Positions 1-64,000 of a stretch of 64,000 nt of DNA are shown piece after piece; positions within the stretch are counted from its first letter, which is position 1; each line of letters starts with the position of its first letter. The notes below the pieces were generated by a model, which made no database searches, had not been told where the DNA came from, and worked only from the letters and a program-made list of their open reading frames with translations. Made by a program: the position numbers and the translations under genes. This DNA is from Stentor roeselii (taxonomy: Eukaryota > Ciliophora > Heterotrichea > Heterotrichida > Stentoridae), in contig RSEH01000056.1 of NCBI GenBank assembly GCA_006503475.1, positions 62,001 to 126,000 of the forward strand. Direction: 5' to 3'.

Positions 1-917
1 TTAGAATTTTCAATTTCCTTCTGATAAGCTTCGATTTCACGTTTGTATTTCGCTTCTTGTCTTTGAGATTTTTCGAACTGCTGAGATAGAAGAAGGACTT
101 TCGCGTTTACTTCATCGAAGCCGACTTTACTTCCTGTTTCTCTTTCAAGTTGTTGAATAATTGAGTCCATTTCTTTCTTGACTCGATCAAGTTCATGTTG
201 AAGTTCCTGATTTTCTTTTCTCAAGATTTTCACTTCTTTAGTTCCTTCAAGTTTCAAGCTTTCGTTTTCCTGTTCAAGAAGTTTTGACTCTCTGATGATA
301 TTATCGATTTCAACAGCACCTTTTCGAGGAACTGCTGCAAGGATCTGGTTATGTTCAATTTTTTTTATATGTTGCTTTAGTTCTTCATTTTCTTGCATTA
401 GTTTCAAAGGGTCGATTTCGAGTTCTTTTATTTTTTTCGCTTGTTCGAGTTCACTTTTAAGACGAGTGATTGTTTTTTGCAGGTTTTCAATGTTTGGAGC
501 TTCTTCAAAAGCGAGTGGAAGAGGGTAATGGACTCTTTCGAACTCTCCTGAAAACGTGAGGATCAGATATCGTTTAGTCATCAGTTTTGGATTCGAAGCC
601 TGGGAAGAAGCATTTCCCGGGTTTCTCGAAGATCTGAACATTTCCAGCTCTTGATACGTGAGCAAGTCGATAATCACTGAGTCACTCGTCGCATCAAGTC
701 CACTCAGAAGCATTTTTAAGAAGATTGGAAACTTTTTAAAGCTTTTTGACTTCTGAGTAAGAGTTTCTATATAATTCGCTGAAAATTCCCCTTTCCAACG
801 TTTTGCTGACTCTTTTTCTTCAAATGACAACTGCAGGTTATCCGAGTCAGAAAGAAGTTCGTAGAAATAAACAGTTCCTCTGATGTTTATATCAGCGCTT
901 TTCTTCAGGTGTTCCAT
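1..917 (-). CDS. CCDC61: CCDC61/VFL3-like basal body protein, N-terminal 305 residues
   Basis: The frame is open from an ATG at 917 to the left edge, so the C-terminus lies outside the window. Residues about 1-150 resemble the globular head of CCDC61/VFL3, a SAS-6/XRCC4-like fold: a WKGEF segment, a SDSVIIDLLTY segment, and near its end KRYLILTF followed by HYPLPL, which are hallmarks of this family. From about residue 165 it becomes a charged coiled coil. CCDC61 and VFL3 are known to organise basal-body-associated fibres and to set basal body orientation, which suits a ciliate. The ATG at 917 is preceded by A/T-rich sequence and starts the head domain directly. Family assignment is from recognition of the head motifs and is fairly secure; the coiled coil alone would not be diagnostic. 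Confidence 0.8.
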   Translation of the reverse strand, partial: MEHLKKSADINIRGTVYFYELLSDSDNLQLSFEEKESAKRWKGEFSANYIETLTQKSKSFKKFPIFLKMLLSGLDATSDSVIIDLLTYQELEMFRSSRNPGNASSQASNPKLMTKRYLILTFSGEFERVHYPLPLAFEEAPNIENLQKTITRLKSELEQAKKIKELEIDPLKLMQENEELKQHIKKIEHNQILAAVPRKGAVEIDNIIRESKLLEQENESLKLEGTKEVKILRKENQELQHELDRVKKEMDSIIQQLERETGSKVGFDEVNAKVLLLSQQFEKSQRQEAKYKREIEAYQKEIENS

Positions 918-995
918 TTAAATTGTAAGAAATGCTTTTTTAGTGATTTGAACTATTTGGCACTTGATGAAAAAGAATTCTTTTAAATAAGTAAG

Positions 996-1340
996 TTATA
1001 ACGGGGTTGATGGGCTCGCCAATGTCGACCTTCTTCGGCATAGTCGCGAATTCACGATTCCTGACAAGTTGACTGAACTTGATGAAAACGACCTTTCTTC
1101 ACGGATGCAAACAGGCTCCAGGTCCCGGTGAAGAGTTTCTAGAATGTTTTCAAGCTTTTCTTGCAGGTCTGTGTAAATTTCTTGGTGCTCACGGGAAATC
1201 GGGTGGAAATGATGGAAGGATAATTCTGGATAAAGTTTACTGCTCTGGATACTGGGCTCATCGTCACTTGAGAACTCCAGATCTAGTGTACTGGCATCTG
1301 ACAACCTCAGCTTTGTGTCATCTTTCACTTCTAAACTCAT
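996..1340 (-). CDS. Hypothetical 114-residue acidic protein
   Basis: An ATG-initiated frame of 114 codons ending in TAA. I do not recognise it. The first half is acidic and Ser-rich (LEFSSDDEPS). A short helical stretch around residues 50-78 (SREHQEIYTDLQEKLENIL) could form a coiled coil. The tail is basic and Ser-rich (SRLCRRRST). It lies between two co-oriented minus-strand genes, 78 bp upstream of the CCDC61-like start. Coding status rests on the intact frame, the fit in the gene array and the A/T-rich start context (AGATTTTTATG). A role at basal bodies would be a guess from proximity only. Confidence 0.55.
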   Translation of the reverse strand: MSLEVKDDTKLRLSDASTLDLEFSSDDEPSIQSSKLYPELSFHHFHPISREHQEIYTDLQEKLENILETLHRDLEPVCIREERSFSSSSVNLSGIVNSRLCRRRSTLASPSTPL

Positions 1341-1738
1341 AAAAATCTTATTATTATAACTAGTAGATAGTCAATATACACCTCAGAAATGAAATTTCAA
1401 GACTTTGGAAAAATTTTAAGGAATTCGGAAGAAAGGGTTTTGGCGTGGATTTAAATTTAAGAGAGTTGAAGGTTGAATCGATTTGAAGAATTAATTTGAG
1501 GGTTTATTGGATGAGGGTTTTTTTATGATTTAGTTTAGGTTAGCCTTTGAGGTGTTTAAAGTTTGTGAAGGAATATTTTTTTCATCTTGTCGGAATTTAT
1601 TTTAGAAAGTTTTCAAGAGTTGGAGTTTAAAATATGATAGTTTTTTTTGATTCTATGAAAAATCATTTAAGATAGTTTCATTTCCAGTTTGAATTGAATA
1701 AAAGTCAAGAAATTATTAAAAATTCTCATAATTAAACC
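1341..1738. other. 398-bp intergenic region, G/T-skewed on the plus strand
   Basis: No convincing gene is present. Most of the stretch (about 1390-1650) is rich in G and T and poor in C on the plus strand. The last 100 bp lose this skew. It contains the 5' flank of the 996-1340 gene and the 3' flank of the 1739-2917 gene. The longest ATG frame, starting near 1389, is only about 21 codons and looks accidental. Confidence 0.6.
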
Positions 1739-2917
1739 TTACTTCAGTAAAAATAACAAGTTCTTTTTTTCTAACTTTTTCACAGATTTCCTCAAAGAAT
1801 TTTCCTTATTGCTTGAACTAATTTGATGCACTTTAAAAAAAAAACGAGATTTATTTGCAGATCCTTCAGTTGTCTTGAAATTCGTTAAAGCTTCAGACCC
1901 AATAAGAGTTTTTGGAATAATTTTCGCTTCAGGTTTCTGTAAAAGGCTTAAAATTCCATCATCAATTTTCTGATCTGCTTGAAAATCCTCATCTTTTCGA
2001 GTATCTTTGATTTTCCTGAACCTGATAATTTTTCCAATATGTTTTTCTTCATCATAATTAACATCTTCAATATCATCAAAAGCAACTTCAGTTGCTTTTC
2101 CTTTATTTCCCGATCCTTTTTGCTTTTTTTCAGCTTTTTCATTATCCGAGCTGAGTCTTTTCAAGTTGATATCACAATCAAAGACTTTCAAGTCATATCT
2201 TGTCAAAAGACTTTGAGGGTCAATAAAACTTTTTTGTCCAGTCTTTGGAGAAGGTTCATTTTTCTCAGTGTTGAAAACTTCCTGATCTTTGACAGATTCA
2301 GGATCAACTTCGGAAGGTTTCTTTGTGAATTTTCCAGACCCTTCATTTTTATCTATTTTTTTTTCACTTGATTCTAGATCCTTGCCAGAATCATTACAAA
2401 AATCATTAAAAACCGAAATTTTTTCATGTTTTTTCCGACTTGCTAAATTTTTCAAGTTTTCTAAAAAACCTTCTCGTTTTCCTGACTTAGTAACCTTTGC
2501 GATGACTCCCTGAACATCTTTCGGCTGTTGGACAACAAGCATATCCCTAGGACTTGAATTCATCAAAACACTTTGAGCAAGAAATTTTGTACTTTTACAA
2601 GTTTTTTCTTTGTTAATCTTGAACTGAACTGCAGGTTTTTTTAAATGATCATCAAAGTCAAGAAGTTCATCTCTAAGAAATTCGAATTCTTGAACATCAT
2701 TCAAAGACTCTCCAGTCTTAACCACTACAAGTTTATTCAAAATCTTCAATTTCGGGATTTTATTTTTTTTCGGATTTTTTGTTTTTGATCTTTTTTTTTG
2801 AGGTTCTTTTTTTTCCTTGTCTTTAAACGGTGAGTGACTCGAATGAGACCCTCTGAGTAACTCGCTAAGTTCTTGAGAGGAGTTTTCGAAGTTAAGTTCT
2901 TCTAAATCTGAAATCAT
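1739..2917 (-). CDS. Hypothetical Lys-rich, largely disordered protein, 392 residues
   Basis: An intact frame from ATG to TAA. I recognise no domain. The protein is very rich in Lys, Ser, Asp and Glu, with a basic cluster near residues 31-55 (KEKKEPQKKRSK) that looks like a nuclear localisation signal. Long disordered stretches follow, and a somewhat better-ordered acidic segment lies around residues 270-300 (VAFDDIEDVNYDEEKHIGKIIRF). The last residues are basic. Composition and charge suggest a nuclear or chromatin-associated protein, but that is inference only. The start context is TTATAATG. The downstream neighbour on the same strand is the short gene at 996-1340, and the upstream neighbour is the DCAF7-like gene, 51 bp away. 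Confidence 0.6.
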   Translation of the reverse strand: MISDLEELNFENSSQELSELLRGSHSSHSPFKDKEKKEPQKKRSKTKNPKKNKIPKLKILNKLVVVKTGESLNDVQEFEFLRDELLDFDDHLKKPAVQFKINKEKTCKSTKFLAQSVLMNSSPRDMLVVQQPKDVQGVIAKVTKSGKREGFLENLKNLASRKKHEKISVFNDFCNDSGKDLESSEKKIDKNEGSGKFTKKPSEVDPESVKDQEVFNTEKNEPSPKTGQKSFIDPQSLLTRYDLKVFDCDINLKRLSSDNEKAEKKQKGSGNKGKATEVAFDDIEDVNYDEEKHIGKIIRFRKIKDTRKDEDFQADQKIDDGILSLLQKPEAKIIPKTLIGSEALTNFKTTEGSANKSRFFFKVHQISSSNKENSLRKSVKKLEKKNLLFLLK

Positions 2918-2968
2918 TATAAACCCCCGCCAAGTAACTCAAATGGTTAAAAGTCTAAAAATGTTAGT

Positions 2969-3964
2969 TTAAGGTTTAAGTAATTCGATGTAATTATCAT
3001 ATCCAATACATATCCACTGATTGTGGCTTGACCATGTCAAGTTGATGATGGGCGAGACTGCATCGTAAACCATCATCGGCTCTTTTATTTCTTCTGAGTT
3101 TTTACGCAGGTCCCAGATAAGTGCTTTGTTATCATCTCCTGCGCTGCATAGGTGACAGTTGAACTCTGGTGACCAGGCAATGCTGTTCACGTAACTGTTG
3201 TGCCCTTTTAGCTCTTGGTATGGAATCGCTGATCTTACGTCGAATATGTTGATTTTGTTTGATTCTAGAGAAATTATTGCTAAGTAGTTTGGATCGATTT
3301 TATTCCAGCAGGCTCGGAGAATTGAAGTGTTTGTGTCTTCGTATAAGATTGAGCAGTGCTCTAAGTTTCTCATATCGAATTTTCGGAGAGAACCGTCTCC
3401 ACTAACACTAACAAATATATTCGGATCATGACTAAAAGCAATATCATTGACTTCCTTATTATGCGTGACAATTTGCTTAATAAGCTGGGTCTTAACAACA
3501 TCATAAATCGAGCAAGTGGTATCAATACTCGCAACTCCAATTTTACTTCGATCTCTAGAGCACCAGTCAAAACTAGTCAAAGGCCCATTATACTCAGTAG
3601 CTTTATTCTGAAACTTATGAATAAGTCTAACCTCATCATTTTCAGTATTCCAAATTTTCAAATTATCACTAGAAGTTGCTAAAGTTTTATCACCCGCCGG
3701 GTCCCACATGATTTTAGTCGGTGAAAACTCATGTTCAAAAGAAGTGCAAATATAAAATTCTTCATATTTTCCGAATTTCAAGATTTGGACCTGGTTTTTC
3801 ACTTCTTCATTCAATGATCCGATTGCGATCTGAGTCTCTTCAGTCGGTATCGGAAAGATGTCAAAAGCGTAAACTTGCCAATCTAGTCGTTTTTTATGAA
3901 CTTGTCGAGAAGTCTCGTGGCTGTTTTCTTCATTGTGGAAGGAATATATTGGATCGATTTCCAT
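2969..3964 (-). CDS. DCAF7: DCAF7/WDR68-type WD40 repeat protein
   Basis: A 331-residue WD40 protein, close to the roughly 340 residues of DCAF7/WDR68 (TTG1 in plants, AN11 in petunia). Family-specific strings are visible: VNDIAFSHDPNIFVSVSGDG followed by LRKFDMRNLEH, then WNKIDPNYLA, and near the C-terminus VNSIAWSPEFNCHLCSAGDD followed by ALIWDLR. The aspartate-arginine endings of several blades (FDMR, FDVR, WDLR) match the DWD boxes of CRL4 substrate receptors. DCAF7 is a scaffold that binds DYRK/HIPK kinases and can load onto CUL4-DDB1. The ATG is in the context CTATAAATG. The frame is complete without a proven intron. Confidence 0.92.
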   Translation of the reverse strand: MEIDPIYSFHNEENSHETSRQVHKKRLDWQVYAFDIFPIPTEETQIAIGSLNEEVKNQVQILKFGKYEEFYICTSFEHEFSPTKIMWDPAGDKTLATSSDNLKIWNTENDEVRLIHKFQNKATEYNGPLTSFDWCSRDRSKIGVASIDTTCSIYDVVKTQLIKQIVTHNKEVNDIAFSHDPNIFVSVSGDGSLRKFDMRNLEHCSILYEDTNTSILRACWNKIDPNYLAIISLESNKINIFDVRSAIPYQELKGHNSYVNSIAWSPEFNCHLCSAGDDNKALIWDLRKNSEEIKEPMMVYDAVSPIINLTWSSHNQWICIGYDNYIELLKP

Positions 3965-4026
3965 TTATAGTCTTAATTTTCAGAGATGACTGGTGGCTAA
4001 TTGAATGATTTAGGATTTTTAGAGTA

Positions 4027-4482
4027 TTACTTTGTGAGCTGTCGCATTAGAAGTTGACGGTTTTTCATTATCATTGAAATTATCTCTGGGTCTTCTAGAA
4101 TTGACTCTGGACGAGGACTCTGTTTGAAGACTGAGTTTCGGCCTTTGGGACTTTGGATTGAGTCTTTTTCGGATATTTGAGTACTGTAGTTCTCGGGGGT
4201 TTTTAGGAGCAGCTTTTGGGGGTTTTCATTTAGTTTTTCTATTGACTTTGACCTTTGAGCTGATTTTATGTCTTTTAGGATATTTTTCACTTTGCGGAGA
4301 CTTTTTTGTAAGTCTTTTGAAATATTGTCGGTGTCTTCAGAACAGTCTGTGATGTCGTTGAACTCTTGGAAATATGAGCTGATTATTCTTTGTTTTTTCA
4401 AAATTTTGTGCCTAGTTTTATTTATTTTGGCAGTTTTCTTGTAAAAATCTTCCTTGACTTCATTTGAAAAATCGCACCCCAT
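4027..4482 (-). CDS. Hypothetical 151-residue protein with predicted N-terminal acylation
   Basis: The frame extends upstream without an ATG, and the first ATG is at 4482, which I take as the start. The resulting N-terminus is MGCDFSNE. Gly2 and Cys3 make a plausible dual N-myristoylation/palmitoylation site, which would tether it to membranes. The rest is basic and helical: FYKKTAKINKTRHKILKKQ, then a possible coiled coil around SKDLQKSLRKVKNILKDI, then a Ser/Pro-rich tail with several SP sites (QSPKGR, KQSPRP). No family is recognised. Lipidation is inferred from the motif alone. Confidence 0.6.
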   Translation of the reverse strand: MGCDFSNEVKEDFYKKTAKINKTRHKILKKQRIISSYFQEFNDITDCSEDTDNISKDLQKSLRKVKNILKDIKSAQRSKSIEKLNENPQKLLLKTPENYSTQISEKDSIQSPKGRNSVFKQSPRPESILEDPEIISMIMKNRQLLMRQLTK

Positions 4483-4637
4483 TCGTTTGAAATAATAATT
4501 TAAAAAGGAAATCAAAGATATCAACCTAACTATCAACCTTGTAAAAAACTAGTTCCATCCAAGAGTACAAATCAAGTTTCCTATCTTAAACTAAAAATTT
4601 ATAATAAATATTTTTACCCATCAACTGAATTAATTAA

Positions 4638-5417
4638 TCAAACAAATCCAAGCAGTTCTTTAAAAACATGCGCTGGAAGTTGAGAATACTTAGAATGATG
4701 ATACAAAAATACAAGACTTTTCGACCTATTCCAACAAAAATAAACCTCAAGTTCTTTCGCAACTTTCAAATTTTCACAGTAATCAATTGGAGTCTTATCA
4801 AAAAAGTCCTTAACAGTCAAATCTGCTCCAGCCTTCAACAAAAACTTTGCAGTTTCAATCTCCTTCTTAATAACCGCTGTATGCAAAGGAGTCCATCCCT
4901 GATGATCTTTAACTTCAATGCAAGCCTTGAAATCAATAAGAATTTTCACAGTTTCAGGTGATTTCCAAGCTTTATGCAGAGGAGTTTTTCCTTTTTCATT
5001 AACAATATTCGGGTTTGCTCCACATTCCAGAAATTTTTTCACAATATCTGCCCTTCCTTGTTTAGCAGCTAAATGAAGCAGTGAATTTCTTCCAGGGACA
5101 TTGATAATACTTGCAATGATCCCTTTATGAAAATTGCAGTACTCATGAATAACATTCAAGTTATTTGAAGTGACAGCTGGTAAAAGTTTATTCATGACTT
5201 GAGCAGGGGTGTCTGACTTGGAAGGTCCATTGATACTCCGATAATCTTCTATCAAGTCATTTAAAGCTGTTAAGGCTCCCATCATCGACCTGCCTCCAGG
5301 TGGTAAGTTCATAGAAGCAAAAGCGTTAACAGGCACTGCCCTGTTGTTGACTTGATTACTTGGAGCCTTTCCTCTCACATTCGTACCTCTTCCTCTAGTC
5401 TGAGAATTTCTGATCAT
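4638..5417 (-). CDS. Ankyrin repeat protein, 259 residues
   Basis: The first ATG in frame is at 5417 (MIRNSQTRGRG); earlier codons lack an ATG. The N-terminus is basic and rich in Arg, Gly and Asn. Residues about 85-230 hold four to five ankyrin repeats with clear signatures: NSLLHLAAKQGRADIVKKFL, KGKTPLHKAW, GWTPLHTAVIKKEIETAKFL and a degenerate DKTPIDYCENL. Repeats of this type bind partner proteins. There is no catalytic domain, so the specific role is unknown. It diverges from the plus-strand gene at 5504, with 86 bp between start codons. It ends with TGA. Confidence 0.75.
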   Translation of the reverse strand: MIRNSQTRGRGTNVRGKAPSNQVNNRAVPVNAFASMNLPPGGRSMMGALTALNDLIEDYRSINGPSKSDTPAQVMNKLLPAVTSNNLNVIHEYCNFHKGIIASIINVPGRNSLLHLAAKQGRADIVKKFLECGANPNIVNEKGKTPLHKAWKSPETVKILIDFKACIEVKDHQGWTPLHTAVIKKEIETAKFLLKAGADLTVKDFFDKTPIDYCENLKVAKELEVYFCWNRSKSLVFLYHHSKYSQLPAHVFKELLGFV

Positions 5418-5503
5418 ATCTTTTAAATAATAATTCAACTTAATGAAATCGCTAAAAAAACTAGAGAAAACTTTTAAAGTCTTAAGAAAAACATTATAAT
5501 TGA

Positions 5504-6031
5504 ATGGGTTCTTTTAAAAAGTTAATCTCAGTTCGAACACCGGTCGTGGTCTATGATAAAAAAACTGAAGAAACTGGAACTTTACTGAGAACTTCTGAAA
5601 ATATTCTTAATTTTTCTATTCAAAGTCGCAACTTGCTTAAACCAAGTAACATCGTTTTTACTTCAAATACACCTGAACCGAATGAAAATAGACCGAATAG
5701 TCTTGAGAAAACAAGAAAAGTTAAAAGACTTGGAAGACTTGTCATGAAGCGTCCTGAGTCTATTCAAAGGAAATGTTTCAGCATTGATCATAAAAGTGAA
5801 GGGCATGAAAAGTACTTCACTCAAATTTCTTTGAGGTATAAGGCTCATGGCAAGTCTACTGAGGTTAAAGTTCAGAGAAGGAATATGCAGTCTAATGATG
5901 CTTTGATTGTGGAAAGAATAGCGACTCCTAGTAATTTGTATTTGAAGGAAATTCAAGCTTTTAGTGTTTCTAGGAATCGACTTGTACGCAAAAAGAAGGC
6001 ATTGTCGATTAATTTATTCAAACAGAAATGA
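5504..6031 (+). CDS. Hypothetical basic protein, 175 residues
   Basis: An intact ATG to TGA frame. I recognise no domain. The N-terminus MGSFKK has Gly2 and Ser6-like spacing compatible with weak N-myristoylation, but this is uncertain. The protein is strongly basic (LEKTRKVKRLGRLVMKR, KVQRRNMQ, NRLVRKKKAL) with no predicted membrane segment. Basic Ser/Asn-rich proteins of this size are common among unannotated ciliate cytoskeletal proteins. That comparison is general impression, not evidence of function. It lies 40 bp upstream of the 7-TM gene on the same strand. Confidence 0.55.
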   Translation: MGSFKKLISVRTPVVVYDKKTEETGTLLRTSENILNFSIQSRNLLKPSNIVFTSNTPEPNENRPNSLEKTRKVKRLGRLVMKRPESIQRKCFSIDHKSEGHEKYFTQISLRYKAHGKSTEVKVQRRNMQSNDALIVERIATPSNLYLKEIQAFSVSRNRLVRKKKALSINLFKQK

Positions 6032-6071
6032 AAGAAGTGGGGTAGTTAATTGGAAATATTATAAGATAAAA

Positions 6072-7009
6072 ATGACAATTAGTCTTTGTAATTTAGATAC
6101 CAAATGGTGTGCTGTTACTTACATCTTTCTATCATTATCTATCATTCTACTCTTACTAACAGTATGTTTAAGCAGATATTTCAATACTATAAGATCTATA
6201 GAATGAGTGTTCACATTACGATTTCACACAAGTGCTTGTATATCTCTCAATTCCTTGAAACACTTATGATGACAGTTCACTACATCTTGATATCCAATAA
6301 TAACCTGACAAACATCTCATTTTTGCTCCAAGAATATTTCATTTCAATTCAATACTCATGTGTTTTTTACTATTTTATATCTCAACTTTGCGAAGCTTTT
6401 AAAATTCTCAGAATTCTTCCCAAGATAAAGTTACCATTAATATTCCTGAACGCATTAGGAATCCTTGGCTTCAGTATTTTCGTGATAATAAAAAGTACAA
6501 ACAAAGAAAGCCTCTACAACTGCAACAACATGCTCTGGGTGTATCTTCACGCCTTCAACTTAGGCCTAAGCATGATATTTATCGTGGTAGGTCTAAAGGC
6601 AAACAAGTTATTAAAAACTTTGATATCGCAAAAAGGGATAATCGTAGACGACATTCGAATAAAGCAATTCTGGTAAATTTCAATCAGGTCACTTATATGT
6701 TTTATGTTCATTTCAAGCATAGTGAACGTAGCAGAGTCAATCTGGTACATCGACATGTCGAACTCAGACTGTTACAACTCTTACGTTTCAAACGAAGACC
6801 TTGATTTATTCATTTTTTGCATGATTCGATTCACATCTCACTATCTTTTCATCATCGTCTGCCTGGTCGTGTTCAGAATGGAAAGAATCTCAGTTCAAAG
6901 CATCCTTGCAAGCGAAAGTGACCACGGCGAGTCGATGACCTCCTACATCTCAGAAGACTTCTACAGCAAGAACCAAAAAGACCAAAGAAATCATTCTCAA
7001 GCTTATTAA
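6072..7009 (+). CDS. Seven-transmembrane protein of unknown family, two tiny introns
   Basis: Three reading-frame segments join through two introns, giving 302 residues. The ATG at 6072 opens exon 1, which contains the first membrane segment (TYIFLSLSIILLLL). A 14-nt intron (6162-6175) and a 15-nt intron (6673-6687) are needed to keep the frame. About seven hydrophobic segments follow, with short loops and a polar tail rich in Ser (SDHGESMTS). The arrangement is like a GPCR or TOM1/THH1-type 7-TM protein. I see no diagnostic motif for either, so family is unassigned. The tail could be phosphorylated. The gene is in a gene-dense stretch and ends 25 bp before the USP start. Confidence 0.7.
6162..6175 (+). 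other. 14-nt intron (GTATGTTTAAGCAG)
   Basis: The frame upstream (TM1) and the frame downstream (loop reading IFQYYKIYRMS) differ by 14 nt, and the only GT...AG segment between them is exactly 14 nt. It keeps an A six bases from the 3' end, as the 15-nt introns here do. A one-base assembly deletion is the main alternative. Confidence 0.65.
6673..6687 (+). other. 15-nt intron (GTAAATTTCAATCAG)
   Basis: An in-frame TAA interrupts the membrane protein here. Removing this GT...AG segment joins TG to G (Trp) and restores the continuous hydrophobic sequence WSLICFMFISSIVN. The A at position 10 fits the other introns. Confidence 0.85.
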
Positions 7010-7034
7010 CTAATTCGCCATAATATAGAATATC

Positions 7035-8699
7035 ATGGAGGACTGCCCCAAATGTGAACTTTTTCATTGTGTTTGTGATGTCAAAGATCTTCCTACTTTC
7101 ATCGTCGGCAAACAAACTGACAACTTTGTAGGAATCGCGAATGAAGAAAGAGACAACAACTGCTTTTTAAGTGTCGTGCTTCAAGCTTTGCTTCATGTTA
7201 ACTGCTTTGTTGACATGCTGCATGAAGATTGTGTGAAAAATGACAGATGTGCTATTTGCTGCTTGAAAAGAGTTCTTTTTTCAATGAAAAATGCGAAAAG
7301 GGAAAAGGAAAAGTTTATTCATATTGTTGAGTTTCGGTCAATGCTGAATGATATTTTCAGAGGAAGGATCTTTGAAAGTGGACTTCAAGGCGATGCAATG
7401 GAAACAATTGAAATTTTGTTTTATGCTATTCACAATTCGAGTCTTAAAATTTTTGAAGAGTTTGAATTGATTCAAGACGAAGACTGCAGCGAAGAATGCG
7501 CTGCTCATAATACTTGCTTTAATAGACTAAAAGAGATTCAGAAGTGTCGATGCCAGGAAAAATCAACGGACAACTTGAGCATGAGCTTCATTTTAAAGAT
7601 TCATTCGAATTGGTTTTATAAAGTCCCTGATGATGGAATTGCTTATCAGTTTAATGAAGTGAACTATAAAGAAGTCAAGGAACTTTATGAATACTCTGAA
7701 GTGAAAAAACTGAAAGAAACATTTTCTAAGGTCTTTAAACAAAAAATTAAGGAAAGTTTGAAACAGAATCAACAGGAACGCTGTCAGAGATGTAAAGAAA
7801 AGTTTAGTTATTGTTTAAAGTTGAACTCAGAACCGAAAATGATCATATTTCAAGTGGCTTGGGAGAATATTTTCAAGGTAGAACTTTACCAAATTCTTCA
7901 TTTCGCGATTTCTCTTCAAGGGAAAATTAGAATTGATGAGTTGTTCGACCAGGAATCTGACCTTGAAATGGGACTTCAAGGGTTGATTGTTTATCTTAAT
8001 GGGCATTATGTTTATTTCACTTTAGGAGAAGATTTTTATTGGTATAAAATCGATGATAATCTCTGCCACTTGGTAGGAGCTGGAAGATGGTATGATGTTT
8101 TGGTTAATTTGATTTATATGAAAGGAATTGTTGTTGGTCTTATTTATGAAGAACTTCATATTGCGGATTTAAGCCTTTATAGACTTGAAATGCTTTTCTT
8201 GGAGAAAATTGTTGATTATCTTTATCTGAATGGGTCTAATGAAGCTGGTATTATGGATACTCTTTATGACTATGCTGTCAACCCCAGCAAAGCACTAAAT
8301 TCTTCTCACAATAATGAAGAAATTCCTTGTGTTTACTGTGAAAAAAACAAAAAGGTAGGCCAAATCTGCTCATATTGCGGATTCGACCCAAAACAAACTC
8401 AATGGACTTGTGAAGCTTGCAACAGACAAAACTCAGGACTCAACTTTATGTGTGACTTTTGCGATGGCTTTAGGTTCAATGTTCCAACTCAAAGCACCCC
8501 TTGCTTTACTTGCCATGCAGAGATCTCAAACAGAATATGCGTGAAATGTGATATTTTATTCAATTGTCAAAATTGTAGAAAGCCAAAAACTCCTTTTCAA
8601 AGCTGTTTTTGTGCCAGATGCAAGAAACCATGTCGAGATGGGCATTGCAAAGATGACCAAAGTGATGAAATGGTTTGCATTGAGTGTAAGGATAGATAG
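7035..8699 (+). CDS. Ubiquitin-specific protease (USP family) with C-terminal zinc fingers
   Basis: A 554-residue protein. The Cys box is at residues 40-55 (DNNCFLSVVLQALLHV, nucleophile Cys43). A His box GLIVYLNGHYVYF lies near residue 320 and is followed by WYKIDDN, the usual aspartate-containing strand. Cys pairs between them (CQRCKEKFSYC, ECAAHNTC) may bind zinc. The tail has a RanBP2-type finger (WTCEACNRQNSGLNFMCDFC, near residue 456) and several more CxxC pairs. USPs remove ubiquitin from proteins; RanBP2 fingers often bind ubiquitin chains or RNA. The overall arrangement recalls USP53/54-like or plant UCH-related enzymes, but I cannot name an ortholog. Catalytic Cys and His are both present, so activity is plausible. 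Confidence 0.82.
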   Translation: MEDCPKCELFHCVCDVKDLPTFIVGKQTDNFVGIANEERDNNCFLSVVLQALLHVNCFVDMLHEDCVKNDRCAICCLKRVLFSMKNAKREKEKFIHIVEFRSMLNDIFRGRIFESGLQGDAMETIEILFYAIHNSSLKIFEEFELIQDEDCSEECAAHNTCFNRLKEIQKCRCQEKSTDNLSMSFILKIHSNWFYKVPDDGIAYQFNEVNYKEVKELYEYSEVKKLKETFSKVFKQKIKESLKQNQQERCQRCKEKFSYCLKLNSEPKMIIFQVAWENIFKVELYQILHFAISLQGKIRIDELFDQESDLEMGLQGLIVYLNGHYVYFTLGEDFYWYKIDDNLCHLVGAGRWYDVLVNLIYMKGIVVGLIYEELHIADLSLYRLEMLFLEKIVDYLYLNGSNEAGIMDTLYDYAVNPSKALNSSHNNEEIPCVYCEKNKKVGQICSYCGFDPKQTQWTCEACNRQNSGLNFMCDFCDGFRFNVPTQSTPCFTCHAEISNRICVKCDILFNCQNCRKPKTPFQSCFCARCKKPCRDGHCKDDQSDEMVCIECKDR

Positions 8700-8758
8700 T
8701 TCATGATAATAGGATTAAATTAAAGAATTAAGAGATTTATTAAGTATTTGGGTTAGAA

Positions 8759-9079
8759 TTATTTAAATTCTTCTTGATCATTTTTAATCTTGAGGTTCAG
8801 GCTTTCTTTATGGAAGAGACGCTTGTGAACTCCGTATTTTGACTTGTGTCGGAAAGTTAGACTGCAAGATTCACATGAATAAGGCTTGGAACCACTGTGG
8901 ATCCAGTAATGCTCTTTTAGGTTTGTTGAGTTGATGAACTCTTTTGAACAGATCTGGCACCTTGACCTCTTTTTTAGAAGGTGAAAAATGTTGATGTGGC
9001 GCTTTAGGTTTTGCTTTGTTTGGTACTCCTTGTTGCAATTTAGGTAGAGACAACAGTAAAGTGTTTCCTTATAATCCAT
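8759..9079 (-). CDS. C2H2 zinc finger protein with three fingers
   Basis: The first ATG is at 9079 (MDYKETLYCC), giving 106 residues. Three C2H2 fingers fill the protein: CCLYLNCNKEYQTKQNLKRH with a second His four residues on; CQICSKEFINSTNLKEHYWIH; and CESCSLTFRHKSKYGVHKR ending LFH. The second linker (SGSKPYSC) resembles the TGEKPY linker of DNA-binding arrays, which supports nucleic acid binding. There is no other domain. It sits at the left edge of the large AT-rich gap. A role as a small transcription factor or RNA-binding protein is inference. Confidence 0.8.
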   Translation of the reverse strand: MDYKETLYCCLYLNCNKEYQTKQNLKRHINIFHLLKKRSRCQICSKEFINSTNLKEHYWIHSGSKPYSCESCSLTFRHKSKYGVHKRLFHKESLNLKIKNDQEEFK

Positions 9080-10530
9080 TATTAACAATAATTTGATTAT
9101 AAATCAATGTTAGCCAAAGAATAATTTTATCAAGTTTCACTAAGAAAATGGGATAATTTTCGAGAGATTTGATATTTTATGGGTTTGATTCAAGGGTTTT
9201 GTGAAGAGAGTATTTTTTTGGCATCTCTGAGGAAAAGATTTTACGGGGCAATGTTATTGCTGAGAAAAGCTTTTTTTATTTCATTAGAGATAATATTCAA
9301 GTATGTAGAAAAGCCTGATTTGGATCTATTGTCAAGTTTTAGGAACCTAAATTTTTCATCTAGTTTTTTTTGAAAAAGACTATTTAATCTAAAACTAGGT
9401 TATAATAACTTTAATAAATATATTATACTCTAAAATTTTTTAGTTCTAATAAGCGTTTTCATGCTAAGTAAAGAATTGGTTAAAACAATCGAGCTTTCAG
9501 ATCAGTTTTTATGGTTTTCAGTACAAGTTATAGTTTAATATTCATAACATCTGAGTATATCTTTTGGAAAACCAGAAAATAGATCTTTAATGAATGATTC
9601 TTTGAATAGATGATGGTTTATACATTAATAATTTTTTATTAGCTCGCAGTCAAGTAAAAATAACAAAATTTTTGAGAAAAAGTAATTACTTTGTAGTAAT
9701 AATGAAATTAAAGACTTTGCTATATGTCAGAGGTCTATTTTATTGAATCTATTTATTATCTAGAAATTATAATTTTTGAGTGAATTGAATCTCAATTATT
9801 TTTTAAGGATTATGTTATATTAATAACTATCAGAACTATGCTAAGACCATAATATTTCTTGAATGATTTTTTCATAAAATTTAAATATATGGTTTCAATG
9901 TCATCCCAATGTTATCTCAATTAAATAATTTAGCTTATCAAAATCTTTGAAAAATTTAAAGTTATTAAAGACTTTTAGTGAAATACTTAAATATTAGTGT
10001 ACAATTATGATTAACTTTGAAATATTATTGAGTATAACTTTGCGTATAAAATATAGATAATTCAGCTACTTTAAACCTAAAGATTTTCAAAAATGACAGT
10101 TTACTTTCAATATATGGAATGCATTCTCTAAATGAAACTAACTGAGTTGAATTAAATAATTTTCTTATTAATCTTATGTTTTAGACTTTATCTTATTTAA
10201 CAATATTTTTTTTCAATCTTTGTTTGAATTTAGCTATTTCATCTTAGAGAAAAAAATTATAGGCTTTGGTTAAAGCAGGTGAAGAAATTTTATAAAGGTG
10301 ACTGTGATATAATTCACTAATAATCTCTAAAAATAGATTAGTTATACCCTAAAACAAGCCTCAATAACCACTTACTTGAACTAAAATTATATCCTTTAAT
10401 TTAATTAGTTGGCTTACCTTTTTAATCTAAGAATTGACTAATTATCTAATATCGGCTATCGATATTTCCTGAGTTAGTATACTTAAATTATCTGATCTCT
10501 ATATCGATTTTAGAGTTTCTTTAATCTATA

Positions 10531-10734
10531 ATGTTTCTATTAAAGAAATTAATTGATTCTTTTGAGGGTCTTTTAAAGACTTTTCTGAGACGTTTGAATT
10601 TTTTGTCTTTGTTTAAAGATTATTTGTTAGTAATTTTACATAATTTGAGTGAATCAGAATTACATATCTTTTATTCCAAGCTCAATAATTCAAATTTTAA
10701 TTCAGTTAATTTAATTGCTCCATCATTTGAGTGA
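10531..10734 (+). CDS. Doubtful 67-codon open frame inside the AT-rich gap
   Basis: An ATG to TGA frame that would encode a hydrophobic, amphipathic 67-residue peptide starting MFLLKKLIDSFEGLL. The segment has more G than the DNA around it, which is why I list it. There is no recognised family, no neighbour relation and no start-context motif. It may equally be a gene relic or chance. Confidence 0.2.
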   Translation: MFLLKKLIDSFEGLLKTFLRRLNFLSLFKDYLLVILHNLSESELHIFYSKLNNSNFNSVNLIAPSFE

Positions 10735-10798
10735 AGATATATTGAATAAATTTATTAACGAATCATTTATGCTTTAAGTTATGAATACATTTGATATA

Positions 10799-10910
10799 GA
10801 ATTAACGAACTTTTCAAGAATAGATACGTAGTTCAAAGTAGGAATCACATATATGAATTAACGAACTCTTCAAGAATAGATACATACTTCAAAGTAGCAA
10901 TCATATATAT
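10799..10910. repeat. 56-bp tandem duplication, two copies
   Basis: Copy 1 is 10799-10854 and copy 2 is 10855-10910. Both start GAATTAACGAAC and end ATATAT, and I count five mismatches over 56 positions. A weaker partial match (ATTAACGAA) begins near 10754, so there may be an older third copy. No coding potential is evident. Confidence 0.8.
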
Positions 10911-11742
10911 TTAGAAATTATCTAATTTTAAATAGAATACTAAATATCTTATATACATTTCAGGTAAGGGGTTTAAGTAATAAAAATTTATTTAGGTCAA
11001 GCATTCAATAGATATTTCCTAATAATACTTTTCATAAATATATAAAAAAGTAACTTGCAGATAGGTAGATAATTGATAACCTGATAAAGCATAGTTCATC
11101 TTTTGTAATAATAAATTATTAAATATATGCTATAATTTATTAGATTAGAAGTATAAACCTATTTGATTTTTCAAGCCTTTTTCGGATTAATGAAAAAATC
11201 GAAATTATAGCAGGTATTTACTATTAAATTATCTTAATTTGACCCATACTTTTAACTATCATGTTGATTCCATCCACATCTTCATTAATACCTCTTCGTA
11301 ATAATATCAAAGGACCATATTCTAAAATTAATTTTTAATAAAATCATTTTTAACTGAAGAAAAGCCAAAATTTAATCTAAACACTAACAGCAATCAAACA
11401 GATGGCTCTTTCAGACTTTACATTAGCCCAGGTTTTCTCATAGATCAAAACGATGCAATAAATCTTCGAAATTTAATCTTTATTTACTTGAAAATCTTTA
11501 TAACTTTCTATTTATATCATCCAGTAATCTTATCAATGAATTCCGTGAATTCGAATGATTATTAACAATATAATCTATTGTTGATACTAGTAAATTGATT
11601 TTAAATAATAATAAAACTTTACAAAACAATTATTCATTCTTAATCAGAATAATCCAGCCTATTGAAAAACAAACAAAATTACTCCAACCATAACTCCTCA
11701 AATAAATCCTCATTCTAAAAAAACATCTAAATTTTTCTATAA

Positions 11743-13131
11743 ATGTTAATTTTACTGCTGTTTTCTTTGGCCCTCAGTTCAATCGTAGTATTTAACCCTC
11801 CTTCACTTCGTGACAAGTTCGGTCAAAAGTACCCAAATCGAGCGATTCCAGCATCTCTAGGAAACTTCGGGAACCCTCCATACGGAACAAGTTTAGTAGG
11901 TACCTTATTTCGTCCACAAAATCCGGAAGAGCGTGATGGTTGTTCAGTTCTGACTCCAATTTCATTCAACCAAGAAGACCCAGACCACAACAGTTCTCCG
12001 ATTCTCCTTCTCGACCGGGGGACCTGCGCATTTGTCGTAAAAGTCCGACACGCTGAAGACATCGGAGCTCGACTAGTTCTGATAGTGAACAACCAAGACT
12101 CCGATATTCAATCAATCATAATGACTGATAATGGTCTTGGAGGCAATTTGAAGATTCCTGCTTATTTGATCTCGAAAGAAGATGGACAGACACTTAAGGA
12201 CTTTCTAGATAATCCAGACTACGAGAATCATATTAACATGGCAGTGACCTTTGAAATAAGGAAAAGTACTGAGAAGGTCAAAGCCTGGATTTATACTTCG
12301 CCGACTAGTCCTGTTGGAAGACAGCTGATGAGTGAACTAGGACCTTATATTGAGAAGTTTTCAGTGAGAAATTTAGAGTTTAATCATCATTTCGTACTTT
12401 GGTACTGCCCGGAATGTGCAGCGACTGGGTATAACAGGGATAATAAGGACTGTATTAGTGGAGGACGGTACTGCTACCTTGACCCTGCTGAAGACGATGA
12501 CACTATCAACGGTCGAGACGTGATGTATGAAGACTTAAGACTCATGTGTTTATACAACTTGACAACAAGGCACAGTTACTCAAAGTACTTCCAATACCAT
12601 TCCAGGTACCACGTCCAATGCAAAGATGAGAAACTTTACACAGAAGCCTGTAGTAAAAAAATCATTGAAGACTTAGGCGTTCAATACAAGGATATCCAGT
12701 CCTGCATCAATAAGACCTTCACAGGGCCGAACCAAGTAATTGACGATAACTTTGTGATGAGCATGGAAAAAGACCACATCATTGAAAATTACATTCCTTT
12801 CGTCCCTGCCATCGTCATCAATGAACAGGTCTACAAAGGAGACTTGGAAGCTGAGGCTATTTACTTGACCTTCTGTGAAGCCTACGGCTGGGGCGACCAG
12901 CCTTCCTTCTGTAAAACTCACGAGAAGGACAAAACCGACAAAGAAAGCAAAAGCGGGAAAAACACAGCTTTGATCGTGATTGCAGTGATTGTCTTGATCC
13001 TTTTAATCATCGCAATTCTAGTTGTTTATAGAGCGATTGTCAAAAAAGACCTGAACCGTGATATGAAAATTCAAGTGAACAACGCAGTTGCTCAGTACTT
13101 CCAACTTGCAGAGAACCCAGGACGTTATTAG
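11743..13131 (+). CDS. Vacuolar sorting receptor-like membrane protein
   Basis: 462 residues, type I topology. Residues 1-14 are a signal peptide (LILLLFSLALSS). A protease-associated (PA) domain covers about residues 55-165 (LLLDRGTCAFVVKVRHAED is the core). The middle domain carries the conserved plant VSR cysteines (WYCPECAATG, GGRYCYLDP, CKDEKLYTEAC, VPAIVINEQVYKGDLE). A membrane span lies at about residues 408-432. The cytosolic tail contains YFQL, a YxxL-type adaptor signal comparable to the plant YMPL motif. Plant VSRs additionally have EGF repeats before the membrane; I see none here. The family carries soluble hydrolases from the Golgi to lysosome-like vacuoles. The start is in the context CTATAAATG. 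Confidence 0.9.
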   Translation: MLILLLFSLALSSIVVFNPPSLRDKFGQKYPNRAIPASLGNFGNPPYGTSLVGTLFRPQNPEERDGCSVLTPISFNQEDPDHNSSPILLLDRGTCAFVVKVRHAEDIGARLVLIVNNQDSDIQSIIMTDNGLGGNLKIPAYLISKEDGQTLKDFLDNPDYENHINMAVTFEIRKSTEKVKAWIYTSPTSPVGRQLMSELGPYIEKFSVRNLEFNHHFVLWYCPECAATGYNRDNKDCISGGRYCYLDPAEDDDTINGRDVMYEDLRLMCLYNLTTRHSYSKYFQYHSRYHVQCKDEKLYTEACSKKIIEDLGVQYKDIQSCINKTFTGPNQVIDDNFVMSMEKDHIIENYIPFVPAIVINEQVYKGDLEAEAIYLTFCEAYGWGDQPSFCKTHEKDKTDKESKSGKNTALIVIAVIVLILLIIAILVVYRAIVKKDLNRDMKIQVNNAVAQYFQLAENPGRY

Positions 13132-13141
13132 ATAATTAGAC

Positions 13142-14803
13142 TTAATTCTGAAGACTCTGGTCAAAAAAACCTCCAACTGCCTCATCATGTTCTTCATCCC
13201 AAGAGATTGTCAAGGTTCCTCTTGAGTCATCTTGAATCTTCACCAGTTCCACAACGTGTCCTGGGACTTTTTCTTTAAGTTCATCGAGAGACCCATGAAA
13301 ACTATAAGAAAACAGAAAAACTGACTTTTCAATCCAATCTTGATAAACATTTCCCTGAACTTCACTGATGATCTGATTTCCTAAAAGCGATTCAACTTCA
13401 TTTCTATGAAAATCTTCTTTAAAAGACCCTAAAAGTTTATAGTCCATGTTTAACTGAGTCATTACCTCACATTTAATGACAAGTTTTTCAAGGTTTCCTG
13501 GGTAATAACAAGGAACTCCAAGTGAATTTTGGACTTCTTGCATGAGTCCTCTCATTCTTTCCTCTTCTCCATGCACGAGGACGACGTTATCAGGGTGGAC
13601 CCAGCGAAGCACTTGAAGGATTCCTCGATGATCCGAATGTGCACTGAAGGAAATTGTTTGAATTTCACATCGAACGTCGTACGACTTGCCGTCGATGTTG
13701 ACGACATCAGCGCCTTTAAGCAAAGTGTGCCCGACAGTGCCAGGTACGCAGTAGCCTGGAATGATTATCGTGTTTTTACTGTCATCGCACCATTCTTTAA
13801 ACACTGCAAGGCTCAGACCTCCATGAAGCATTCCTGGAGTCGCTATAAGCACCATCGGGTCTTTGGACTTTATTGTTCCTCGGTCAAATTGAGTGATGTG
13901 CTGGAAGTCGAACATGTTTCTTGATAAAAATACTCTTTGAACGTTTTCGTTGCACCAATTGATGAAGGTCTTGTAAAGTTGATTCGCCTTCTCGGTTAAT
14001 GTCCCTGCGAAGTGCAAGGCACAGTCAAGTTGAGCTCTTTGCCAGTAGGTGTCGAGTAATATGCATAACTCTTGAGCCCTTCCCAGAGCGAAGACAGGAA
14101 TTAGGACTTTTCCACCTCGGTCTATTGTTTGGATCACTTTTTTTAAGAAAACTTTTTCTCTTCGCATTTTTAGTTCTCGGAATTTTGTAGCGTATGTCGA
14201 TTCGGAGATTATTACGTGCGGGTCTAGTCTTTCGATCCAGGCACTTCGGAGATGACGGTCGCCGACAACGTTGTAGTCACCTGTGTATACAACTGAGTGG
14301 CCTCTGCACTCAACATAAAACATGACAGCTCCAAGAACATGTCCAGCATAATAAGCTCTAATATTGATATCTCCAATAGTAAGAGTTTGATGTAGTTCAA
14401 TAGTTCTAACCTTATTACAACATTCCTTGATCATAGCCTGAGTGTAAAAGTTCGTTTCCCCTTTATGCTCAACACAAACTTTCCTAAAATCCTCCAACAT
14501 AAGAGGAATAATCGCTCTAGCAGGTGCCGACATCAAGACCGGTCCAGAGTACCCTTTAATCTCAGTAAAATAAGGTAAAGCACCACAATGATCAAGATGA
14601 AAATGTGTGACAAGAACAACATCAATAGCTTCAGTATAATCCTTAAGGTCTCCAAGATACCCGAAGTAAGGATATCGTCTTTCATCATCATATCCCATGT
14701 GGACTCCACAGTCAAACATGATGGTCTTTCCAGCCATTTTGACCAAGACACAACTTCTGCCGACCTCTTTGCCTGCTCCAAGGGGGATGATTTCAATTGA
14801 CAT
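13142..14803 (-). CDS. INTS11: Integrator complex nuclease subunit 11
   Basis: 553 residues. This is a metallo-beta-lactamase/beta-CASP RNA endonuclease. The catalytic motif HFHLDH is at residues 67-72, with YYAGHVLGA, YTGDYN, a beta-CASP segment (LIPVFALGRAQELCILL) and SFSAHSDHRG downstream. The order GAGKEVGRSC near the N-terminus and ITQFDRGTIKSKDP later fit INTS11 better than CPSF73. INTS11 cleaves nascent snRNA and promoter-proximal transcripts as part of Integrator. Metal-binding residues are intact. The C-terminal part after residue 440 is divergent, as expected for the INTS9-binding region. The convergent gene at 11743 ends only 10 bp away, and BCAT begins its 3' end 15 bp upstream. 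Confidence 0.93.
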   Translation of the reverse strand: MSIEIIPLGAGKEVGRSCVLVKMAGKTIMFDCGVHMGYDDERRYPYFGYLGDLKDYTEAIDVVLVTHFHLDHCGALPYFTEIKGYSGPVLMSAPARAIIPLMLEDFRKVCVEHKGETNFYTQAMIKECCNKVRTIELHQTLTIGDINIRAYYAGHVLGAVMFYVECRGHSVVYTGDYNVVGDRHLRSAWIERLDPHVIISESTYATKFRELKMRREKVFLKKVIQTIDRGGKVLIPVFALGRAQELCILLDTYWQRAQLDCALHFAGTLTEKANQLYKTFINWCNENVQRVFLSRNMFDFQHITQFDRGTIKSKDPMVLIATPGMLHGGLSLAVFKEWCDDSKNTIIIPGYCVPGTVGHTLLKGADVVNIDGKSYDVRCEIQTISFSAHSDHRGILQVLRWVHPDNVVLVHGEEERMRGLMQEVQNSLGVPCYYPGNLEKLVIKCEVMTQLNMDYKLLGSFKEDFHRNEVESLLGNQIISEVQGNVYQDWIEKSVFLFSYSFHGSLDELKEKVPGHVVELVKIQDDSRGTLTISWDEEHDEAVGGFFDQSLQN

Positions 14804-14818
14804 TTATATTAGTCCTAG

Positions 14819-15940
14819 TTAAGTCACATAATGTTGGAATTCATGGGAAATTTCACCGTATTGAATCGATAATATCTTTTCTTGCAACCTGTGAGTCAAC
14901 TTGCCAACGTTACCCATTTCTAATGGGACTTTGTAACTCTTGTCTTTAAATGTTATCTTTTCAACTGGGCATACTATGCATGCTGTTCCTGCACCGAAGG
15001 CTTCTATCACTCGCCCTTGCTCGAGAGCTTCGATTAGATCGAATATCGTGTATTTGGTTTCTTTTATTTTGAACTCGTTCCAGCCTTTGCAGATCTGGAG
15101 AATTGAATCTCGAGTTATACCTGGAAGGATTGTTCCGTCGAGTTCGCAGGTTACCAGTTCTTCCTCCCCCTGTTTATTTTTCCAAAACACAAAAAAGTTC
15201 ATAGTTCCAGCTTCAGTAACCAAATTCTTACAAAGCCATAAAATCTGATTAAATCCCTTATTCTGCAAGTGATAAGTATGTCCAATACTAGGTGCATAAT
15301 TCGCTCCAATTTTTTTATCCCCAGATCCTCCAGGATAAGCCCTGGCGATTTCATCATCACAATACAAATGAACAGGTTTGAATCCTCCAGGAAAATAAGG
15401 TCCAACAGTGCTATTAACAACATAAAGTTTCGCATTTCTCGGTTTTGCGACTCCAAGTCCGACATGAGTTCCAATAAAAGTAGGTCTAACATACAAAGAA
15501 TACCCTCTAAGACTAGGTATCCAGTCTTCATCTTCAACAAGTAACTTTTCAATGCACTTCAACAGTTCTTCGCCGTCAAAGTCAGGTAATCCGACAGCGT
15601 GTGCACTTTTTTTCAGTCTTTTCATGTTTTCATGAGGACGGAACATGAGGATCTGCCCCTTTGAGTTTTTGTAGGACTTCATTCCTTCGAAGCACTCGTT
15701 TCCGTAGTGCAGGACTGTTGTTGCTGGGTCCATCACGAACTTGTGGTAAGGATTGATCTCTGGAGACCTCCAGCCTGAGTGCTCTGACCAGTCTATTTCA
15801 AGCATGTGGTCTGTCAACGCTGTTCCGAATAACAACTTTTCATTCAGAACTGGCTTCATCTTTGGAGATGTCGACTTGGTTATCTTTAGAGATGAACTGG
15901 AAAACGAGGAAAAGACTCTTGAACATGCTCTGAACCACAT
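14819..15940 (-). CDS. BCAT: Branched-chain amino acid aminotransferase, probably mitochondrial
   Basis: 373 residues, a fold-type IV PLP enzyme. Family strings are VLHYGNECFEGMK, MFRPHENMKRL, YVRPTFIGTHVGLGV and GGSGDKKIGANYAPS; the last holds the likely PLP lysine. TEAGTMNFFVFW and LDGTILPGITRDSIL follow. It interconverts Leu, Ile and Val with their 2-oxo acids using 2-oxoglutarate. The N-terminus (MWFRACSRVFSSFSSSSLKITK) is rich in Arg and Ser without acids, as in a mitochondrial targeting sequence. The start is in the context AAATAAATG. It is co-oriented with INTS11, 15 bp apart. Confidence 0.93.
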   Translation of the reverse strand: MWFRACSRVFSSFSSSSLKITKSTSPKMKPVLNEKLLFGTALTDHMLEIDWSEHSGWRSPEINPYHKFVMDPATTVLHYGNECFEGMKSYKNSKGQILMFRPHENMKRLKKSAHAVGLPDFDGEELLKCIEKLLVEDEDWIPSLRGYSLYVRPTFIGTHVGLGVAKPRNAKLYVVNSTVGPYFPGGFKPVHLYCDDEIARAYPGGSGDKKIGANYAPSIGHTYHLQNKGFNQILWLCKNLVTEAGTMNFFVFWKNKQGEEELVTCELDGTILPGITRDSILQICKGWNEFKIKETKYTIFDLIEALEQGRVIEAFGAGTACIVCPVEKITFKDKSYKVPLEMGNVGKLTHRLQEKILSIQYGEISHEFQHYVT

Positions 15941-16239
15941 TTATTTTAGCTAATATGGTGATTGTTTGGGTAAAGGGGAAATTTCTGGTGAAATGATGGG
16001 ATTTTAAATTTTGGATGGAGTTTTGGGGTTAACAGTTTTTTTTTATTTGGGTTGTTTTGGATGAAAATTTTTTTTTTTTAGGATTTTTTGGAGGTTTTGA
16101 AAGGTAAATCACGAGATTAGATGTTAGATTGGTAATCAAGAAATACAGACCTCAATACAATAAAAAATAGTAAAAAATTTTATCTTCTCTCACTTTCCTT
16201 AAATTATCAATCACCTTAATGTTTAACACTAACAATTAA
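15941..16239. other. 299-bp intergenic region with a strand-composition flip
   Basis: No gene seen. From 15941 to about 16090 the plus strand is G/T-rich and C-poor, with long T runs. From about 16130 to 16239 it becomes C/A-rich and G-poor. It holds the 5' flank of BCAT and the 3' flank of the 16240-17508 gene. Confidence 0.6.
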
Positions 16240-17508
16240 CTACCCTCCAAACAAAAACCCTTCACAAACACTTCGAATCAAATTAAAATTCATCTGAACT
16301 GAATTTTCCCAAGTTTTTTTGGCGATTTCAAAGCCTTCCTCACTGAGTAGATTTTGTGAAATTAATTCATCTCTAAGAAGCATTTCAACAAAACTGACGG
16401 AAAATTCAGGATTTGCATGAACACAAAGAGTATTTCCATGTTCATAAACAATTGGCGTTGTCCTACTCATCACTAAAATCCTTGAATTCGCAGGCGGTTC
16501 GATTAAATTTTTAGTGGAATACCTGAAACAATGAGAATTTTCAGGAATTTCTAAGGGATTCTGGTATTTTTTCATGAAACCTGAAGAATTCAAATCGTTT
16601 GTAGGGAAAATGTCGACTAGTTCCAGTTGGTTCTCTGTAGGGGCCAGACGAGCTTCAAGCATTTGAGAGACGATTACTGCTGAAGAGCCCAAAGCGATCA
16701 TTTTTCGTTTTCCTACGATTTTTTCAAGCATTTCAGAGGTTTGTTCGTAGTTCTTGTCCCTCCAGGATACAAGAACTATGCAGGACATCTTATCCAATTC
16801 AATAGAAGTCGGCATTTCAGCCTCATAGTACTCGAATTTCACCTCTTTCGATCGATATGCTCCTTGAAAAACATTAGAAACCAGTAGCGACTCCAAATGG
16901 AACTGCCAAAGTACTTCTTCTTCTAAATTGATGATTCCGATAGTATGAGTGATTCTCTGCATAGGGTCCTTACAAAAGACAATAGATTGTTTCAATAAGT
17001 GGGTGTTAACCTGCCCTAGTATCGCCAAGTCAAAAGAAGAAAAGAACCTTTGGTACTCTTCGACACTAAACAATATACTGATGCGTATCCAATGAAGAGA
17101 AGTATTCTCCAAAGTCGTGTTTAAAATCTCAGGGTCTATAAAAGGAATCGGGTAAAGGTACCCAAAGTGATTCACAATGTTTTTTATACACATATGGTTT
17201 GGAAGTGTTATCAACTTTGCAAGGACTTCTCGAAAAACTGACTCATCCTTTGAAATCGGCTTCTTTTTTAGCAGTCTTTCGATGTTAGACGGAACTATTA
17301 AGTAGCTTGAATGTGTCAACAAGTTCTTCGCTGCCGCGTGGATCGGAGACATCTGCTCATAAATATTACCGCCTAGGTCACGGTAGTAGTCACCGTCTCT
17401 TCTGACGAGAATAACAACTTCTCCTGAGTTATTCAAACTGAAAGGAAAGACACTAACATATTCCATATTATTTATATTAATTCCTGGGAGTTGTTGAAAG
17501 TCCTTCAT
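16240..17508 (-). CDS. Degenerate Nudix-like / class I amidotransferase-like protein
   Basis: 422 residues, ending in TAG. The N-terminal part around residues 18-75 has a Nudix-like beginning (VVILVRRDGDYYRDLGGN, then HAAAKNLL), but the catalytic Nudix Glu cluster is not evident. The C-terminal part resembles a class I glutamine amidotransferase: the nucleophile elbow position reads ALGSSAVIVSQML with no Cys, and later VHANPEFSV matches the HPEF region with Asn in place of His. Both halves therefore look like non-catalytic relatives. The resemblance is by eye and could be coincidental. It is head to head with the GPCR gene, start codons 6 bp apart. An alternative start at Met16 (17463) is possible. 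Confidence 0.5.
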   Translation of the reverse strand: MKDFQQLPGININNMEYVSVFPFSLNNSGEVVILVRRDGDYYRDLGGNIYEQMSPIHAAAKNLLTHSSYLIVPSNIERLLKKKPISKDESVFREVLAKLITLPNHMCIKNIVNHFGYLYPIPFIDPEILNTTLENTSLHWIRISILFSVEEYQRFFSSFDLAILGQVNTHLLKQSIVFCKDPMQRITHTIGIINLEEEVLWQFHLESLLVSNVFQGAYRSKEVKFEYYEAEMPTSIELDKMSCIVLVSWRDKNYEQTSEMLEKIVGKRKMIALGSSAVIVSQMLEARLAPTENQLELVDIFPTNDLNSSGFMKKYQNPLEIPENSHCFRYSTKNLIEPPANSRILVMSRTTPIVYEHGNTLCVHANPEFSVSFVEMLLRDELISQNLLSEEGFEIAKKTWENSVQMNFNLIRSVCEGFLFGG

Positions 17509-17514
17509 TAATAA
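17509..17514. promoter_or_regulatory. 6-bp gap between divergent start codons
   Basis: The ATG of the minus-strand gene (17508) and that of the plus-strand GPCR gene (17515) flank only TAATAA. On the plus strand the in-frame TAA at 17512 excludes an upstream start for the GPCR. Transcription signals for both must therefore lie in the coding regions, or the two share a minimal bidirectional element. Confidence 0.7.
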
Positions 17515-18402
17515 ATGGGTTCTGGTGAATATCTTTCAATTGAAATAGTTTTGATCATCGGGAATTCATTGTCATTGCTTGGAAGTTTATTTATTATCTG
17601 CTTGTTCATCATTTTCAGCTCCATCCGGTCATACGCTTTTAAGCTTGTCGTTTACATGTCAGTCGCTGATGCTATTCGCAGCATAGGCTACATCATTCCA
17701 AATAACTCAGACGCCTTGTGTCTGGCTCAGGCAGTCTTGACGAATTTCGGATCGCTCAGTGGAGTTATTTGGACAAGCATTATCGCCTTTAGTATTTATT
17801 GTGTTGTCGTTCTTGAGATGGAAATCCAGTCATTTGAAAAGTTCATGATTTTGATTGGATTTATTTTACCTTTTTGCATTACTATGCTGCCTTTCACTAC
17901 CTCCAGCTATGGAAGAGCTGAGGGTTGGTGCTGGGTCAAGTTGGATCAGTTTGAACTCGTTTGGAGAATTTTTGCTTTTTATGCAATTGTCTTTGTTTCT
18001 ATTGTTTTTAACTCGGTGATGTATTATCAGGTCATTAAAGAACTTAAACTTGATATCGGGTATTTGAGAAGCTCCTCTCATCATATTAGCGAAAAAAAGG
18101 CGGTTCATACTAGGTTTAGCTTTTATCCTCTTATTATTATTATTTGTTATACACCGGTGCTTATTAAAAGAATTATTGAAGCTGCCACTAGTGAGTCTTT
18201 TTTCGCACTGAATATTATTTCAGCGATTTTTATGTCGAGTATTGGAATTTTAAATGCGATCACTTATGGATTCACTGATAATGTCAAAGAGGTCTTGTTT
18301 GGAGGCATCAGCCGGGCTTCTAGCATTGAAAGTTACACTGGGATCAACAATGGCCTGGTGAATGAAGTGACTGAAGATGATACCAGTTATAGAGTAGACT
18401 GA
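17515..18402 (+). CDS. cAMP-receptor-like G-protein-coupled receptor
   Basis: 295 residues with seven hydrophobic segments at roughly residues 8-35, 43-60, 75-98, 107-125, 143-165, 200-220 and 230-250. The short extracellular N-terminus without a signal peptide, the Cys in loop 1 (DALCLAQ) and Cys in loop 2 (EGWCWVK), and the seventh segment (SIGILNAITYGFTD, like the NAIVYG motif) fit the Dictyostelium cAR/CRL receptor family. The tail is short and Ser-rich (SRASSIESY), a possible phosphorylation region. The ligand is unknown. This family is known to couple extracellular signals to heterotrimeric G proteins. Identification is by topology and the TM7 motif. Confidence 0.75.
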   Translation: MGSGEYLSIEIVLIIGNSLSLLGSLFIICLFIIFSSIRSYAFKLVVYMSVADAIRSIGYIIPNNSDALCLAQAVLTNFGSLSGVIWTSIIAFSIYCVVVLEMEIQSFEKFMILIGFILPFCITMLPFTTSSYGRAEGWCWVKLDQFELVWRIFAFYAIVFVSIVFNSVMYYQVIKELKLDIGYLRSSSHHISEKKAVHTRFSFYPLIIIICYTPVLIKRIIEAATSESFFALNIISAIFMSSIGILNAITYGFTDNVKEVLFGGISRASSIESYTGINNGLVNEVTEDDTSYRVD

Positions 18403-18435
18403 GGTAGTCTTTTAAATGATATTTTAATGATTTCT

Positions 18436-19170
18436 CTAAAGCTTAGTAACTATGTTAATCCCGTCTGCTATTGGCAGGATGAAATTCTTTACCCTTTTGT
18501 CCTTTTGCAGTTTAAGGCTGATGTTTCTCAAAGAAACTGTCTTAATATCATTGACAGTCAAATCTGCGCATCTATTAGACCACAAAACATTATCAACGGC
18601 GATCATTCCTCCTTTTCTAATTAACTGGATCAATTTTTCATAATAAACATCATAATTAGGCTTATCGGCATCAACAAAAGCAAAGTCATAAGTTCCACTT
18701 TCACCATTATCTATCAATTATTGAAGATAATCTGCCGCCGGGCCTAAAACCAGCTGAATTTTATCTTCAATTCCCGCAATTTTCCAGTAATTTTTTGCAA
18801 GATTTGTAAAATTTTCGTCAATATCCAAAGCCAAGAGTCGTCCTTCAGGTCCAAGTCCTCTCGCGATGCTGATCGAAGATGCTCCTGTGAAGACTCCAAC
18901 TTCGATGCATTTTTTCGCACCTGAAAAGCGAATCAACGACTTGAATAACTCACATTCGTACCTTTGAGTCATCATCTCGAATTCAGGTCCGAATGTTGCT
19001 AAGGTTTCTTTTTCAAGATTGTTTCTGAGTGGATCTGGACGAAGGCCGACGTTTTTCAGGTAGGAGCAGGTTTCAGGAGAATAGAAGATAAAGTCTTTGA
19101 AATCTGGTGTATTGATGTTCGATTCTGAGAAATATCGCTTGAGAACTGATACTCTTCTTGAAAGACACAT
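18436..19170 (-). CDS. Class I SAM-dependent O-methyltransferase with an internal TAA
   Basis: 245 codons from ATG (AAATAAATG context) to the final stop, in one frame interrupted by TAA at 18718-18720. The SAM-binding motif CIEVGVFTGASSISIA is in the first part; the metal-binding motif VDADKPNYD and VDNVLWSN are after the TAA. This is the COMT-like (Pfam Methyltransf_3) family, which methylates catechols or similar acceptors using SAM and a divalent metal. The N-terminus (CLSRRVSVLKRYF) could target mitochondria. The TAA follows DYLQ, where relatives usually have an acidic or polar residue. No GT...AG segment of 14-16 nt spans it, so an intron does not explain it. The gene may be disrupted, read through or contain a base error. 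Confidence 0.8.
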
Positions 19171-19414
19171 TTATTTTGGATAATTTACGGTAAGAAATTT
19201 AATGTTTTTGATTAAGACTAAGAATTGATTAAGAATTTAGACCGCTTATCTAGATTTTTTTAATTTTGTTAACTTCAGGTATTGGAATAATTTTTTATGA
19301 TTTTGATGATTTATTCAAATAATTTATATGAAGTTAATCCTGTAGTTGAATATGATTTGAAATTGTTTGGAGTATTTGTGTTTATTTCAATATGAGATCA
19401 TAATAAAGTTAAAG

Positions 19415-19774
19415 ATGCAAAGTACTCCTCAATTCAAATTTTCAAGTAACATCTACAGTCAAAATGCGAAAGATCCGCGAAATGGAATTTCTCAGACTTC
19501 AGCTAATAACCTCGATGTGGCATTGTACTGGGAGTCAATGCAGAAAGAATCTCTTAGACCAACAACATCAGTTCAATCTCGAGACCATTTGAAAGAGATG
19601 TGGACGATGCCTGAGAACAAGAGGTCATCTCAAAGTAAATACCGAGAAGTTTACAAGAACTCTGATGAGCTGGCTCAGATAATAAGCGATTCTGACAAGA
19701 CCCATCACAAAAAGAAAGACTGGCTGAAGTCATTTTTCGAGTCTTTGCATAAAAATAAACATTTTAATAGGTAA
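19415..19774 (+). CDS. Hypothetical protein, 119 residues
   Basis: The first ATG of the open frame is at 19415 (MQSTPQFKFSS). I do not recognise the family. It is polar, Ser/Lys-rich and lacks hydrophobic segments. SKYREVYKNSDELAQIISDSDK is a helical stretch, and the C-terminus is basic (KKDWLKSFFESLHKNKHF). It is the first gene of a five-gene plus-strand series with almost no spacers; its TAA is 2 bp before the next ATG. Coding status is supported by the frame and placement rather than by homology. Confidence 0.5.
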   Translation: MQSTPQFKFSSNIYSQNAKDPRNGISQTSANNLDVALYWESMQKESLRPTTSVQSRDHLKEMWTMPENKRSSQSKYREVYKNSDELAQIISDSDKTHHKKKDWLKSFFESLHKNKHFNR

Positions 19775-19776
19775 TC

Positions 19777-20310
19777 ATGAAGCCTGTCTGCTCAGAAAAT
19801 CGATTAAACGTCCAGTCTTCATTTAAACCTGCAAAAAAAATTATGGGAAAGAAAAATTTAAGTATCGCTACTTTTGAGTATATCTGGCCTTCTTCGATTC
19901 CTGACAAATACAAGCACAACATGATGAAGCAAAATTTGACTGAAGTAAGTTTGAAAAAAACTAATAGAAATACTTTGAAATTTTTAGAAGAGACTCAAAA
20001 GTATATCAATCGAATTAGAAATCCTGAGTTGAGTGGTGACTGCCACTTAAGCAACGAAAAAAAGCCGCGACTGACAAAAAAACCTAAAAACATCAACCTT
20101 CTTCTAAGCACAAAACTCGATTCATTAGGTAAAGGTCTAATCACAAAAAGAAGACAACTCTTAAACCCACTCGAGCCTTCACCAAATGTATCATCCCATT
20201 TCCAGACTCATAAATCCATCAAATCATGTCGAATAATCACTCTTTCCCTTTACCCAGAACCTCAAATAATATCCACTCACCGTGAATCATTCTCCCAAAT
20301 CCATAAATAA
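19777..20310 (+). CDS. Hypothetical basic protein, 177 residues
   Basis: An ATG to TAA frame. No domain recognised. It is basic and rich in Lys, Asn and Ser (KKTNRNTLKFLEETQKYINR, KKPRLTKKPKNI, ITKRRQLLNPLEP). No membrane segment or signal peptide is visible. The final TAA overlaps the next start codon by one base (TAATG at 20308-20312), an arrangement that is common in bacteria but rare between separate eukaryotic genes. Function unknown. Confidence 0.55.
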   Translation: MKPVCSENRLNVQSSFKPAKKIMGKKNLSIATFEYIWPSSIPDKYKHNMMKQNLTEVSLKKTNRNTLKFLEETQKYINRIRNPELSGDCHLSNEKKPRLTKKPKNINLLLSTKLDSLGKGLITKRRQLLNPLEPSPNVSSHFQTHKSIKSCRIITLSLYPEPQIISTHRESFSQIHK

Positions 20311-20798
20311 TGACTTTCCACCTATTCCTTCTATCTTCAGTCCTTTCATGCAAACTTTCATCCTTAGGCAACGGTGACTGTCTTCCTTCCTCAAACGTGT
20401 CTCTAAACTTCTGCAAAGGTCTAGTCGAGAAGTCCATCTGCGTCCCTCAAGTCCAAGCCGAGTGGAACTGGACCTCTCTCGACAAAGAACGCGAGATAAG
20501 AGCAGCTTTTGTAATCCAAGTGGAAAAAATCTTAGATCTTGAAGTGAAAGGTGTAGGAGGCGAGTTCAGCAAGAACATAGAATGCACAAACACATTAAAG
20601 GCGATTATGTGTCAGATAAACTTCCCTTTCTGTGTAAACGACACGAGTTACGCGGTTTGTGGAAAAGGTTGCAATTATTTGCAACAGAACTGCCTGACCA
20701 CAGTAGACGTTTGTGAATTAAGTGAATTCGTTGTTCCGAATATATCATTCTGTTCTTTTGGTTTTTTGGTGCAGGTGGCTTTAGTGGTACTTTATTAA
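20310..20798 (+). CDS. Secreted cysteine-rich protein with a Frizzled-like region
   Basis: 162 residues. A signal peptide is at residues 1-14 (FHLFLLSSVLSC). Ten or more cysteines follow. The segment from ECTNTLKAIMC through INFPFC to CGKGCNYLQQNC has the spacing C-x8-C...P-x-C...C-x3-C-x6-C of the second half of a Frizzled cysteine-rich domain. The last residues (FLVQVALVVLY) are hydrophobic and end the protein, as in a GPI-anchor signal. Potential N-glycosylation sites are NVS, NWT, NDT and NIS. A cell-surface or secreted role is likely. The Frizzled comparison is by cysteine pattern only. Its start overlaps the preceding stop. Confidence 0.65.
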   Translation: MTFHLFLLSSVLSCKLSSLGNGDCLPSSNVSLNFCKGLVEKSICVPQVQAEWNWTSLDKEREIRAAFVIQVEKILDLEVKGVGGEFSKNIECTNTLKAIMCQINFPFCVNDTSYAVCGKGCNYLQQNCLTTVDVCELSEFVVPNISFCSFGFLVQVALVVLY

Positions 20799-20803
20799 TA
20801 AAT

Positions 20804-21567
20804 ATGATACTGAGAAGCATCGCCACTGACAAGTTCAGTATCAGGAAGTTCTATAAACAGGTCTTCGTGAAAGAAACGTCTGAAGGCTTTTCAGTCTTTC
20901 TTGATACCCGACAACTGAAAACTCCATCAGGTTCTTTGATTTCACTGAAGTCTCATTTGCTGACTTTAGCAATGGCAAATGAGTGGCAGTCACAAAAAGA
21001 ATTCATAAAGCAGTTCACTATGCCTTTAGTAATTTAGAAATAGAGCCAGTTGGTCATCACTGCCACTGACCTGGACAAGATGAACATTCGACATTTGTTC
21101 ATTTCGAGGATTTTGTCGTTCTTTGATGCGGATTCCATCTGGTAAGGTTTAACAAGCTACAGGTTGGAAGAAGATGAAGAAATTCATTGTCCTATCTTGC
21201 AACATATGAAATCAAGATTTTCTATTGATTTTCCTATTTGTGAAGGTGAATTTAAATAGGCTTTGATGTTCCTGCTTTTCAAGAATCTCATATTTTGAAC
21301 TTTAGAAAATATCTTGAAGGACTTGATAGATTTCATCTTGTGGCGTTGGAATCGGCTGTTAGTTTATGTAAAAGTGTCGCGATTGGAGAGGCACTTTTAA
21401 GTCAGGTAGTTGGCATTCAAACTGCTTTGACCTGTGCAAGACTCGAAGAAGAAAAGCAAATTCTCGAGAACGGAAGAGTAGAAGGATCACATGACATCGA
21501 CGAGATAAACATGCTTCACATCCTATCCGCAGCTCGTAATTTAGTAGTTCTCAAATCTTGGCCATAA
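20804..21567 (+). CDS. ATPAF2: ATP12-type mitochondrial F1-ATPase assembly chaperone, three introns
   Basis: Four exons give 239 residues: 20804-21028, 21044-21141, 21157-21245 and 21260-21567. The product starts near FYKQVFVKETSEGFSVFLDTR, continues with the ATP12 strings LKTPSG and LAMANEWQSQ, then DSICYRLEEDEE, and ends with helical LVALESAVSLCKS and EEEKQILENGRVEGSHDID. ATP12 (ATPAF2 in human) binds the alpha subunit of F1 before assembly in the mitochondrial matrix. The start (MILRSIATDKFSIRKF) is Arg/Ser-containing and may be the targeting peptide. Introns are 15, 15 and 14 nt. The start is 5 bp after the previous stop (TAATAAATATG). Confidence 0.88.
21029..21043 (+). other. 15-nt intron (GTAATTTAGAAATAG)
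   Basis: Removing this segment joins TMPL to SQLVITATDLDK and bypasses an in-frame TAG. It has GT and AG ends and an A at position 10. Confidence 0.88.
21142..21156 (+). other. 15-nt intron (GTAAGGTTTAACAAG)
   Basis: An in-frame TAA is removed, and TG joins C to make Cys in DSICYRLEED, which matches the expected ATP12 position (often written DTxCYR). A is at position 10. Confidence 0.88.
21246..21259 (+). other. 14-nt intron (GTGAATTTAAATAG)
   Basis: The exon before ends FPICE and the exon after reads FDVPAFQ. The frames differ by 14 nt, and this is the only GT...AG segment that joins them, forming Gly across the junction. The A six bases from the 3' end is kept. A one-base assembly error is the alternative. 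Confidence 0.65.
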
Positions 21568-21581
21568 CCAAGTCAATAAAT

Positions 21582-24500
21582 ATGAGTGACAACAACGAAT
21601 CAAATGAAAACAAGCCAGATATCGACTTTTTAGTAGAAACTCTGAGAAAGACTCAGAGTCTGATGCAAACAAGTCAGCAAAGCTGGGCCAAAGAGCGCGT
21701 CGACCTCGAGTCACAATACCAAGCCTTAGAAAAAGCAAGCAAACGGCAACTTGACTCTTTAAAAGGCGAAAACAAGCTCTTAAAAGACGAACTCGGCAAG
21801 TCCTCACAAGGCAAAGAATCAGAAACCTCCGTCAGAAACCGTCTTTTAAAAGAAATCGAAAGAGTTGAGCAGAAGTGTCTCGACAGGGAATCAACCCTGC
21901 ACCATGAAAACGAAATGCTTAGACGTGAGATTCGAATCCTCAACAAAAAAATCGAAGAACGAGAAAAAGAGCTAAAAGAAGAAAAATCTAAAATTCAGAA
22001 CTTTTTAGAAATCGCTCGAAAGGACTCAAAAAAGAGAGAAACTGATTTTCAGCAGAATTACGAAGACATTATCGGGAAATTTGATAGACTCAGCAAAGAA
22101 CTCAGCTGGAAAAACGAAGAAATCGACACACTTCGCTCGGACTACGAAGAAAAAATAAGAATCTTGACACAAGAAAAGGCGAAATCAGAAACTGAGTGGA
22201 TTCGAGACCATCAGCAGAAATTCGAAGACAACTTCAGCTTCGGAGAAGTTCTGAAAGAAAAGGAAAGACTCATCGATGAAGAGATCCTTAACGTGAGGAA
22301 CGAAATGAAACAACAGGAAAATTTTTATAAAAGCAAACTTGACCAGGCAAGTGAGGAAAAGTCTCAACTTCTCATCAAAATTCAACATTTGAAAGGTATT
22401 AGTGATGAAAAAGATGAAACTCAGAGAAAAGAAATTGAAAAATTGAGAAAAGCAAATTTGAAACTTGCTGAATCTTGTAAAACTCGTGAATCTGCTTTAG
22501 AGTCACAACTTCTGGCTTTGAGAAGTGAAATTTTTCAACTTAATTCGAGGATTGAGGAAAGAGAGTCCATGTTTGCATCGATTACTCTGCAGAAAACTGA
22601 AGATATTAAAAAGTATCAGGAGTTGTTGAAGAGGCAGGAAAGTTTGATTGAAGGAAAAGATGCGATTTCGATTGCTGGAACTTTGAGGAATGAGTTGAAG
22701 GTTAGTCTTGAGTTGCTGAAGGAAAAGGAAGAGCAGATTAAAAGTATTAGAGAACTTTATATTTCGAGTAAACAGGGAGAACGGAGGAGTATTACTAAGA
22801 CTATTGCCTCGACTCAGCAGTTACTTTCGGATATTAATAAACAGCAGACTATGCTGATGAATGAGCAGATGAATTATACACAGACTTTGATTAGTTTGGA
22901 AGAACACGCAACCAAGAAAGAAAAAGAAAACCTAGAAGAAATCACAAACCTAACCCAAGAGCTTCAAAACCTCCGAAAAGAACTAGTTGAGATCCGAAGT
23001 CTAAAGCTAGAAGAGCAGATCTTCACCTCAAAAGAAAAAATAATGATTTTAGAGCAAGACCTAGACCACGCGAAGAAGAACCTAATGAACTACGTGATGA
23101 GTGTTCAAGCATTAGAAGAGATGTTCGAAACAAAGAAAAAATACGGAATCGATTCCTTCGACATGAACGACGTGAACAACAAGTTAAAACTAGAGATCGA
23201 CAGACTCAACGCAGAAAATCACAGCCTCGTCGAAAACCGTCGAAGACTTGAGGAGTTCTACACCCAAGAAACCCAGAAACTTCACATTCTCCTCGAACAG
23301 AAAAACCTCGAAATCCAGCAAGTTCAATCCCGTGTTGATCGACTTAAAAACATCAAAGCTTGCAAGGAACTCAAAGAAATCAAAACTTGGGAAACAAGAC
23401 AAGCTGCCTTGCAAAAAACAATAAAAAGTTTAGAAGGACAACTTAAGGTCCTTACTACTCAAAATGCTTCGAGAAAGCAACTCTTGAGCTATGAAGAGAC
23501 TTTAGAAGCTGAAGAACTTAAATTGTTAAGGAAGGAAATTAATAACAAGGAAGAATGGGTGGAGGATATGAAGGAAGCGTGGAAGAATGAGAAGGAGGAA
23601 TTGGAGAGGAATATGGAAAGACTTAGAAATTCGGTTTTTACTTTGAATGCTGCTCAGGAGAAGAGAATCGCAGTGCTGGATGAAGAATTCACTTTAGTCA
23701 CTAATGAACGCAATAGACTCAGTGAGTTTTTAGTCAAAATGCAGAAGATGATTGAAAAAAGCATTAATTCCAAGATGATTATAGAAAAAAACGCTGATAT
23801 GTTGAAAAAGATCATTGATGACTGCTATGCTGATACTATTGAAACTCTTAGAAATCAAAGCGGGGAGCTTAAAGAAGAAATGGAAAAAGAAGCTAAACTT
23901 ATGAAGGAAGAAATGCAGGTCATCAAGGAAAGTCTCAATAACGACATAAAAAACCTCAAGTTCATGAATGACGGGCTTAACAAGCATGTGATTGCTCAAG
24001 AGGAGCAGCTTCAAAAGCACTCAACTCTCGTAAAAACTCTAAAAACAAACCACAACAAAGAACTTGAGCATTTTCGAAGCCAGATCTCAATTTTAAAATC
24101 AGTGACTCTTCCAAAGAACTCATGTTTGAATGACGAGAAGCAGACCCTGGCTAAAGAACTTTCTAGAATCACTTCACTTGTCAATAAAAAAGATGAAGAA
24201 TCACGCAAGTTACTTCTTGAAAAGTTAAAAGTGATTGAAGAGCTTATTCTTCTTAAAAAGTCGAACCAGGCAGAAGCCTCGCTTCATGAAGACTTTTTGA
24301 ATAAAAACTCTGACCTTGACCTTAACATTATTCATGATGAGGTCAAAGGGCTGAAGCTTATGGAAGAAGAAAGAGAAAAATTACTGAAACAGGAAAGAGA
24401 AGCCTTGTCTTCGGTTTTAACCAAAATTAAAAATTCTGTTAAATCTTTGCAGATGACTAATGAAGGAGAGGTTCAGTCTTTGTCTCAAGAACTTGCTTTG

Positions 24501-24704
24501 TTAAATCATAAGTTGTCTATTCTGCAAAATGATAAAGATTTGCTTATGAAACAAAGAGATGAAGCGCTTTTAAGGGTCAGTCGCACTAAAACTCTTGATA
24601 AGAATAGCAAGACTGACTTGAGTAAATTGGTTGAGTTCATGAAAACGCAGGAGCAGGTAAGGAATAAATTGTTTGGACTTGAAAAAATGAACACCCGAAA
24701 GTAG
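21582..24704 (+). CDS. Long coiled-coil protein, 1040 residues
   Basis: The first ATG in frame is 21582 (MSDNNESNENKP), in the context CAATAAATATG, 14 bp after the ATP12 stop. Almost the entire protein is heptad-patterned and highly charged (Glu, Lys, Leu, Gln), with few Pro or Gly, from about residue 15 to the C-terminus. I recognise no globular domain. Such proteins in ciliates are usually structural parts of basal bodies, fibres or vesicle tethers, but the sequence cannot say which. The wobble positions switch from G/T-rich to A/C-rich near 22905 and back again further on, within this single gene. Confidence 0.8.
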   Translation: MSDNNESNENKPDIDFLVETLRKTQSLMQTSQQSWAKERVDLESQYQALEKASKRQLDSLKGENKLLKDELGKSSQGKESETSVRNRLLKEIERVEQKCLDRESTLHHENEMLRREIRILNKKIEEREKELKEEKSKIQNFLEIARKDSKKRETDFQQNYEDIIGKFDRLSKELSWKNEEIDTLRSDYEEKIRILTQEKAKSETEWIRDHQQKFEDNFSFGEVLKEKERLIDEEILNVRNEMKQQENFYKSKLDQASEEKSQLLIKIQHLKGISDEKDETQRKEIEKLRKANLKLAESCKTRESALESQLLALRSEIFQLNSRIEERESMFASITLQKTEDIKKYQELLKRQESLIEGKDAISIAGTLRNELKVSLELLKEKEEQIKSIRELYISSKQGERRSITKTIASTQQLLSDINKQQTMLMNEQMNYTQTLISLEEHATKKEKENLEEITNLTQELQNLRKELVEIRSLKLEEQIFTSKEKIMILEQDLDHAKKNLMNYVMSVQALEEMFETKKKYGIDSFDMNDVNNKLKLEIDRLNAENHSLVENRRRLEEFYTQETQKLHILLEQKNLEIQQVQSRVDRLKNIKACKELKEIKTWETRQAALQKTIKSLEGQLKVLTTQNASRKQLLSYEETLEAEELKLLRKEINNKEEWVEDMKEAWKNEKEELERNMERLRNSVFTLNAAQEKRIAVLDEEFTLVTNERNRLSEFLVKMQKMIEKSINSKMIIEKNADMLKKIIDDCYADTIETLRNQSGELKEEMEKEAKLMKEEMQVIKESLNNDIKNLKFMNDGLNKHVIAQEEQLQKHSTLVKTLKTNHNKELEHFRSQISILKSVTLPKNSCLNDEKQTLAKELSRITSLVNKKDEESRKLLLEKLKVIEELILLKKSNQAEASLHEDFLNKNSDLDLNIIHDEVKGLKLMEEEREKLLKQEREALSSVLTKIKNSVKSLQMTNEGEVQSLSQELALLNHKLSILQNDKDLLMKQRDEALLRVSRTKTLDKNSKTDLSKLVEFMKTQEQVRNKLFGLEKMNTRK

Positions 24705-24725
24705 TTATCCTAAGTATTAAAACAA

Positions 24726-25406
24726 TTAACTATTCTGCGCAACAACCTGCAAAACAACCCCATCCGTAACTTTATACTGATGCAAAAACCCATCATTTCT
24801 CAATTCCTTTCCATTAAAAAACATTCGAATCCTATCAACAGGTAAACAAAACTTCTCAGAATACATTTCCTTAACAATCCTACAATTCGATGAGGTATTG
24901 ATTTTAAAACTTTCATCTTTAAACCTTGCACATCTAAGTGTGATTTCAATATCATCCCCTTTGAAGTTATCAGGAAGTTTAGAAGGAATTTTTTCACTTC
25001 CATACTTGACAGCTTCATTAATGACATAAACAGGCAGGTCATATCTGTATCCCTGCTCATCAAAAGTAAGCATCAAACTTCCACTTAACATCGAAAGGCC
25101 TGAAGACTTGACAATTTGTTCAGCTGTTGTTGGCTGGGGCTCTAAACAAGCCGCTCGAAGGACGCTCCAGACTTCAGGGTTGCCTTCAATGCGGGTGTCC
25201 CAAAACTCATCAATTTTCTTTGAAATTTCTTCTTTTGTTGAATGAGTCTCCCATGCTGGCGTCCTTTTGCAGCCTTTGCCTACTGTCTTGTTTTCTATGG
25301 AGGACTTACCGTGAACTATGAAGGTCAAGTTACCTAAACGGACTGTTCGCATTCGGGAAAAACCTTGGCCGGAACCAGAGTTTTGACATACGCAGCCTGA
25401 ACCCAT
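24726..25406 (-). CDS. UBTD2: UBTD1/2-like ubiquitin-domain protein
   Basis: 226 residues. The N-terminus MGSGCVCQ has Gly2 and nearby cysteines, a likely myristoylation/palmitoylation signal as in human UBTD proteins (MGGCVG). The UBTD/DC-UbP domain is at about residues 50-135: KIDEFWDTR, VWSVLRAACLE, TFDEQGYRYDLPVYV. A ubiquitin-like domain ends the protein (MFFNGKELRNDGFLHQYKV). UBTD proteins bind E2 enzymes and ubiquitin and influence turnover of target proteins. A 15-nt GT...AG segment free of stops lies near codon 30 and could be an unremoved intron; see findings. The convergent coiled-coil gene ends 21 bp away. Confidence 0.85.
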   Translation of the reverse strand: MGSGCVCQNSGSGQGFSRMRTVRLGNLTFIVHGKSSIENKTVGKGCKRTPAWETHSTKEEISKKIDEFWDTRIEGNPEVWSVLRAACLEPQPTTAEQIVKSSGLSMLSGSLMLTFDEQGYRYDLPVYVINEAVKYGSEKIPSKLPDNFKGDDIEITLRCARFKDESFKINTSSNCRIVKEMYSEKFCLPVDRIRMFFNGKELRNDGFLHQYKVTDGVVLQVVAQNS

Positions 25407-25795
25407 TTTTTATTCAATTTTGAAGGTTTCTAGGATAGTTTTAAGGGTTTAGAGGTGGATTGCATTTGGAAGGTTGAATAGTTGAGGGAGATTGGGAGAA
25501 GTTGGGTTGAAGTTTTATTTTAATGGTTGAGGATTGTGTGTTGGAGTGAAGGTTTCATTTAATGATGGAGAATTATATCTTGGATGTGAAGGGAATTTAA
25601 TCATTAAATATTGTAATTTGGAGTGAAATATAAAAATATAAATACTATAACTTCTCAAATTTACTTTGAAAACCTCAGCCAAAAAAAATCTAAATAATTA
25701 ATTAATCCTTAAAATCCACAACCCTCTAAATCCTCCATTCCCAAAAATCCCAAATCCCTCACCCTACTTTCCCAAAACTCCACTAACAATAAAAA
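25407..25795. promoter_or_regulatory. 389-bp divergent intergenic region with mirrored strand composition
   Basis: The left part (to about 25610) is G-rich and nearly C-free on the plus strand; the right part (about 25640-25795) is C-rich and nearly G-free. Each flanking gene thus has a G-poor coding strand upstream of its ATG. No ORF of note, no recognisable TATA box apart from A/T-rich stretches in the middle near 25625-25650. Confidence 0.55.
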
Positions 25796-26626
25796 ATGAA
25801 GAGACAAGAAGACCAAGAAGACCTATACCCTCAAGAGTTAATAATGAAAATCCAGCTCGACAGACAACAAATCCCCTTAGCCGAGCAGAAGATAATCCAA
25901 GAAGACCTAAAAAAAGAAGAAGAAAAGCTGATAAATAAATTAATCATCGCTGACTCCTTCAGCACCTTGACCTGTTCACATACAGACTGGGAATTTTCTA
26001 ACTTCAGCACAGTAGACAACAAGCCAAGCGACATTCGAGGTGACTGGCTTCCAGCGAATCTTCAAAGTTTTTCCCACGGGTTACAACTGAGATCCTTGAT
26101 TTTAAGGTCCCGGCCAAGCATGTCCTTGCGAACCTTAGGCTGCGAGATGCGTATTTCCTTAAGACTTTCAGGAGACTCAACATTGTGGGTCATGTCCAGG
26201 GGTCTTGGGGTGCGAGACCCGGATTCTGTTGTAGTGAAGGTGAAGAAAGAGCAGGACACTCAGAGAGTTTTTCTTATTTTCGGAGCACATATCGGGAAAA
26301 ACCATGAATTTAGATTTTTTAAGAAACAGGAACTTCCTGAAAGTGGAGATGCAAGCGAAGATTGGATCATTCAGGATTTTGTTGAACTTAAGTTGACAAT
26401 TATTGATAATGGTGATGATCGTGTCTTTGTCACTGCTATGGCTAGTAACAAAAGGGTGATTACTATGTCGTGTAATAAATATATTCCCACCTTTAGGGAG
26501 TCAAACATATTTCTTGCAGGATCGGGGGATAGCGTTTTACTTAAAAATTTCACTGCTCGGCAAATTGAAAGGGTTCAGTTGGAAGTGATGCAAAACAACC
26601 ACCATGAGTGCTGTGTTAGTTTTTAA
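25796..26626 (+). CDS. Hypothetical protein, 276 residues
   Basis: An intact frame from ATG (CAATAAAAAATG context). The N-terminal 50 residues are a charged helix (QKIIQEDLKKEEEKLINKLI). The rest alternates beta-type segments (WEFSNFSTVDNKPS, LSGDSTLWVMSRGLGV, KVKKEQDTQRVFLIFG, VFVTAMASNKRVI, YIPTFRESNIFLAGS), which could be a jelly-roll or LamG-like sandwich. I cannot name a family. It ends with a Cys pair (HECCVSF), a possible lipidation site although not a standard CaaX box. The convergent gene ends 15 bp away. Confidence 0.6.
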   Translation: MKRQEDQEDLYPQELIMKIQLDRQQIPLAEQKIIQEDLKKEEEKLINKLIIADSFSTLTCSHTDWEFSNFSTVDNKPSDIRGDWLPANLQSFSHGLQLRSLILRSRPSMSLRTLGCEMRISLRLSGDSTLWVMSRGLGVRDPDSVVVKVKKEQDTQRVFLIFGAHIGKNHEFRFFKKQELPESGDASEDWIIQDFVELKLTIIDNGDDRVFVTAMASNKRVITMSCNKYIPTFRESNIFLAGSGDSVLLKNFTARQIERVQLEVMQNNHHECCVSF

Positions 26627-26641
26627 TGATAGTTTAATGAT

Positions 26642-28030
26642 TCAATTAACTTCTATGCATGCGAGGAATAAACGGCTTATTAGGTCTTTTACTGCCTTTT
26701 GGCTTGCTTCGTCTTCAGTTAAAACGTTGGTTATTAGACCTGCTTCCTTACTTGATATTACCCAACCGCTTTCCATTATTCTTCGCCAAAGCTCTAAGAT
26801 TAAGAGTTCTGCCTCGCTTGGCTCGTGTTTCTGCTTTTTAAAAGATTCTAACACTTCGAGGTAAGCTAGGGCTTGAGTTAGGTTTAGATGTTGACGGCTT
26901 CGTTTTTTTTCTTCTACCTTTTCACGGAATTCATTGAATTTTTCAATTGAATGGTTTTTATTTTTATATCTTTCTTTGTCTTCTTGGATTAGACTCACTT
27001 TTTCTCGGATTGAATTTGGACGGTCTTTTGAAAGCTTTTCGAGAATGTCTGAAAGTTTTTTGTTTTCGAGGGCTTTGATTCGGTAGAAATCACGAAGGGA
27101 TTCTTCGAGACCTTCTTCGGCTTCGATTGAAAGACTTGTTGAATTAGAATGAGGTGTATTAATGAGTGGTTTAATTTTTTTCGAAGTATAAACTGAAGGA
27201 ATTTCAAAATACTGATTTAATTCCTTTTTCAAATCATGAGTTTTTTTCAAGTTAACTTCAACATTTTCTACTTTCTGCCCAATACTTCCAATCCGAGGTT
27301 TAATCCTCTTTTTTTTCTCATCCATTCCTGTAAAAGTCAAGAATCGAAGTTCAAGGGTTTCCTTTAACTTCGAAATTTTTTCAGTAGCCTTCTGAATCCT
27401 AAACAAAAGTTCATCATTTCCCTTCCGAACAACATATTCAGCTCCTTTTGCCTTTAAAAATTCATTAAAAGTCGGTAATTTCAGCGGATCCTCAATTTTT
27501 CCAGTATTAAGAGGCACATAAGGTTGAGGTTTTTCATCAATTTGATCGAAATTAACATGAAAATACCTGCAATGTCTGGGGTTTCCCTGCCAAGAAGACG
27601 ATAAATTTTTAAGATTCGTGACAATCGAAGGGGATCCTGCATCTTGACCCATGAAGCTTCCAATTGTTCTCTTCCCGGCTCTGCTGAGTTTAACCCTTTC
27701 GTTTATTTCTTTGATAGAAGTGGTTAATTTCTTTTTTATTAAGTAACCTGGAGAGTCGTTAACGATTTCGTTCAGCGACTCTTGTTTAACTTGCAAAGTT
27801 GGAAGAGAACCTTTTCCTGTTGTTTTTTCTTTTGACTTCTGAGAAGTGGGCTTTAAAGAGGTTTTATCTGAATTAGAAAAGTTTTTTATTTCACGGTTTA
27901 TGTTTAGCAAACGACGCCCGCCTTGCTGAGACATTCGACGAGGTCTTATTGTGTAACCGACAAATTCTAAGGCTTCTGCTAGGTTTCGAGTTTTTTCTAA
28001 AGTTGATCGAAGAGAGTCGGATAAATCCAT
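26642..28030 (-). CDS. Hypothetical basic protein with coiled coil, 462 residues
   Basis: An ATG to TGA frame without recognised domains. The N-terminal third is basic and disordered (PRRMSQQGGRRLLN, TSQKSKEKTTGKGS). Helical segments occur at about residues 205-235 (ELLFRIQKATEKISKLKETLELR) and 320-400 (DFYRIKALENKKLSDILEKL, KFNEFREKVEEKKRSRQ). The C-terminal 60 residues are more hydrophobic and may form a helical domain (LILELWRRIMESGWV). It could be a cytoskeletal protein, but nothing specific supports that. Upstream is an unusually long 644-bp spacer. Confidence 0.6.
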   Translation of the reverse strand: MDLSDSLRSTLEKTRNLAEALEFVGYTIRPRRMSQQGGRRLLNINREIKNFSNSDKTSLKPTSQKSKEKTTGKGSLPTLQVKQESLNEIVNDSPGYLIKKKLTTSIKEINERVKLSRAGKRTIGSFMGQDAGSPSIVTNLKNLSSSWQGNPRHCRYFHVNFDQIDEKPQPYVPLNTGKIEDPLKLPTFNEFLKAKGAEYVVRKGNDELLFRIQKATEKISKLKETLELRFLTFTGMDEKKKRIKPRIGSIGQKVENVEVNLKKTHDLKKELNQYFEIPSVYTSKKIKPLINTPHSNSTSLSIEAEEGLEESLRDFYRIKALENKKLSDILEKLSKDRPNSIREKVSLIQEDKERYKNKNHSIEKFNEFREKVEEKKRSRQHLNLTQALAYLEVLESFKKQKHEPSEAELLILELWRRIMESGWVISSKEAGLITNVLTEDEASQKAVKDLISRLFLACIEVN

Positions 28031-28674
28031 ATTAATTTAAGACAGTTGATCGATTTGAAGAGGAGGATTCGAGATTTTTGGTTCGATATTCAGCTTTGAT
28101 ATTGGTAGATTCAGGATTATCGATCTTTGATTTAGTGATTAAAAGCATTTTGTGTCGATATTTCAAAAATAACTGAAGACGAGAAATTTTTGGAGGGTTT
28201 TAAAATTGTTGAGAAGAAAGATTTGAATAATTGATGAAGAAAGATAGTAATTAAGAAAATAGTAGGATTTTTATTTGAGTATGCTAAGAGATTGCTTTTG
28301 TAACTTTAATTATTTAGCTTTCTGCTTTGAGTTTTAGATGAATTAAACTTTTAAATAGTAGAATAACTTTAAACACTTTCAATTTAAATTCATAATCAAG
28401 TTAATAAGAAGAGTAAGCAATATCATTCTCTAACTATTCTCTCTAAATCAATATTTAAATATTCCATCCAATTAAACCTATTCCAAATCTTCTCCAAGTC
28501 ATTCAATCCCCGATAATCAATAACTCCTATAAAATCATTCCCAATCACAGTCTCCTTCAATCTAAACCAAAAAATTCCCAGTTTCTATCATTCCAAAAAA
28601 CCTATTTTACCACTTCCTTGCACAATAAATTCCTAAAACTATCAAAACCTCTGAAATCCATCGAAATTAATCAT
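28031..28674. other. 644-bp intergenic region, G/T-rich then C/A-rich
   Basis: I see no gene. The left half (to about 28340) is G/T-rich; the right half (28380-28674) is C/A-rich and G-poor on the plus strand. It contains the 5' flank of the 26642-28030 gene and the 3' flank of the La-motif gene. No tRNA or snRNA signal is evident by eye. Confidence 0.55.
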
Positions 28675-29322
28675 CTAATCATTAAAATTCACAAACTTAA
28701 CAGGACGTTTCACAACAACCGGGACCTGACACTTCTGCATTTCCTTAGGCATGACAGGGACATGTGCAAAATACGCTTCTTTGACTTCCTGAACAGAATA
28801 CTCCTTCCTAACAGGTTCAAAAAAGAAAGGAATAACCTGAAATCCTTTCACAAACTGAATAGCACGACTGACGAGCATCAAATAAGTATCAACCGCTTCA
28901 ATAACCGCATTTTTCCCAAAAGCCCTTAAAAACAACGCGATTTCAACGGCATGTTCTTCACAAAAGCAGTTAATCAAAAGTTCATCCTTTCCCTGAACAT
29001 TCTGAATACTGATAAAGTCAAATTTCTCTAACGCCACTTTAATTTCTTCAACATCGCTAAAGCCTCCAACAACGACCTGAGTCCTGGGCAATGAAAATTT
29101 TTTTCTCAGAACTTTAAGCCCCGCGTTGTATTCGAAGCCGAGTTCAAGTGCGCTTTGGACGATATCTTCGATTCCCGCCTTTAAAATCTTGAACTCTTCC
29201 AATTGGGCCAAAAAGCGGACGGGTACCCAGAGGTCGTTGTCCATTGCGAAGACTATTGTCGGGTCTTTGGCCAGGTAGGCGAATGTAAAGACTTTGGTTA
29301 TCAGATCTTTTAATTGAGCCAT
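28675..29322 (-). CDS. Short La-motif (LARP-like) protein, 215 residues
   Basis: Residues about 6-48 match the C-terminal part of a La-motif winged helix: LAKDPTIVFAMDNDLWVPV followed by RFLAQLEEFKIL, comparable to the family pattern of MDxxGWVPIxxIAxF. La motifs bind oligo-U or poly-A ends of RNA. The middle (TQVVVGGFSDVEEIKVALEKF then LLINCFCEEHAVEIAL) has an RRM-like beta-alpha pattern without clear RNP motifs. The C-terminus is Val/Pro-rich (VPVMPKEMQ, QVPVVVKRP). The N-terminal helices of the usual La motif are short or missing. It starts in CTATAAATG, 7 bp after the fimbrin gene's 3' end on the same strand. Confidence 0.6.
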   Translation of the reverse strand: MAQLKDLITKVFTFAYLAKDPTIVFAMDNDLWVPVRFLAQLEEFKILKAGIEDIVQSALELGFEYNAGLKVLRKKFSLPRTQVVVGGFSDVEEIKVALEKFDFISIQNVQGKDELLINCFCEEHAVEIALFLRAFGKNAVIEAVDTYLMLVSRAIQFVKGFQVIPFFFEPVRKEYSVQEVKEAYFAHVPVMPKEMQKCQVPVVVKRPVKFVNFND

Positions 29323-29329
29323 TTATAGA

Positions 29330-30883
29330 CTAAGAACTACGATAGTTATTAGCGACATGGAAGGCGGTTGCCACTAATGTCATGATCATCTTGGAATTCA
29401 CCTCCACGATGTCTTCCCATACGCAAAATACACTTGCACCGAGTTTACGAGCTAGGGATAAGACGTATTTAGCGTTTCCTTCTTTACCTTCCGCGTCGGT
29501 TCCTGGAGTTATTAGCTCGTGGTTCACCATTCTAGGCTCGATTGAACCGAATAGCTGAAGTAAGAATATACCGGAACTTATTGACTTGTCTCGGAAGTTG
29601 TTTGCATGGGTGGTTACTCTACCATTAGCCCATTTCATTAAAGCTTCTTCAGTCTGAGACCCCACAAGTTTCAAAGTCGCATATCTAACCAACTGCCAGA
29701 CATATCCAAGTATAAGTTTTTTCCTTCCATCAACAATATCCATATTTCCAATCCCAACCAAAGTGAACCCCAATGTCCTTCCATATTCAACAACAAGACT
29801 GCAATTCGCTAATTTTTTGAGTCGATGTCCAGTTTTAAGCTCAACACGTTTAAAGTTAACAGTTCCAGGTTCAATCTTATCAATAACTTTAAGTATAACA
29901 AGTCCATCCTTGACATCCTCATACAAGTTATTAATGAAAACTCCATCAATATTGAGAGAATTGATCCACATCCTAAAAGCTCTTTCTTCTCTAGTTCCTT
30001 CGACATCGTCATTAATAAGCCCAGCGGCTTCAATCATTTCCTGTTCAGTTGCATGAAGGCCTGGGTTATGATTAAAGATCTCAGCAATAAAAATCAAATT
30101 AAGCTTGGTATTTCCATTGACAATACTTGAAGGACTAATAAAAGCCTCAACTCCCATTCTTCTAGCATTCGCAATGACTTGCTCCGCTCTTCCAATATGA
30201 TCACTTTGAGCAAGAGCACTCAAATCACATAGCTGCGGTTCAATCTGATGCAAAAGCAAAGTATAACATTCAGAATCCTTCAAATCATTATCAAAGTTCG
30301 AGACTCTTCTAGCACTTCCAGAGTTCTTCAAATGATAATTAAACCATCTCAACAATATCATCTCAGGGTGCAACTTAAGCAAGTCACTTAATTCTTCTCC
30401 AGGTTCCACAAGTTTAATAAGTTCCGGATGATGCTTCAAGTTGATTTTAGCAGTCATCAAAATTCTAACGATTTGCCAAACGAGGCCAAGGACCAGGTAG
30501 TCTTTTTTTTCAATGATAGACTCAGGGAAGATGGAGACAACAACGCATCCGATGGCTTTGGCAGCGTTGATCGCCATGTTGAGGTTTTCCTTTATCTGAA
30601 AAATGTTCATGTTGGCCTTGTTGTTGATCGCTTTCTCAAAAATCGTTCCTGGCTGCGCTGCGTTGATGAGTTTGCAAAGAATGACCCCGTTGCTGACTTT
30701 ATCGAACAACTCATGCGAGTTCGGGTTGATCGGCAGCAAGGATGCCAGGTCAGGGTCGCCTTGCAAGGTATGGCTGATAATGTTTGAGAAGCCAGCAGTT
30801 TCTTCATCACTGACTTGATGATAACCCACTCCTCTTATCTCTCGGTGAAGTAATTCTTGCACCTTAGGCACAAACAGCTCCAT
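29330..30883 (-). CDS. FIM1: Fimbrin/plastin actin-bundling protein
   Basis: 517 residues with four calponin-homology domains in two tandem pairs: CH1 begins near SHELFDKVSNGVILCKLINA, CH2 near MILLRWFNYHLKNSG, CH3 near RAFRMWINSLNIDGVFINNL and CH4 near EEALMKWANGRV. The start lies only about 30 residues before CH1, so the EF-hand pair found in animal fimbrins is missing; Tetrahymena fimbrin is known to lack it too. Fimbrin cross-links actin filaments, here presumably independently of calcium. No interruption of the frame. The start context is ATATAAATG. Confidence 0.93.
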   Translation of the reverse strand: MELFVPKVQELLHREIRGVGYHQVSDEETAGFSNIISHTLQGDPDLASLLPINPNSHELFDKVSNGVILCKLINAAQPGTIFEKAINNKANMNIFQIKENLNMAINAAKAIGCVVVSIFPESIIEKKDYLVLGLVWQIVRILMTAKINLKHHPELIKLVEPGEELSDLLKLHPEMILLRWFNYHLKNSGSARRVSNFDNDLKDSECYTLLLHQIEPQLCDLSALAQSDHIGRAEQVIANARRMGVEAFISPSSIVNGNTKLNLIFIAEIFNHNPGLHATEQEMIEAAGLINDDVEGTREERAFRMWINSLNIDGVFINNLYEDVKDGLVILKVIDKIEPGTVNFKRVELKTGHRLKKLANCSLVVEYGRTLGFTLVGIGNMDIVDGRKKLILGYVWQLVRYATLKLVGSQTEEALMKWANGRVTTHANNFRDKSISSGIFLLQLFGSIEPRMVNHELITPGTDAEGKEGNAKYVLSLARKLGASVFCVWEDIVEVNSKMIMTLVATAFHVANNYRSS

Positions 30884-31057
30884 TTATATTAAGATTGATT
30901 GGTTGGATGTTCAGTGAAAGGTTTCTTTTTTTGAGATGTTTTGATTACTTTTAGTGGAATGAGGAATGACTGAGGTTTTGATAGTTGTTCAGTTTTCAAG
31001 GGCTTTGAAGAGAGTCGCTTGATGAGAAGGGGAAATAATTTCGTCCATTTAATAAAC

Positions 31058-31855
31058 ATGGCTAGAGGTCCTAAGAAACATTTGAAGAGAGTCAATGCTC
31101 CTCATCACTGGATGTTGGGAAAAATGGGAGGCACCTGGGCGCCGAGACCTTCCACTGGTCCACACAAACGGAGAGAATGCATTCCTTTGGTCATTTGTCT
31201 TAGGAACAGATTGAAGTACGCTCTTACTGCTAGAGAGGCAAGACTTATTATGATGGAAAAAGGAGGACATATTAGAGTTGATGGCAAACCAAGAACTGAT
31301 ATTAACTACCCTGCTGGATTTCAGGATGTTATCAGTGTGACGACAACGAATGAACATTTTAGACTGTTGTATGATGCGAAAGGACGGTTTGTTCTTCACC
31401 CTATTGATGGTGATGAAGCTAAGTTTAAACTTTGTAAGGTCAAAAGTCGCTTAGTGGCTCCTAATCATGTGCCTTATATTGTCACACATGATGGAAGGAC
31501 TATTCGATATCCTCATCCTGATATCAGAGTAAACGATTCAATAAAACTCGACTTAACAAAAAACGAAATCTCCGACTTCTTAAGTTTCGAGCCAGGTAAC
31601 CTGGTAATGATGACAGGAGGAAAGAACACAGGAAGAGTAGGAGTGATAAGCCACACAGAAAGACACGACGGTGGTTTCGACATTGTTCACGTGAGAGACT
31701 CTCACGGTCACACCTTCGCCACTCGTCAAACCTACGCATTCGTGATCGGTAAAGGAAAGAAGCCAACAGTGACCCTACCAAAGGGCGACGGTGTGAAAGA
31801 AAGCATCTTAGAAGAGCAAGCAAGAAGGTTCCCAGATGCAGTGGCTAGTAGTTAA
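31058..31855 (+). CDS. RPS4: 40S ribosomal protein S4 (eS4)
   Basis: 265 residues, the usual eS4 length. The start at 31058 gives [20 protein letters not shown], the exact beginning expected of the family; codons upstream in the frame are not part of it. An S4-type RNA-binding region ([20 protein letters not shown]), the central domain ([20 protein letters not shown]) and a KOW-like segment ([19 protein letters not shown]) are visible. It is part of the small ribosomal subunit. Codon usage changes sharply in mid-gene near 31510. The stop overlaps the convergent gene's stop in TTAA. Confidence 0.97.
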
Positions 31856-32736
31856 CTTAGTAACGGGTTAAATAGAGTCGACCTCTGAGAACCAGGAACG
31901 TTTTTTCCAGTTCGAGATGAAGAAACACTGGAAGTGTGAGGGAAAAGACTTGAATAGACCTCACTTCGCACATGCACCCAGGGTGGAAGGAAAGAATAGC
32001 AAATTACTGAAAAGTACTCAACTCCCCATTGACTTAAGTCTTTGCGTAGCAGGAACTCTTGGCGATTATGAAGCATGTTCATGTAACTATGCAGTGACTT
32101 CTTGTTCAAGTTATCCTCTGCTTGAAATTTCACCTCGATCAATCCGAAATCTGAGAAATTTGCAGAAAATTTACATTCTGGCCAATCTGCAGAAATAGTC
32201 GCGATAAGAGATGAAAGGATTTCTTTTGACTTGATTCTTGAGATGTAGTAATCGTTTTTCACTGGACTTTTAAATTCTTTATTCACGAACTTTAACTGCT
32301 TGAGCCACTTGATACGGTTGGACTGTTGTTCTGCATTAGTAAAGCCGTCTTCATGATAAGTGAAAAACTTGCCGTCTAAGTCTTCATATTTCAGTCTTTT
32401 CCCATTTCCAGGGTTTTTAAAGTTACTAGGACTGATTCGTTGCTGCTTTTCTTTTGCAACACTCACGTCTTGATTTCTTTTCTTCTTCGAGAGGTCATAA
32501 GCGTCGGGGATCCATTGAAAGTCGCTGGTTTTCTTAGGCACGCTGCTGAATCTTCTGCTTACGTTGTCGATACTTGCCAGTTTGTAATTTTCAGAAACTC
32601 TTGTCGGGGAGATGGAAGTTGGAAGTTTTGATATGAAAGTAAAGTTTTTACTGTTAAATGCTTGACGGATCAGGTCTTGTTCTCGATTTGTGAACTCGTA
32701 TAACTGAGTTGACGTGGTCGGCTTCGCGTAAGACAT
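31852..32736 (-). CDS. Hypothetical protein, 294 residues
   Basis: An intact frame from ATG at 32736 to TAA. I recognise no family. The N-terminal half is polar and probably disordered, with SP sites and a basic cluster ([14 protein letters not shown]). Residues about 145-245 look folded, with alternating helices and strands ([56 protein letters not shown]). The tail is Ser-rich and basic. Its stop codon overlaps that of the eS4 gene, and its start codon is 8 bp from the divergent coiled-coil gene. Function unknown. Confidence 0.6.
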
Positions 32737-32744
32737 GTTATATT
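32737..32744. promoter_or_regulatory. 8-bp gap between divergent start codons
   Basis: Only GTTATATT separates the start at 32736 (minus) from the ATG at 32745 (plus). It is the second of three such head-to-head pairs in the window. Promoter signals must overlap coding sequence or be contained in this A/T-rich octamer. Confidence 0.65.
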
Positions 32745-34247
32745 ATGAAAGGAGTTAAATTGAAGCCCGTGGTCTTGACTAGCAATGAAGTTTTCGTCAG
32801 ACCTCCTGGATTTTTTTTGGAAAATGAAGAAAATTTCGTGGAAAAGTGGAAAAATTCAATTGTTGTTGAAATTTCTCAGCTTAAAGAACATTTTCATCAG
32901 AAAAAAATCATTAAGGAAAGGATTTTAGCGGAAAAAAGAGTTGATAGTGAAGAAGAAGCTGTGAAAAACTTGTCTCAGTGGAAAAGGTCTTCTTCGCCTG
33001 TTTCGCCCTTGCTTCGAAAGTACACGTTTAAAAGGCAACTAACGAAAATTAACCAAAATAACGAAAATAAGTCGAAGATTAGAAGTTCTTCTCATTCTGT
33101 GACTATTGCTCCAACTAAAAAACCTTTAAACTACACTTTTTATAACCAAGTTGTCAGCATCGTCGCTTCTGAGCGGTTCAAGAAAAAAAAGAATGAAGAG
33201 CAGTTTTTAAAGATTTTCCAAAATAATATCGAAGCTGAAAACGAGATAAAAAATAACATAACGCGAATTAACTCAGAACTTGATATCTACAAAATTTCCA
33301 TGAGACAACTCGAGGAAATGATAGAAAAAAGGAAGGAAAACTTAAGAATTCGCCTCAAAACACATGAAGATCAGCTTAAACAACTGAATCACTTTGAAAC
33401 TATCGAGTATCTCGCAATGACCCGCGTCAATGAAGGAGGTTCTGAAGAAGGAAAAATCATCTTATTTAAAGAAAAAATGAGAAAAAACAAAAGAGACCTT
33501 CACAAAAAGTTCCAAGAAGACATCGAAGAACTGAAATCAACTCTTTACAACGATGAGAGAAAACTCGAATTTTGCGACTTCGAAAGACAAAAACTTAAAA
33601 AACAATTGAAAGACCTGAAAGAAAACATTTCAAATCTTTACTTCAGAATTTTAAAGGAAGGAAAAGATCTGAGAAATGAAGGTCTTAAGTGGATTGTTAA
33701 AGCTTTATGGGCTCATGAAAGCTTTGTCCCGGTCTCAACTTTTCCTAAGTTCCTTGATGAAGATAACATCATTTTTATTCTTAAGCTCTCTGAAAAGGAC
33801 TTGGAACTTGAGAACCTTACTGAAAAAATTGAAATTATGAGAAGGGAAGTCAAAAGTCGCAGGACAAACACTTCGGTCTCGAGTAGTCGAGAATTATTTC
33901 AGTCTGTTAAAAGCAGACTTAGAGATCTTAGCCGTTCTGTCATGAGTAGTCCTTTGGAAGTCAGAAGAGATGAACTGCAAACGAGGGAATATGAAAAAAA
34001 TAGCTCTTGTTATAGTGAAATTGGAGGAATGAGAGAAAGGTTTAATAAAATTCATGAATCTGTCAGAGAAATGACTGAAAATGAAATTAAGAGAACCACT
34101 GAAAACTATAAAAACTCTCCTGGAGAAGCGGAAGGGGTTGGATTGTATCATCTTATCAAGTGTCTTGTTGGGGATAAAGTAAGAGAGTTTAACAAGTATA
34201 CTCGAAATCAGCAGACTAAGACTAAGAGATTGTTTGATATAAAATAG
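32745..34247 (+). CDS. Coiled-coil protein with a conserved-looking WIVKALW segment, 500 residues
   Basis: The first ATG is at 32745 (MKGVKLKPVV). Coiled coil spans about residues 160-310 and again 365-390. Between them the sequence LKEGKDLRNEGLKWIVKALW, continuing to VPVSTFPKFLD, is well ordered and resembles a segment I associate with uncharacterised coiled-coil proteins of ciliates. I have no functional name. The C-terminal 110 residues are Ser/Arg-rich. A structural or cytoskeletal role is likely but unproven. Confidence 0.65.
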   Translation: MKGVKLKPVVLTSNEVFVRPPGFFLENEENFVEKWKNSIVVEISQLKEHFHQKKIIKERILAEKRVDSEEEAVKNLSQWKRSSSPVSPLLRKYTFKRQLTKINQNNENKSKIRSSSHSVTIAPTKKPLNYTFYNQVVSIVASERFKKKKNEEQFLKIFQNNIEAENEIKNNITRINSELDIYKISMRQLEEMIEKRKENLRIRLKTHEDQLKQLNHFETIEYLAMTRVNEGGSEEGKIILFKEKMRKNKRDLHKKFQEDIEELKSTLYNDERKLEFCDFERQKLKKQLKDLKENISNLYFRILKEGKDLRNEGLKWIVKALWAHESFVPVSTFPKFLDEDNIIFILKLSEKDLELENLTEKIEIMRREVKSRRTNTSVSSSRELFQSVKSRLRDLSRSVMSSPLEVRRDELQTREYEKNSSCYSEIGGMRERFNKIHESVREMTENEIKRTTENYKNSPGEAEGVGLYHLIKCLVGDKVREFNKYTRNQQTKTKRLFDIK

Positions 34248-34345
34248 ATAAAAATTCATTTATGCGGGTTGCTTAATTAAACATCAAACCAAATCATTCC
34301 TGCGAAAATTTCAAATAATAAAAAACCCAATCTTCTAAAACCTCA

Positions 34346-35080
34346 TTAAAATTTATACTTCCTGATCTGGTTCGACATATACTCCCTATCATCATCCGAA
34401 TCACTCTCATCTTCGTTCCTCCTTGCATAAACCTTTTTCACAGTCTTAGCTCTTTTCAAAGGAGACTCTTCCAAATCCGTATTCCAAACCTTAAGTTCAG
34501 CCAAAACCCACTCAATTGAATCAGGTGAAATTTGATTGCCTCCAAACAAAGCAGCACATCCAAGCAGCTGATGTTTAACCTCTCCATTCAAATAAACAAG
34601 AACGGCAGGAGTGTCAGAGTCTCTGAAGTTTTCAATGCATCGAGTTGCTTGAATCTTGACGAATTTATGATTGAAAAATTTCTGGCATAAGACTGAAAAG
34701 GCCTCGTCGATTAACTTACAATGAACGATGTAGTCTTGATATAGATGGACTATCACGAAGACTTCTTTTGGGGCTTCTGAGACTTCTGAGATGAACTGGG
34801 TCTTTGATATTTCGATCACTTGAGCGTATTTTGGACGCTTTGCTGCCTCTTGAAGCTCTTTTAAACGTTGTTTACGGTACTTCTGGTAGATGTCTTCGTC
34901 TATGTCGTCTTTTACTTCTTCCAGTTGTTCTGAGCTCAGGTATTTGAAAGGGTCGGATTGTTCGACTACTTCGATTAGCTCGCTCATTATTTCTTCTTGT
35001 GTTGGCTCTTTTGGCTTTTCAGGCAAGTTTCCCAATCTTCTATGAATATCATCCCATTCAGTTGACACTCCCCAAGCCAT
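34346..35080 (-). CDS. PDCL3: Phosducin-like protein (PDCL2/PDCL3 type)
   Basis: 244 residues. The N-terminal helix region contains STEWDDIHRRLGNLPEKP, characteristic of PDCL2/3 (TEWNDILRxxGILP in animals). A thioredoxin-like domain covers about residues 90-200 (EVFVIVHLYQDYIVHCKLID, FVKIQATRCIENF, TPAVLVYLNGEV), without a redox CxxC. The tail is acidic (DESDSDDDREY). These proteins are co-chaperones of the CCT chaperonin for actin, tubulin and G-beta folding. The start is in CTAATAAATG. Confidence 0.9.
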   Translation of the reverse strand: MAWGVSTEWDDIHRRLGNLPEKPKEPTQEEIMSELIEVVEQSDPFKYLSSEQLEEVKDDIDEDIYQKYRKQRLKELQEAAKRPKYAQVIEISKTQFISEVSEAPKEVFVIVHLYQDYIVHCKLIDEAFSVLCQKFFNHKFVKIQATRCIENFRDSDTPAVLVYLNGEVKHQLLGCAALFGGNQISPDSIEWVLAELKVWNTDLEESPLKRAKTVKKVYARRNEDESDSDDDREYMSNQIRKYKF

Positions 35081-35518
35081 TTATTAGCTGCCGATAATTA
35101 ACTAAATTGCAAAAGTATTCCAAAGCCTTCAAACGTAAATCAACAGAATGAAAAATATTAAGAAGTTAATATGAAGATTCTTTACCTTCAATTACAAGAA
35201 TAAACATTCCGAAGGTTCAAGAAAAAAAATACCTCTTTTACAAAGTTTTTTCAAATCTCTCAACTCTGATATTAGTAGATACGCAACCCTTCCATAAAGT
35301 ATCTATAAACTTATTCGAAATAGAAATTCGATATAAAGTTTAAAAAATCTTAAAACAACAAAACTTTATTGAAATCTTTAAGTCTAATTAAAAGAATGAA
35401 AATTCGATATAAACTCCAAAAATCTAATAACCATAAAATCAATCAAAACCAAAAAAAATCTAACAAAACCTTAAAAATCCCTCAAATCTTTCAACCTTCA
35501 AGTAAAACCATTCACTTC
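35081..35518. other. 438-bp intergenic region with a weak 33-bp repeat
   Basis: A/C-rich on the plus strand almost throughout. Two related segments begin AAATTCGATATAAA, at about 35324-35356 and 35400-35432, roughly 75 bp apart and about 80% alike by eye. No gene or RNA signal seen. Confidence 0.5.
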
Positions 35519-36115
35519 TCATAAATTAAAATTAACCTGTTTAGCGCTAATAGGCCTGGTAGTCTGACTCTTTCCAGAAAAAGCAGCAGTATTCGGCCTC
35601 GAAGACTTAATCGACTTGTTAATCTCATTTAAATCATGAAAATCAATGGCATTATAAGAGGTAGTCTTTGGAATCCTTCCGGCGTTTTCAGAAAGTTTGG
35701 ATCTAAGATACTGACTAATCATGAAATCTGACTGATGCTTTTCCAAAGGATAATAACTTTTAGCACTTTGTATCCTATTCAAAATCTTCTGGTTTTCACC
35801 TCCAATTCTTTCCAACTCTTCCAGTCTAAGTCGACTGAAGAAGTTTCCAGCGATTTTATGAGAATCTGTCGCTCTATGACTTGAATTTTCTTCAATTTTC
35901 CTGAGTTTTTTAAGTAGAAGCTGATTTTTAAACTGGATATCAGCCTGCGTTTTTAAAGTATTGAGTTCTTTCTTCGCATTCATGTGAATATGCTTCAATT
36001 CCTTTGGTGGTTTATTGTCAACCCTAGGTTTAATCTTCATAAGTTTCTTCTGATGAATCGAATGCTCAGTCAAAGCATCAAGTTCAGCAATACTTTTGCA
36101 AGATGGTTTCCACAT
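35519..36115 (-). CDS. CFAP97: CFAP97/Hemingway-like axonemal protein
   Basis: 198 residues. The segment LLLKKLRKIEENSS followed by FFSRLRLEELERIGGENQKI and LNRIQSAKSYY matches the short conserved core of CFAP97/Hemingway (KIAA1430 domain) proteins, where an ExENxxIlxRI motif is followed by a Ser and aromatic residues. Flanks are basic and disordered. CFAP97D proteins are known to sit in motile axonemes. It is directly upstream of DNAI1 on the same strand (16 bp), which suits a ciliary role. Assignment rests on the short core only. Confidence 0.65.
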   Translation of the reverse strand: MWKPSCKSIAELDALTEHSIHQKKLMKIKPRVDNKPPKELKHIHMNAKKELNTLKTQADIQFKNQLLLKKLRKIEENSSHRATDSHKIAGNFFSRLRLEELERIGGENQKILNRIQSAKSYYPLEKHQSDFMISQYLRSKLSENAGRIPKTTSYNAIDFHDLNEINKSIKSSRPNTAAFSGKSQTTRPISAKQVNFNL

Positions 36116-36131
36116 GATTTATAATAACTAC

Positions 36132-38114
36132 TTAATAAACCGTTCTATCAATAGCGTTGATGATAGCTTCAAGTTTCTTCGACTCCTTCTTAAAGATCGT
36201 TTCTCCAGCAGCGGCTTCTTCATCAGTCAACTTTTCAGTTTTCCTCAAATTCGGTGAAAGTTTGTAGCACTTGACAGATCCACGGTCATTTCCAATGATG
36301 ATGATAGGCAAAGAAGGATTGAAGCAAATATGGTTCAGTTTGCTATTCGGAATCTTCTTATCACAAATGGCTCCTGACTTCTCAGTGGCGATATCATAAA
36401 TCATGCACTTGCAGTCAGAAGTGACTGCAGCAAAAATAGAAGACGAGTAAGGTGCCCAGGAAATATCTCCAACAGCAACACCCAAGTCAAAAGTATTCAA
36501 AGGGGCCTTGGTCGTGTGTTCCCAGAGCTTCACAGTCCAATCCGCTGAGCAGCTGATAAAAATCTTCGCGTTGTACTTATTCCACTTAACTGCATAAACC
36601 GCCATGAAATGCCCTGAGTAAGTCTCCAGGTACTGCCCACTGTAGCTCTTGTTGCATAGGTGGATTCGGCCTTCTTCAGTACCGACCAGGAAGAGATGAG
36701 GATGAAAAGGGTTGAAATCAAAGCAGGTGCCTCCAGCAAGGCCACTTAAGGCGGTCTCATCTTCTTCGCCGTCCTTTTGACCTGTGACGAGTTTTAGCTT
36801 TATGACTTCTTCAGGCTCCAACTTGTTCTTCATTAGCACCCAGTTCGTCACTCGACCGTCGCTGGAGATACTGAAAAAACTGAGGTTTTTTAAAGGGTCC
36901 TCGTCTTGCCATTTAACCTGCCACACGGGGTCAGTGTGCTTGTTGGTTCGAACTGTGCTCTGGTAAATTGGCTTCTTGTGCTTCGCACGCACGTCAAAGA
37001 CCATTACTGTTCCGTCGTAGAGACCCACTGCCAGAAGAGCTGGATGCTGAGGGTGCCAGTCGAGGCACATCACTCCTGTTTGCGTGGTGAAAAAGTACTC
37101 AGGGTATCGAGTGTTTTTCAAGGAGTAACAACAGATGAGACCTCCCATCGGCTTCAAAAAAGTGTATGACCCGTACCCGACAGCAAACAAATCATGGTAC
37201 TTCGGGTTCCATGCCATTGCAGTGACTTCCTTTTTCTTGCTTTTTTCACTTGCAAAATTCCAAAGTTCATTTAAAGACCCGTCACCAGCGCGTATCTGGT
37301 CAGAGTAAACATCAACTTCTTTAAAAGTAGTATAATACTGTTGAAGGTCATTATGATTCACCATCCTTTCCATGATTTTCAAAGCATAAGACAACTCAGT
37401 TGAATAAAGCACATCTTCCCAAGCACCCGAAGATTTTTTCCCGGTTTTTTTTTTCCCTTTTTTCTGATCCTTAGCTTTTTCCTCCTTTTCCTGTGCCCTT
37501 TTCGCAAGGATTTCAGCCATATAATTATCATAAATATCCCATTGCGTGACATTTCCCGTAAAATTCCAAGTCGGTGGAGGTTCCGTAGAAATTCCAGCTT
37601 CTTTAATAGGATGACTCATAGTTTGTGAGGTTCTTTCAGCGTAATTAAACTGATTTCGAAGACTTCTAAGTTGAGTGAGTTTATCAAGTTTAGTGGGCCA
37701 TTCATCTCCACCAGAACTATTATCAAGAAGTCTTTCAGCTTCTCGTTTTTTGAAGTCAGTGTATTCTTTCTGCTCATGAGCTGCGTCGCTGTCAAGGTAC
37801 AACAAACTTCCATCAAGCGACAGGTGAACCACCATGTTGTCCAGCTGGTCTTCCCGCTTAAACACGCGGTCTTTATGCGAGTAATAAGTGTAGTTCTGAG
37901 CGTTCTGAGGGTTCAACACTGTCAACTCGCGCTCGATGTCCGCCTTCAGGTCATCCTCGCTTAGCTTCGGCTCGCCGTCTTGCTTGGCAAGGTTCTGGTT
38001 CGCGTCTAAAAAGTCATCGTCTTGCAGTTTTTGGTCCTCGTTTTTTGACTCGTCAAACATTCTGGTTCTGGCGATGGTCGCGCGTTTTGTGATTTTTGCC
38101 TTGCCTCTTCTCAT
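36132..38114 (-). CDS. DNAI1: Outer-arm dynein intermediate chain 1
   Basis: 660 residues. The N-terminal part is charged and includes QLRSLRNQFNYAERTSQT, a DNAI1-type string. Then ISTEPPPTWNFTGNVTQW. WD40 blades begin near residue 295: VTAMAWNPKYHDLFAVGYG, VMCLDWHPQHPALLAVGLYD, FFSISSDGRVTNW, FDFNPFHPHLFLVGTEEG, IFISCSADWTVKLWEH and later repeats. The protein anchors outer-arm dynein heavy chains to the doublet microtubule. The basic insert AKDQKKGKKKTGKKSSG near residue 215 is family-typical. It ends in TAA. Confidence 0.93.
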   Translation of the reverse strand: MRRGKAKITKRATIARTRMFDESKNEDQKLQDDDFLDANQNLAKQDGEPKLSEDDLKADIERELTVLNPQNAQNYTYYSHKDRVFKREDQLDNMVVHLSLDGSLLYLDSDAAHEQKEYTDFKKREAERLLDNSSGGDEWPTKLDKLTQLRSLRNQFNYAERTSQTMSHPIKEAGISTEPPPTWNFTGNVTQWDIYDNYMAEILAKRAQEKEEKAKDQKKGKKKTGKKSSGAWEDVLYSTELSYALKIMERMVNHNDLQQYYTTFKEVDVYSDQIRAGDGSLNELWNFASEKSKKKEVTAMAWNPKYHDLFAVGYGSYTFLKPMGGLICCYSLKNTRYPEYFFTTQTGVMCLDWHPQHPALLAVGLYDGTVMVFDVRAKHKKPIYQSTVRTNKHTDPVWQVKWQDEDPLKNLSFFSISSDGRVTNWVLMKNKLEPEEVIKLKLVTGQKDGEEDETALSGLAGGTCFDFNPFHPHLFLVGTEEGRIHLCNKSYSGQYLETYSGHFMAVYAVKWNKYNAKIFISCSADWTVKLWEHTTKAPLNTFDLGVAVGDISWAPYSSSIFAAVTSDCKCMIYDIATEKSGAICDKKIPNSKLNHICFNPSLPIIIIGNDRGSVKCYKLSPNLRKTEKLTDEEAAAGETIFKKESKKLEAIINAIDRTVY

Positions 38115-38263
38115 CAGTTATTTACTTATTATTACCATTTATCTAAGAAAGCAGTTTGACTTGTAAAGGGAAAAGATTAGGACTGGAGGATAATTTGATG
38201 GAGATTGGTTTAACTTGAGTTTTTGGAATAGGAGGAATTTCATCAATGCAGGTTATTTATTAA

Positions 38264-41179
38264 CTAAAGGTGGAAGTCTAACTCGGGAAGTAGGGTGTTA
38301 GGGTGCTTGTCTCCCCAAGCGTTGTCTATTCTAGAAATCGTTGGCCAGAACTTGCCTCGGATTTTAATCCAAGGCAGGGGAAAAGCGGCTTTTTCTCGAG
38401 AGTAAGGACGGTCCCAGTTGAGTAGAGCGATGTCGTCAAGGGAGTGAGGAGCGAGTTTCAAGACGTTGACTTTTCGGTCGGCTGCTCCTGACTCGATTTC
38501 ATGAATCTCTTCTCTGATCTTGATGAGAGCTTCACAGAGACGGTCTAACTCGCCTTTGTCCTCGCTTTCAGTAGGTTCGATCATCAGTGTTCCTGGAATT
38601 GGGAAGGACATTGTTGGAGCGTGGAAGCCGAAGTCCATCAAACGCTTTGCAACGTCTTCTTCTGTCACTTCTGAGGACTGCTTGAAGGACCTCAGGTCGA
38701 TCAACAGCTCGTGAGCTACTTGGCCTTGATGTCCCACGTATACTACGTTGAAGTACTTTTCTAAACGTTTTCTTACGTAGTTTGCGTTTAGAATCGCGTG
38801 CTTGGAACTCTCGGCCAGACCTACACTGCCAAGAGCTTCTATGTATGCCCAGGATATTGGCAGGATAGAGGCTGAGGCGAAGTGACTTGATGAAACTTGA
38901 CCACCTGAACCGCCGAATCCTGTTACGACGTCTCTTGGGAGGAATGGCGCCAGATGGGCCTTAACCCCAATAGGTCCCATTCCAGGTCCTCCTCCTCCAT
39001 GAGGAATCGCAAAAGTTTTATGTAGATTCAAATGACATACGTCAGCTCCAATATGTCCAGGAGAGGTAAGTCCGACCTGAGCATTCATATTCGCTCCATC
39101 CATATAAACCTGTCCTCCAAAATGATGAACAACATCAATGACTTCCTTAATTCCACTTTCAAAAACTCCATGAGTGGAAGGATAGGTGACCATGAGTGCA
39201 GCAAGTTCAGCTTTATGTTTTTCAGCCTTCTGCTTCAAATCATCTGCAGAAATATTGCCCATCTTATCACAAATGACAGGAACAACAGTCATACCCGCCA
39301 TCGATGCAGTAGCAGGGTTGGTTCCATGAGCAGAAGTAGGAATGAGACAAACATTTCGATGCAACTGAGAATGATGCTTGAAATAATTCCTAATCGAAAT
39401 CAATCCAGCATATTCCCCTTGTGCACCACTATTCGGCTGAAACGATATTTCATCAAACCCAGTGATCGCCTTAAGCTTATACCTTAATCCATTTATAAGC
39501 TTTGAATACCCTGAAACTTGACTAGCGGGAGCATGAGGATGAATACTTCCAAATCCTGAAAACGTGACAGGAATCATTTCACAAGTCGCATTAAGTTTCA
39601 TAGTGCAAGAGCCCAAAGGAATCATGGAATTAGCCAAACTAATATCCTTCCGTTGCAATCTATACAAGTATCTTAACATCTGAGACTCAGAGTGAATTTT
39701 ATTATAAACCGAATGCTTTAAAATCTCCGTCGAACGTTTAAAATCCGCGAAGAATTCAGGACGATTCGAAAATTCAAAATTTTCTTGTTTTTTCACGAAC
39801 TCCGAAAAAACCGACAACAAAGATTTCAAGTCTTCCTCAGTATGCACCTCATCAAAAGAGATAGTCAACGAAGAACTATCCTGTTGGCGAAAGTTGACTC
39901 CTCTTTCCCCTGCCAAGGCAATCAAAGCTGGAGAATCAACTTGTTTAACATGAATAGTATCAAAAAACCTATCAGGTCCAACAGTATATCCTAACTTTTC
40001 CAAGTTTTCCTTCGCCAGCCTTGCCAAGGTATGTACTCGATTGGCGATATTAGAAAGTCCATCAGGTCCATGATAAACTGAGTACAATCCTGCCATATTT
40101 GCTAAAAGTGCCTGAGCAGTACAAATATTACTGGTCGCTTTTTCTCTTCTGATGTGCTGTTCACGTGTTTGCATCGTCATCCTGAAGGCCACTGAACCGT
40201 TTCGGTCCTTGCTGACCCCGATGATCCTTCCTGGCATTTTCCTGATGTGCTCTTCTTTCGAGCTGAAAAAAGCCGCATGAGGTCCTCCGTAGCCCATCGG
40301 GACTCCAAATCTTTGAGAGTTGCCGTAAGAAATGTCTGCACCCATCTCTCCTGGACTCTTCATCAAGCAAAGAGCTAGAAGATCGCTTCCGATTATCACA
40401 CTGGCTTCTTTCGCTTTGGCTTTCGCGGAGATCTCAGAAAAATCTCGGATTTCACCGAATCTGTCAGGTGACTGAAGCAGGACTCCGAAGAGGTCGTTGT
40501 TTGAAAAGTCGTATTTGTTGATATCAGTGACCAGGACTTGAATTCCTAAAGGCTCTGCTCGAGTCTGAACCACTGCAATTGTCTGAGGAAAGACCTTGTC
40601 AGATACAACAAATAGCGACTTTTTCTTATTCGCGATTATAAAAGCCATGGTCATGGCTTCAGCCCCTGCAGTGGCTTCATCAAGTAAAGACGCATTAGCC
40701 ACTGTAAGACCAGTCAAGTCACTGATCATCGTCTGGTAAATAAGAAGACTTTCCAGTCTTCCCTGAGAAATTTCAGCTTGATAGGGAGTGTAAGACGTGT
40801 ACCATGCAGGATTTTGCATAACATTTCTTAAAATCACCAAAGGAGTGTGAGTTCCGTAGTACCCTCCTCCTAAGAAGTTCCGCGCCTGTTGGTTCTCATT
40901 CGCGAGGACTTGCAACTCTTGGATTATCTGCTCTTCTGTCTTTATCGGCCATTCAGGAAGCGTGTTTCTTGGAAGGTTCTCTGGAAGAGTCTTGCGAATC
41001 AACTCGTCTAATGAACTTACTCCGATCTCTTGCAACATCTTTGCACGTTCTGCACTACTTGGACCGATGTGACGGTTTATTAAGAAGTTTGAAGGCGAGA
41101 GCTGGTCGAGTTTCATGTAGTAGTCAAGGTTCTTTGTGCTGAAGTTTCGCAGAAAGCTCAGTCGACGCAGGGCTAACAT
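38264..41179 (-). CDS. GLDC: Glycine decarboxylase (P protein), mitochondrial
   Basis: 971 residues, the normal length of the eukaryotic P protein, with both pseudo-repeated halves. The PLP lysine lies in HLNLHKTFAIPHGGGGPG near residue 720. Other family strings are RHIGPSS near the N-terminus, FLGGGYYGTHTP, TPYQAEISQGRLESLL, NSMIPLGSCTMKLNA, PNSGAQGEYAGL and MVTYPSTHGVFE. The N-terminus (MLALRRLSFLRNFSTKN) is a mitochondrial presequence. The enzyme decarboxylates glycine and passes the aminomethyl group to H protein. No frame disruption. Confidence 0.97.
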   Translation of the reverse strand: MLALRRLSFLRNFSTKNLDYYMKLDQLSPSNFLINRHIGPSSAERAKMLQEIGVSSLDELIRKTLPENLPRNTLPEWPIKTEEQIIQELQVLANENQQARNFLGGGYYGTHTPLVILRNVMQNPAWYTSYTPYQAEISQGRLESLLIYQTMISDLTGLTVANASLLDEATAGAEAMTMAFIIANKKKSLFVVSDKVFPQTIAVVQTRAEPLGIQVLVTDINKYDFSNNDLFGVLLQSPDRFGEIRDFSEISAKAKAKEASVIIGSDLLALCLMKSPGEMGADISYGNSQRFGVPMGYGGPHAAFFSSKEEHIRKMPGRIIGVSKDRNGSVAFRMTMQTREQHIRREKATSNICTAQALLANMAGLYSVYHGPDGLSNIANRVHTLARLAKENLEKLGYTVGPDRFFDTIHVKQVDSPALIALAGERGVNFRQQDSSSLTISFDEVHTEEDLKSLLSVFSEFVKKQENFEFSNRPEFFADFKRSTEILKHSVYNKIHSESQMLRYLYRLQRKDISLANSMIPLGSCTMKLNATCEMIPVTFSGFGSIHPHAPASQVSGYSKLINGLRYKLKAITGFDEISFQPNSGAQGEYAGLISIRNYFKHHSQLHRNVCLIPTSAHGTNPATASMAGMTVVPVICDKMGNISADDLKQKAEKHKAELAALMVTYPSTHGVFESGIKEVIDVVHHFGGQVYMDGANMNAQVGLTSPGHIGADVCHLNLHKTFAIPHGGGGPGMGPIGVKAHLAPFLPRDVVTGFGGSGGQVSSSHFASASILPISWAYIEALGSVGLAESSKHAILNANYVRKRLEKYFNVVYVGHQGQVAHELLIDLRSFKQSSEVTEEDVAKRLMDFGFHAPTMSFPIPGTLMIEPTESEDKGELDRLCEALIKIREEIHEIESGAADRKVNVLKLAPHSLDDIALLNWDRPYSREKAAFPLPWIKIRGKFWPTISRIDNAWGDKHPNTLLPELDFHL

Positions 41180-41303
41180 TTTTATTGGATATTGTTGAGT
41201 TTTAAAGGGCTTTTCACATGATTTGAAGGAAGTTGGATTTTGGAAAATTTAGAGTTTTTTTAATGGTGAAGAGAAGATTGGGTTTAGAGGTTTTTTAGGA
41301 TTT

Positions 41304-43079
41304 TTATCTGCCTATTGAGGTTTTTATTTGTTTTTGAAGAGGGGATTCTACTAAGGCGAAGAGGATGATTGTAACGATCATTGATAGGATGTAGAGAATT
41401 AATGAGTTGAATATCCAGTTGATTTTAGTGCATTCATAAGGATCTTCTCCTCTTAGGTTCAAAACTGCGAATACAAAAGGATGGATCAGGTAAAAAGTAA
41501 ATGAAACTCTTCCCATAAATCTGAAAAAATAACTGCTTAGAGCTTGTTTCAGGCTGGTTAGATATCCTAAACTCATCGCAAATGCATAAAAACTGATCCC
41601 TAGTCCAAAGAGCACCTTATAAAAACAATAGTAAAGTGACCTCACCTCTTTAGAAAACACTTCAGCACCATAAACTTCAGAAATCGCAGGAATTGCATGA
41701 GAAAAAGTCATAAACCCAGCCCCTACCAAATATAAACCTTTCCTCCACCCATCATTCCTAAAAACTTTCAAACAAAATCTTTCAAAATTATCTCCAAAAG
41801 AGTCTTTTTGCTGATAAGCCAAACTGACTTTTGAGTCTTTTATCCTCGATGTATAAACAAGTCCAAAAACGACTCCAATGAAAAAAGGAGCACATCTTGG
41901 CAAAGGTGCAGAATAGTTGAGTCCATATTGCTTCATTTCCATTTGGCTTAGATTTGTAGGTCTCAAGTCGTGTTCATAAGCAATGAAAAAGTTTGCCAAG
42001 GAGCTGAGACTGCACAAAAAAAACGAGGCCAGATAAGAAAAAGTTTTACTTTTCGAGTAAATAACTACAAGAAAAACTGAAACAATGTAAAACTGAAAAT
42101 CAGCTGCTATTGACCACGTCCATGCTAAATAAGGAGTTTTACCTTCAGTGAGAATATTATGAACGAATAACAAGTTCTTCCACCACCCGCCTTGCAAGTT
42201 TTGCATGAAAACAAAAGAAATAACTGATCTTGAATTCCCTGGAGCGGCTTTAACAAAGCATCGGTCGACTCCAATGATAAAAAGATAAATAGGCAGATAC
42301 CTGGAAAGTCTTCGAAGAATGCATTTGAAGATACTAAAGTTTTTTCCTTTTCTTTGGATTTCGTGAAGGGTCAAAATCGCCATCAAGAAGCCAGCAATGT
42401 AAAAAAATACATCAACGCCAAAGTTAAAAGATCTGACCCAGGTGGTAAAAAGTGAGTTGATATTATCTGAGTATTCTTTTCGGTTCTTCAACACAACACC
42501 CATGCTAAAAATGTAGTCATGAAGAAACATTATGCAGATACAGCAAAAGGCTCTCATTCCATCAAGGAACTCAAATCCTTCAACATCTTCATTGAAAACA
42601 AACATCGACTTGAAGTTCACCCAAAAGTTAAAATTAATGAAAAAAGCTTTTTGATAGAAACAAGTTCCAAGGACTGTGAAAATCATTAAAATTCCGAACA
42701 TTGATGCGAAGAATAAACCTGCTGATGATAGAGAAGTTTTTGCTTGAAGGTCTATAAAAATCAAATCGTTTTGTTTTGAGTAAATCTTGGAAATGTCTTC
42801 TTTTGCGTGGGTTGAAAGGTAAGACTCGACACTGTCTTTGCATTTGGTTGGAAGACAAAAACCGAAGCCGATCAGGTTCATCTGGTCTTTTCCCCAAGTG
42901 AACAGCGCGTATGTTGAATTTGATTCTTTTTTACACTCGGATATCGACTCCATGTAGTCTAGGCCTTGACCTATTGATAGGTAAGAAGATATTCGAGGCT
43001 TTAGCTCGTTGTTTACTAGAGAGGATAATCGAGTTTCGCAGAGATTAGCAGAGACTATGGATAAAAGAAGATAAAACAT
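41304..43079 (-). CDS. NRF-6-like acyltransferase-3 membrane protein
   Basis: 591 residues. An N-terminal signal-like segment (FYLLLSIVSANLC) leads to an extracellular NRF-type region with paired cysteines (SECKKES, GFCLPTKCKD). About eleven membrane segments follow. The acyltransferase-3 core is recognised by FLDGMRAFCCICIMFLHDY (an R and H in the usual places), FFYIAGFLMA, RRLSRYLPIYLF and LAWTWSIAADFQFY. Relatives include the nose-resistant-to-fluoxetine proteins of nematodes. The catalytic reaction, transfer of acyl groups across or at membranes, is known only for bacterial relatives. The substrate here is unknown. Confidence 0.85.
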   Translation of the reverse strand: MFYLLLSIVSANLCETRLSSLVNNELKPRISSYLSIGQGLDYMESISECKKESNSTYALFTWGKDQMNLIGFGFCLPTKCKDSVESYLSTHAKEDISKIYSKQNDLIFIDLQAKTSLSSAGLFFASMFGILMIFTVLGTCFYQKAFFINFNFWVNFKSMFVFNEDVEGFEFLDGMRAFCCICIMFLHDYIFSMGVVLKNRKEYSDNINSLFTTWVRSFNFGVDVFFYIAGFLMAILTLHEIQRKGKNFSIFKCILRRLSRYLPIYLFIIGVDRCFVKAAPGNSRSVISFVFMQNLQGGWWKNLLFVHNILTEGKTPYLAWTWSIAADFQFYIVSVFLVVIYSKSKTFSYLASFFLCSLSSLANFFIAYEHDLRPTNLSQMEMKQYGLNYSAPLPRCAPFFIGVVFGLVYTSRIKDSKVSLAYQQKDSFGDNFERFCLKVFRNDGWRKGLYLVGAGFMTFSHAIPAISEVYGAEVFSKEVRSLYYCFYKVLFGLGISFYAFAMSLGYLTSLKQALSSYFFRFMGRVSFTFYLIHPFVFAVLNLRGEDPYECTKINWIFNSLILYILSMIVTIILFALVESPLQKQIKTSIGR

Positions 43080-43260
43080 TTATGATGAGATTTAATGGTT
43101 CTCAAGTTTTAGATGGATTATTTGGAAGGTTCAGCATTGATGTTAAGTATTATTTAGTATTTCAAGGATTTTGAATGAATAATAAAGACATGAAATTCCA
43201 AACTTAATGCAGATATTCTCAAAATTATGTTAATTTCTCAATCACTGATTCTCATAACAA

Positions 43261-46254
43261 CTAAATAAAACTTTCTTCAGGTATGTAAAACTCTTTATTA
43301 AAAATAGTAATTCTCAAATCTTCATCATACAAAAAGTGGAGTGGAAAGTTGACAAGAAATCCTCGAATTTCATTTTTAAACTTGTTATAATCTTCAGGTC
43401 TAGCCTGCTGAGAGAATTCCCTGAAATAACTAAATCTTTGCACTTCATCATCAGGTACACAACGAAAGACATGTTTATATATCTCAGAATTTCTTGCAGC
43501 AGTGTTTTTCAAATAATTCAAAAACCCATCAGAAACAGGGTCAGCCAACAAATTTTCATCACTTGTTCCAAGAATTTCCTTAAAAATTGTTTTTCTTAGT
43601 TCTAAAGCTTTTTTGGAGACCATTCTGTTCTTACCTGCTAAAATACTTTGGACTTTCTCGTGGTCGTTGATTACCATCGCGATTTCTGAGTCGTGCTTAC
43701 CTACTTGACTGCGGTCGTTGATGTTGGCACTGCCGACAAGGATGATATCGTCATCTACTATCATGAGTTTGCTGTGGACATAAACGATTTCTGTTGCAGG
43801 CTCGTCCAACATGTCATGGGTTCGAAGTCCGTAAAACATTATGTATTCAGAAGGGTCAGCAATATTAGGACATGCGAGAAGTTGCTGAAAAAGCGAGTTA
43901 TCACTTCTAAAAATAGTAGAATAAAGCCAATAAAGCTGAATCCTCAAAACACTAGCAGAAGGGTCATCAACAGCTCCAGCGAATCCAGGTAATAAAGGCA
44001 AAACAACAATAACCTTAAACTTTTCCTTCCTTTCCGCAGCGAATTTAATCCTTTCAACAAGTGCCTGAGCAATAGAATTCTTAACTTTCGACCCTGCAGT
44101 ACTTGAAATAAAAAACTGATTTTCAATATAAATAAAATGATCAGCCTTATCAATCAAGTTTAAATAAGCCGTATGAATCGAATGCTCCGGGTTTTCCAGT
44201 CCTAAAGACCAGGTCCCAGCGCTTCTAACGACCTGACACTCGCAAGTTCCTCGATCCCCAGCTTCTTTCAAGATGGGCATGAGCAGGTTTCTCGCCATCG
44301 CTTCATCTCCTTCGTTTATGTCGGCTTGCATGTCGTGCATCAGTTTGTTTTCTTCTTCTTCTTCTAACCTTTCTTTTGATTTTATGAAAGATGGACTTAT
44401 CGCTTGTGTAAATGATTTTCTGAATATGTCGATGCTGTCTTCTGAATCTACTGAAGAACCTAAGGAAGAGTTTCGGAAGATTCTTTTCATCTTCTCTGGC
44501 ATGTTTTCGAAGTGAATCGCTCGCTCGGAGGTTGAAGGCTCTTCTTCTTCAACGTGGCTGTCGAGCTTTTCAACGTTGATTCGCTTTGACTCGCTGCCTG
44601 AACGGATTACTTTAGGCTTGCTTGTGAGGACCCTGGAAATATAAGAAGTGTTTCTTCTAGAAGTGCTAAAAACATCCTTCGAACTATGAGAACTCATTGA
44701 AGACCCCGGGTTCAACAACGACCTATCACTATCATCATCATTTTTTTCCCTAACATTCTCACTTTTGACCTGTTGTGGTTTAAGAATAATTTTATCTTTT
44801 CTATAATTTCCTGTGATATCAGTATTAACATGATTCCAAAGTTCAATAAAATGTAAAGCAACATCAGATGCGACTTTCCCAACCGCTTTAACAGCAATAT
44901 CATGCCAAGGCATTCTAGGCTGTCGATTCCTATCAAGACAAGTTTTCAAATGCATCTTGACATCAGCAAAGTCAGCGATTCTAGAATTCGAGTAGTCAAT
45001 TCCATTCCAACAAAACGGTTCCTGATTATCCTTCAACTTATGCTCACTAGTATCATACCTGCCATAGCACAAATCAAGTCCTCCAATAAAAGCGATTTCC
45101 TGGTCAATACAAACGATTTTCTCATGATGAGTCCACAAAAACTCTCCACCACATACAGAGCGATGAGGATGTCGAATGACTCGAATATTCGGGTTTCGCT
45201 TTTGAAGAACTGTCTTCGTATGGAACGAGTTTAAAGTCAGGGCAAAGGAGACTTCTTTATAAACATGGACAAAAACACTTACTCCCCTGTCAGCGATTGT
45301 TCCCAGGACTTGAAAGACTTGAGAGTTTTCAAAGCGGGTTGAAGGACGCTTTAGGTAAAGTTCAGGACTGAGCCACCAGTCAGTTATGAATACTTCTCGT
45401 TTGGCTCGCAAGAGACTTTCACAGACTTCGTTGAAATAGTAAATTCCGTCGACGAAACAACGGACGTAGTTGTTCATTCGGACTGGAAAAGAGGATTCGT
45501 ATTGGTAGTTCATTTGGTTCCATTCAGATTCGTCTTTGGCGGATTTGATCTCGTTGAACCATTCTTCCATCTTGAACTCGCTTCCAGCTCGGAAGCAGAA
45601 TCTTCGGTTTTGTGTCAGGATTAAAATACCGTCATTGTAACCTGTGTCTCTTTCACCTTTCAATACTTCGAACTTACCTTTGAACATTAGGACTTCGTGA
45701 AGGGAACCTTTGAGATGGTTGGTGAGGTATCCGACCATGTTATCTCTGACGATCAGCCAGCGTTTTTGAAGTCTTTTGCAGTGTTCAGTGCAATGAAAGC
45801 ACTTTTGTTCATTTCCAACCCTTCCTCCAGTCCTTTTATCAACATAGCCTTCTTTTCTCTTTTTCGAGCTATCAGAAAAACTCAACAAGCTGACTTCAAA
45901 GAATTCCCAAAACGCTGGATTATCACAGATATCTCTTTGTTCTGATAGTTCCTTCAAGTACTCCGCAAGGGTTGATAGCTGTGAGTCAGAAGACGAGTTT
46001 TTGAAGTCAATCTCAGTGGGCAAGACGGGTACAGACAAGACTTTCCCTTTTCTCAAGTCTCTATGAAGTGTCTGACTGAGTTCAATGAACTCACTGTAAG
46101 TCCTGGTAATTTCCCAGGTAAAAAAAGAAGGAACTTCGACCAAGACCTTGAAGCGAAAGAGTTTCTGAGTCACTTTATTGGCCGAGTCTTTCAATTTGAT
46201 AGGTTGGCAAGAGTGAGCTTCAATCTTAGGGTTGAACAAGAAAGAAGTTTCCAT
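43261..46254 (-). CDS. PLD1: Phospholipase D with PX and PH domains
   Basis: 997 residues. PX domain at about residues 15-130 (ITRTYSEFIELSQTLHRDL), PH domain at about 135-245 (KRLQKRWLIVRDNMVGYL). Catalytic motif 1 HHEKIVCID near residue 376, and motif 2 VHSKLMIVDDDIILVGSANI near residue 826, are intact HKD motifs. A Ser-rich, Glu-rich linker of roughly 170 residues separates the halves (residues about 490-660). The enzyme hydrolyses phosphatidylcholine to phosphatidic acid in vesicle traffic and signalling. The start is in GAATAAATG, 4 bp after the stop of the ankyrin gene. Confidence 0.95.
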   Translation of the reverse strand: METSFLFNPKIEAHSCQPIKLKDSANKVTQKLFRFKVLVEVPSFFTWEITRTYSEFIELSQTLHRDLRKGKVLSVPVLPTEIDFKNSSSDSQLSTLAEYLKELSEQRDICDNPAFWEFFEVSLLSFSDSSKKRKEGYVDKRTGGRVGNEQKCFHCTEHCKRLQKRWLIVRDNMVGYLTNHLKGSLHEVLMFKGKFEVLKGERDTGYNDGILILTQNRRFCFRAGSEFKMEEWFNEIKSAKDESEWNQMNYQYESSFPVRMNNYVRCFVDGIYYFNEVCESLLRAKREVFITDWWLSPELYLKRPSTRFENSQVFQVLGTIADRGVSVFVHVYKEVSFALTLNSFHTKTVLQKRNPNIRVIRHPHRSVCGGEFLWTHHEKIVCIDQEIAFIGGLDLCYGRYDTSEHKLKDNQEPFCWNGIDYSNSRIADFADVKMHLKTCLDRNRQPRMPWHDIAVKAVGKVASDVALHFIELWNHVNTDITGNYRKDKIILKPQQVKSENVREKNDDDSDRSLLNPGSSMSSHSSKDVFSTSRRNTSYISRVLTSKPKVIRSGSESKRINVEKLDSHVEEEEPSTSERAIHFENMPEKMKRIFRNSSLGSSVDSEDSIDIFRKSFTQAISPSFIKSKERLEEEEENKLMHDMQADINEGDEAMARNLLMPILKEAGDRGTCECQVVRSAGTWSLGLENPEHSIHTAYLNLIDKADHFIYIENQFFISSTAGSKVKNSIAQALVERIKFAAERKEKFKVIVVLPLLPGFAGAVDDPSASVLRIQLYWLYSTIFRSDNSLFQQLLACPNIADPSEYIMFYGLRTHDMLDEPATEIVYVHSKLMIVDDDIILVGSANINDRSQVGKHDSEIAMVINDHEKVQSILAGKNRMVSKKALELRKTIFKEILGTSDENLLADPVSDGFLNYLKNTAARNSEIYKHVFRCVPDDEVQRFSYFREFSQQARPEDYNKFKNEIRGFLVNFPLHFLYDEDLRITIFNKEFYIPEESFI

Positions 46255-46258
46255 TTAT

Positions 46259-46903
46259 TCAGATTAAAGAAGACTTTAGAAGCAGTCTCAGCTGAAAAAG
46301 ATACTTTTTACGGTCCCAGCTTTGGTAGTCTGAAGTCTTCACCATTATAAAATCAAGTAAGGATCGAAGGTTGTCGTCCTCGCTTTCACGGCTTAGTTGT
46401 TTTGGGTGCATTCCTTTGTTTAGGAGGTCTTGCAAAAACTGACCAGGACGCAAATGCTTGTGATCGCCTTGAACGAGAAGAGGATGAAGCTTAAAATCTT
46501 GCAAAAGTGACTTCAGGAAGTCTAAATCTCCGAATGTCACTGCTTTGTGCAAGATGTTCTGCCCTTCGTTGTCCACTTGAAATAGGTCAGCTCCAGAGGC
46601 CTTGAGTAAGGAAATAACAGAAAATTTCCCATGAATCGCTGCCATGTGGGCAGGACTCATTCCATATTGGCAATTTTTTGAATTAGCGTCTGATTTGATT
46701 TCTGATAAAAAGAAATTCACGCATTCTGATGACCCTCTTGAACAGGCATAATGTAATGTTGAGCATCCCCCGTGAAAATAACTGTCAGGTGTCAGGTAAG
46801 AGTGATCAGTGAATATTTTTCTAATCTGAGGTAAGTTGTCCGAGTCGACTCCACACCTAAGTGAGTACATCAGGTTGAATCCAACTTTATTTTCTTCAAT
46901 CAT
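46259..46903 (-). CDS. Ankyrin repeat protein, 214 residues
   Basis: Three to four ankyrin repeats at about residues 45-135: CSTLHYACSRGSSECVNFFL, YGMSPAHMAAIHGKFSVISL and GQNILHKAVTFGDLDFLKSL. The C-terminal part is helical without known motifs. It lies 4 bp upstream of the phospholipase D start codon on the same strand (TGA-ATAA-ATG), so a common transcript is possible. No other domain is seen. Function unknown beyond protein binding. Confidence 0.8.
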   Translation of the reverse strand: MIEENKVGFNLMYSLRCGVDSDNLPQIRKIFTDHSYLTPDSYFHGGCSTLHYACSRGSSECVNFFLSEIKSDANSKNCQYGMSPAHMAAIHGKFSVISLLKASGADLFQVDNEGQNILHKAVTFGDLDFLKSLLQDFKLHPLLVQGDHKHLRPGQFLQDLLNKGMHPKQLSRESEDDNLRSLLDFIMVKTSDYQSWDRKKYLFQLRLLLKSSLI

Positions 46904-47076
46904 TTATTATAATTAGATCAGTTTCTGAACAATCAAAGATAAAACCATGAGAAATTTATACTAAACCTTTAAGATCGCCTTACCTAAATTTTGATAATAA
47001 TGAACCTCTAACTACAATCAATCTATCTAAAACATAACTCTTCCTTGAGTTATTTCATTAAAACCATCTACTTATC

Positions 47077-47571
47077 TTAGCTACTAGCCATTCTTCTCGC
47101 TTCCTCATATGAAAGTTTTACCTCAGCGTCATTCTGCCTGTCCTGATCTTCCAAATGTTCATCATTAGAATAGTAAGAGTTTCCAGCATTGTTTCCTCTC
47201 ATTCCAAAGAACTTAGAAATAGTATCATTAGGTACAGTTTCAATGGGGTCAACAGGAGGTTCCGGGTACTCCTTCGGTCTGAAGGGCATGACAGGTATCC
47301 TCATCTGTGAGGTGTAGTTATCCTGAGCAATACTTTTATACTTATCATCAGGCGGCATATCCCTGCCGATATTATGAGTCCCAAGAGCCGACATTTCAGT
47401 TATTTTTCCATAAGTCCTGCCAAAGAGATTCTCCGCCTTGACACTAGGAATAAACCCCTGATAATTAGGGATATGTGAGTACTTGACTGGAATTTGTCCT
47501 ACTTCTTCTAAAGCCGGGTTCTTCGGAATATGTCCGGTGTACCCAGGGAGGTGTCCTTGTCTTTCTAACAT
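47077..47571 (-). CDS. CIMIP2: CIMIP2/FAM166-type ciliary microtubule inner protein
   Basis: 164 residues. GYTGHIPKN near the N-terminus, then YQGFIPSVKAENLFGRTYGK and ITEMS, are the repeated motif of the FAM166/CIMIP2 (UPF0573) family, whose members bind inside doublet microtubules of cilia. Pro/Tyr-rich loops and few hydrophobic cores fit an extended microtubule-lining protein. It follows the cysteine protease by 17 bp on the same strand. No anomalies. Confidence 0.85.
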   Translation of the reverse strand: MLERQGHLPGYTGHIPKNPALEEVGQIPVKYSHIPNYQGFIPSVKAENLFGRTYGKITEMSALGTHNIGRDMPPDDKYKSIAQDNYTSQMRIPVMPFRPKEYPEPPVDPIETVPNDTISKFFGMRGNNAGNSYYSNDEHLEDQDRQNDAEVKLSYEEARRMASS

Positions 47572-47588
47572 TTTTGATTATAAGAATT

Positions 47589-48626
47589 CTAAATTATGGG
47601 GTAAACTGGCCGCGTGTTTATTCCACAAACGCCGACACCAGCTGAAAGACCTAGTTGAATATATCCGCTATTTCCCCAGGCAGTTCCCCAGGAGTTTTTA
47701 ATGGTCCAGTTCGGCACTCCGGTAGTGTCATATCCAGTGATCAGCACTGCGTGATTCAAAGCGATTCCGCAGTTATTCGTCATGATTCCAGATTTATACA
47801 ACATCCACTCCATGTTGGCCTCGACACTTGTGGCCACTGGCTGAATAGTCACTGCTCTCATTAAGGCCAGGTAGTTGAAGGCTGTCACGTTTTGATAGGA
47901 TTTTATTGAGACGTCCTTGTTTTCTTCTTGGGTCTTGTTGCATGACTGGTCTACTGCTTTGTAAGGATAGTTCGCTTCTGTGTTCAGACCGTTGGAGACC
48001 ACGTATTTAAAGCACAGCCAAGCGTAGCCTCCGTTGCATCCTTCGTTTTCTGAACAGTCCATCAGCTGCTGCTCTGAAAATAAGGGAAGGTCCGAAGATA
48101 GACTTTGGTTTATTGCCCAGGCACTCTCGATTGCACCGGTTGATGCGAAGGTGTAGCAGCTTCCGCATTTTCCTTGGTTTTTCACTTTTGTTACTCGATT
48201 TTGTGATACCCAGTCTACGCTGGATGGAAGAGGGTCGATTGAATCTGGGTCAAGTGAGATTTGGATTGGGTCTGAGGGTGGAGCATTCAGAACAGGCTCT
48301 TCTTTAAACAAGTAAATCGAAGAAAATTCCGAAAAATCCATATCAGCGAATTGATTAACTCCAAGAACCACTGAAGATTCTCTTAAGTTATGGCGATGAA
48401 TATACTCCAAGTTATTTTTAAATTTCTGGAACCGAGACATGACTTCATCAGCAGAATAATCTTTGTTAAAATACCTAACAAAAAGCGAAAATTCCTGTTC
48501 TTCAGCTTCCAATTTGCTTAAAACCGGATTTCGACTAGGCATAATACAAAAAACAGCAGTAAATCCTATCAAAACAATCAAAATCCTCATGCTAAGTCGA
48601 TATCCCTTATTTTCCTCTCCCAACAT
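47589..48626 (-). CDS. Papain-family cysteine protease (cathepsin L-like)
   Basis: 345 residues from the first ATG; a second ATG 12 codons later (48590) begins the signal peptide MRILIVLIGFTAVFC more tightly and may be the real start. An I29 propeptide (residues about 45-105) has FVRYFNKDY and a GVNQFADMDFSEF string. The mature enzyme begins near LPSSVDWV. The catalytic residues are Cys in GKCGSCYTFAS, His in LNHAVLITGY and Asn in IKNSWGTAWG; the oxyanion Gln is in KNQGKCG. CGSCY is a slight departure from CGSCW. It is expected in food vacuoles or lysosomes. Confidence 0.93.
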   Translation of the reverse strand: MLGEENKGYRLSMRILIVLIGFTAVFCIMPSRNPVLSKLEAEEQEFSLFVRYFNKDYSADEVMSRFQKFKNNLEYIHRHNLRESSVVLGVNQFADMDFSEFSSIYLFKEEPVLNAPPSDPIQISLDPDSIDPLPSSVDWVSQNRVTKVKNQGKCGSCYTFASTGAIESAWAINQSLSSDLPLFSEQQLMDCSENEGCNGGYAWLCFKYVVSNGLNTEANYPYKAVDQSCNKTQEENKDVSIKSYQNVTAFNYLALMRAVTIQPVATSVEANMEWMLYKSGIMTNNCGIALNHAVLITGYDTTGVPNWTIKNSWGTAWGNSGYIQLGLSAGVGVCGINTRPVYPII

Positions 48627-48688
48627 ATTTATTCAACATAAAAAACTCCTAATTTAATCAATATCAAATCCAATAAACATCTAAACTA

Positions 48689-49072
48689 TTACTTTCCTTG
48701 ACTAACATCTTCAATAGCTCTTTCAAGAGCCCTTCTTGTCAAAGGATAATATTCAAGGCGGTACTCCAGAGGCAACTGATACGGCGCTCCGACCATGACA
48801 TCATCTCCTTTACAATGCAAAATCCAAATAGCAGGCACAGCACAAAGAGTTAACGTAGAGTAAAGTCTTTGCGCCCTTCTCCCAGTGACAGTACAATAAA
48901 GATAAGAGGCAAGTCCAGACAAGTAAAAGAACGCCATGATGCTCGCATACTCCGAGCTGTTAGTGCTGGGCACCTGAAGTCCTTCGTTGCCGGTGTAGTA
49001 AACTGCGTCAAGCCCGGGTACTTTGTCTCCTGTGTACTTGACAGGCTTTCGGTATAAGTCCCAAATAGACAT
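48689..49072 (-). CDS. Hypothetical small membrane protein, 127 residues
   Basis: An ATG to TAA frame in TTATAAATG context. Two hydrophobic segments (ASIMAFFYLSGLASYLYC at about residues 43-60 and LTLCAVPAIWIL at 74-85) suggest a hairpin membrane protein. The N-terminus WDLYRKPVKYTGDKVPG and the C-terminus YPLTRRALERAIEDV are polar. The size and topology resemble accessory subunits of mitochondrial respiratory complexes in ciliates, but I cannot name one. It lies 21 bp from the intron-containing membrane protein gene, which is similar in character. Confidence 0.6.
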   Translation of the reverse strand: MSIWDLYRKPVKYTGDKVPGLDAVYYTGNEGLQVPSTNSSEYASIMAFFYLSGLASYLYCTVTGRRAQRLYSTLTLCAVPAIWILHCKGDDVMVGAPYQLPLEYRLEYYPLTRRALERAIEDVSQGK

Positions 49073-49093
49073 TTATAACCTCAAACAAACTAA

Positions 49094-49384
49094 CTAATGA
49101 GTTTCTTTCTTTATTGCTGGCTCTTGGAACCAGACGTCTTGAACCATGAATAACTTCTGGGTGTGCATTTCTTGACCGTATTCTTCTCCTGCACAGATCC
49201 TTTCAGCTACTTGCCTTCGGAATGCGTCGTAGTAGACCATCGCGATTCCCATGCCGAATGACCAGGTTAGGAATTCCCAGGGTCCTAGGTGTTAGTTACT
49301 GTGATACATGTGCTTTCTTTTCATCTTGTTTGAGGCTATCTTGCACATGGACCCGACACTTACACCAAACCAGAATAATCCCAT
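49094..49384 (-). CDS. Hypothetical small membrane protein, 91 residues, one 15-nt intron
   Basis: An in-frame TAA would truncate the protein after 30 codons; removing a 15-nt GT...AG intron (49285-49299) restores a continuous 91-residue product: exon 1 begins MGLFWFGVSVGSMCKI and exon 2 continues RPWEFLTWSFGMGIAMVYYD, with a hydrophobic span in the latter. The tail is hydrophilic with VQDVWFQEPAIKKE at the end. It resembles a single-span accessory subunit of a respiratory complex; unnamed. The gene ends in TAG. The start is AAATAAAAATG. Confidence 0.65.
49285..49299 (-). other. 15-nt intron (GTAACTAACACCTAG on the minus strand)
   Basis: Contains the in-frame TAA, has GT and AG ends and an A at position 10. 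Excision joins CAC-A to GA-CCC to give His-Arg-Pro. Confidence 0.8.
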
Positions 49385-49664
49385 TTTTATTTAGTTTGAT
49401 TGATGAAGAAGATAAGTTTTCTATGATTTCAAATTTCCGGTTAAAAATTCCTGAACACTTTTAATATAACCTTTAATTTCTTAAATTTTATAATTTAAAC
49501 TACATCTTCATAAAACCCTTACATTCAAATTATCCTTACCTGATAACACCCTGAAAAAATTTCCCTAAACAATTCTCCAACTTTCCACCGTGCAAAACCC
49601 TAAAAGTCCAAAATCCAAAATTCAAAACCAATACCTTACCAATCTTTTGATAACCCAAGTAATA

Positions 49665-52600
49665 ATGTCTGACCCCCTGTATTCAGAAAGCGATCTTCCG
49701 AAATCTGTAATATTTACTCAGGAGTCCTGTCAAGTGTGTTGGAAAAACGAGTCAAGTACATCACTAAAGTCTGACCTGCGAACATCTCTTCATTTCTGTA
49801 AAGCCTGTTTGTTGCCAGTTCACAGAGCATGCTACGGTCTTCCGAGTACCTCAGAAAAGTTGTTTTTTTGCGACCGATGTTTAGACTCAGGTCCATCAGT
49901 GGACATAGGATGCGAAATTTGTGGTTCAAAGAACGGTGCTTTGAAAAAATCAGGTTCTTCCTGGACTCACGTCACTTGCGCCATTTCTCTTGGTCTGATC
50001 ACGAACTGGGAAACGATGACGATTCGGGCGTTGGAAGGCAAGGAGACCCGAGAAAGGCCTCAGACCTGTTCTTTGTGCCAGGCGAAAAGTTTAGGAACGG
50101 TCAAGTGTTCAGACTGCGACAGTCGAAGTCATTATATTTGTGCGCTAAAAAAACAGGTCATCAGTGATATCGACTTCGTGACTTTAAAGCGGTTTTACTG
50201 TGAAGAACATATCGTTTCACATGAAAAGTACTGCTTTTGCACTAAAGGGTATGTTGATGGGCAGGACTTCATGATTGCCTGTGATTGTTGTGATGTCTGG
50301 TATCATGGAGAATGTATGAATGTCTCGCAGGCACTTGGAGAGAAGATTGAACATTACTTGTGCAGGTTCTGTGATAACTGGAGTAAGGTTAAGTCGAAGT
50401 TAGACAGAGATGATGTTAAAATTGTGATTTCTGATATTCCTAGCGTTTTTGCTAATTTCAAGTTAAAGGATTGGCTCATGCTGGCTCGCGCGGTCTGGCA
50501 ACGTGCTTGTTTTAGTTTAGAAAGAAAAAGCAGGGTTGAAGAAATCAAGGAAAGCTTGGAGATGATTCGTCATGTTCCTTTCAAAATAGGACTTCAGAAG
50601 GAATTAATGGAAAAACAAGAGAGCTCTATTCGACTTGGAAAAAGAGAAATCGAGTTTCTTCCTTTAATGAAAGATAACCCTGATGAAGCTTTACTTTCTC
50701 GACTGCAAAATTTTATGTCTGAAGTAAAAAATGCTGGCGTTTTACTGCCAAATATGGAAAAAATCTCTCAATATATTGAAAATAGTCAAAGTCTTTTACA
50801 GATCAGAGAAATTTTAGATAACTCGAAACTTTTCAGCTTATCCCAAGTAAAAAAAATCTACGAAGACATGTTAAAAAAGTTCTCAAAAGACCTAGACTGC
50901 ATAGTCGACCTAAAAAAAAACATAACAACCTGCGAAAACTGGTTCAGCCAAATGAAAGAAGAGTTAAAACAAAGCCAAACCAAGTCTCTAGGTTCAAAAC
51001 TTTCAACAGACGAGTTGAAATCTCATTTATCAAAAGCGAAATCTCTTCCTTTTTCAATGCAAATGGAAATTCGTGTCGTTGAAGACGAGTTGAAATCAGC
51101 AGAAGACTGGGACAAAAAATACAAATCACTGGAAAAGCCGATTCACCCTTCAGACCTGCAGCTTATTCTTCAAGAAACTGAAAGTCTTGCAGTAGAAACC
51201 CAATACATGCGAGCGGCTTGGAACAAATACGAAGATTTCAACGAGTGGGTGAAAAAGACCAAGTCAATCACCCACCCTTCGCCAAATGCAGTCCTTCCTT
51301 ACATCGACCAAGTCAGTGCTCACCTGGCCTTAGGCGAAAGCGACATCAGTCCTTATATCGAATGCAAGGACCTCATCTCTACACTTAAAGGAAAAATCGA
51401 AGAAGCTGAAGCTTGGCAAGCAGCAGCAGCTTCAGTCATCTCGTCGAAGACAGCCGCTCAGAAGTTGAGTCTTCTTGTGCGAGAAGCAAAGACCATCATT
51501 TGTCAGTTCCCTGAACTCGAAGTGATTGAAAGACGAGTCAATATCAACAAAAAGATCTCAGACGTGATTCATAAAAAACATAAGGAAGATGAACTTTTTA
51601 ATTTACTTGCTGAGGGAAAAGAACTTGGAGCTGATGATGAGTTTATTCAAGCTCTTTATTTGAGAATTGATAATGTCAGGGAACTTAAAACGAAAGTTAA
51701 ATGTTCTTTAGAGACTTCTTCAAGTGACCCTTTCGCAACTTGTACTAAGTTGCTGGAAGACTTGAAAAGTTCAAGAGTTGAATTGCCTGATGAAAGGTTT
51801 TGGATTGAAGAAAGGCTTAAATCGATCAAGTGGCTACAAACTGTTAGAGATACTTTAAAGGAAATTGAAGAAACTCGTGAAGATTTCTTGGGAAAAAAGA
51901 AAAAAGGTGAATGGGATGTTATTAAGAGCCTTGTTGCAAAAGGTGAGAAAATCACTAATAAAGACCATCAGGCTGAGGAAAAGCTGCAAGAACTTATTTT
52001 AAAGCTTTGGGAAATGGAATATGCAAGGTTTAGTCAATGTGATGAAGTCACCTTGGAACAAATTCAAGAACTGGAAAATCGATCAGAGTCTTTGAAATCA
52101 AATCCTGATACTTTTATTGCTTTCAAAGAGCTTTTGATGAAAATCAATGAGTCATTGAATTTCTTTGATAAATTATTGATTGATGATATTAGTGTGACTC
52201 TTGCTGGGGACTTGGAATTGTTGAAGTTCAGGATTGAGGAAAATAAGTCTAAACTTGAGGAGTTTGGAGTGATTTTCCCTGAAAAATACTCGAAAGTACT
52301 GAGTTGGGACAAGTGGATTGACTGGTGCTTGTCGACTGAACAATCTTTGAAGTCCAAGCCAGGAATTGACAAGTTATATGAGATGAATCAGGAAGCGATT
52401 AATCTGAATATACCGAGTTCAGTGCCCTGCCTTAGCGACCTGAACATTACGATTAACGAATATGAGAACTGGCTTTATAAGTATACTGCCTACTCTTCAG
52501 CACGCAAATGGTTCAGTCTCCAAAGTTTCGAGATTCATCATTACCTAAAAAAAACCTCTGAAAAGCCCAAACTATTCAGATCCCAGATACAAGACCTTCT

Positions 52601-55600
52601 TGCCAAAGCAGAAAAACTCAGTGTCAACTGTGAAGAAGAAATAAAAACCATGCATTCAGATTTAACCGACCTTGAAAAAAGTCTCGAAAGACAGCAAAAC
52701 TTTTTCAATAAGGTGAAATACCCAGACTTGCTAAGTAAATGCAAAGAATCTTATGCGAATTTCATCGAAACTGACCATGCAAAAGAATTTTACGAGATAG
52801 TAAAAGAATACTGCTTTAAAGTCTTCATAGAATTCGAAGATAACGGCATTAAGCTCTGTTCTTATGAATGGAACTTCAGTGGACAGAGACTTTTACAGCA
52901 TAAAGGAAAAATTTCTCTTGAAGACTGGAACGATTTCTTCATGTCAATTGAATATCTCAATAAGGACTATCTTGACAACTCAACTCTTGAAAGACTTCGA
53001 GTGCAGAACCTTCTCAGACTACAAATCGAAGAAGAACTCGCAAAGATAAAAACATCTGAAAGTCAAGGAACTGAAGGAAAACAAATGCAATTCGAAGTCT
53101 TAGAAGTCCTTGACAAGCAAATCTCCGCCTGTAAGATTGTCTTAAACACTGAATCATCTTACGTTAAAGCAACTCTTGACAAATGCAAGGATTTAACTGA
53201 AAAATACAAGAATCTCGTTGAAACTAAAGCATTTTTACCTGACTTTAAAGCACTTCAACAAGAAATTCTCAATCTTCCTGTTGTCATTCCAGAAACCTCT
53301 CAAAAAATTAAGGAAACTATTGAAAAAGTCTCAACTTTAAGCATCAGGGCAAGGATTTTAAAAGAACATGCAAATAAAAACAAAATCGATAGAAATAAAG
53401 TTGAACAGTTCCTCGTCGACTATAAAAATTCAGATGTTCGCCTTGAAGACGGCGAAAACATGCAAAACGAACTGAACTACTCGAAACAAGTCCTGGAAGA
53501 AGCAGTGAACAGCGTCTATGAAGAGAACGTGACACTTGATCAGCTTAATTTTATTTCTGGAAAGCTGAGCAACATGCGTATTTTCATGGGAAGTGAAGAA
53601 AAAGACGTGAAAATAAAACTTTGGAAGAAAAAACTGCAACTTTCAGTAAATTTAAAAGTGAATTACTCGATTATTCTAGGATGGTTTAATGAAGGTGAAC
53701 AGATGAAGGATTATTCTATGCAAGAAGACCTTGACCGACTGGAACTTTACGTTAGAAAAGGCGAGGATGTCAAGAAAAAACTCGCTGAATGCTCTAGTTT
53801 AGAAGATATCCAAAGAATTGAAGCGGAAGCTGAAAATTTACCTTTTGACCTAACTCATGCAGTCATTGAACATAAAACAAGAGTTTCTCTTAGTAAAGCT
53901 CCTGAAACCAAACCGGCTCCTGTTGTTTCAAATGAAAATTTTGTGGATGGACTTGAAAATCGACCACTTTCGACTAAGGCTCTTGAAACTGCACTTGCAA
54001 AGGATCCTGCTTTTCAATGGGCTCGACATGGACAGAAACTTAATAAAATTGCTTCGAGAATAGAAGAGATTATTTATAGGAATTCTCAGGGGAATAATTA
54101 TAAAAGAGCTGTTAAACTTTTAGCTACTATTATTGTTAGTCTACAGGATTATGGTGGGTTCTCAGAAAAAATTTATAAAGGCGAAATTACACCGGAAGAA
54201 ATCAGCCTTTTGAGTGCTAGTGAGGTGAAAAATGCAAAAGTTATTAGAAGAATTTTTGATGGTAGTCCAACTGTTACAGTGAACATCCACAGATCACTCC
54301 TAAGATCCTCAGAAAAACAAGAAGAGCTAATAAAAAAGAAAAAAATCGAAAAACCCGAAAAAGTCGAGAAATCTCATCCAAAAAAAGAAATTTCAAATCT
54401 AAAAAACATGATAAAAAGCATACCGCAGCCATCAATCCCCATAAAAAGCGAAAACAAATCAATTCCAAAGCCAGTTCAATCCAGCAGTTTCTCCGTCACA
54501 GGTCTTTTAAACGAAGTCCAAGCCTTCGACAAGCGAGCTTCAGATTCCAAAAAACTCCAAAAAAAAGAAGACCCAAAAGACTCTTTCCTAGTCTCCGAAA
54601 AATACCGTCTTCCCGAAACCAAAGTAGAATCCAAAAATCCAGTCGACGAATGGAAAGAACTCAGCAAAATTCGACTAGAACGTTCAGGTTTCAACACTTC
54701 AGACTTCGACAAATCTGAAGAACTTCCAAACCGGAGGTCTCGTTACGATGACTACCCAGAAGGCAGATTCAGTTCAGACGAAGAAGAACTGAACGAAGGC
54801 AGTGAGGGTGGAGCAAAAGAGTACAACTTGATGGAACTTGCTCAGAAGCCAGACATTCAAAGAAGAAAACATCGAAAAAAGCAGAAACTTTATGACCCGT
54901 TTTCTTCAGCTACTCCGAAAAATAAGGCTTTGGCTGGATCATTGTTGAAAGTTTGGACTGGTTCGATGGAGTACGGAAAACACACGATTTCTGTGAATAT
55001 GATGTCAGTTGATAATATTGAACTCTTTCAGAAGATACCCAAGCTGACTGCCAAACTTCAGGTTCATGGCCGGACTAAACAAAACGAATTGGAAGTCTAC
55101 ATCTCACAAAATGCATCTGGACTTGCCACTCGGTCTATTGTCACTGCTTGGGTAGAAGCTTCTGAACCGACTGATAAATATTTCATTGAACTCGCGAATG
55201 ATCTGAAAGAGAAAAATCGCGCGGCGGTTATTCGCATAGATAATTCATTAACTATTTACCTTTCAGCCATTACGGAGTCGTTTATTTCTTTTTTGAATAA
55301 TCTACGGATCAATATCAACCAAAAGATTGATAAGTCGGTTGCTAGCTGGATTAGTCATCATGAAAAACTGGGCTGCCTCATTTTTTATAAAAAATCAGCC
55401 ATTTCAAGTTCAGCTTTAATGGACCCTGAAATAGTGGCAAATATTGACCCATCAAGTATTCCAGAACACGAAGAAGATGATTTACCTGAAAAAGAAGAAA
55501 TGTCTCCAATCACATCAGATGATGAAAAGGAAGAAAAACCTGAAAGTATTCCTAAAGTTCTACAAGAGGCTTTGAATGCTTTATCAAGTGGAGCCAATTA

Positions 55601-56129
55601 TGGAGAAATTTTGACTAATTTGAAACAAGCCATGGAGAGTATTAAAGGGTCTGCAGCGTCTCAAGACTACGGGCCTAACAGTACTGAAGTTGATAATTTG
55701 ATTTCTGTTATTCGAAAGCAAGTAGAGCAGGTAGAGCAAGAAGCTCCTAAAGTTAGTCAGCCTGCTACTCAAAACGTAAACCAATTCCTTTCAAAACAGT
55801 TTGTTCAAAGACCAGGACAATACATGTACATGCCCCAGACCTACATGTACCCAGGGCAACCAATGTACCCAACCGGTTTCTACCGAGGACCTCCAATGGG
55901 AATGCCAGGGGGGATGCCAGGGGGGATGCCTGGAGGTCTACCTCCTGGAATGGCTCAATCAATGCAGCCAATGCCAGGAATGCCAGGGATGCCTCCATTG
56001 ATTCCAGGAAATCCGATGCAAGGTCTTCCTCCAGGAATGCCTCCAGGTGCGATGCCAGGCCAGATGCAATACCGTCCACCATCTCCAGATCGAAGATACG
56101 AAGATCCAAGGAAAAGTGGACGGTACTAG
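49665..56129 (+). CDS. Giant chromatin protein: PHD, extended PHD, PHD, helical repeats, TFIIS-M, SPOC
   Basis: The first ATG is at 49665 (MSDPLYSESDL), giving 2154 residues. A PHD finger at 22-72 (CQVCWKNE, HRACYG) joins a zinc-knuckle/extended PHD at 83-182 (CEICGSKNGA, THVTCAI, CSLCQAK, HYICA, YCEEH), as in JADE/BRPF proteins; a further PHD spans 190-238 (CFCTKG, CDCCDVWYHGEC). Residues about 330-1400 are helical with regularly spaced Trp and resemble the PLU-1 region of KDM5. A TFIIS central-like domain (about 1435-1530) and a SPOC domain (about 1750-1910, LLKVWTGSMEYG) follow, as in PHF3/DIDO/Bye1. The tail is Pro/Met/Gly-rich. A histone-reading transcription elongation factor is the best guess. 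Confidence 0.8.
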   Translation: MSDPLYSESDLPKSVIFTQESCQVCWKNESSTSLKSDLRTSLHFCKACLLPVHRACYGLPSTSEKLFFCDRCLDSGPSVDIGCEICGSKNGALKKSGSSWTHVTCAISLGLITNWETMTIRALEGKETRERPQTCSLCQAKSLGTVKCSDCDSRSHYICALKKQVISDIDFVTLKRFYCEEHIVSHEKYCFCTKGYVDGQDFMIACDCCDVWYHGECMNVSQALGEKIEHYLCRFCDNWSKVKSKLDRDDVKIVISDIPSVFANFKLKDWLMLARAVWQRACFSLERKSRVEEIKESLEMIRHVPFKIGLQKELMEKQESSIRLGKREIEFLPLMKDNPDEALLSRLQNFMSEVKNAGVLLPNMEKISQYIENSQSLLQIREILDNSKLFSLSQVKKIYEDMLKKFSKDLDCIVDLKKNITTCENWFSQMKEELKQSQTKSLGSKLSTDELKSHLSKAKSLPFSMQMEIRVVEDELKSAEDWDKKYKSLEKPIHPSDLQLILQETESLAVETQYMRAAWNKYEDFNEWVKKTKSITHPSPNAVLPYIDQVSAHLALGESDISPYIECKDLISTLKGKIEEAEAWQAAAASVISSKTAAQKLSLLVREAKTIICQFPELEVIERRVNINKKISDVIHKKHKEDELFNLLAEGKELGADDEFIQALYLRIDNVRELKTKVKCSLETSSSDPFATCTKLLEDLKSSRVELPDERFWIEERLKSIKWLQTVRDTLKEIEETREDFLGKKKKGEWDVIKSLVAKGEKITNKDHQAEEKLQELILKLWEMEYARFSQCDEVTLEQIQELENRSESLKSNPDTFIAFKELLMKINESLNFFDKLLIDDISVTLAGDLELLKFRIEENKSKLEEFGVIFPEKYSKVLSWDKWIDWCLSTEQSLKSKPGIDKLYEMNQEAINLNIPSSVPCLSDLNITINEYENWLYKYTAYSSARKWFSLQSFEIHHYLKKTSEKPKLFRSQIQDLLAKAEKLSVNCEEEIKTMHSDLTDLEKSLERQQNFFNKVKYPDLLSKCKESYANFIETDHAKEFYEIVKEYCFKVFIEFEDNGIKLCSYEWNFSGQRLLQHKGKISLEDWNDFFMSIEYLNKDYLDNSTLERLRVQNLLRLQIEEELAKIKTSESQGTEGKQMQFEVLEVLDKQISACKIVLNTESSYVKATLDKCKDLTEKYKNLVETKAFLPDFKALQQEILNLPVVIPETSQKIKETIEKVSTLSIRARILKEHANKNKIDRNKVEQFLVDYKNSDVRLEDGENMQNELNYSKQVLEEAVNSVYEENVTLDQLNFISGKLSNMRIFMGSEEKDVKIKLWKKKLQLSVNLKVNYSIILGWFNEGEQMKDYSMQEDLDRLELYVRKGEDVKKKLAECSSLEDIQRIEAEAENLPFDLTHAVIEHKTRVSLSKAPETKPAPVVSNENFVDGLENRPLSTKALETALAKDPAFQWARHGQKLNKIASRIEEIIYRNSQGNNYKRAVKLLATIIVSLQDYGGFSEKIYKGEITPEEISLLSASEVKNAKVIRRIFDGSPTVTVNIHRSLLRSSEKQEELIKKKKIEKPEKVEKSHPKKEISNLKNMIKSIPQPSIPIKSENKSIPKPVQSSSFSVTGLLNEVQAFDKRASDSKKLQKKEDPKDSFLVSEKYRLPETKVESKNPVDEWKELSKIRLERSGFNTSDFDKSEELPNRRSRYDDYPEGRFSSDEEELNEGSEGGAKEYNLMELAQKPDIQRRKHRKKQKLYDPFSSATPKNKALAGSLLKVWTGSMEYGKHTISVNMMSVDNIELFQKIPKLTAKLQVHGRTKQNELEVYISQNASGLATRSIVTAWVEASEPTDKYFIELANDLKEKNRAAVIRIDNSLTIYLSAITESFISFLNNLRININQKIDKSVASWISHHEKLGCLIFYKKSAISSSALMDPEIVANIDPSSIPEHEEDDLPEKEEMSPITSDDEKEEKPESIPKVLQEALNALSSGANYGEILTNLKQAMESIKGSAASQDYGPNSTEVDNLISVIRKQVEQVEQEAPKVSQPATQNVNQFLSKQFVQRPGQYMYMPQTYMYPGQPMYPTGFYRGPPMGMPGGMPGGMPGGLPPGMAQSMQPMPGMPGMPPLIPGNPMQGLPPGMPPGAMPGQMQYRPPSPDRRYEDPRKSGRY

Positions 56130-56227
56130 TTAGTAAATTTAAGTCTTTTGATGTTTTGGCTTTGAATCACAGTTTTATAATCTTCAGTACTTAAGCATTT
56201 TGAATGATTTTCAGAATTATTTAATAA

Positions 56228-56821
56228 ATGAACAAATATGATGTCAATTCGGATAAGTTCACTCAGTTCATTAAAGAAAAGGAAGTGAGAAGCAGCTTTT
56301 CTTATGAAGAAGATAAACAACCTGTTAAAGAAGTTTGGGTCTGTCTTCATCATTCAGAAATCAAGATTTTTTGTAAAAATGCTCTGCTTGTATCAGCACC
56401 TGTTGATAAAAGCTTTAAAATTCTTCAAGAAAATCTGAACAAGTATGAATTAAGAGTTAGTTGTGTGGAAAATGATGAAATAGTTGAGTTTAAAATTACT
56501 GCTTTCAGCCTTGATCAGTTTCTTTTGTGGAGACAGGCTCTGCAGATTTCGAAAAGACCTGAAAATGTTGACTTGCCGAATTGTTTTTTATGTCATAAGA
56601 GCTTCGGGTTGTTTAGGAGAAGGTATAATTGTAAGAGTTGTGGAAATCCGATGTGTTCTAAATGTTGTCCTTATCAGACTGTCATAGTTTCGCTAGGGTA
56701 TAGTAAGAAACAGAATTTGTGTAAAGACTGTGTCAATGAGTATAGGAATGTTGGATCTGTTGCTCATGGGTCGTTGATGATGACGAAGAAGTTGGTTGAT
56801 ACAAGGAGTGTGCTGGAATGA
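56228..56821 (+). CDS. PH-FYVE-like protein, 197 residues
   Basis: Residues about 30-110 look like a PH domain (VWVCLHHSEIKIFCKN, FSLDQFLLWRQAL at its C-terminal helix). Residues 118-172 form a FYVE-type zinc finger: CFLCHKSFGLFRRRYNCKSC, then GNPMCSKCC, ending NLCKDC. The RRRYNCKSCG stretch corresponds to the RRHHCRxCG signature that binds phosphatidylinositol 3-phosphate, with Tyr-Asn instead of His-His. Endosomal membrane binding is likely, though the substitution may change lipid preference. The start context is TTAATAAATG. Confidence 0.82.
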   Translation: MNKYDVNSDKFTQFIKEKEVRSSFSYEEDKQPVKEVWVCLHHSEIKIFCKNALLVSAPVDKSFKILQENLNKYELRVSCVENDEIVEFKITAFSLDQFLLWRQALQISKRPENVDLPNCFLCHKSFGLFRRRYNCKSCGNPMCSKCCPYQTVIVSLGYSKKQNLCKDCVNEYRNVGSVAHGSLMMTKKLVDTRSVLE

Positions 56822-57365
56822 GTAAATTAGTTGATATTTTTATTATTTCATTTTAGTTAGATGTTTCAATTTATATGAAGAGAAAAGTATTCCATGAGAT
56901 ATTTTATGATAGAAAGTCCTGAATAATAAACTTCTCTCTTCAGATAAGGTTCAACTGGTAGATTCAAACACCATTAAAAATTAAATAAATCTCATTAATT
57001 CAACAACACCCAAATATAATAAGCACTTAAACTAACACAATAAAAAATCATCCCTTTCCCAAAAGCACATCTTCTTATTAAAAAATCCAAATGAATCCTC
57101 TCCACCCATTACAAACATTACCTCACTCCTTGAAAAGATACGATAATTTCATCAACTCAAGAAAATACGGATAACAGAGTTATCAAAAGAAAAAATATCT
57201 TCTCACCAAACCACTTTCAAAATCTACCTTTTTTACCACAAACATTGAAAGATCTCCTTTCTTCTATAAAGATTGCAAAAATTATTCAATCAAAAAGATA
57301 TTTTTTCTATCTAAGTTCCCAGCTCAAAAAACTCAATAGTCTCATATCTTACAAAATCTTTGAAA
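56822..57365. other. 544-bp intergenic region, A/C-rich in its right part
   Basis: The left 130 bp are moderately G/T-rich. From about 56960 it is C/A-rich and G-poor on the plus strand, up to the MLF gene. I find no open frame or RNA signal. Confidence 0.55.
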
Positions 57366-58187
57366 ATGCTGGCAATTCGAGAAAATTCGAAGAGATCAAG
57401 AAGTAACTACCCTGCTGAAAATCATCAATTGGCCCATCGGTCTCCTAACTTTGGACATCGAGATGACTTCTTTGGTGGGTTTGGAGCTCCTGCTATCATG
57501 TCGGAAAATCCTTTTGCTTCTATGGAAAGGATGATGAACAGAATGAACCACATGGCTCAGGAAATGTTTGCAGGGTTTGGGGAAATGGCGAATTTGAGAA
57601 ATGGATTTAATCATTCTGAACATTCTGGAAATTATTATTCGTCTACATTCGTTCAAAGTACGAAAATTGATAGGAATGGACAACCGGTTGTTGAAAAGTA
57701 TAGGTCGGAAGCTAAGGGCGCTAGGAATGATAGAGGGGAAATGATCAGGGAAAGGAAACAGGCTTATGCTAATACTGAAACAGGACTTGAAAAATATGGA
57801 CATGAAAGAATGATCGGCGATAAAGGACGAAAAGTCGTTAAAGAAAAAATGGGAGATTACGAAAGAACCAGTGACGTATTCAAAAACCTAAACGAGCGAG
57901 AAGTCCACGATTTCGACCGAGACTGGATGGGAAACTGGGGTGGTCCTTCAATGCATGCAGTTTCAGGTAATCATTACGGAAGATTTATTCCCGAAGAACG
58001 TAAAATCGACGATGGAAGACGAGGAGACTTCATTCCAAACCACTACAGAGCGGAAAACCAGCCAGTCCGAAGAACAGACATCCAGCCGACGATCCCAGCC
58101 CCAAGACAACAAGCTTTACCAGCGCCAGCAAGAAGAGCACCTCAAAGAAACTCACAACCTCGAAGGACTCCAGCTCCAGGAGCTTGA
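57366..58187 (+). CDS. MLF1: Myeloid leukemia factor (MLF) family protein
   Basis: The first ATG is at 57366 (MLAIRENSKRS), giving 273 residues. The MLF core is at about residues 45-200: ENPFASMERMMNRMNHMAQ near its start, SSTFVQSTKID then KYRSEAKGARND, GLEKYGHERMIGDKGRKVV and the acidic EVHDFDRDWM. MLF proteins are small, natively flexible and associate with chaperones and phase-separated bodies; functions remain broad. The C-terminus is Pro/Arg/Gln-rich (PAPRQQALPAPARRAPQR). It ends in TGA. Confidence 0.9.
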   Translation: MLAIRENSKRSRSNYPAENHQLAHRSPNFGHRDDFFGGFGAPAIMSENPFASMERMMNRMNHMAQEMFAGFGEMANLRNGFNHSEHSGNYYSSTFVQSTKIDRNGQPVVEKYRSEAKGARNDRGEMIRERKQAYANTETGLEKYGHERMIGDKGRKVVKEKMGDYERTSDVFKNLNEREVHDFDRDWMGNWGGPSMHAVSGNHYGRFIPEERKIDDGRRGDFIPNHYRAENQPVRRTDIQPTIPAPRQQALPAPARRAPQRNSQPRRTPAPGA

Positions 58188-58215
58188 ATGTAACTTCGTT
58201 AGTTTTAATCATATT

Positions 58216-58854
58216 TTACAGATTCTTTAAAATTTCTTGTTTTATCGAAAAAGAATTTTCCAGTCTTTGGACTTTCAGGACAAGTTTCCAACTTTCCTCG
58301 ACTTTTGGAAGGGATTTGAAAAAGTCGAGAAAATTTATTTTGAATGGTTTTGGAACTTTTGGAAGGGTTTCATGAAGATTTTTTGAAGATGAGGGAGAAT
58401 TTTGAGACTTTTTTAATAGGGATGTGGATAATACCCCGAAAGTTTCGCAGATCATCAATTGGGACTCGTTTAATTCATGGGCTTCGTTTAAGGCTTGGGC
58501 GAAGTGAAGGAGTTTCTCGTCTGGTTTGGAAAGGTTTTCACAATTTTCACATTTTTCTTGAAAAGTTAAAGGAAACGACTCTAAAGAGTTCATCATCTTG
58601 TCGATATAAGAGTAAAACTTCGAAATTTCTTGATTTTCTTCTGAAAAAAATCGCTCGAATCTTTCAAAAAACTGGGAAAATCGGTTAAATTCAAGTTTTT
58701 GGCTGAAATCTGATTGTTTTTCTTCACATCTCATTCTTTTCTGGGGAAAGTCACTTTGCAAGTCCCAGAAGTGATTTTTCCTGGAAGGATTTAGTTCATT
58801 GCTAAAGACCTGGTTGTTAGAAAAGCGATTTTTTTGATATGGGGCTATTTCCAT
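58216..58854 (-). CDS. Hypothetical protein, 212 residues
   Basis: An intact frame, with ATG in GTATAAATG context. No domain recognised. It is rich in Phe, Ser, Asn and Lys. A Phe-rich helix (NRFSQFFERFERFFSEENQE) spans about residues 57-76, and helices continue to 150. It is head to head with the 58862 gene, 7 bp apart. Function unknown. Confidence 0.55.
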   Translation of the reverse strand: MEIAPYQKNRFSNNQVFSNELNPSRKNHFWDLQSDFPQKRMRCEEKQSDFSQKLEFNRFSQFFERFERFFSEENQEISKFYSYIDKMMNSLESFPLTFQEKCENCENLSKPDEKLLHFAQALNEAHELNESQLMICETFGVLSTSLLKKSQNSPSSSKNLHETLPKVPKPFKINFLDFFKSLPKVEESWKLVLKVQRLENSFSIKQEILKNL

Positions 58855-58861
58855 TTATACT
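58855..58861. promoter_or_regulatory. 7-bp gap between divergent start codons
   Basis: TTATACT lies between the start at 58854 (minus) and the ATG at 58862 (plus). The plus-strand gene could also start at the next codon, an adjacent ATG (58865), which widens the gap to 10 bp. Confidence 0.65.
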
Positions 58862-59377
58862 ATGATGAGTCGAAGTTTGAGAAGATTCGGCCAGTTCAAC
58901 AGGTCTTCATTCAAAATAGAAAACGACTGGATAGAATTAATCAGCGAGGATAAACTAATCAAATCGAAGACAAGCACGTTTAGTCTAGGATTGTTATTCC
59001 CTGTATTCTCCCTGTATCTATTTGGACCATCGACAGACGCTATAAATTGTATATTTGATTCATCTTTACCATTCGTCCTCATCTGTACAATTTCCTATTC
59101 CTTATTAAGAGACACGGTAGTCAAGATGAGACTATCAAAAGACGGCAAAAGTGTAACAATCAGCAAATTATTCAATACAAAGCTCGAAAAAGAATTCAAT
59201 ATTAAAGACATCAAATTACAAAAAACCTCAGAAGAAGAATCTCCATATAACATAACAAAATACTCCTTTGAAATAGACCAGACGCCATTTAAAATTTTAC
59301 GATACACTCATTTCAATAACCCTGACCTAGTTCTCAGTATTCTGAACTCAGAAGAAGTAGAATGGGTCGATAATTAG
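58862..59377 (+). CDS. Hypothetical two-span membrane protein, possibly mitochondrial, 171 residues
   Basis: Two adjacent ATGs (58862, 58865). The N-terminus (SRSLRRFGQFNRSSFK) is rich in Arg and Ser without acids, like a mitochondrial presequence. Two hydrophobic segments (SLGLLFPVFSLYLFG, about 41-55; SLPFVLICTISYSLL, about 68-82) form a hairpin, followed by a beta-rich region (VVKMRLSKDGKSVTISKLF). This topology resembles TMEM186/TMEM70-type assembly factors, but I see no diagnostic motif. Confidence 0.6.
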   Translation: MMSRSLRRFGQFNRSSFKIENDWIELISEDKLIKSKTSTFSLGLLFPVFSLYLFGPSTDAINCIFDSSLPFVLICTISYSLLRDTVVKMRLSKDGKSVTISKLFNTKLEKEFNIKDIKLQKTSEEESPYNITKYSFEIDQTPFKILRYTHFNNPDLVLSILNSEEVEWVDN

Positions 59378-59424
59378 CTAAAACTCATAAAACCAATCCA
59401 ATTAATCTCTCCATTTACACTCAA

Positions 59425-61221
59425 ATGTTCGCTTGTAGCGAGTTTCCATGGCAGCTTTACGTGGGGCGTGATTTTCACGTTTCCAGTCACATAAAAGCGG
59501 ACTTGGAAAACAGCCTTACCAAGAAATTCGACTTTATCCGAGTTCCCTTGGTTCACCCTCGCTTCTCAGTGCACAATAAAATCACTCGAACCGAGCCGAT
59601 GACGCGTTCCGACTCCTGCCTGTCCTCATCTCAATGGAACAACTGCATCCAAGGCAAATTATCAGAGTCCATCGATGTGGACCACCCAGTTGCTGAAGTG
59701 CGTAAAAAGTGGGAAGTCCAAATGAACAGCGAAATGCGCTGGGGCATCCACCTGGGAGTCCATTCAATTGTTTTGCCTTGTCCTCAGAATGATTCCAGCA
59801 ACTTTTCTCGTATTTTAAATTCATATCTGGAGAAAGGCTTTTACTATCAAAAAATTCTTGTACAAACTAACATTCAGGATTGGGATAAGTGGAATAATGT
59901 TAGACTCAAATGTGGACCTTCGACTATTTTAGGAGTTAGTCTTGTGGTTGACCAGGAAGTGAATTTAGAAGTTATGGATAGGTGGTTTGGAGAACCGGTC
60001 CAGACCTTGACTTTCAGTAGGGCTGTCTTTGTGAATATGAGAGATACTTACCCGACACTTTCTAGGACTTTGCAGATGTTTGTTCAGAAAATGTTTAAAT
60101 TGAAGCTGAATGTTCTTGTTCCCACTTGTAAAGACCCGGAACAGATTCGTGGGTATTTATGTTACTTGTTTAAAAATCAACCAGGTGTAATATTTAAGCA
60201 GCTTTCTCCTTTACAGCACTTTTCTTATGACTTTTGGGATGTTTCACAGTTGCCACTGCAACCCTTGATGCACAACTTGGAAAGTTCTACTTATGAGATA
60301 TTTGAAAAAGACCCGATTAAGTACAACTTATACGAAGAAGCGATTTTTAACACCCTGGTAGAAAACCCGAGTTTTTCAGTGATTATGGTAGTCGGGGCAG
60401 GAAGAGGTCCAATTGTGAAGGCAGCTTTAAGAGCTTCTAGAAGAGCGCAACGAGGTACTTTAATCTACGCTTTAGACAAGAACCCAAACGCAGTAGTGAC
60501 TCTTAGAAATCTTCTTCGTATTTGACATGCAGGCAACGAGTGGCTTCATGAAAATGTGAAAGTCGTTGAAAGTGACATGCGACTTTGGAACCCGGAGCAT
60601 AAGGCTGACATCATTGTCAGTGAGTTACTTGGAAGCTTTGGTGACAATGAACTCGAACCAGAATGCTTGGAATGTGCTGCGCGACTGTTGAAGGAAGGAG
60701 GAGTCAGTATTCCCAGCAAGGCCATCAACTACTTAACACCTGTTTCAAGTCATAAGAACTGGGTCAGTGCGGTGACTACTCATGCTTCAGCTGAGACTCC
60801 TTATGTCTGTTTTCCTAACAATGCTTATATGCCTCTGGAATCGAAAAAATGCTTTGAATTTGAATATCCTAGTCTTGACACTGACCACTCTCGCTTTGTT
60901 GAACTTCGATTTCGTCCTGGAAAACTTGTGGTTCATGGATTTGTCGGGTATTTTGAATCTGTTCTTCATTCCAAGGTGCTCATGTCGATTAAACCGGAAA
61001 GTCACTCTAAGGATATGGGCTCTTGGTTTCCAATGTACTTTCCCATCAAACAGCCTATTCTTTGTATTAATCATGATTTGGTCGTCAGGGTCTGGAGATG
61101 CGCTTCTAGTGACCGGGTCTGGTATGAATGGGAAGTGATGACGGAAAAAGAAGGAATTATGATGCAGACTTCTGGAATTCACAATCCTAATGGGAAGACT
61201 TATTGGATTGGAAAGGTTTAG
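59425..61221 (+). CDS. PRMT5: Protein arginine methyltransferase 5, one 15-nt intron
   Basis: Two exons (59425-60517 and 60533-61221) give 593 residues, slightly shorter than human PRMT5. The N-terminal TIM barrel has WGIHLGVHSIVLPCP. YEIFEKDPIKYNLYEEAIF includes the Phe typical of symmetric dimethylation enzymes. The SAM motif is VMVVGAGRGPIV near residue 320, and the double-Glu motif SELLGSFGDNELEPECLE is near residue 393. PRMT5 symmetrically dimethylates arginines in Sm proteins and histones. The intron at 60518-60532 joins LRNLLR to NEWLHENVKVVESDM. The ATG is 47 bp after the previous gene. Confidence 0.95.
60518..60532 (+). other. 15-nt intron (GTATTTGACATGCAG)
   Basis: Contains an in-frame TGA; excision makes Arg across the junction and continues the PRMT5 sequence. 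A is at position 10. Confidence 0.9.
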
Positions 61222-61253
61222 ATAGGTTCTTTTTAGGATTATCAGATTAAGAA

Positions 61254-62762
61254 ATGGATCAAGAAATTCATGATTTCGTCTTGCAGCTCAATAGGGAAGC
61301 TATGAACTACTTGAAAGATGGAGAATTTCAATTCGCGATCAAGACTTTGAAGGATGCTGAAAAGGTATTGTTGAGACTACCGAAGTTGAAAACTTCGAAA
61401 CTTTTTGGAATCACTTTTAATAATTTTGGATGCTTTTACAAAAGGATGAATAAACCTAATGTTGCTTTGAAGTATCTGATCAAAGCATGTAAAAATGAAT
61501 CGGTTGAACCTGTTGATAAAGTTAATCTGGCTGGGACTTTATTGAATATTTGTGCTATTTACTCGCAGTTAGGGAAACATTTGAAGGCACTGGAGCAGAG
61601 CTGTGAAGCTTTAGAGCTTTTGAAAGAGGGGAACCAAGATAGCAAACATTACATGAGCACTCTGATAATCGCATATCATAATACAGGAGTTGAATATGAA
61701 TATTTGTCTAATTTAAGACAAGCAGCTGACTGTTACAAGACAGCCTGGACCCTTGCCCTGGCTCATTTCGGAGAAACTCACAGTTTGACTCAGTCGGTTC
61801 ACCAGAACTACTTAGAAGCTTTAGAAAAACTCGAAAAATCTGAAATAAAAAACATCCTCCGTGATCAACAAAGAACTCTAAGCAAGTTTCACCAAGTTGA
61901 CCAACATCTTCCCTCAATAAACAAGAAAAGATCTCCTATCAAACCACAGACCGATGCTCAGAAAACTCGTCACAGATCTCCTTTAAAAGAAGAAAGCCTA
62001 AAAAACGACCCTGATTTGAATAAAGTCAGGTTTTTAACAGGCGAAAGGCTTCAACCAATGCACAAGACCAGAGGTGTCAGAATTCACTTCAGGACTGGAA
62101 TCAAAGAATCAGGCCTAAATGAAAAAATCAGAGAAAATGATGATGCAGAATTTTTTATTGACTCACAAGCCAGAACCTCTTCAGCTCCTCTGAACATGAA
62201 AGGAAAAAAATACATGAAACTCGGAATTGAAACTGAAAATTACGACTTTGTTCAGATTAAAAATTTTAATGAAAAGAACAAAAAAGATCTGAAGTTTGAA
62301 AGTAAATTAAAAGATCTGCATCAACAGGATAGTTTGGATTTGATGAAAGAAGAAAATATTGAAAAATTTGAAGCTCTTGATGAGTTTATCAGAGGTGAAG
62401 AGTTTATTTTACCTGAAGAAAGCCCGATTGTTGAGATGATTAAAAAAGATAAAGAAGGAGAAGAAAAAAAGGTAAAATTTCAGGAAAGTGATAATGAAGA
62501 AATTAAAGACCTCAAAAAACAAAACTGTGAAAATGAAAAAACAACCCCAGAACTTCAAGAAAACTTAAAAAGTCTAACTTTAACCCAGCAAGTCTTCCAA
62601 GGCTACTTAAAACGAAAAGAAACCTTAAAACTTCTAACCTCAGTTGTTCTTATCCAAAAACACATCAGAAAATACCAATGCAGGTCAATCTACCTAAACA
62701 TCCGCAACGCTGTAATATTTATCCAAAAATCATATCGAGCCTATTTAAAGACTAAATCCTAA
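61254..62762 (+). CDS. TPR protein with C-terminal IQ motifs, 502 residues
   Basis: Five or so tetratricopeptide repeats at residues about 10-190: AMNYLKDGEFQFAIKTLKDA, FNNFGCFYKRMNKPNVALKY, LLNICAIYSQLGKHLKALEQ and YHNTGVEYEYLSNLRQAADC. A disordered, charged middle follows. The C-terminus has two to three IQ-like helices (VVLIQKHIRKYQCR, VIFIQKSYRAYLK) that could bind calmodulin. It may be a ciliary or cytoskeletal adaptor. The convergent kinase gene ends 25 bp away. Confidence 0.75.
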   Translation: MDQEIHDFVLQLNREAMNYLKDGEFQFAIKTLKDAEKVLLRLPKLKTSKLFGITFNNFGCFYKRMNKPNVALKYLIKACKNESVEPVDKVNLAGTLLNICAIYSQLGKHLKALEQSCEALELLKEGNQDSKHYMSTLIIAYHNTGVEYEYLSNLRQAADCYKTAWTLALAHFGETHSLTQSVHQNYLEALEKLEKSEIKNILRDQQRTLSKFHQVDQHLPSINKKRSPIKPQTDAQKTRHRSPLKEESLKNDPDLNKVRFLTGERLQPMHKTRGVRIHFRTGIKESGLNEKIRENDDAEFFIDSQARTSSAPLNMKGKKYMKLGIETENYDFVQIKNFNEKNKKDLKFESKLKDLHQQDSLDLMKEENIEKFEALDEFIRGEEFILPEESPIVEMIKKDKEGEEKKVKFQESDNEEIKDLKKQNCENEKTTPELQENLKSLTLTQQVFQGYLKRKETLKLLTSVVLIQKHIRKYQCRSIYLNIRNAVIFIQKSYRAYLKTKS

Positions 62763-62787
62763 TTAAACACTGCATATCTATCATATA

Positions 62788-64000
62788 CTAAAACCTCAAA
62801 GGAACAGAAGCTTTTCTATGCGGCTGAAGTTTGATGTTATCAAGTTCCTTCAGCGCTTCAACCAAATTATTCCTATAATTTTCTTCACTTTTCTTGAAAG
62901 TATACCCAGTGAAATTCGAGTCTTTCTTATGTTTTCTCTTAACCTGTGGGTGAAAAGGTTCATTTTCTTCAAACTTATCAAAATTGCTAGTATCAAATTC
63001 ATTTTGCAGCTTTGGCATCCAAGGAGCGCGAGTCTCTCTAATTTTTTCCCAATTAATTCCTTTAAAAAACGGGTGATTTTTTATTTCTTGAGCCCCTCGA
63101 CTTCCAAGTCGTTCATTCGGATCACAGATGAGTTTTTTGATCAAATCAGTGACTTCTCTTGAAAGTCCAGCTTCTCTAGGAATGTTTAAAGTTTTTTTCC
63201 AATGAAGGATTTTTTGGCAGGTCAAAGAAGGGTCATCGGCGAAGAAAGGAGGGTACCCGACGACCATTTCATATAAAATGACTCCGACACTCCACCAGTC
63301 AGCAGTTTCATTGTAACCTTGCTTGTTAAACACCTCAGGAGCGATGTAGTCAGGGGTCCCGACAGTGGAAAAAGCAAGAATTCGGCTTCTTTTGTATTCT
63401 GAGTGCTTTGTTGAAGAGACACTTGCTTCATCTTCGTTGTTTTTCTTGAGAATAAAGGAGTCACCTGTGAGATTTGCTTGTTTGCATAGGCCGAAGTCTG
63501 AAAGTTTGATGTGCCCTGTTCGGTCGATTAGGACGTTGTCGGGCTTCAGGTCTCGGTGAATGTAACTCATTTTATGGACACTTTCTACTGATAAGACTAA
63601 CTCAGCGATGTAGAACCTGGCCTCGTCTTCTGGAAGAATGTCACGTTTCATTAGGATGTTCATTAAGTCACCTCCTGGAAGGTACTCCATTACTAGGTAT
63701 AAACTGGAATCGTCTTGAAATGAGGATTTTAACTCGACTATCCAGGGATTGTCAGCGAAGGCTAGGACGTTTCTTTCCGAGCGCACATGAGTAATCTGAT
63801 TCTTTCTAATCATCTCCTGTTTCGACATTTTCTTCATAGCCTGAATCTCACCCGTAATCTTATTCCTCACAACTCGAACTTCTCCGAAAGCGCCTTTACC
63901 AATGATAGCAATAGATTCAAAGTCAAAAACCGAAGTTCTTCTCCTCATAGAGCGCATGTTGATTGCTTCTTTTCTAAATATATCCTGTTTAATCATCTGT
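62788..64000 (-). CDS. STK38: NDR/STK38-type AGC protein kinase, start beyond or at the right edge
   Basis: The frame is open to the right edge; an ATG at 63996 gives 402 residues, but NDR kinases normally have about 80 more residues upstream, so the N-terminus may be missing. The glycine loop is GKGAFGEVRVV, the VAIK-type lysine lies in QAMKKMSK, then YIHRDLKPDNVL and SDFGLC. The activation segment contains an insert of about 30 residues and ends RILAFSTVGTPDYIAPEV, as in NDR with its phospho-Ser. The hydrophobic motif is NFTGYTFKK, with the likely phosphorylated Thr. NDR kinases act with MOB proteins in morphogenesis and division. Confidence 0.93.
   Translation of the reverse strand, partial: QMIKQDIFRKEAINMRSMRRRTSVFDFESIAIIGKGAFGEVRVVRNKITGEIQAMKKMSKQEMIRKNQITHVRSERNVLAFADNPWIVELKSSFQDDSSLYLVMEYLPGGDLMNILMKRDILPEDEARFYIAELVLSVESVHKMSYIHRDLKPDNVLIDRTGHIKLSDFGLCKQANLTGDSFILKKNNEDEASVSSTKHSEYKRSRILAFSTVGTPDYIAPEVFNKQGYNETADWWSVGVILYEMVVGYPPFFADDPSLTCQKILHWKKTLNIPREAGLSREVTDLIKKLICDPNERLGSRGAQEIKNHPFFKGINWEKIRETRAPWMPKLQNEFDTSNFDKFEENEPFHPQVKRKHKKDSNFTGYTFKKSEENYRNNLVEALKELDNIKLQPHRKASVPLRF

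Follow-up and report, generated by a model that had tools for sequence, protein, structure and literature searches.

Abrupt strand-composition drops form a sawtooth along Stentor roeselii contigs and may record recurrent germline breakage

Introduction

What process makes strand composition switch abruptly in the middle of genes along a contig of the ciliate Stentor roeselii? The window analysed here is a whole stretch of 64,000 nucleotides (contig RSEH01000056.1, positions 62,001 to 126,000). A sequence-only reading had described G/T-rich blocks alternating with A/C-rich blocks along its plus strand, placed 18 switch points from G/T to A/C by eye, and knew of no description of the pattern. 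The sequence has the traits of a heterotrich somatic genome, with 15-nt introns and the standard code as in Stentor. GT..AG introns of 15 nt close seven reading-frame gaps, those of 16 nt close none, and other lengths from 12 to 30 nt close at most two each. Reading frames are long under table 1 (standard code), and strong frames are followed by TAG (30), TAA (27) and TGA (9), some of which are exon ends. The 15-nt spliceosomal introns and the standard code are described as Stentor traits (PMC9505925).

Results

A strand-composition signal at synonymous sites

Plus-strand G/T (K) and A/C (M) were scored at synonymous third positions; Met, Trp and stop codons, as well as frames under 80 codons or with a low coding score, were left out before counting. 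Within genes of the window, the synonymous K residual was autocorrelated at 0.042 for a lag of one codon, 0.07-0.08 for lags of 2-12 and 0.06 for 30, and the value had fallen to about zero by 80. Relative to 100 shuffles within gene and codon family, this corresponded to z 5.1-10.1 at lags of 1-40 codons and 3.5 at 60. Autocorrelation on the G+C axis reached 0.053 at lag 1 and was otherwise at most 0.03, and that on the purine axis was 0.029 at lag 3 (z 3.7) and otherwise at most 0.013.

The same curve was found in all four contigs of an enlarged 306-kb sample, which contained 83 K-to-M drops with z > 5. Under the site-density filter applied for the shuffle comparison, 68 drops exceeded z 5 and 42 exceeded z 6, compared with 0.4 and 0.0, respectively, in 20 shuffles. 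The curve was absent from 100 kb of E. coli. The K/M pattern is therefore confirmed as genuine, with both the autocorrelation and the drop counts exceeding synonymous-codon shuffles, the comparison that the sequence-only reading had proposed.

Positions of the drops

In the window, the drop detector called 28 K-to-M drops at z > 5. Each runs from G/T-rich on the left to A/C-rich on the right and is listed without strand; the bracketed number is the switch point of the sequence-only reading.

1686..1706, drop, z 5.8
3376..3396, drop inside minus-strand ORF 2969-3964, z 7.7 (3390)
4432..4452, drop, z 8.6 (4420)
14296..14316, drop inside ORF 13142-14803, z 7.3 (14330)
15151..15171, drop inside ORF 14819-15940, z 5.4 (15180)
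16123..16143, drop between ORFs, z 6.7 (16110)
20029..20049, drop inside ORF 19777-20310, z 5.9
22888..22908, drop in coiled-coil ORF 21582-24704, strongest in the window, z 9.2, site-by-site string (22905)
24670..24690, drop near the end of ORF 21582-24704, z 6.3
25615..25635, drop between ORFs, z 8.2 (25630)
27130..27150, drop inside ORF 26642-28030, z 5.6
28342..28362, drop between ORFs, z 6.4 (28360)
29610..29630, drop inside CH-domain ORF 29330-30883, z 6.1 (29640)
31512..31532, drop inside ORF 31022-31855, called eS4 by the sequence-only reading, z 6.5 (31510)
34264..34284, drop, z 6.4
35002..35022, drop inside ORF 34346-35080, z 6.7
38935..38955, drop inside ORF 38264-41179, z 6.4 (38960)
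41558..41578, drop inside ORF 41304-43079, z 6.2
43838..43858, drop inside ORF 43261-46254, z 5.2 (43870)
44621..44641, drop inside ORF 43261-46254, z 6.0 (44640)
48271..48291, drop inside ORF 47589-48626, z 7.7
50823..50843, drop inside ORF 49665-56129, z 5.2
52479..52499, drop inside ORF 49665-56129, z 5.6
54267..54287, drop inside ORF 49665-56129, z 6.9 (54280)
56898..56918, drop between ORFs, z 7.2
57768..57788, drop inside ORF 57366-58187, z 5.3 (57810)
62496..62516, drop inside ORF 61254-62762, z 5.2 (62500)
63765..63785, drop inside ORF 62788-63996, z 6.7

Sixteen of the 18 switch points placed by eye were matched within 32 bp by this list, and the point at 8290 has a drop of z 5.0 at 14 bp under a slightly different weighting. 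Seventeen thus have a drop of z at least 4.9 within 32 bp, and at 6100 no drop was found (best z 2.6 within 100 bp). For scale, when 200-bp windows were spaced over the whole stretch, 14% of them reached z 4.5. The claim that the flips ignore gene boundaries held: 13 of the 18 points fell within reading frames, at distances of 205-1843 bp to the nearer frame end, and the other five between frames. Minus-strand genes flip as well, as in the drop at 3376..3396, and the mid-gene changes of wobble usage reported for the eS4-called and coiled-coil genes agree with the drops in sign and place.

With weaker drops included, a model puts the density at one per 1-2 kb. Autocorrelation persisted at sites lying over 650 bp from every detected drop (0.044, versus 0.117 near drops), which suggests that weak drops were missed or that an additional component is present.

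The pattern is a sawtooth

The alternation is real, but it does not consist of plain blocks as first described. It is a sawtooth, in which K-to-M drops are sharp and M-to-K rises are gradual and flat at the centre. The drop transition, measured over 85 junctions, is at most 20 bp wide, falling between the simulated 0 and 20 bp cases, and above z 7 the 306 kb contained 19 drops versus one rise. The profile derivative at coding sites (30-bp smoothing) had a skewness of -0.62 versus 0.003 +- 0.117 in 200 random-reversal surrogates, weakening to -0.37 once non-coding bases were included; with 60-bp smoothing it was -0.97, shuffles and E. coli already giving about -0.33.

On both flanks, the strand whose 3' end faces the drop favours T over C and G over A, and this bias is strongest beside the drop and fades over approximately 0.5-0.8 kb. 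For 47 drops that reached z >= 6, T/(T+C) within 120 bp was 0.87 on the left and 0.40 on the right, and G/(G+A) was 0.59 and 0.11, respectively, values inflated by selection on these same sites. At 154 points picked by T/C sites only, the unused G/A sites also dropped (peaks +0.13 / -0.13), and at 70 points picked by G/A sites only, the unused T/C sites did so too (+0.18 / -0.21), which indicates that the two changes coincide at the same points. The autocorrelation (18 bins) was fitted best by flanks of fixed range, with chi2 32 versus 59 for interval-spanning slopes. Drop spacing is mildly regular, and intervals of 0.9-2.2 kb look nearly linear, an interval-shape test that undetected drops confound.

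The signal follows the DNA strand

Neighbouring genes on the same strand share a common curve, and those on opposite strands correlate positively at 150-500 bp in plus-strand, not sense, coordinates. Non-coding DNA carries the pattern, correlated with adjoining coding sites, and codon positions 1 and 2 lean in the same direction as third positions; the signal is strongest at synonymous sites. These results support a DNA-strand process rather than transcription, as the sequence-only reading had argued from the indifference of the switches to transcription direction.

The non-coding profile around 87 drops, at 25-715 bases per bin, is too sparse to reveal a step. Around 83 drops, G+C was slightly lower (0.35 versus 0.38-0.39 at 500 bp) and non-coding DNA more abundant; no G+C dip was found at codon positions 1-2 or 3 at 43 drops deep inside genes. 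In sense orientation, genes are slightly M-rich at the start and slightly K-rich at the end.

Paralogs, motifs and candidate enzymes

A second copy of the eS4-called gene (C466, 83% DNA identity) drops at the matching place, and the smoothed K profiles of the two copies correlate at 0.89. The corresponding correlations were -0.16 for the pair c396_89/90 and -0.06 for c466_0/1, and the pair c2_15/16 had neither K structure nor a common profile. Some diverged paralogs thus drop at different places, and drop positions turn over. Alignment gaps near drops in paralogs gave no signal (0.09 versus 0.05 within 3 codons, 11 drop/pair cases), and one paralog trio yielded 20 directed substitutions in all, a number too small for a verdict.

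No motif was found at the drops by k-mer scans and step-aligned word tests, for which 83 junctions, 64 junctions or 85 out of 87 were used depending on the test, junctions near ends or poor in sites being left out. TA at the step gave z -0.38 in 85 of 87 junctions, versus 3.03 +- 0.77 expected if all lay on TA, and z -0.4, 1.1 and 0.0 when 4, 8 and 12 bp, respectively, were excluded. The steps thus do not all lie on TA, and a minority may do so. The TA of the first k-mer scans was due to AT-rich surroundings and best-position choice and disappeared once candidate-adjacent sites were excluded. In the word test, TA 4 bp either side of the step (z 3.8 and 2.5), GTCA and all-M words such as CCA (up to 6.9) stood out; the TA and GTCA peaks shifted outward as the excluded zone was widened (4, 8, 12 bp) and were counted as artefacts. 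GACCC, CCACC and GGACCC scored 4.8, 5.3 and 6.0 versus 4.5, 4.8 and 5.2, respectively, at the top of 13 null offsets, and were not counted as a motif because they are words of K|M or all-M type in slight excess.

Two DNA searches with queries covering drops turned up no near-identical second copy as candidate germline DNA. One encoded domain, TP6A_N (PF04406, E 3.9e-18), is of the Spo11/topoisomerase VI A type. PF13843 (PiggyBac) gave 0 matches, and control genomes likewise lacked a match; PiggyBac homologues are described as a common feature of heterotrichs (PMC9942806).

Discussion

We tentatively favour an explanation in which germline breaks recur and are resected at fixed points, perhaps those from which germline-only DNA is removed, and we give it somewhat less than an even chance. 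The drops would be recurrent germline break sites, each break followed by 5' resection, by which the 3'-ended strand on either side becomes single-stranded. C-to-T and A-to-G changes, arising by deamination and error-prone fill-in, would accumulate on this exposed strand and become visible as bias where selection tolerates them. Meiotic Spo11 or another nuclease may be the breaking agent. With less confidence, the sharpness could be attributed to the somatic (macronuclear) nature of the assembly, from which the broken germline-limited insert would have been excised, so that the drop would be its seam.

Breakage and resection is favoured because the polarity equals that of strand-biased mutation at human meiotic breaks. 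Also counted in its favour are the coincidence of the two changes, the asymmetry and narrowness of the drops, the better fit of fixed-range flanks, the DNA-level signal, the turnover of positions and the encoded TP6A_N domain. Counted against it are the missing motif, the lack of TA enrichment, the PiggyBac search that was blank in its controls too, the missing second copy in the two DNA searches, the autocorrelation far from drops, and the weaker skewness contrast once non-coding bases are included or smoothing is coarser. In the flanks of human hotspots, forward-strand C>N and A>N are reported, and left of the break it is the forward strand that is single-stranded, since 5' resection leaves 3'-ended strands; as here, the 3'-ended strand is affected on each side over kilobase-scale flanks (PMC7615360). 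The excess of C-to-T and A-to-G on the 3'-ended strand of both sides is present here in compositional form only, whereas the human data concern variants, either de novo or rare, at PRDM9 sites (PMC7615360). The human asymmetry is also lacking in the central 100 bp either side, several mutation types peaking 700-800 bp away (PMC7615360), whereas the bias here is strongest beside the point. The drops, unlike human hotspots, are densely spaced and lie inside genes too, and they are sharper than human breaks, which scatter over about 100 bp. Single-stranded replication of mitochondrial DNA leaves gradients of the same two changes on the longest-exposed strand, although with one gradient per mitochondrial genome.

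The germline base-substitution rate given for two Paramecium species is approximately 2.4e-11 per site per division (PMC6027866), low enough that a rare break-linked process could dominate. In Blepharisma, 39,799 germline inserts were reconstructed for a 41-Mb somatic genome, approximately 70% of them inside genes (PMC9942856). Their density resembles that estimated for the drops, which was counted in favour, and they too leave precise, point-like somatic seams (PMC9942856); in contrast, TA, their usual boundary, is not enriched at the step here, and the inserts here are hypothetical. Extensive DNA elimination is reportedly missing in Loxodes magnus. That each drop is the seam of a germline insert, repeatedly broken and resected, and that this process rather than replication drives much of neutral evolution, we regard as doubtful.

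The main rival, which we consider possible though less than probable, is that drops mark very dense, efficient origins at which the germline nucleus starts replication, the leading strand being A/C-rich and variable fork meeting producing the gradual rise. The polarity agrees with that of budding yeast, whose leading strand is enriched in adenines and cytosines, and, as there, the change is abrupt at one point and gradual between points, the expected shape of eukaryotic origin skew (PMC3459929); the mildly regular spacing and near-linear intervals also agree. However, step size, density and decay range differ from yeast (PMC3459929): the steps far exceed the 9% GC-skew jump of yeast origins, and the estimated one per 1-2 kb compares with one likely macronuclear origin per 15 kb in Tetrahymena (PMC5182062). 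Replication direction, put forward by the sequence-only reading as the better candidate, is less supported because the steps are large, at most 20 bp wide and so dense, and because fixed-range flanks fit better; the lack of a motif also counts against origins. Candida albicans centromeres likewise show a large local skew jump (74%) that is over within about 3 kb and was judged non-replicative, but these jumps are at centromeres, whereas drops here occur in all four sampled contigs (PMC3459929).

The leading strand is G/T-rich in bacteria and humans, and the polarity would also fit drops that are fixed fork meeting points, or ends of short linear replicons, with diffuse starts and such a leading strand. 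We think this unlikely. Spirotrich ciliates do have replicating chromosomes of gene size (PMC5182062), but the sampled contigs span 156-182 kb, with drops in mid-gene. Fork meeting is described as occupying kilobase-scale zones in yeast and as lacking skew jumps in human, not as 20-bp points (PMC3459929), and again no motif was found at the drops.

In ciliates the germline nuclei are transcriptionally active at meiosis, and transcription is a source of strand-biased mutation, so non-coding germline transcription during development could drive the bias. The usual transcription bias makes the non-template strand G/T-rich, and transcripts would then have to converge on each point and stop within about 20 bp, which makes this very unlikely. 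A somatic sequence pieced together from germline segments whose orientation alternates, with a long-range germline strand bias retained in each, would produce mid-gene flips regardless of gene ends, as seen, but it predicts equal sharpness in both directions, and the excess of drops over flat-centred rises renders it highly improbable. Selection on codon use, mRNA structure or translation would suit the strength at synonymous sites and the slight M-to-K trend along genes in sense orientation, but it is scarcely credible given the patterned non-coding DNA, the like lean of codon positions 1 and 2, and the plus-strand rather than sense agreement of opposite-strand neighbours.

No description of this pattern for ciliates was found in open-access literature listings, although its single elements have the known counterparts discussed above. 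If each drop were an insert seam broken and resected repeatedly, the somatic sequence by itself would preserve, at close to base resolution, a fossil record of germline insert or break sites numbering in the tens of thousands, as estimated by extending one per 1-2 kb to 44 Mb. Should the flanks reflect exposure of single strands, a simple composition scan of somatic sequence would suffice to locate germline breaks or inserts. Eukaryotic nuclear codon usage would then be set here at a scale of 0.1-1 kb by a single strand-specific process, with distorting effects on analyses of codon usage, gene conversion and phylogeny in such species.

Strand composition alternates at synonymous sites

We computed the K residual (K, plus-strand G/T; M, A/C) at third positions per codon family, with synonymous codons shuffled within gene and family as the null. 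In the window, the within-gene autocorrelation of K was 0.07-0.08 at 2-12 codons and had vanished by 80. It exceeded the synonymous shuffles, the comparison proposed in the sequence-only reading, at lags of 1-40 codons (z 5.1-10.1). The autocorrelation was lower on the G+C axis (at most 0.053) and lowest of the three on the purine axis (at most 0.029). We then enlarged the sample to 306 kb with 72,807 sites (contigs C396 1-176000, C466 90001-150000, C1 1-10000 and C2 1-60000). The plus-strand K curve, computed also on 256 kb, crossed zero near 280 bp, reached its minimum at 500-600 bp and rose slightly near 1.5 kb in the 306 kb, and it was alike across all four contigs. In two 50-kb pieces of E. 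coli, the K autocorrelation was at most 0.006, and no sharp K-to-M switch (drop) or M-to-K switch (rise) exceeded z 4.5, with counts resembling those of its own shuffles. Of the 18 G/T to A/C switch points previously listed by eye, 17 matched a drop within 32 bp (z at least 4.9), and the one at 6100 had no match.

The window (C396:62001-126000) belongs to a 44.39-Mb assembly of 522 contigs, is gene-dense and is read through by the standard code. In the 306 kb, 15-nt GT..AG introns rejoined seven broken frames, and each other length of 12-30 nt rejoined at most two. According to the accessible text of PMC9505925, Stentor uses the standard code and its introns measure 15-16 nt; the 15-nt introns and standard code here fit a heterotrich ciliate macronuclear genome. 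Features of the window include:

8700-11742, AT-rich stretch (GC 23-29% at 9-12 kb) without a frame of at least 150 aa; no drop of z > 5 was called here, where the method has little power
31022-31855, reading frame named eS4 in the sequence-only reading
49665-56129, 2154-aa frame matching PLU-1, PHD and SPOC
59425-61221, putative arginine methyltransferase gene, judged by eye, interrupted by a 15-nt GT..AG intron at 60519-60533

The pattern lies at the DNA level and crosses gene boundaries

The K curve was common to same-strand neighbouring genes, and for opposite-strand neighbours the correlation at 150-500 bp was positive when both were read in plus-strand coordinates. Non-coding DNA (65,769 bases) showed an autocorrelation of 0.029 that fell to 0 by 300 bp, and coding and non-coding sites 60-150 bp apart correlated at 0.054-0.055, turning negative at 400-1000 bp. 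These results uphold the earlier view that the pattern is unrelated to transcription direction. Across drops, K shifted slightly but in the same sense at codon positions 1 (0.52 to 0.46) and 2 (0.50 to 0.48). Because the strong effect was limited to those sites of long open frames where change is tolerated, its cause is more likely evolutionary than a matter of sequencing.

The claimed independence from gene boundaries also held: 43 of 83 drops lay at least 350 bp within a reading frame, and 20 of 83 were non-coding, compared with 26.5% of the sequence. Gene starts were slightly M-rich and ends slightly K-rich at synonymous sites in sense orientation (256-kb sample), a mild effect. No composition dip was found at in-gene drops, and no motif at drop points.

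Drops are abrupt and rises are gradual

Drops and rises were unlike each other in shape. At 154 drops picked from T/C sites alone, the unused G/A sites switched abruptly and decayed over about 500 bp, whereas at 127 rises picked likewise they showed a level centre. Picking from G/A sites instead (70 drops, 39 rises) gave a concordant result. With 30-bp smoothing, the derivative skewness was -0.62, compared with 0.003 +- 0.117 in 200 random-reversal surrogates, -0.08 +- 0.09 in 20 synonymous shuffles and -0.11 in E. coli. With 60-bp smoothing it was -0.97, yet the shuffles gave -0.34 +- 0.16 and E. coli -0.33. Adding non-coding bases gave -0.37 and -0.52. Under a site-density filter, 68 drops exceeded z 5 (shuffles 0.4) and 19 exceeded z 7, against 40 (shuffles 0.2) and 1 for rises. 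A step fitted the transition at drops best, lying between simulated widths of 0 and 20 bp (0, 20, 50 and 100 bp simulated). At the 47 drops with z of at least 6, the K fraction went from 0.74 to 0.25, measured in the 120 bp on each side, values inflated by selection. One of the 12 strongest drops has about 30 consecutive M sites right behind its first site.

Range and spacing were estimated with simulated renewal models (18 bins taken as independent, four simulations per setting). Fixed-range flanks gave chi2 32-44 when the points were weakly regular (gamma shape 1-3) and on average 0.9-1.8 kb apart, with the best range, 0.8 kb, at the edge of the grid; stronger regularity gave 59-69, and slopes over the entire interval 59 or more. 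Averages by interval length showed similar decay from each point, which is support rather than proof for fixed-range flanks because weak drops hide in long intervals.

Possible origin of the drops

On both sides, the T- and G-rich strand is the one whose 3' end points at the drop. Resection of a break from 5' to 3' would leave this same strand single-stranded. As ciliates do not pass on somatic mutations, the germline has to be where the process acts. The whole assembly encodes one TP6A_N (Spo11-type) domain (C316:14907-15089). Human meiotic hotspots, in the accessible text of PMC7615360, have flanks with the polarity seen here but a central 100 bp without it. Since the germline mutation rate of Paramecium is low (PMC6027866), a break-linked process may plausibly dominate mutation here.

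Replication origins with yeast-type polarity would also produce a K-to-M step, and the accessible text of PMC3459929 reports an A/C-rich leading strand at yeast origins, the same polarity, but a GC-skew step of just 9%. The same text describes a 74% skew jump at Candida centromeres, judged non-replicative, an earlier example of a large local skew with a cause other than replication.

The sharpness of drops and their placement in mid-gene would have their simplest explanation in a loss of the broken segment itself from the somatic assembly; drops would then be seams of excised germline-limited DNA. Blepharisma has about one germline-limited insert per kb (PMC9942856). TA was not enriched at the step, and a six-frame search of the whole assembly gave no match to PF13843 PiggyBac (the control was uninformative). 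Both results count against a boundary of the Blepharisma type, and for this reason the seam step is a possible case and not a finding. We found no description of such a pattern in the open-access literature covered, PMC5182062 included, on strand asymmetry and replication origins of ciliates, on GC skew in connection with eliminated sequences, on strand asymmetry in the germline or on sawtooth skew.

Drop points in paralogs

We compared profiles in 12 paralog pairs. The eS4 frame has a second copy at C466:117170-117981, with identities of 83% in DNA, 94% in protein and 63% at third positions; both copies keep a drop at the corresponding place (profile correlation 0.89). Among genes numbered by contig, the trio c396_82/84/85 had a common K profile (0.94-0.98) and the trio c396_0/1/4 a partly common one (0.32, 0.58, 0.78). 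The pairs c396_89/90, 88/89, 88/90 and c466_0/1 shared none (-0.16, 0.03, -0.07, -0.06), though sawteeth were visible, and c2_15/16 showed nothing (0.11). Given these differing profiles, the protein does not determine where drops fall, and their positions seem to be replaced over time. The window's contig carries two tandem arrays of diverged paralogs, C396:2279-14186 (L008-L009) and C396:132157-150281 (L015-L017), which are useful for dating the gain and loss of drops.
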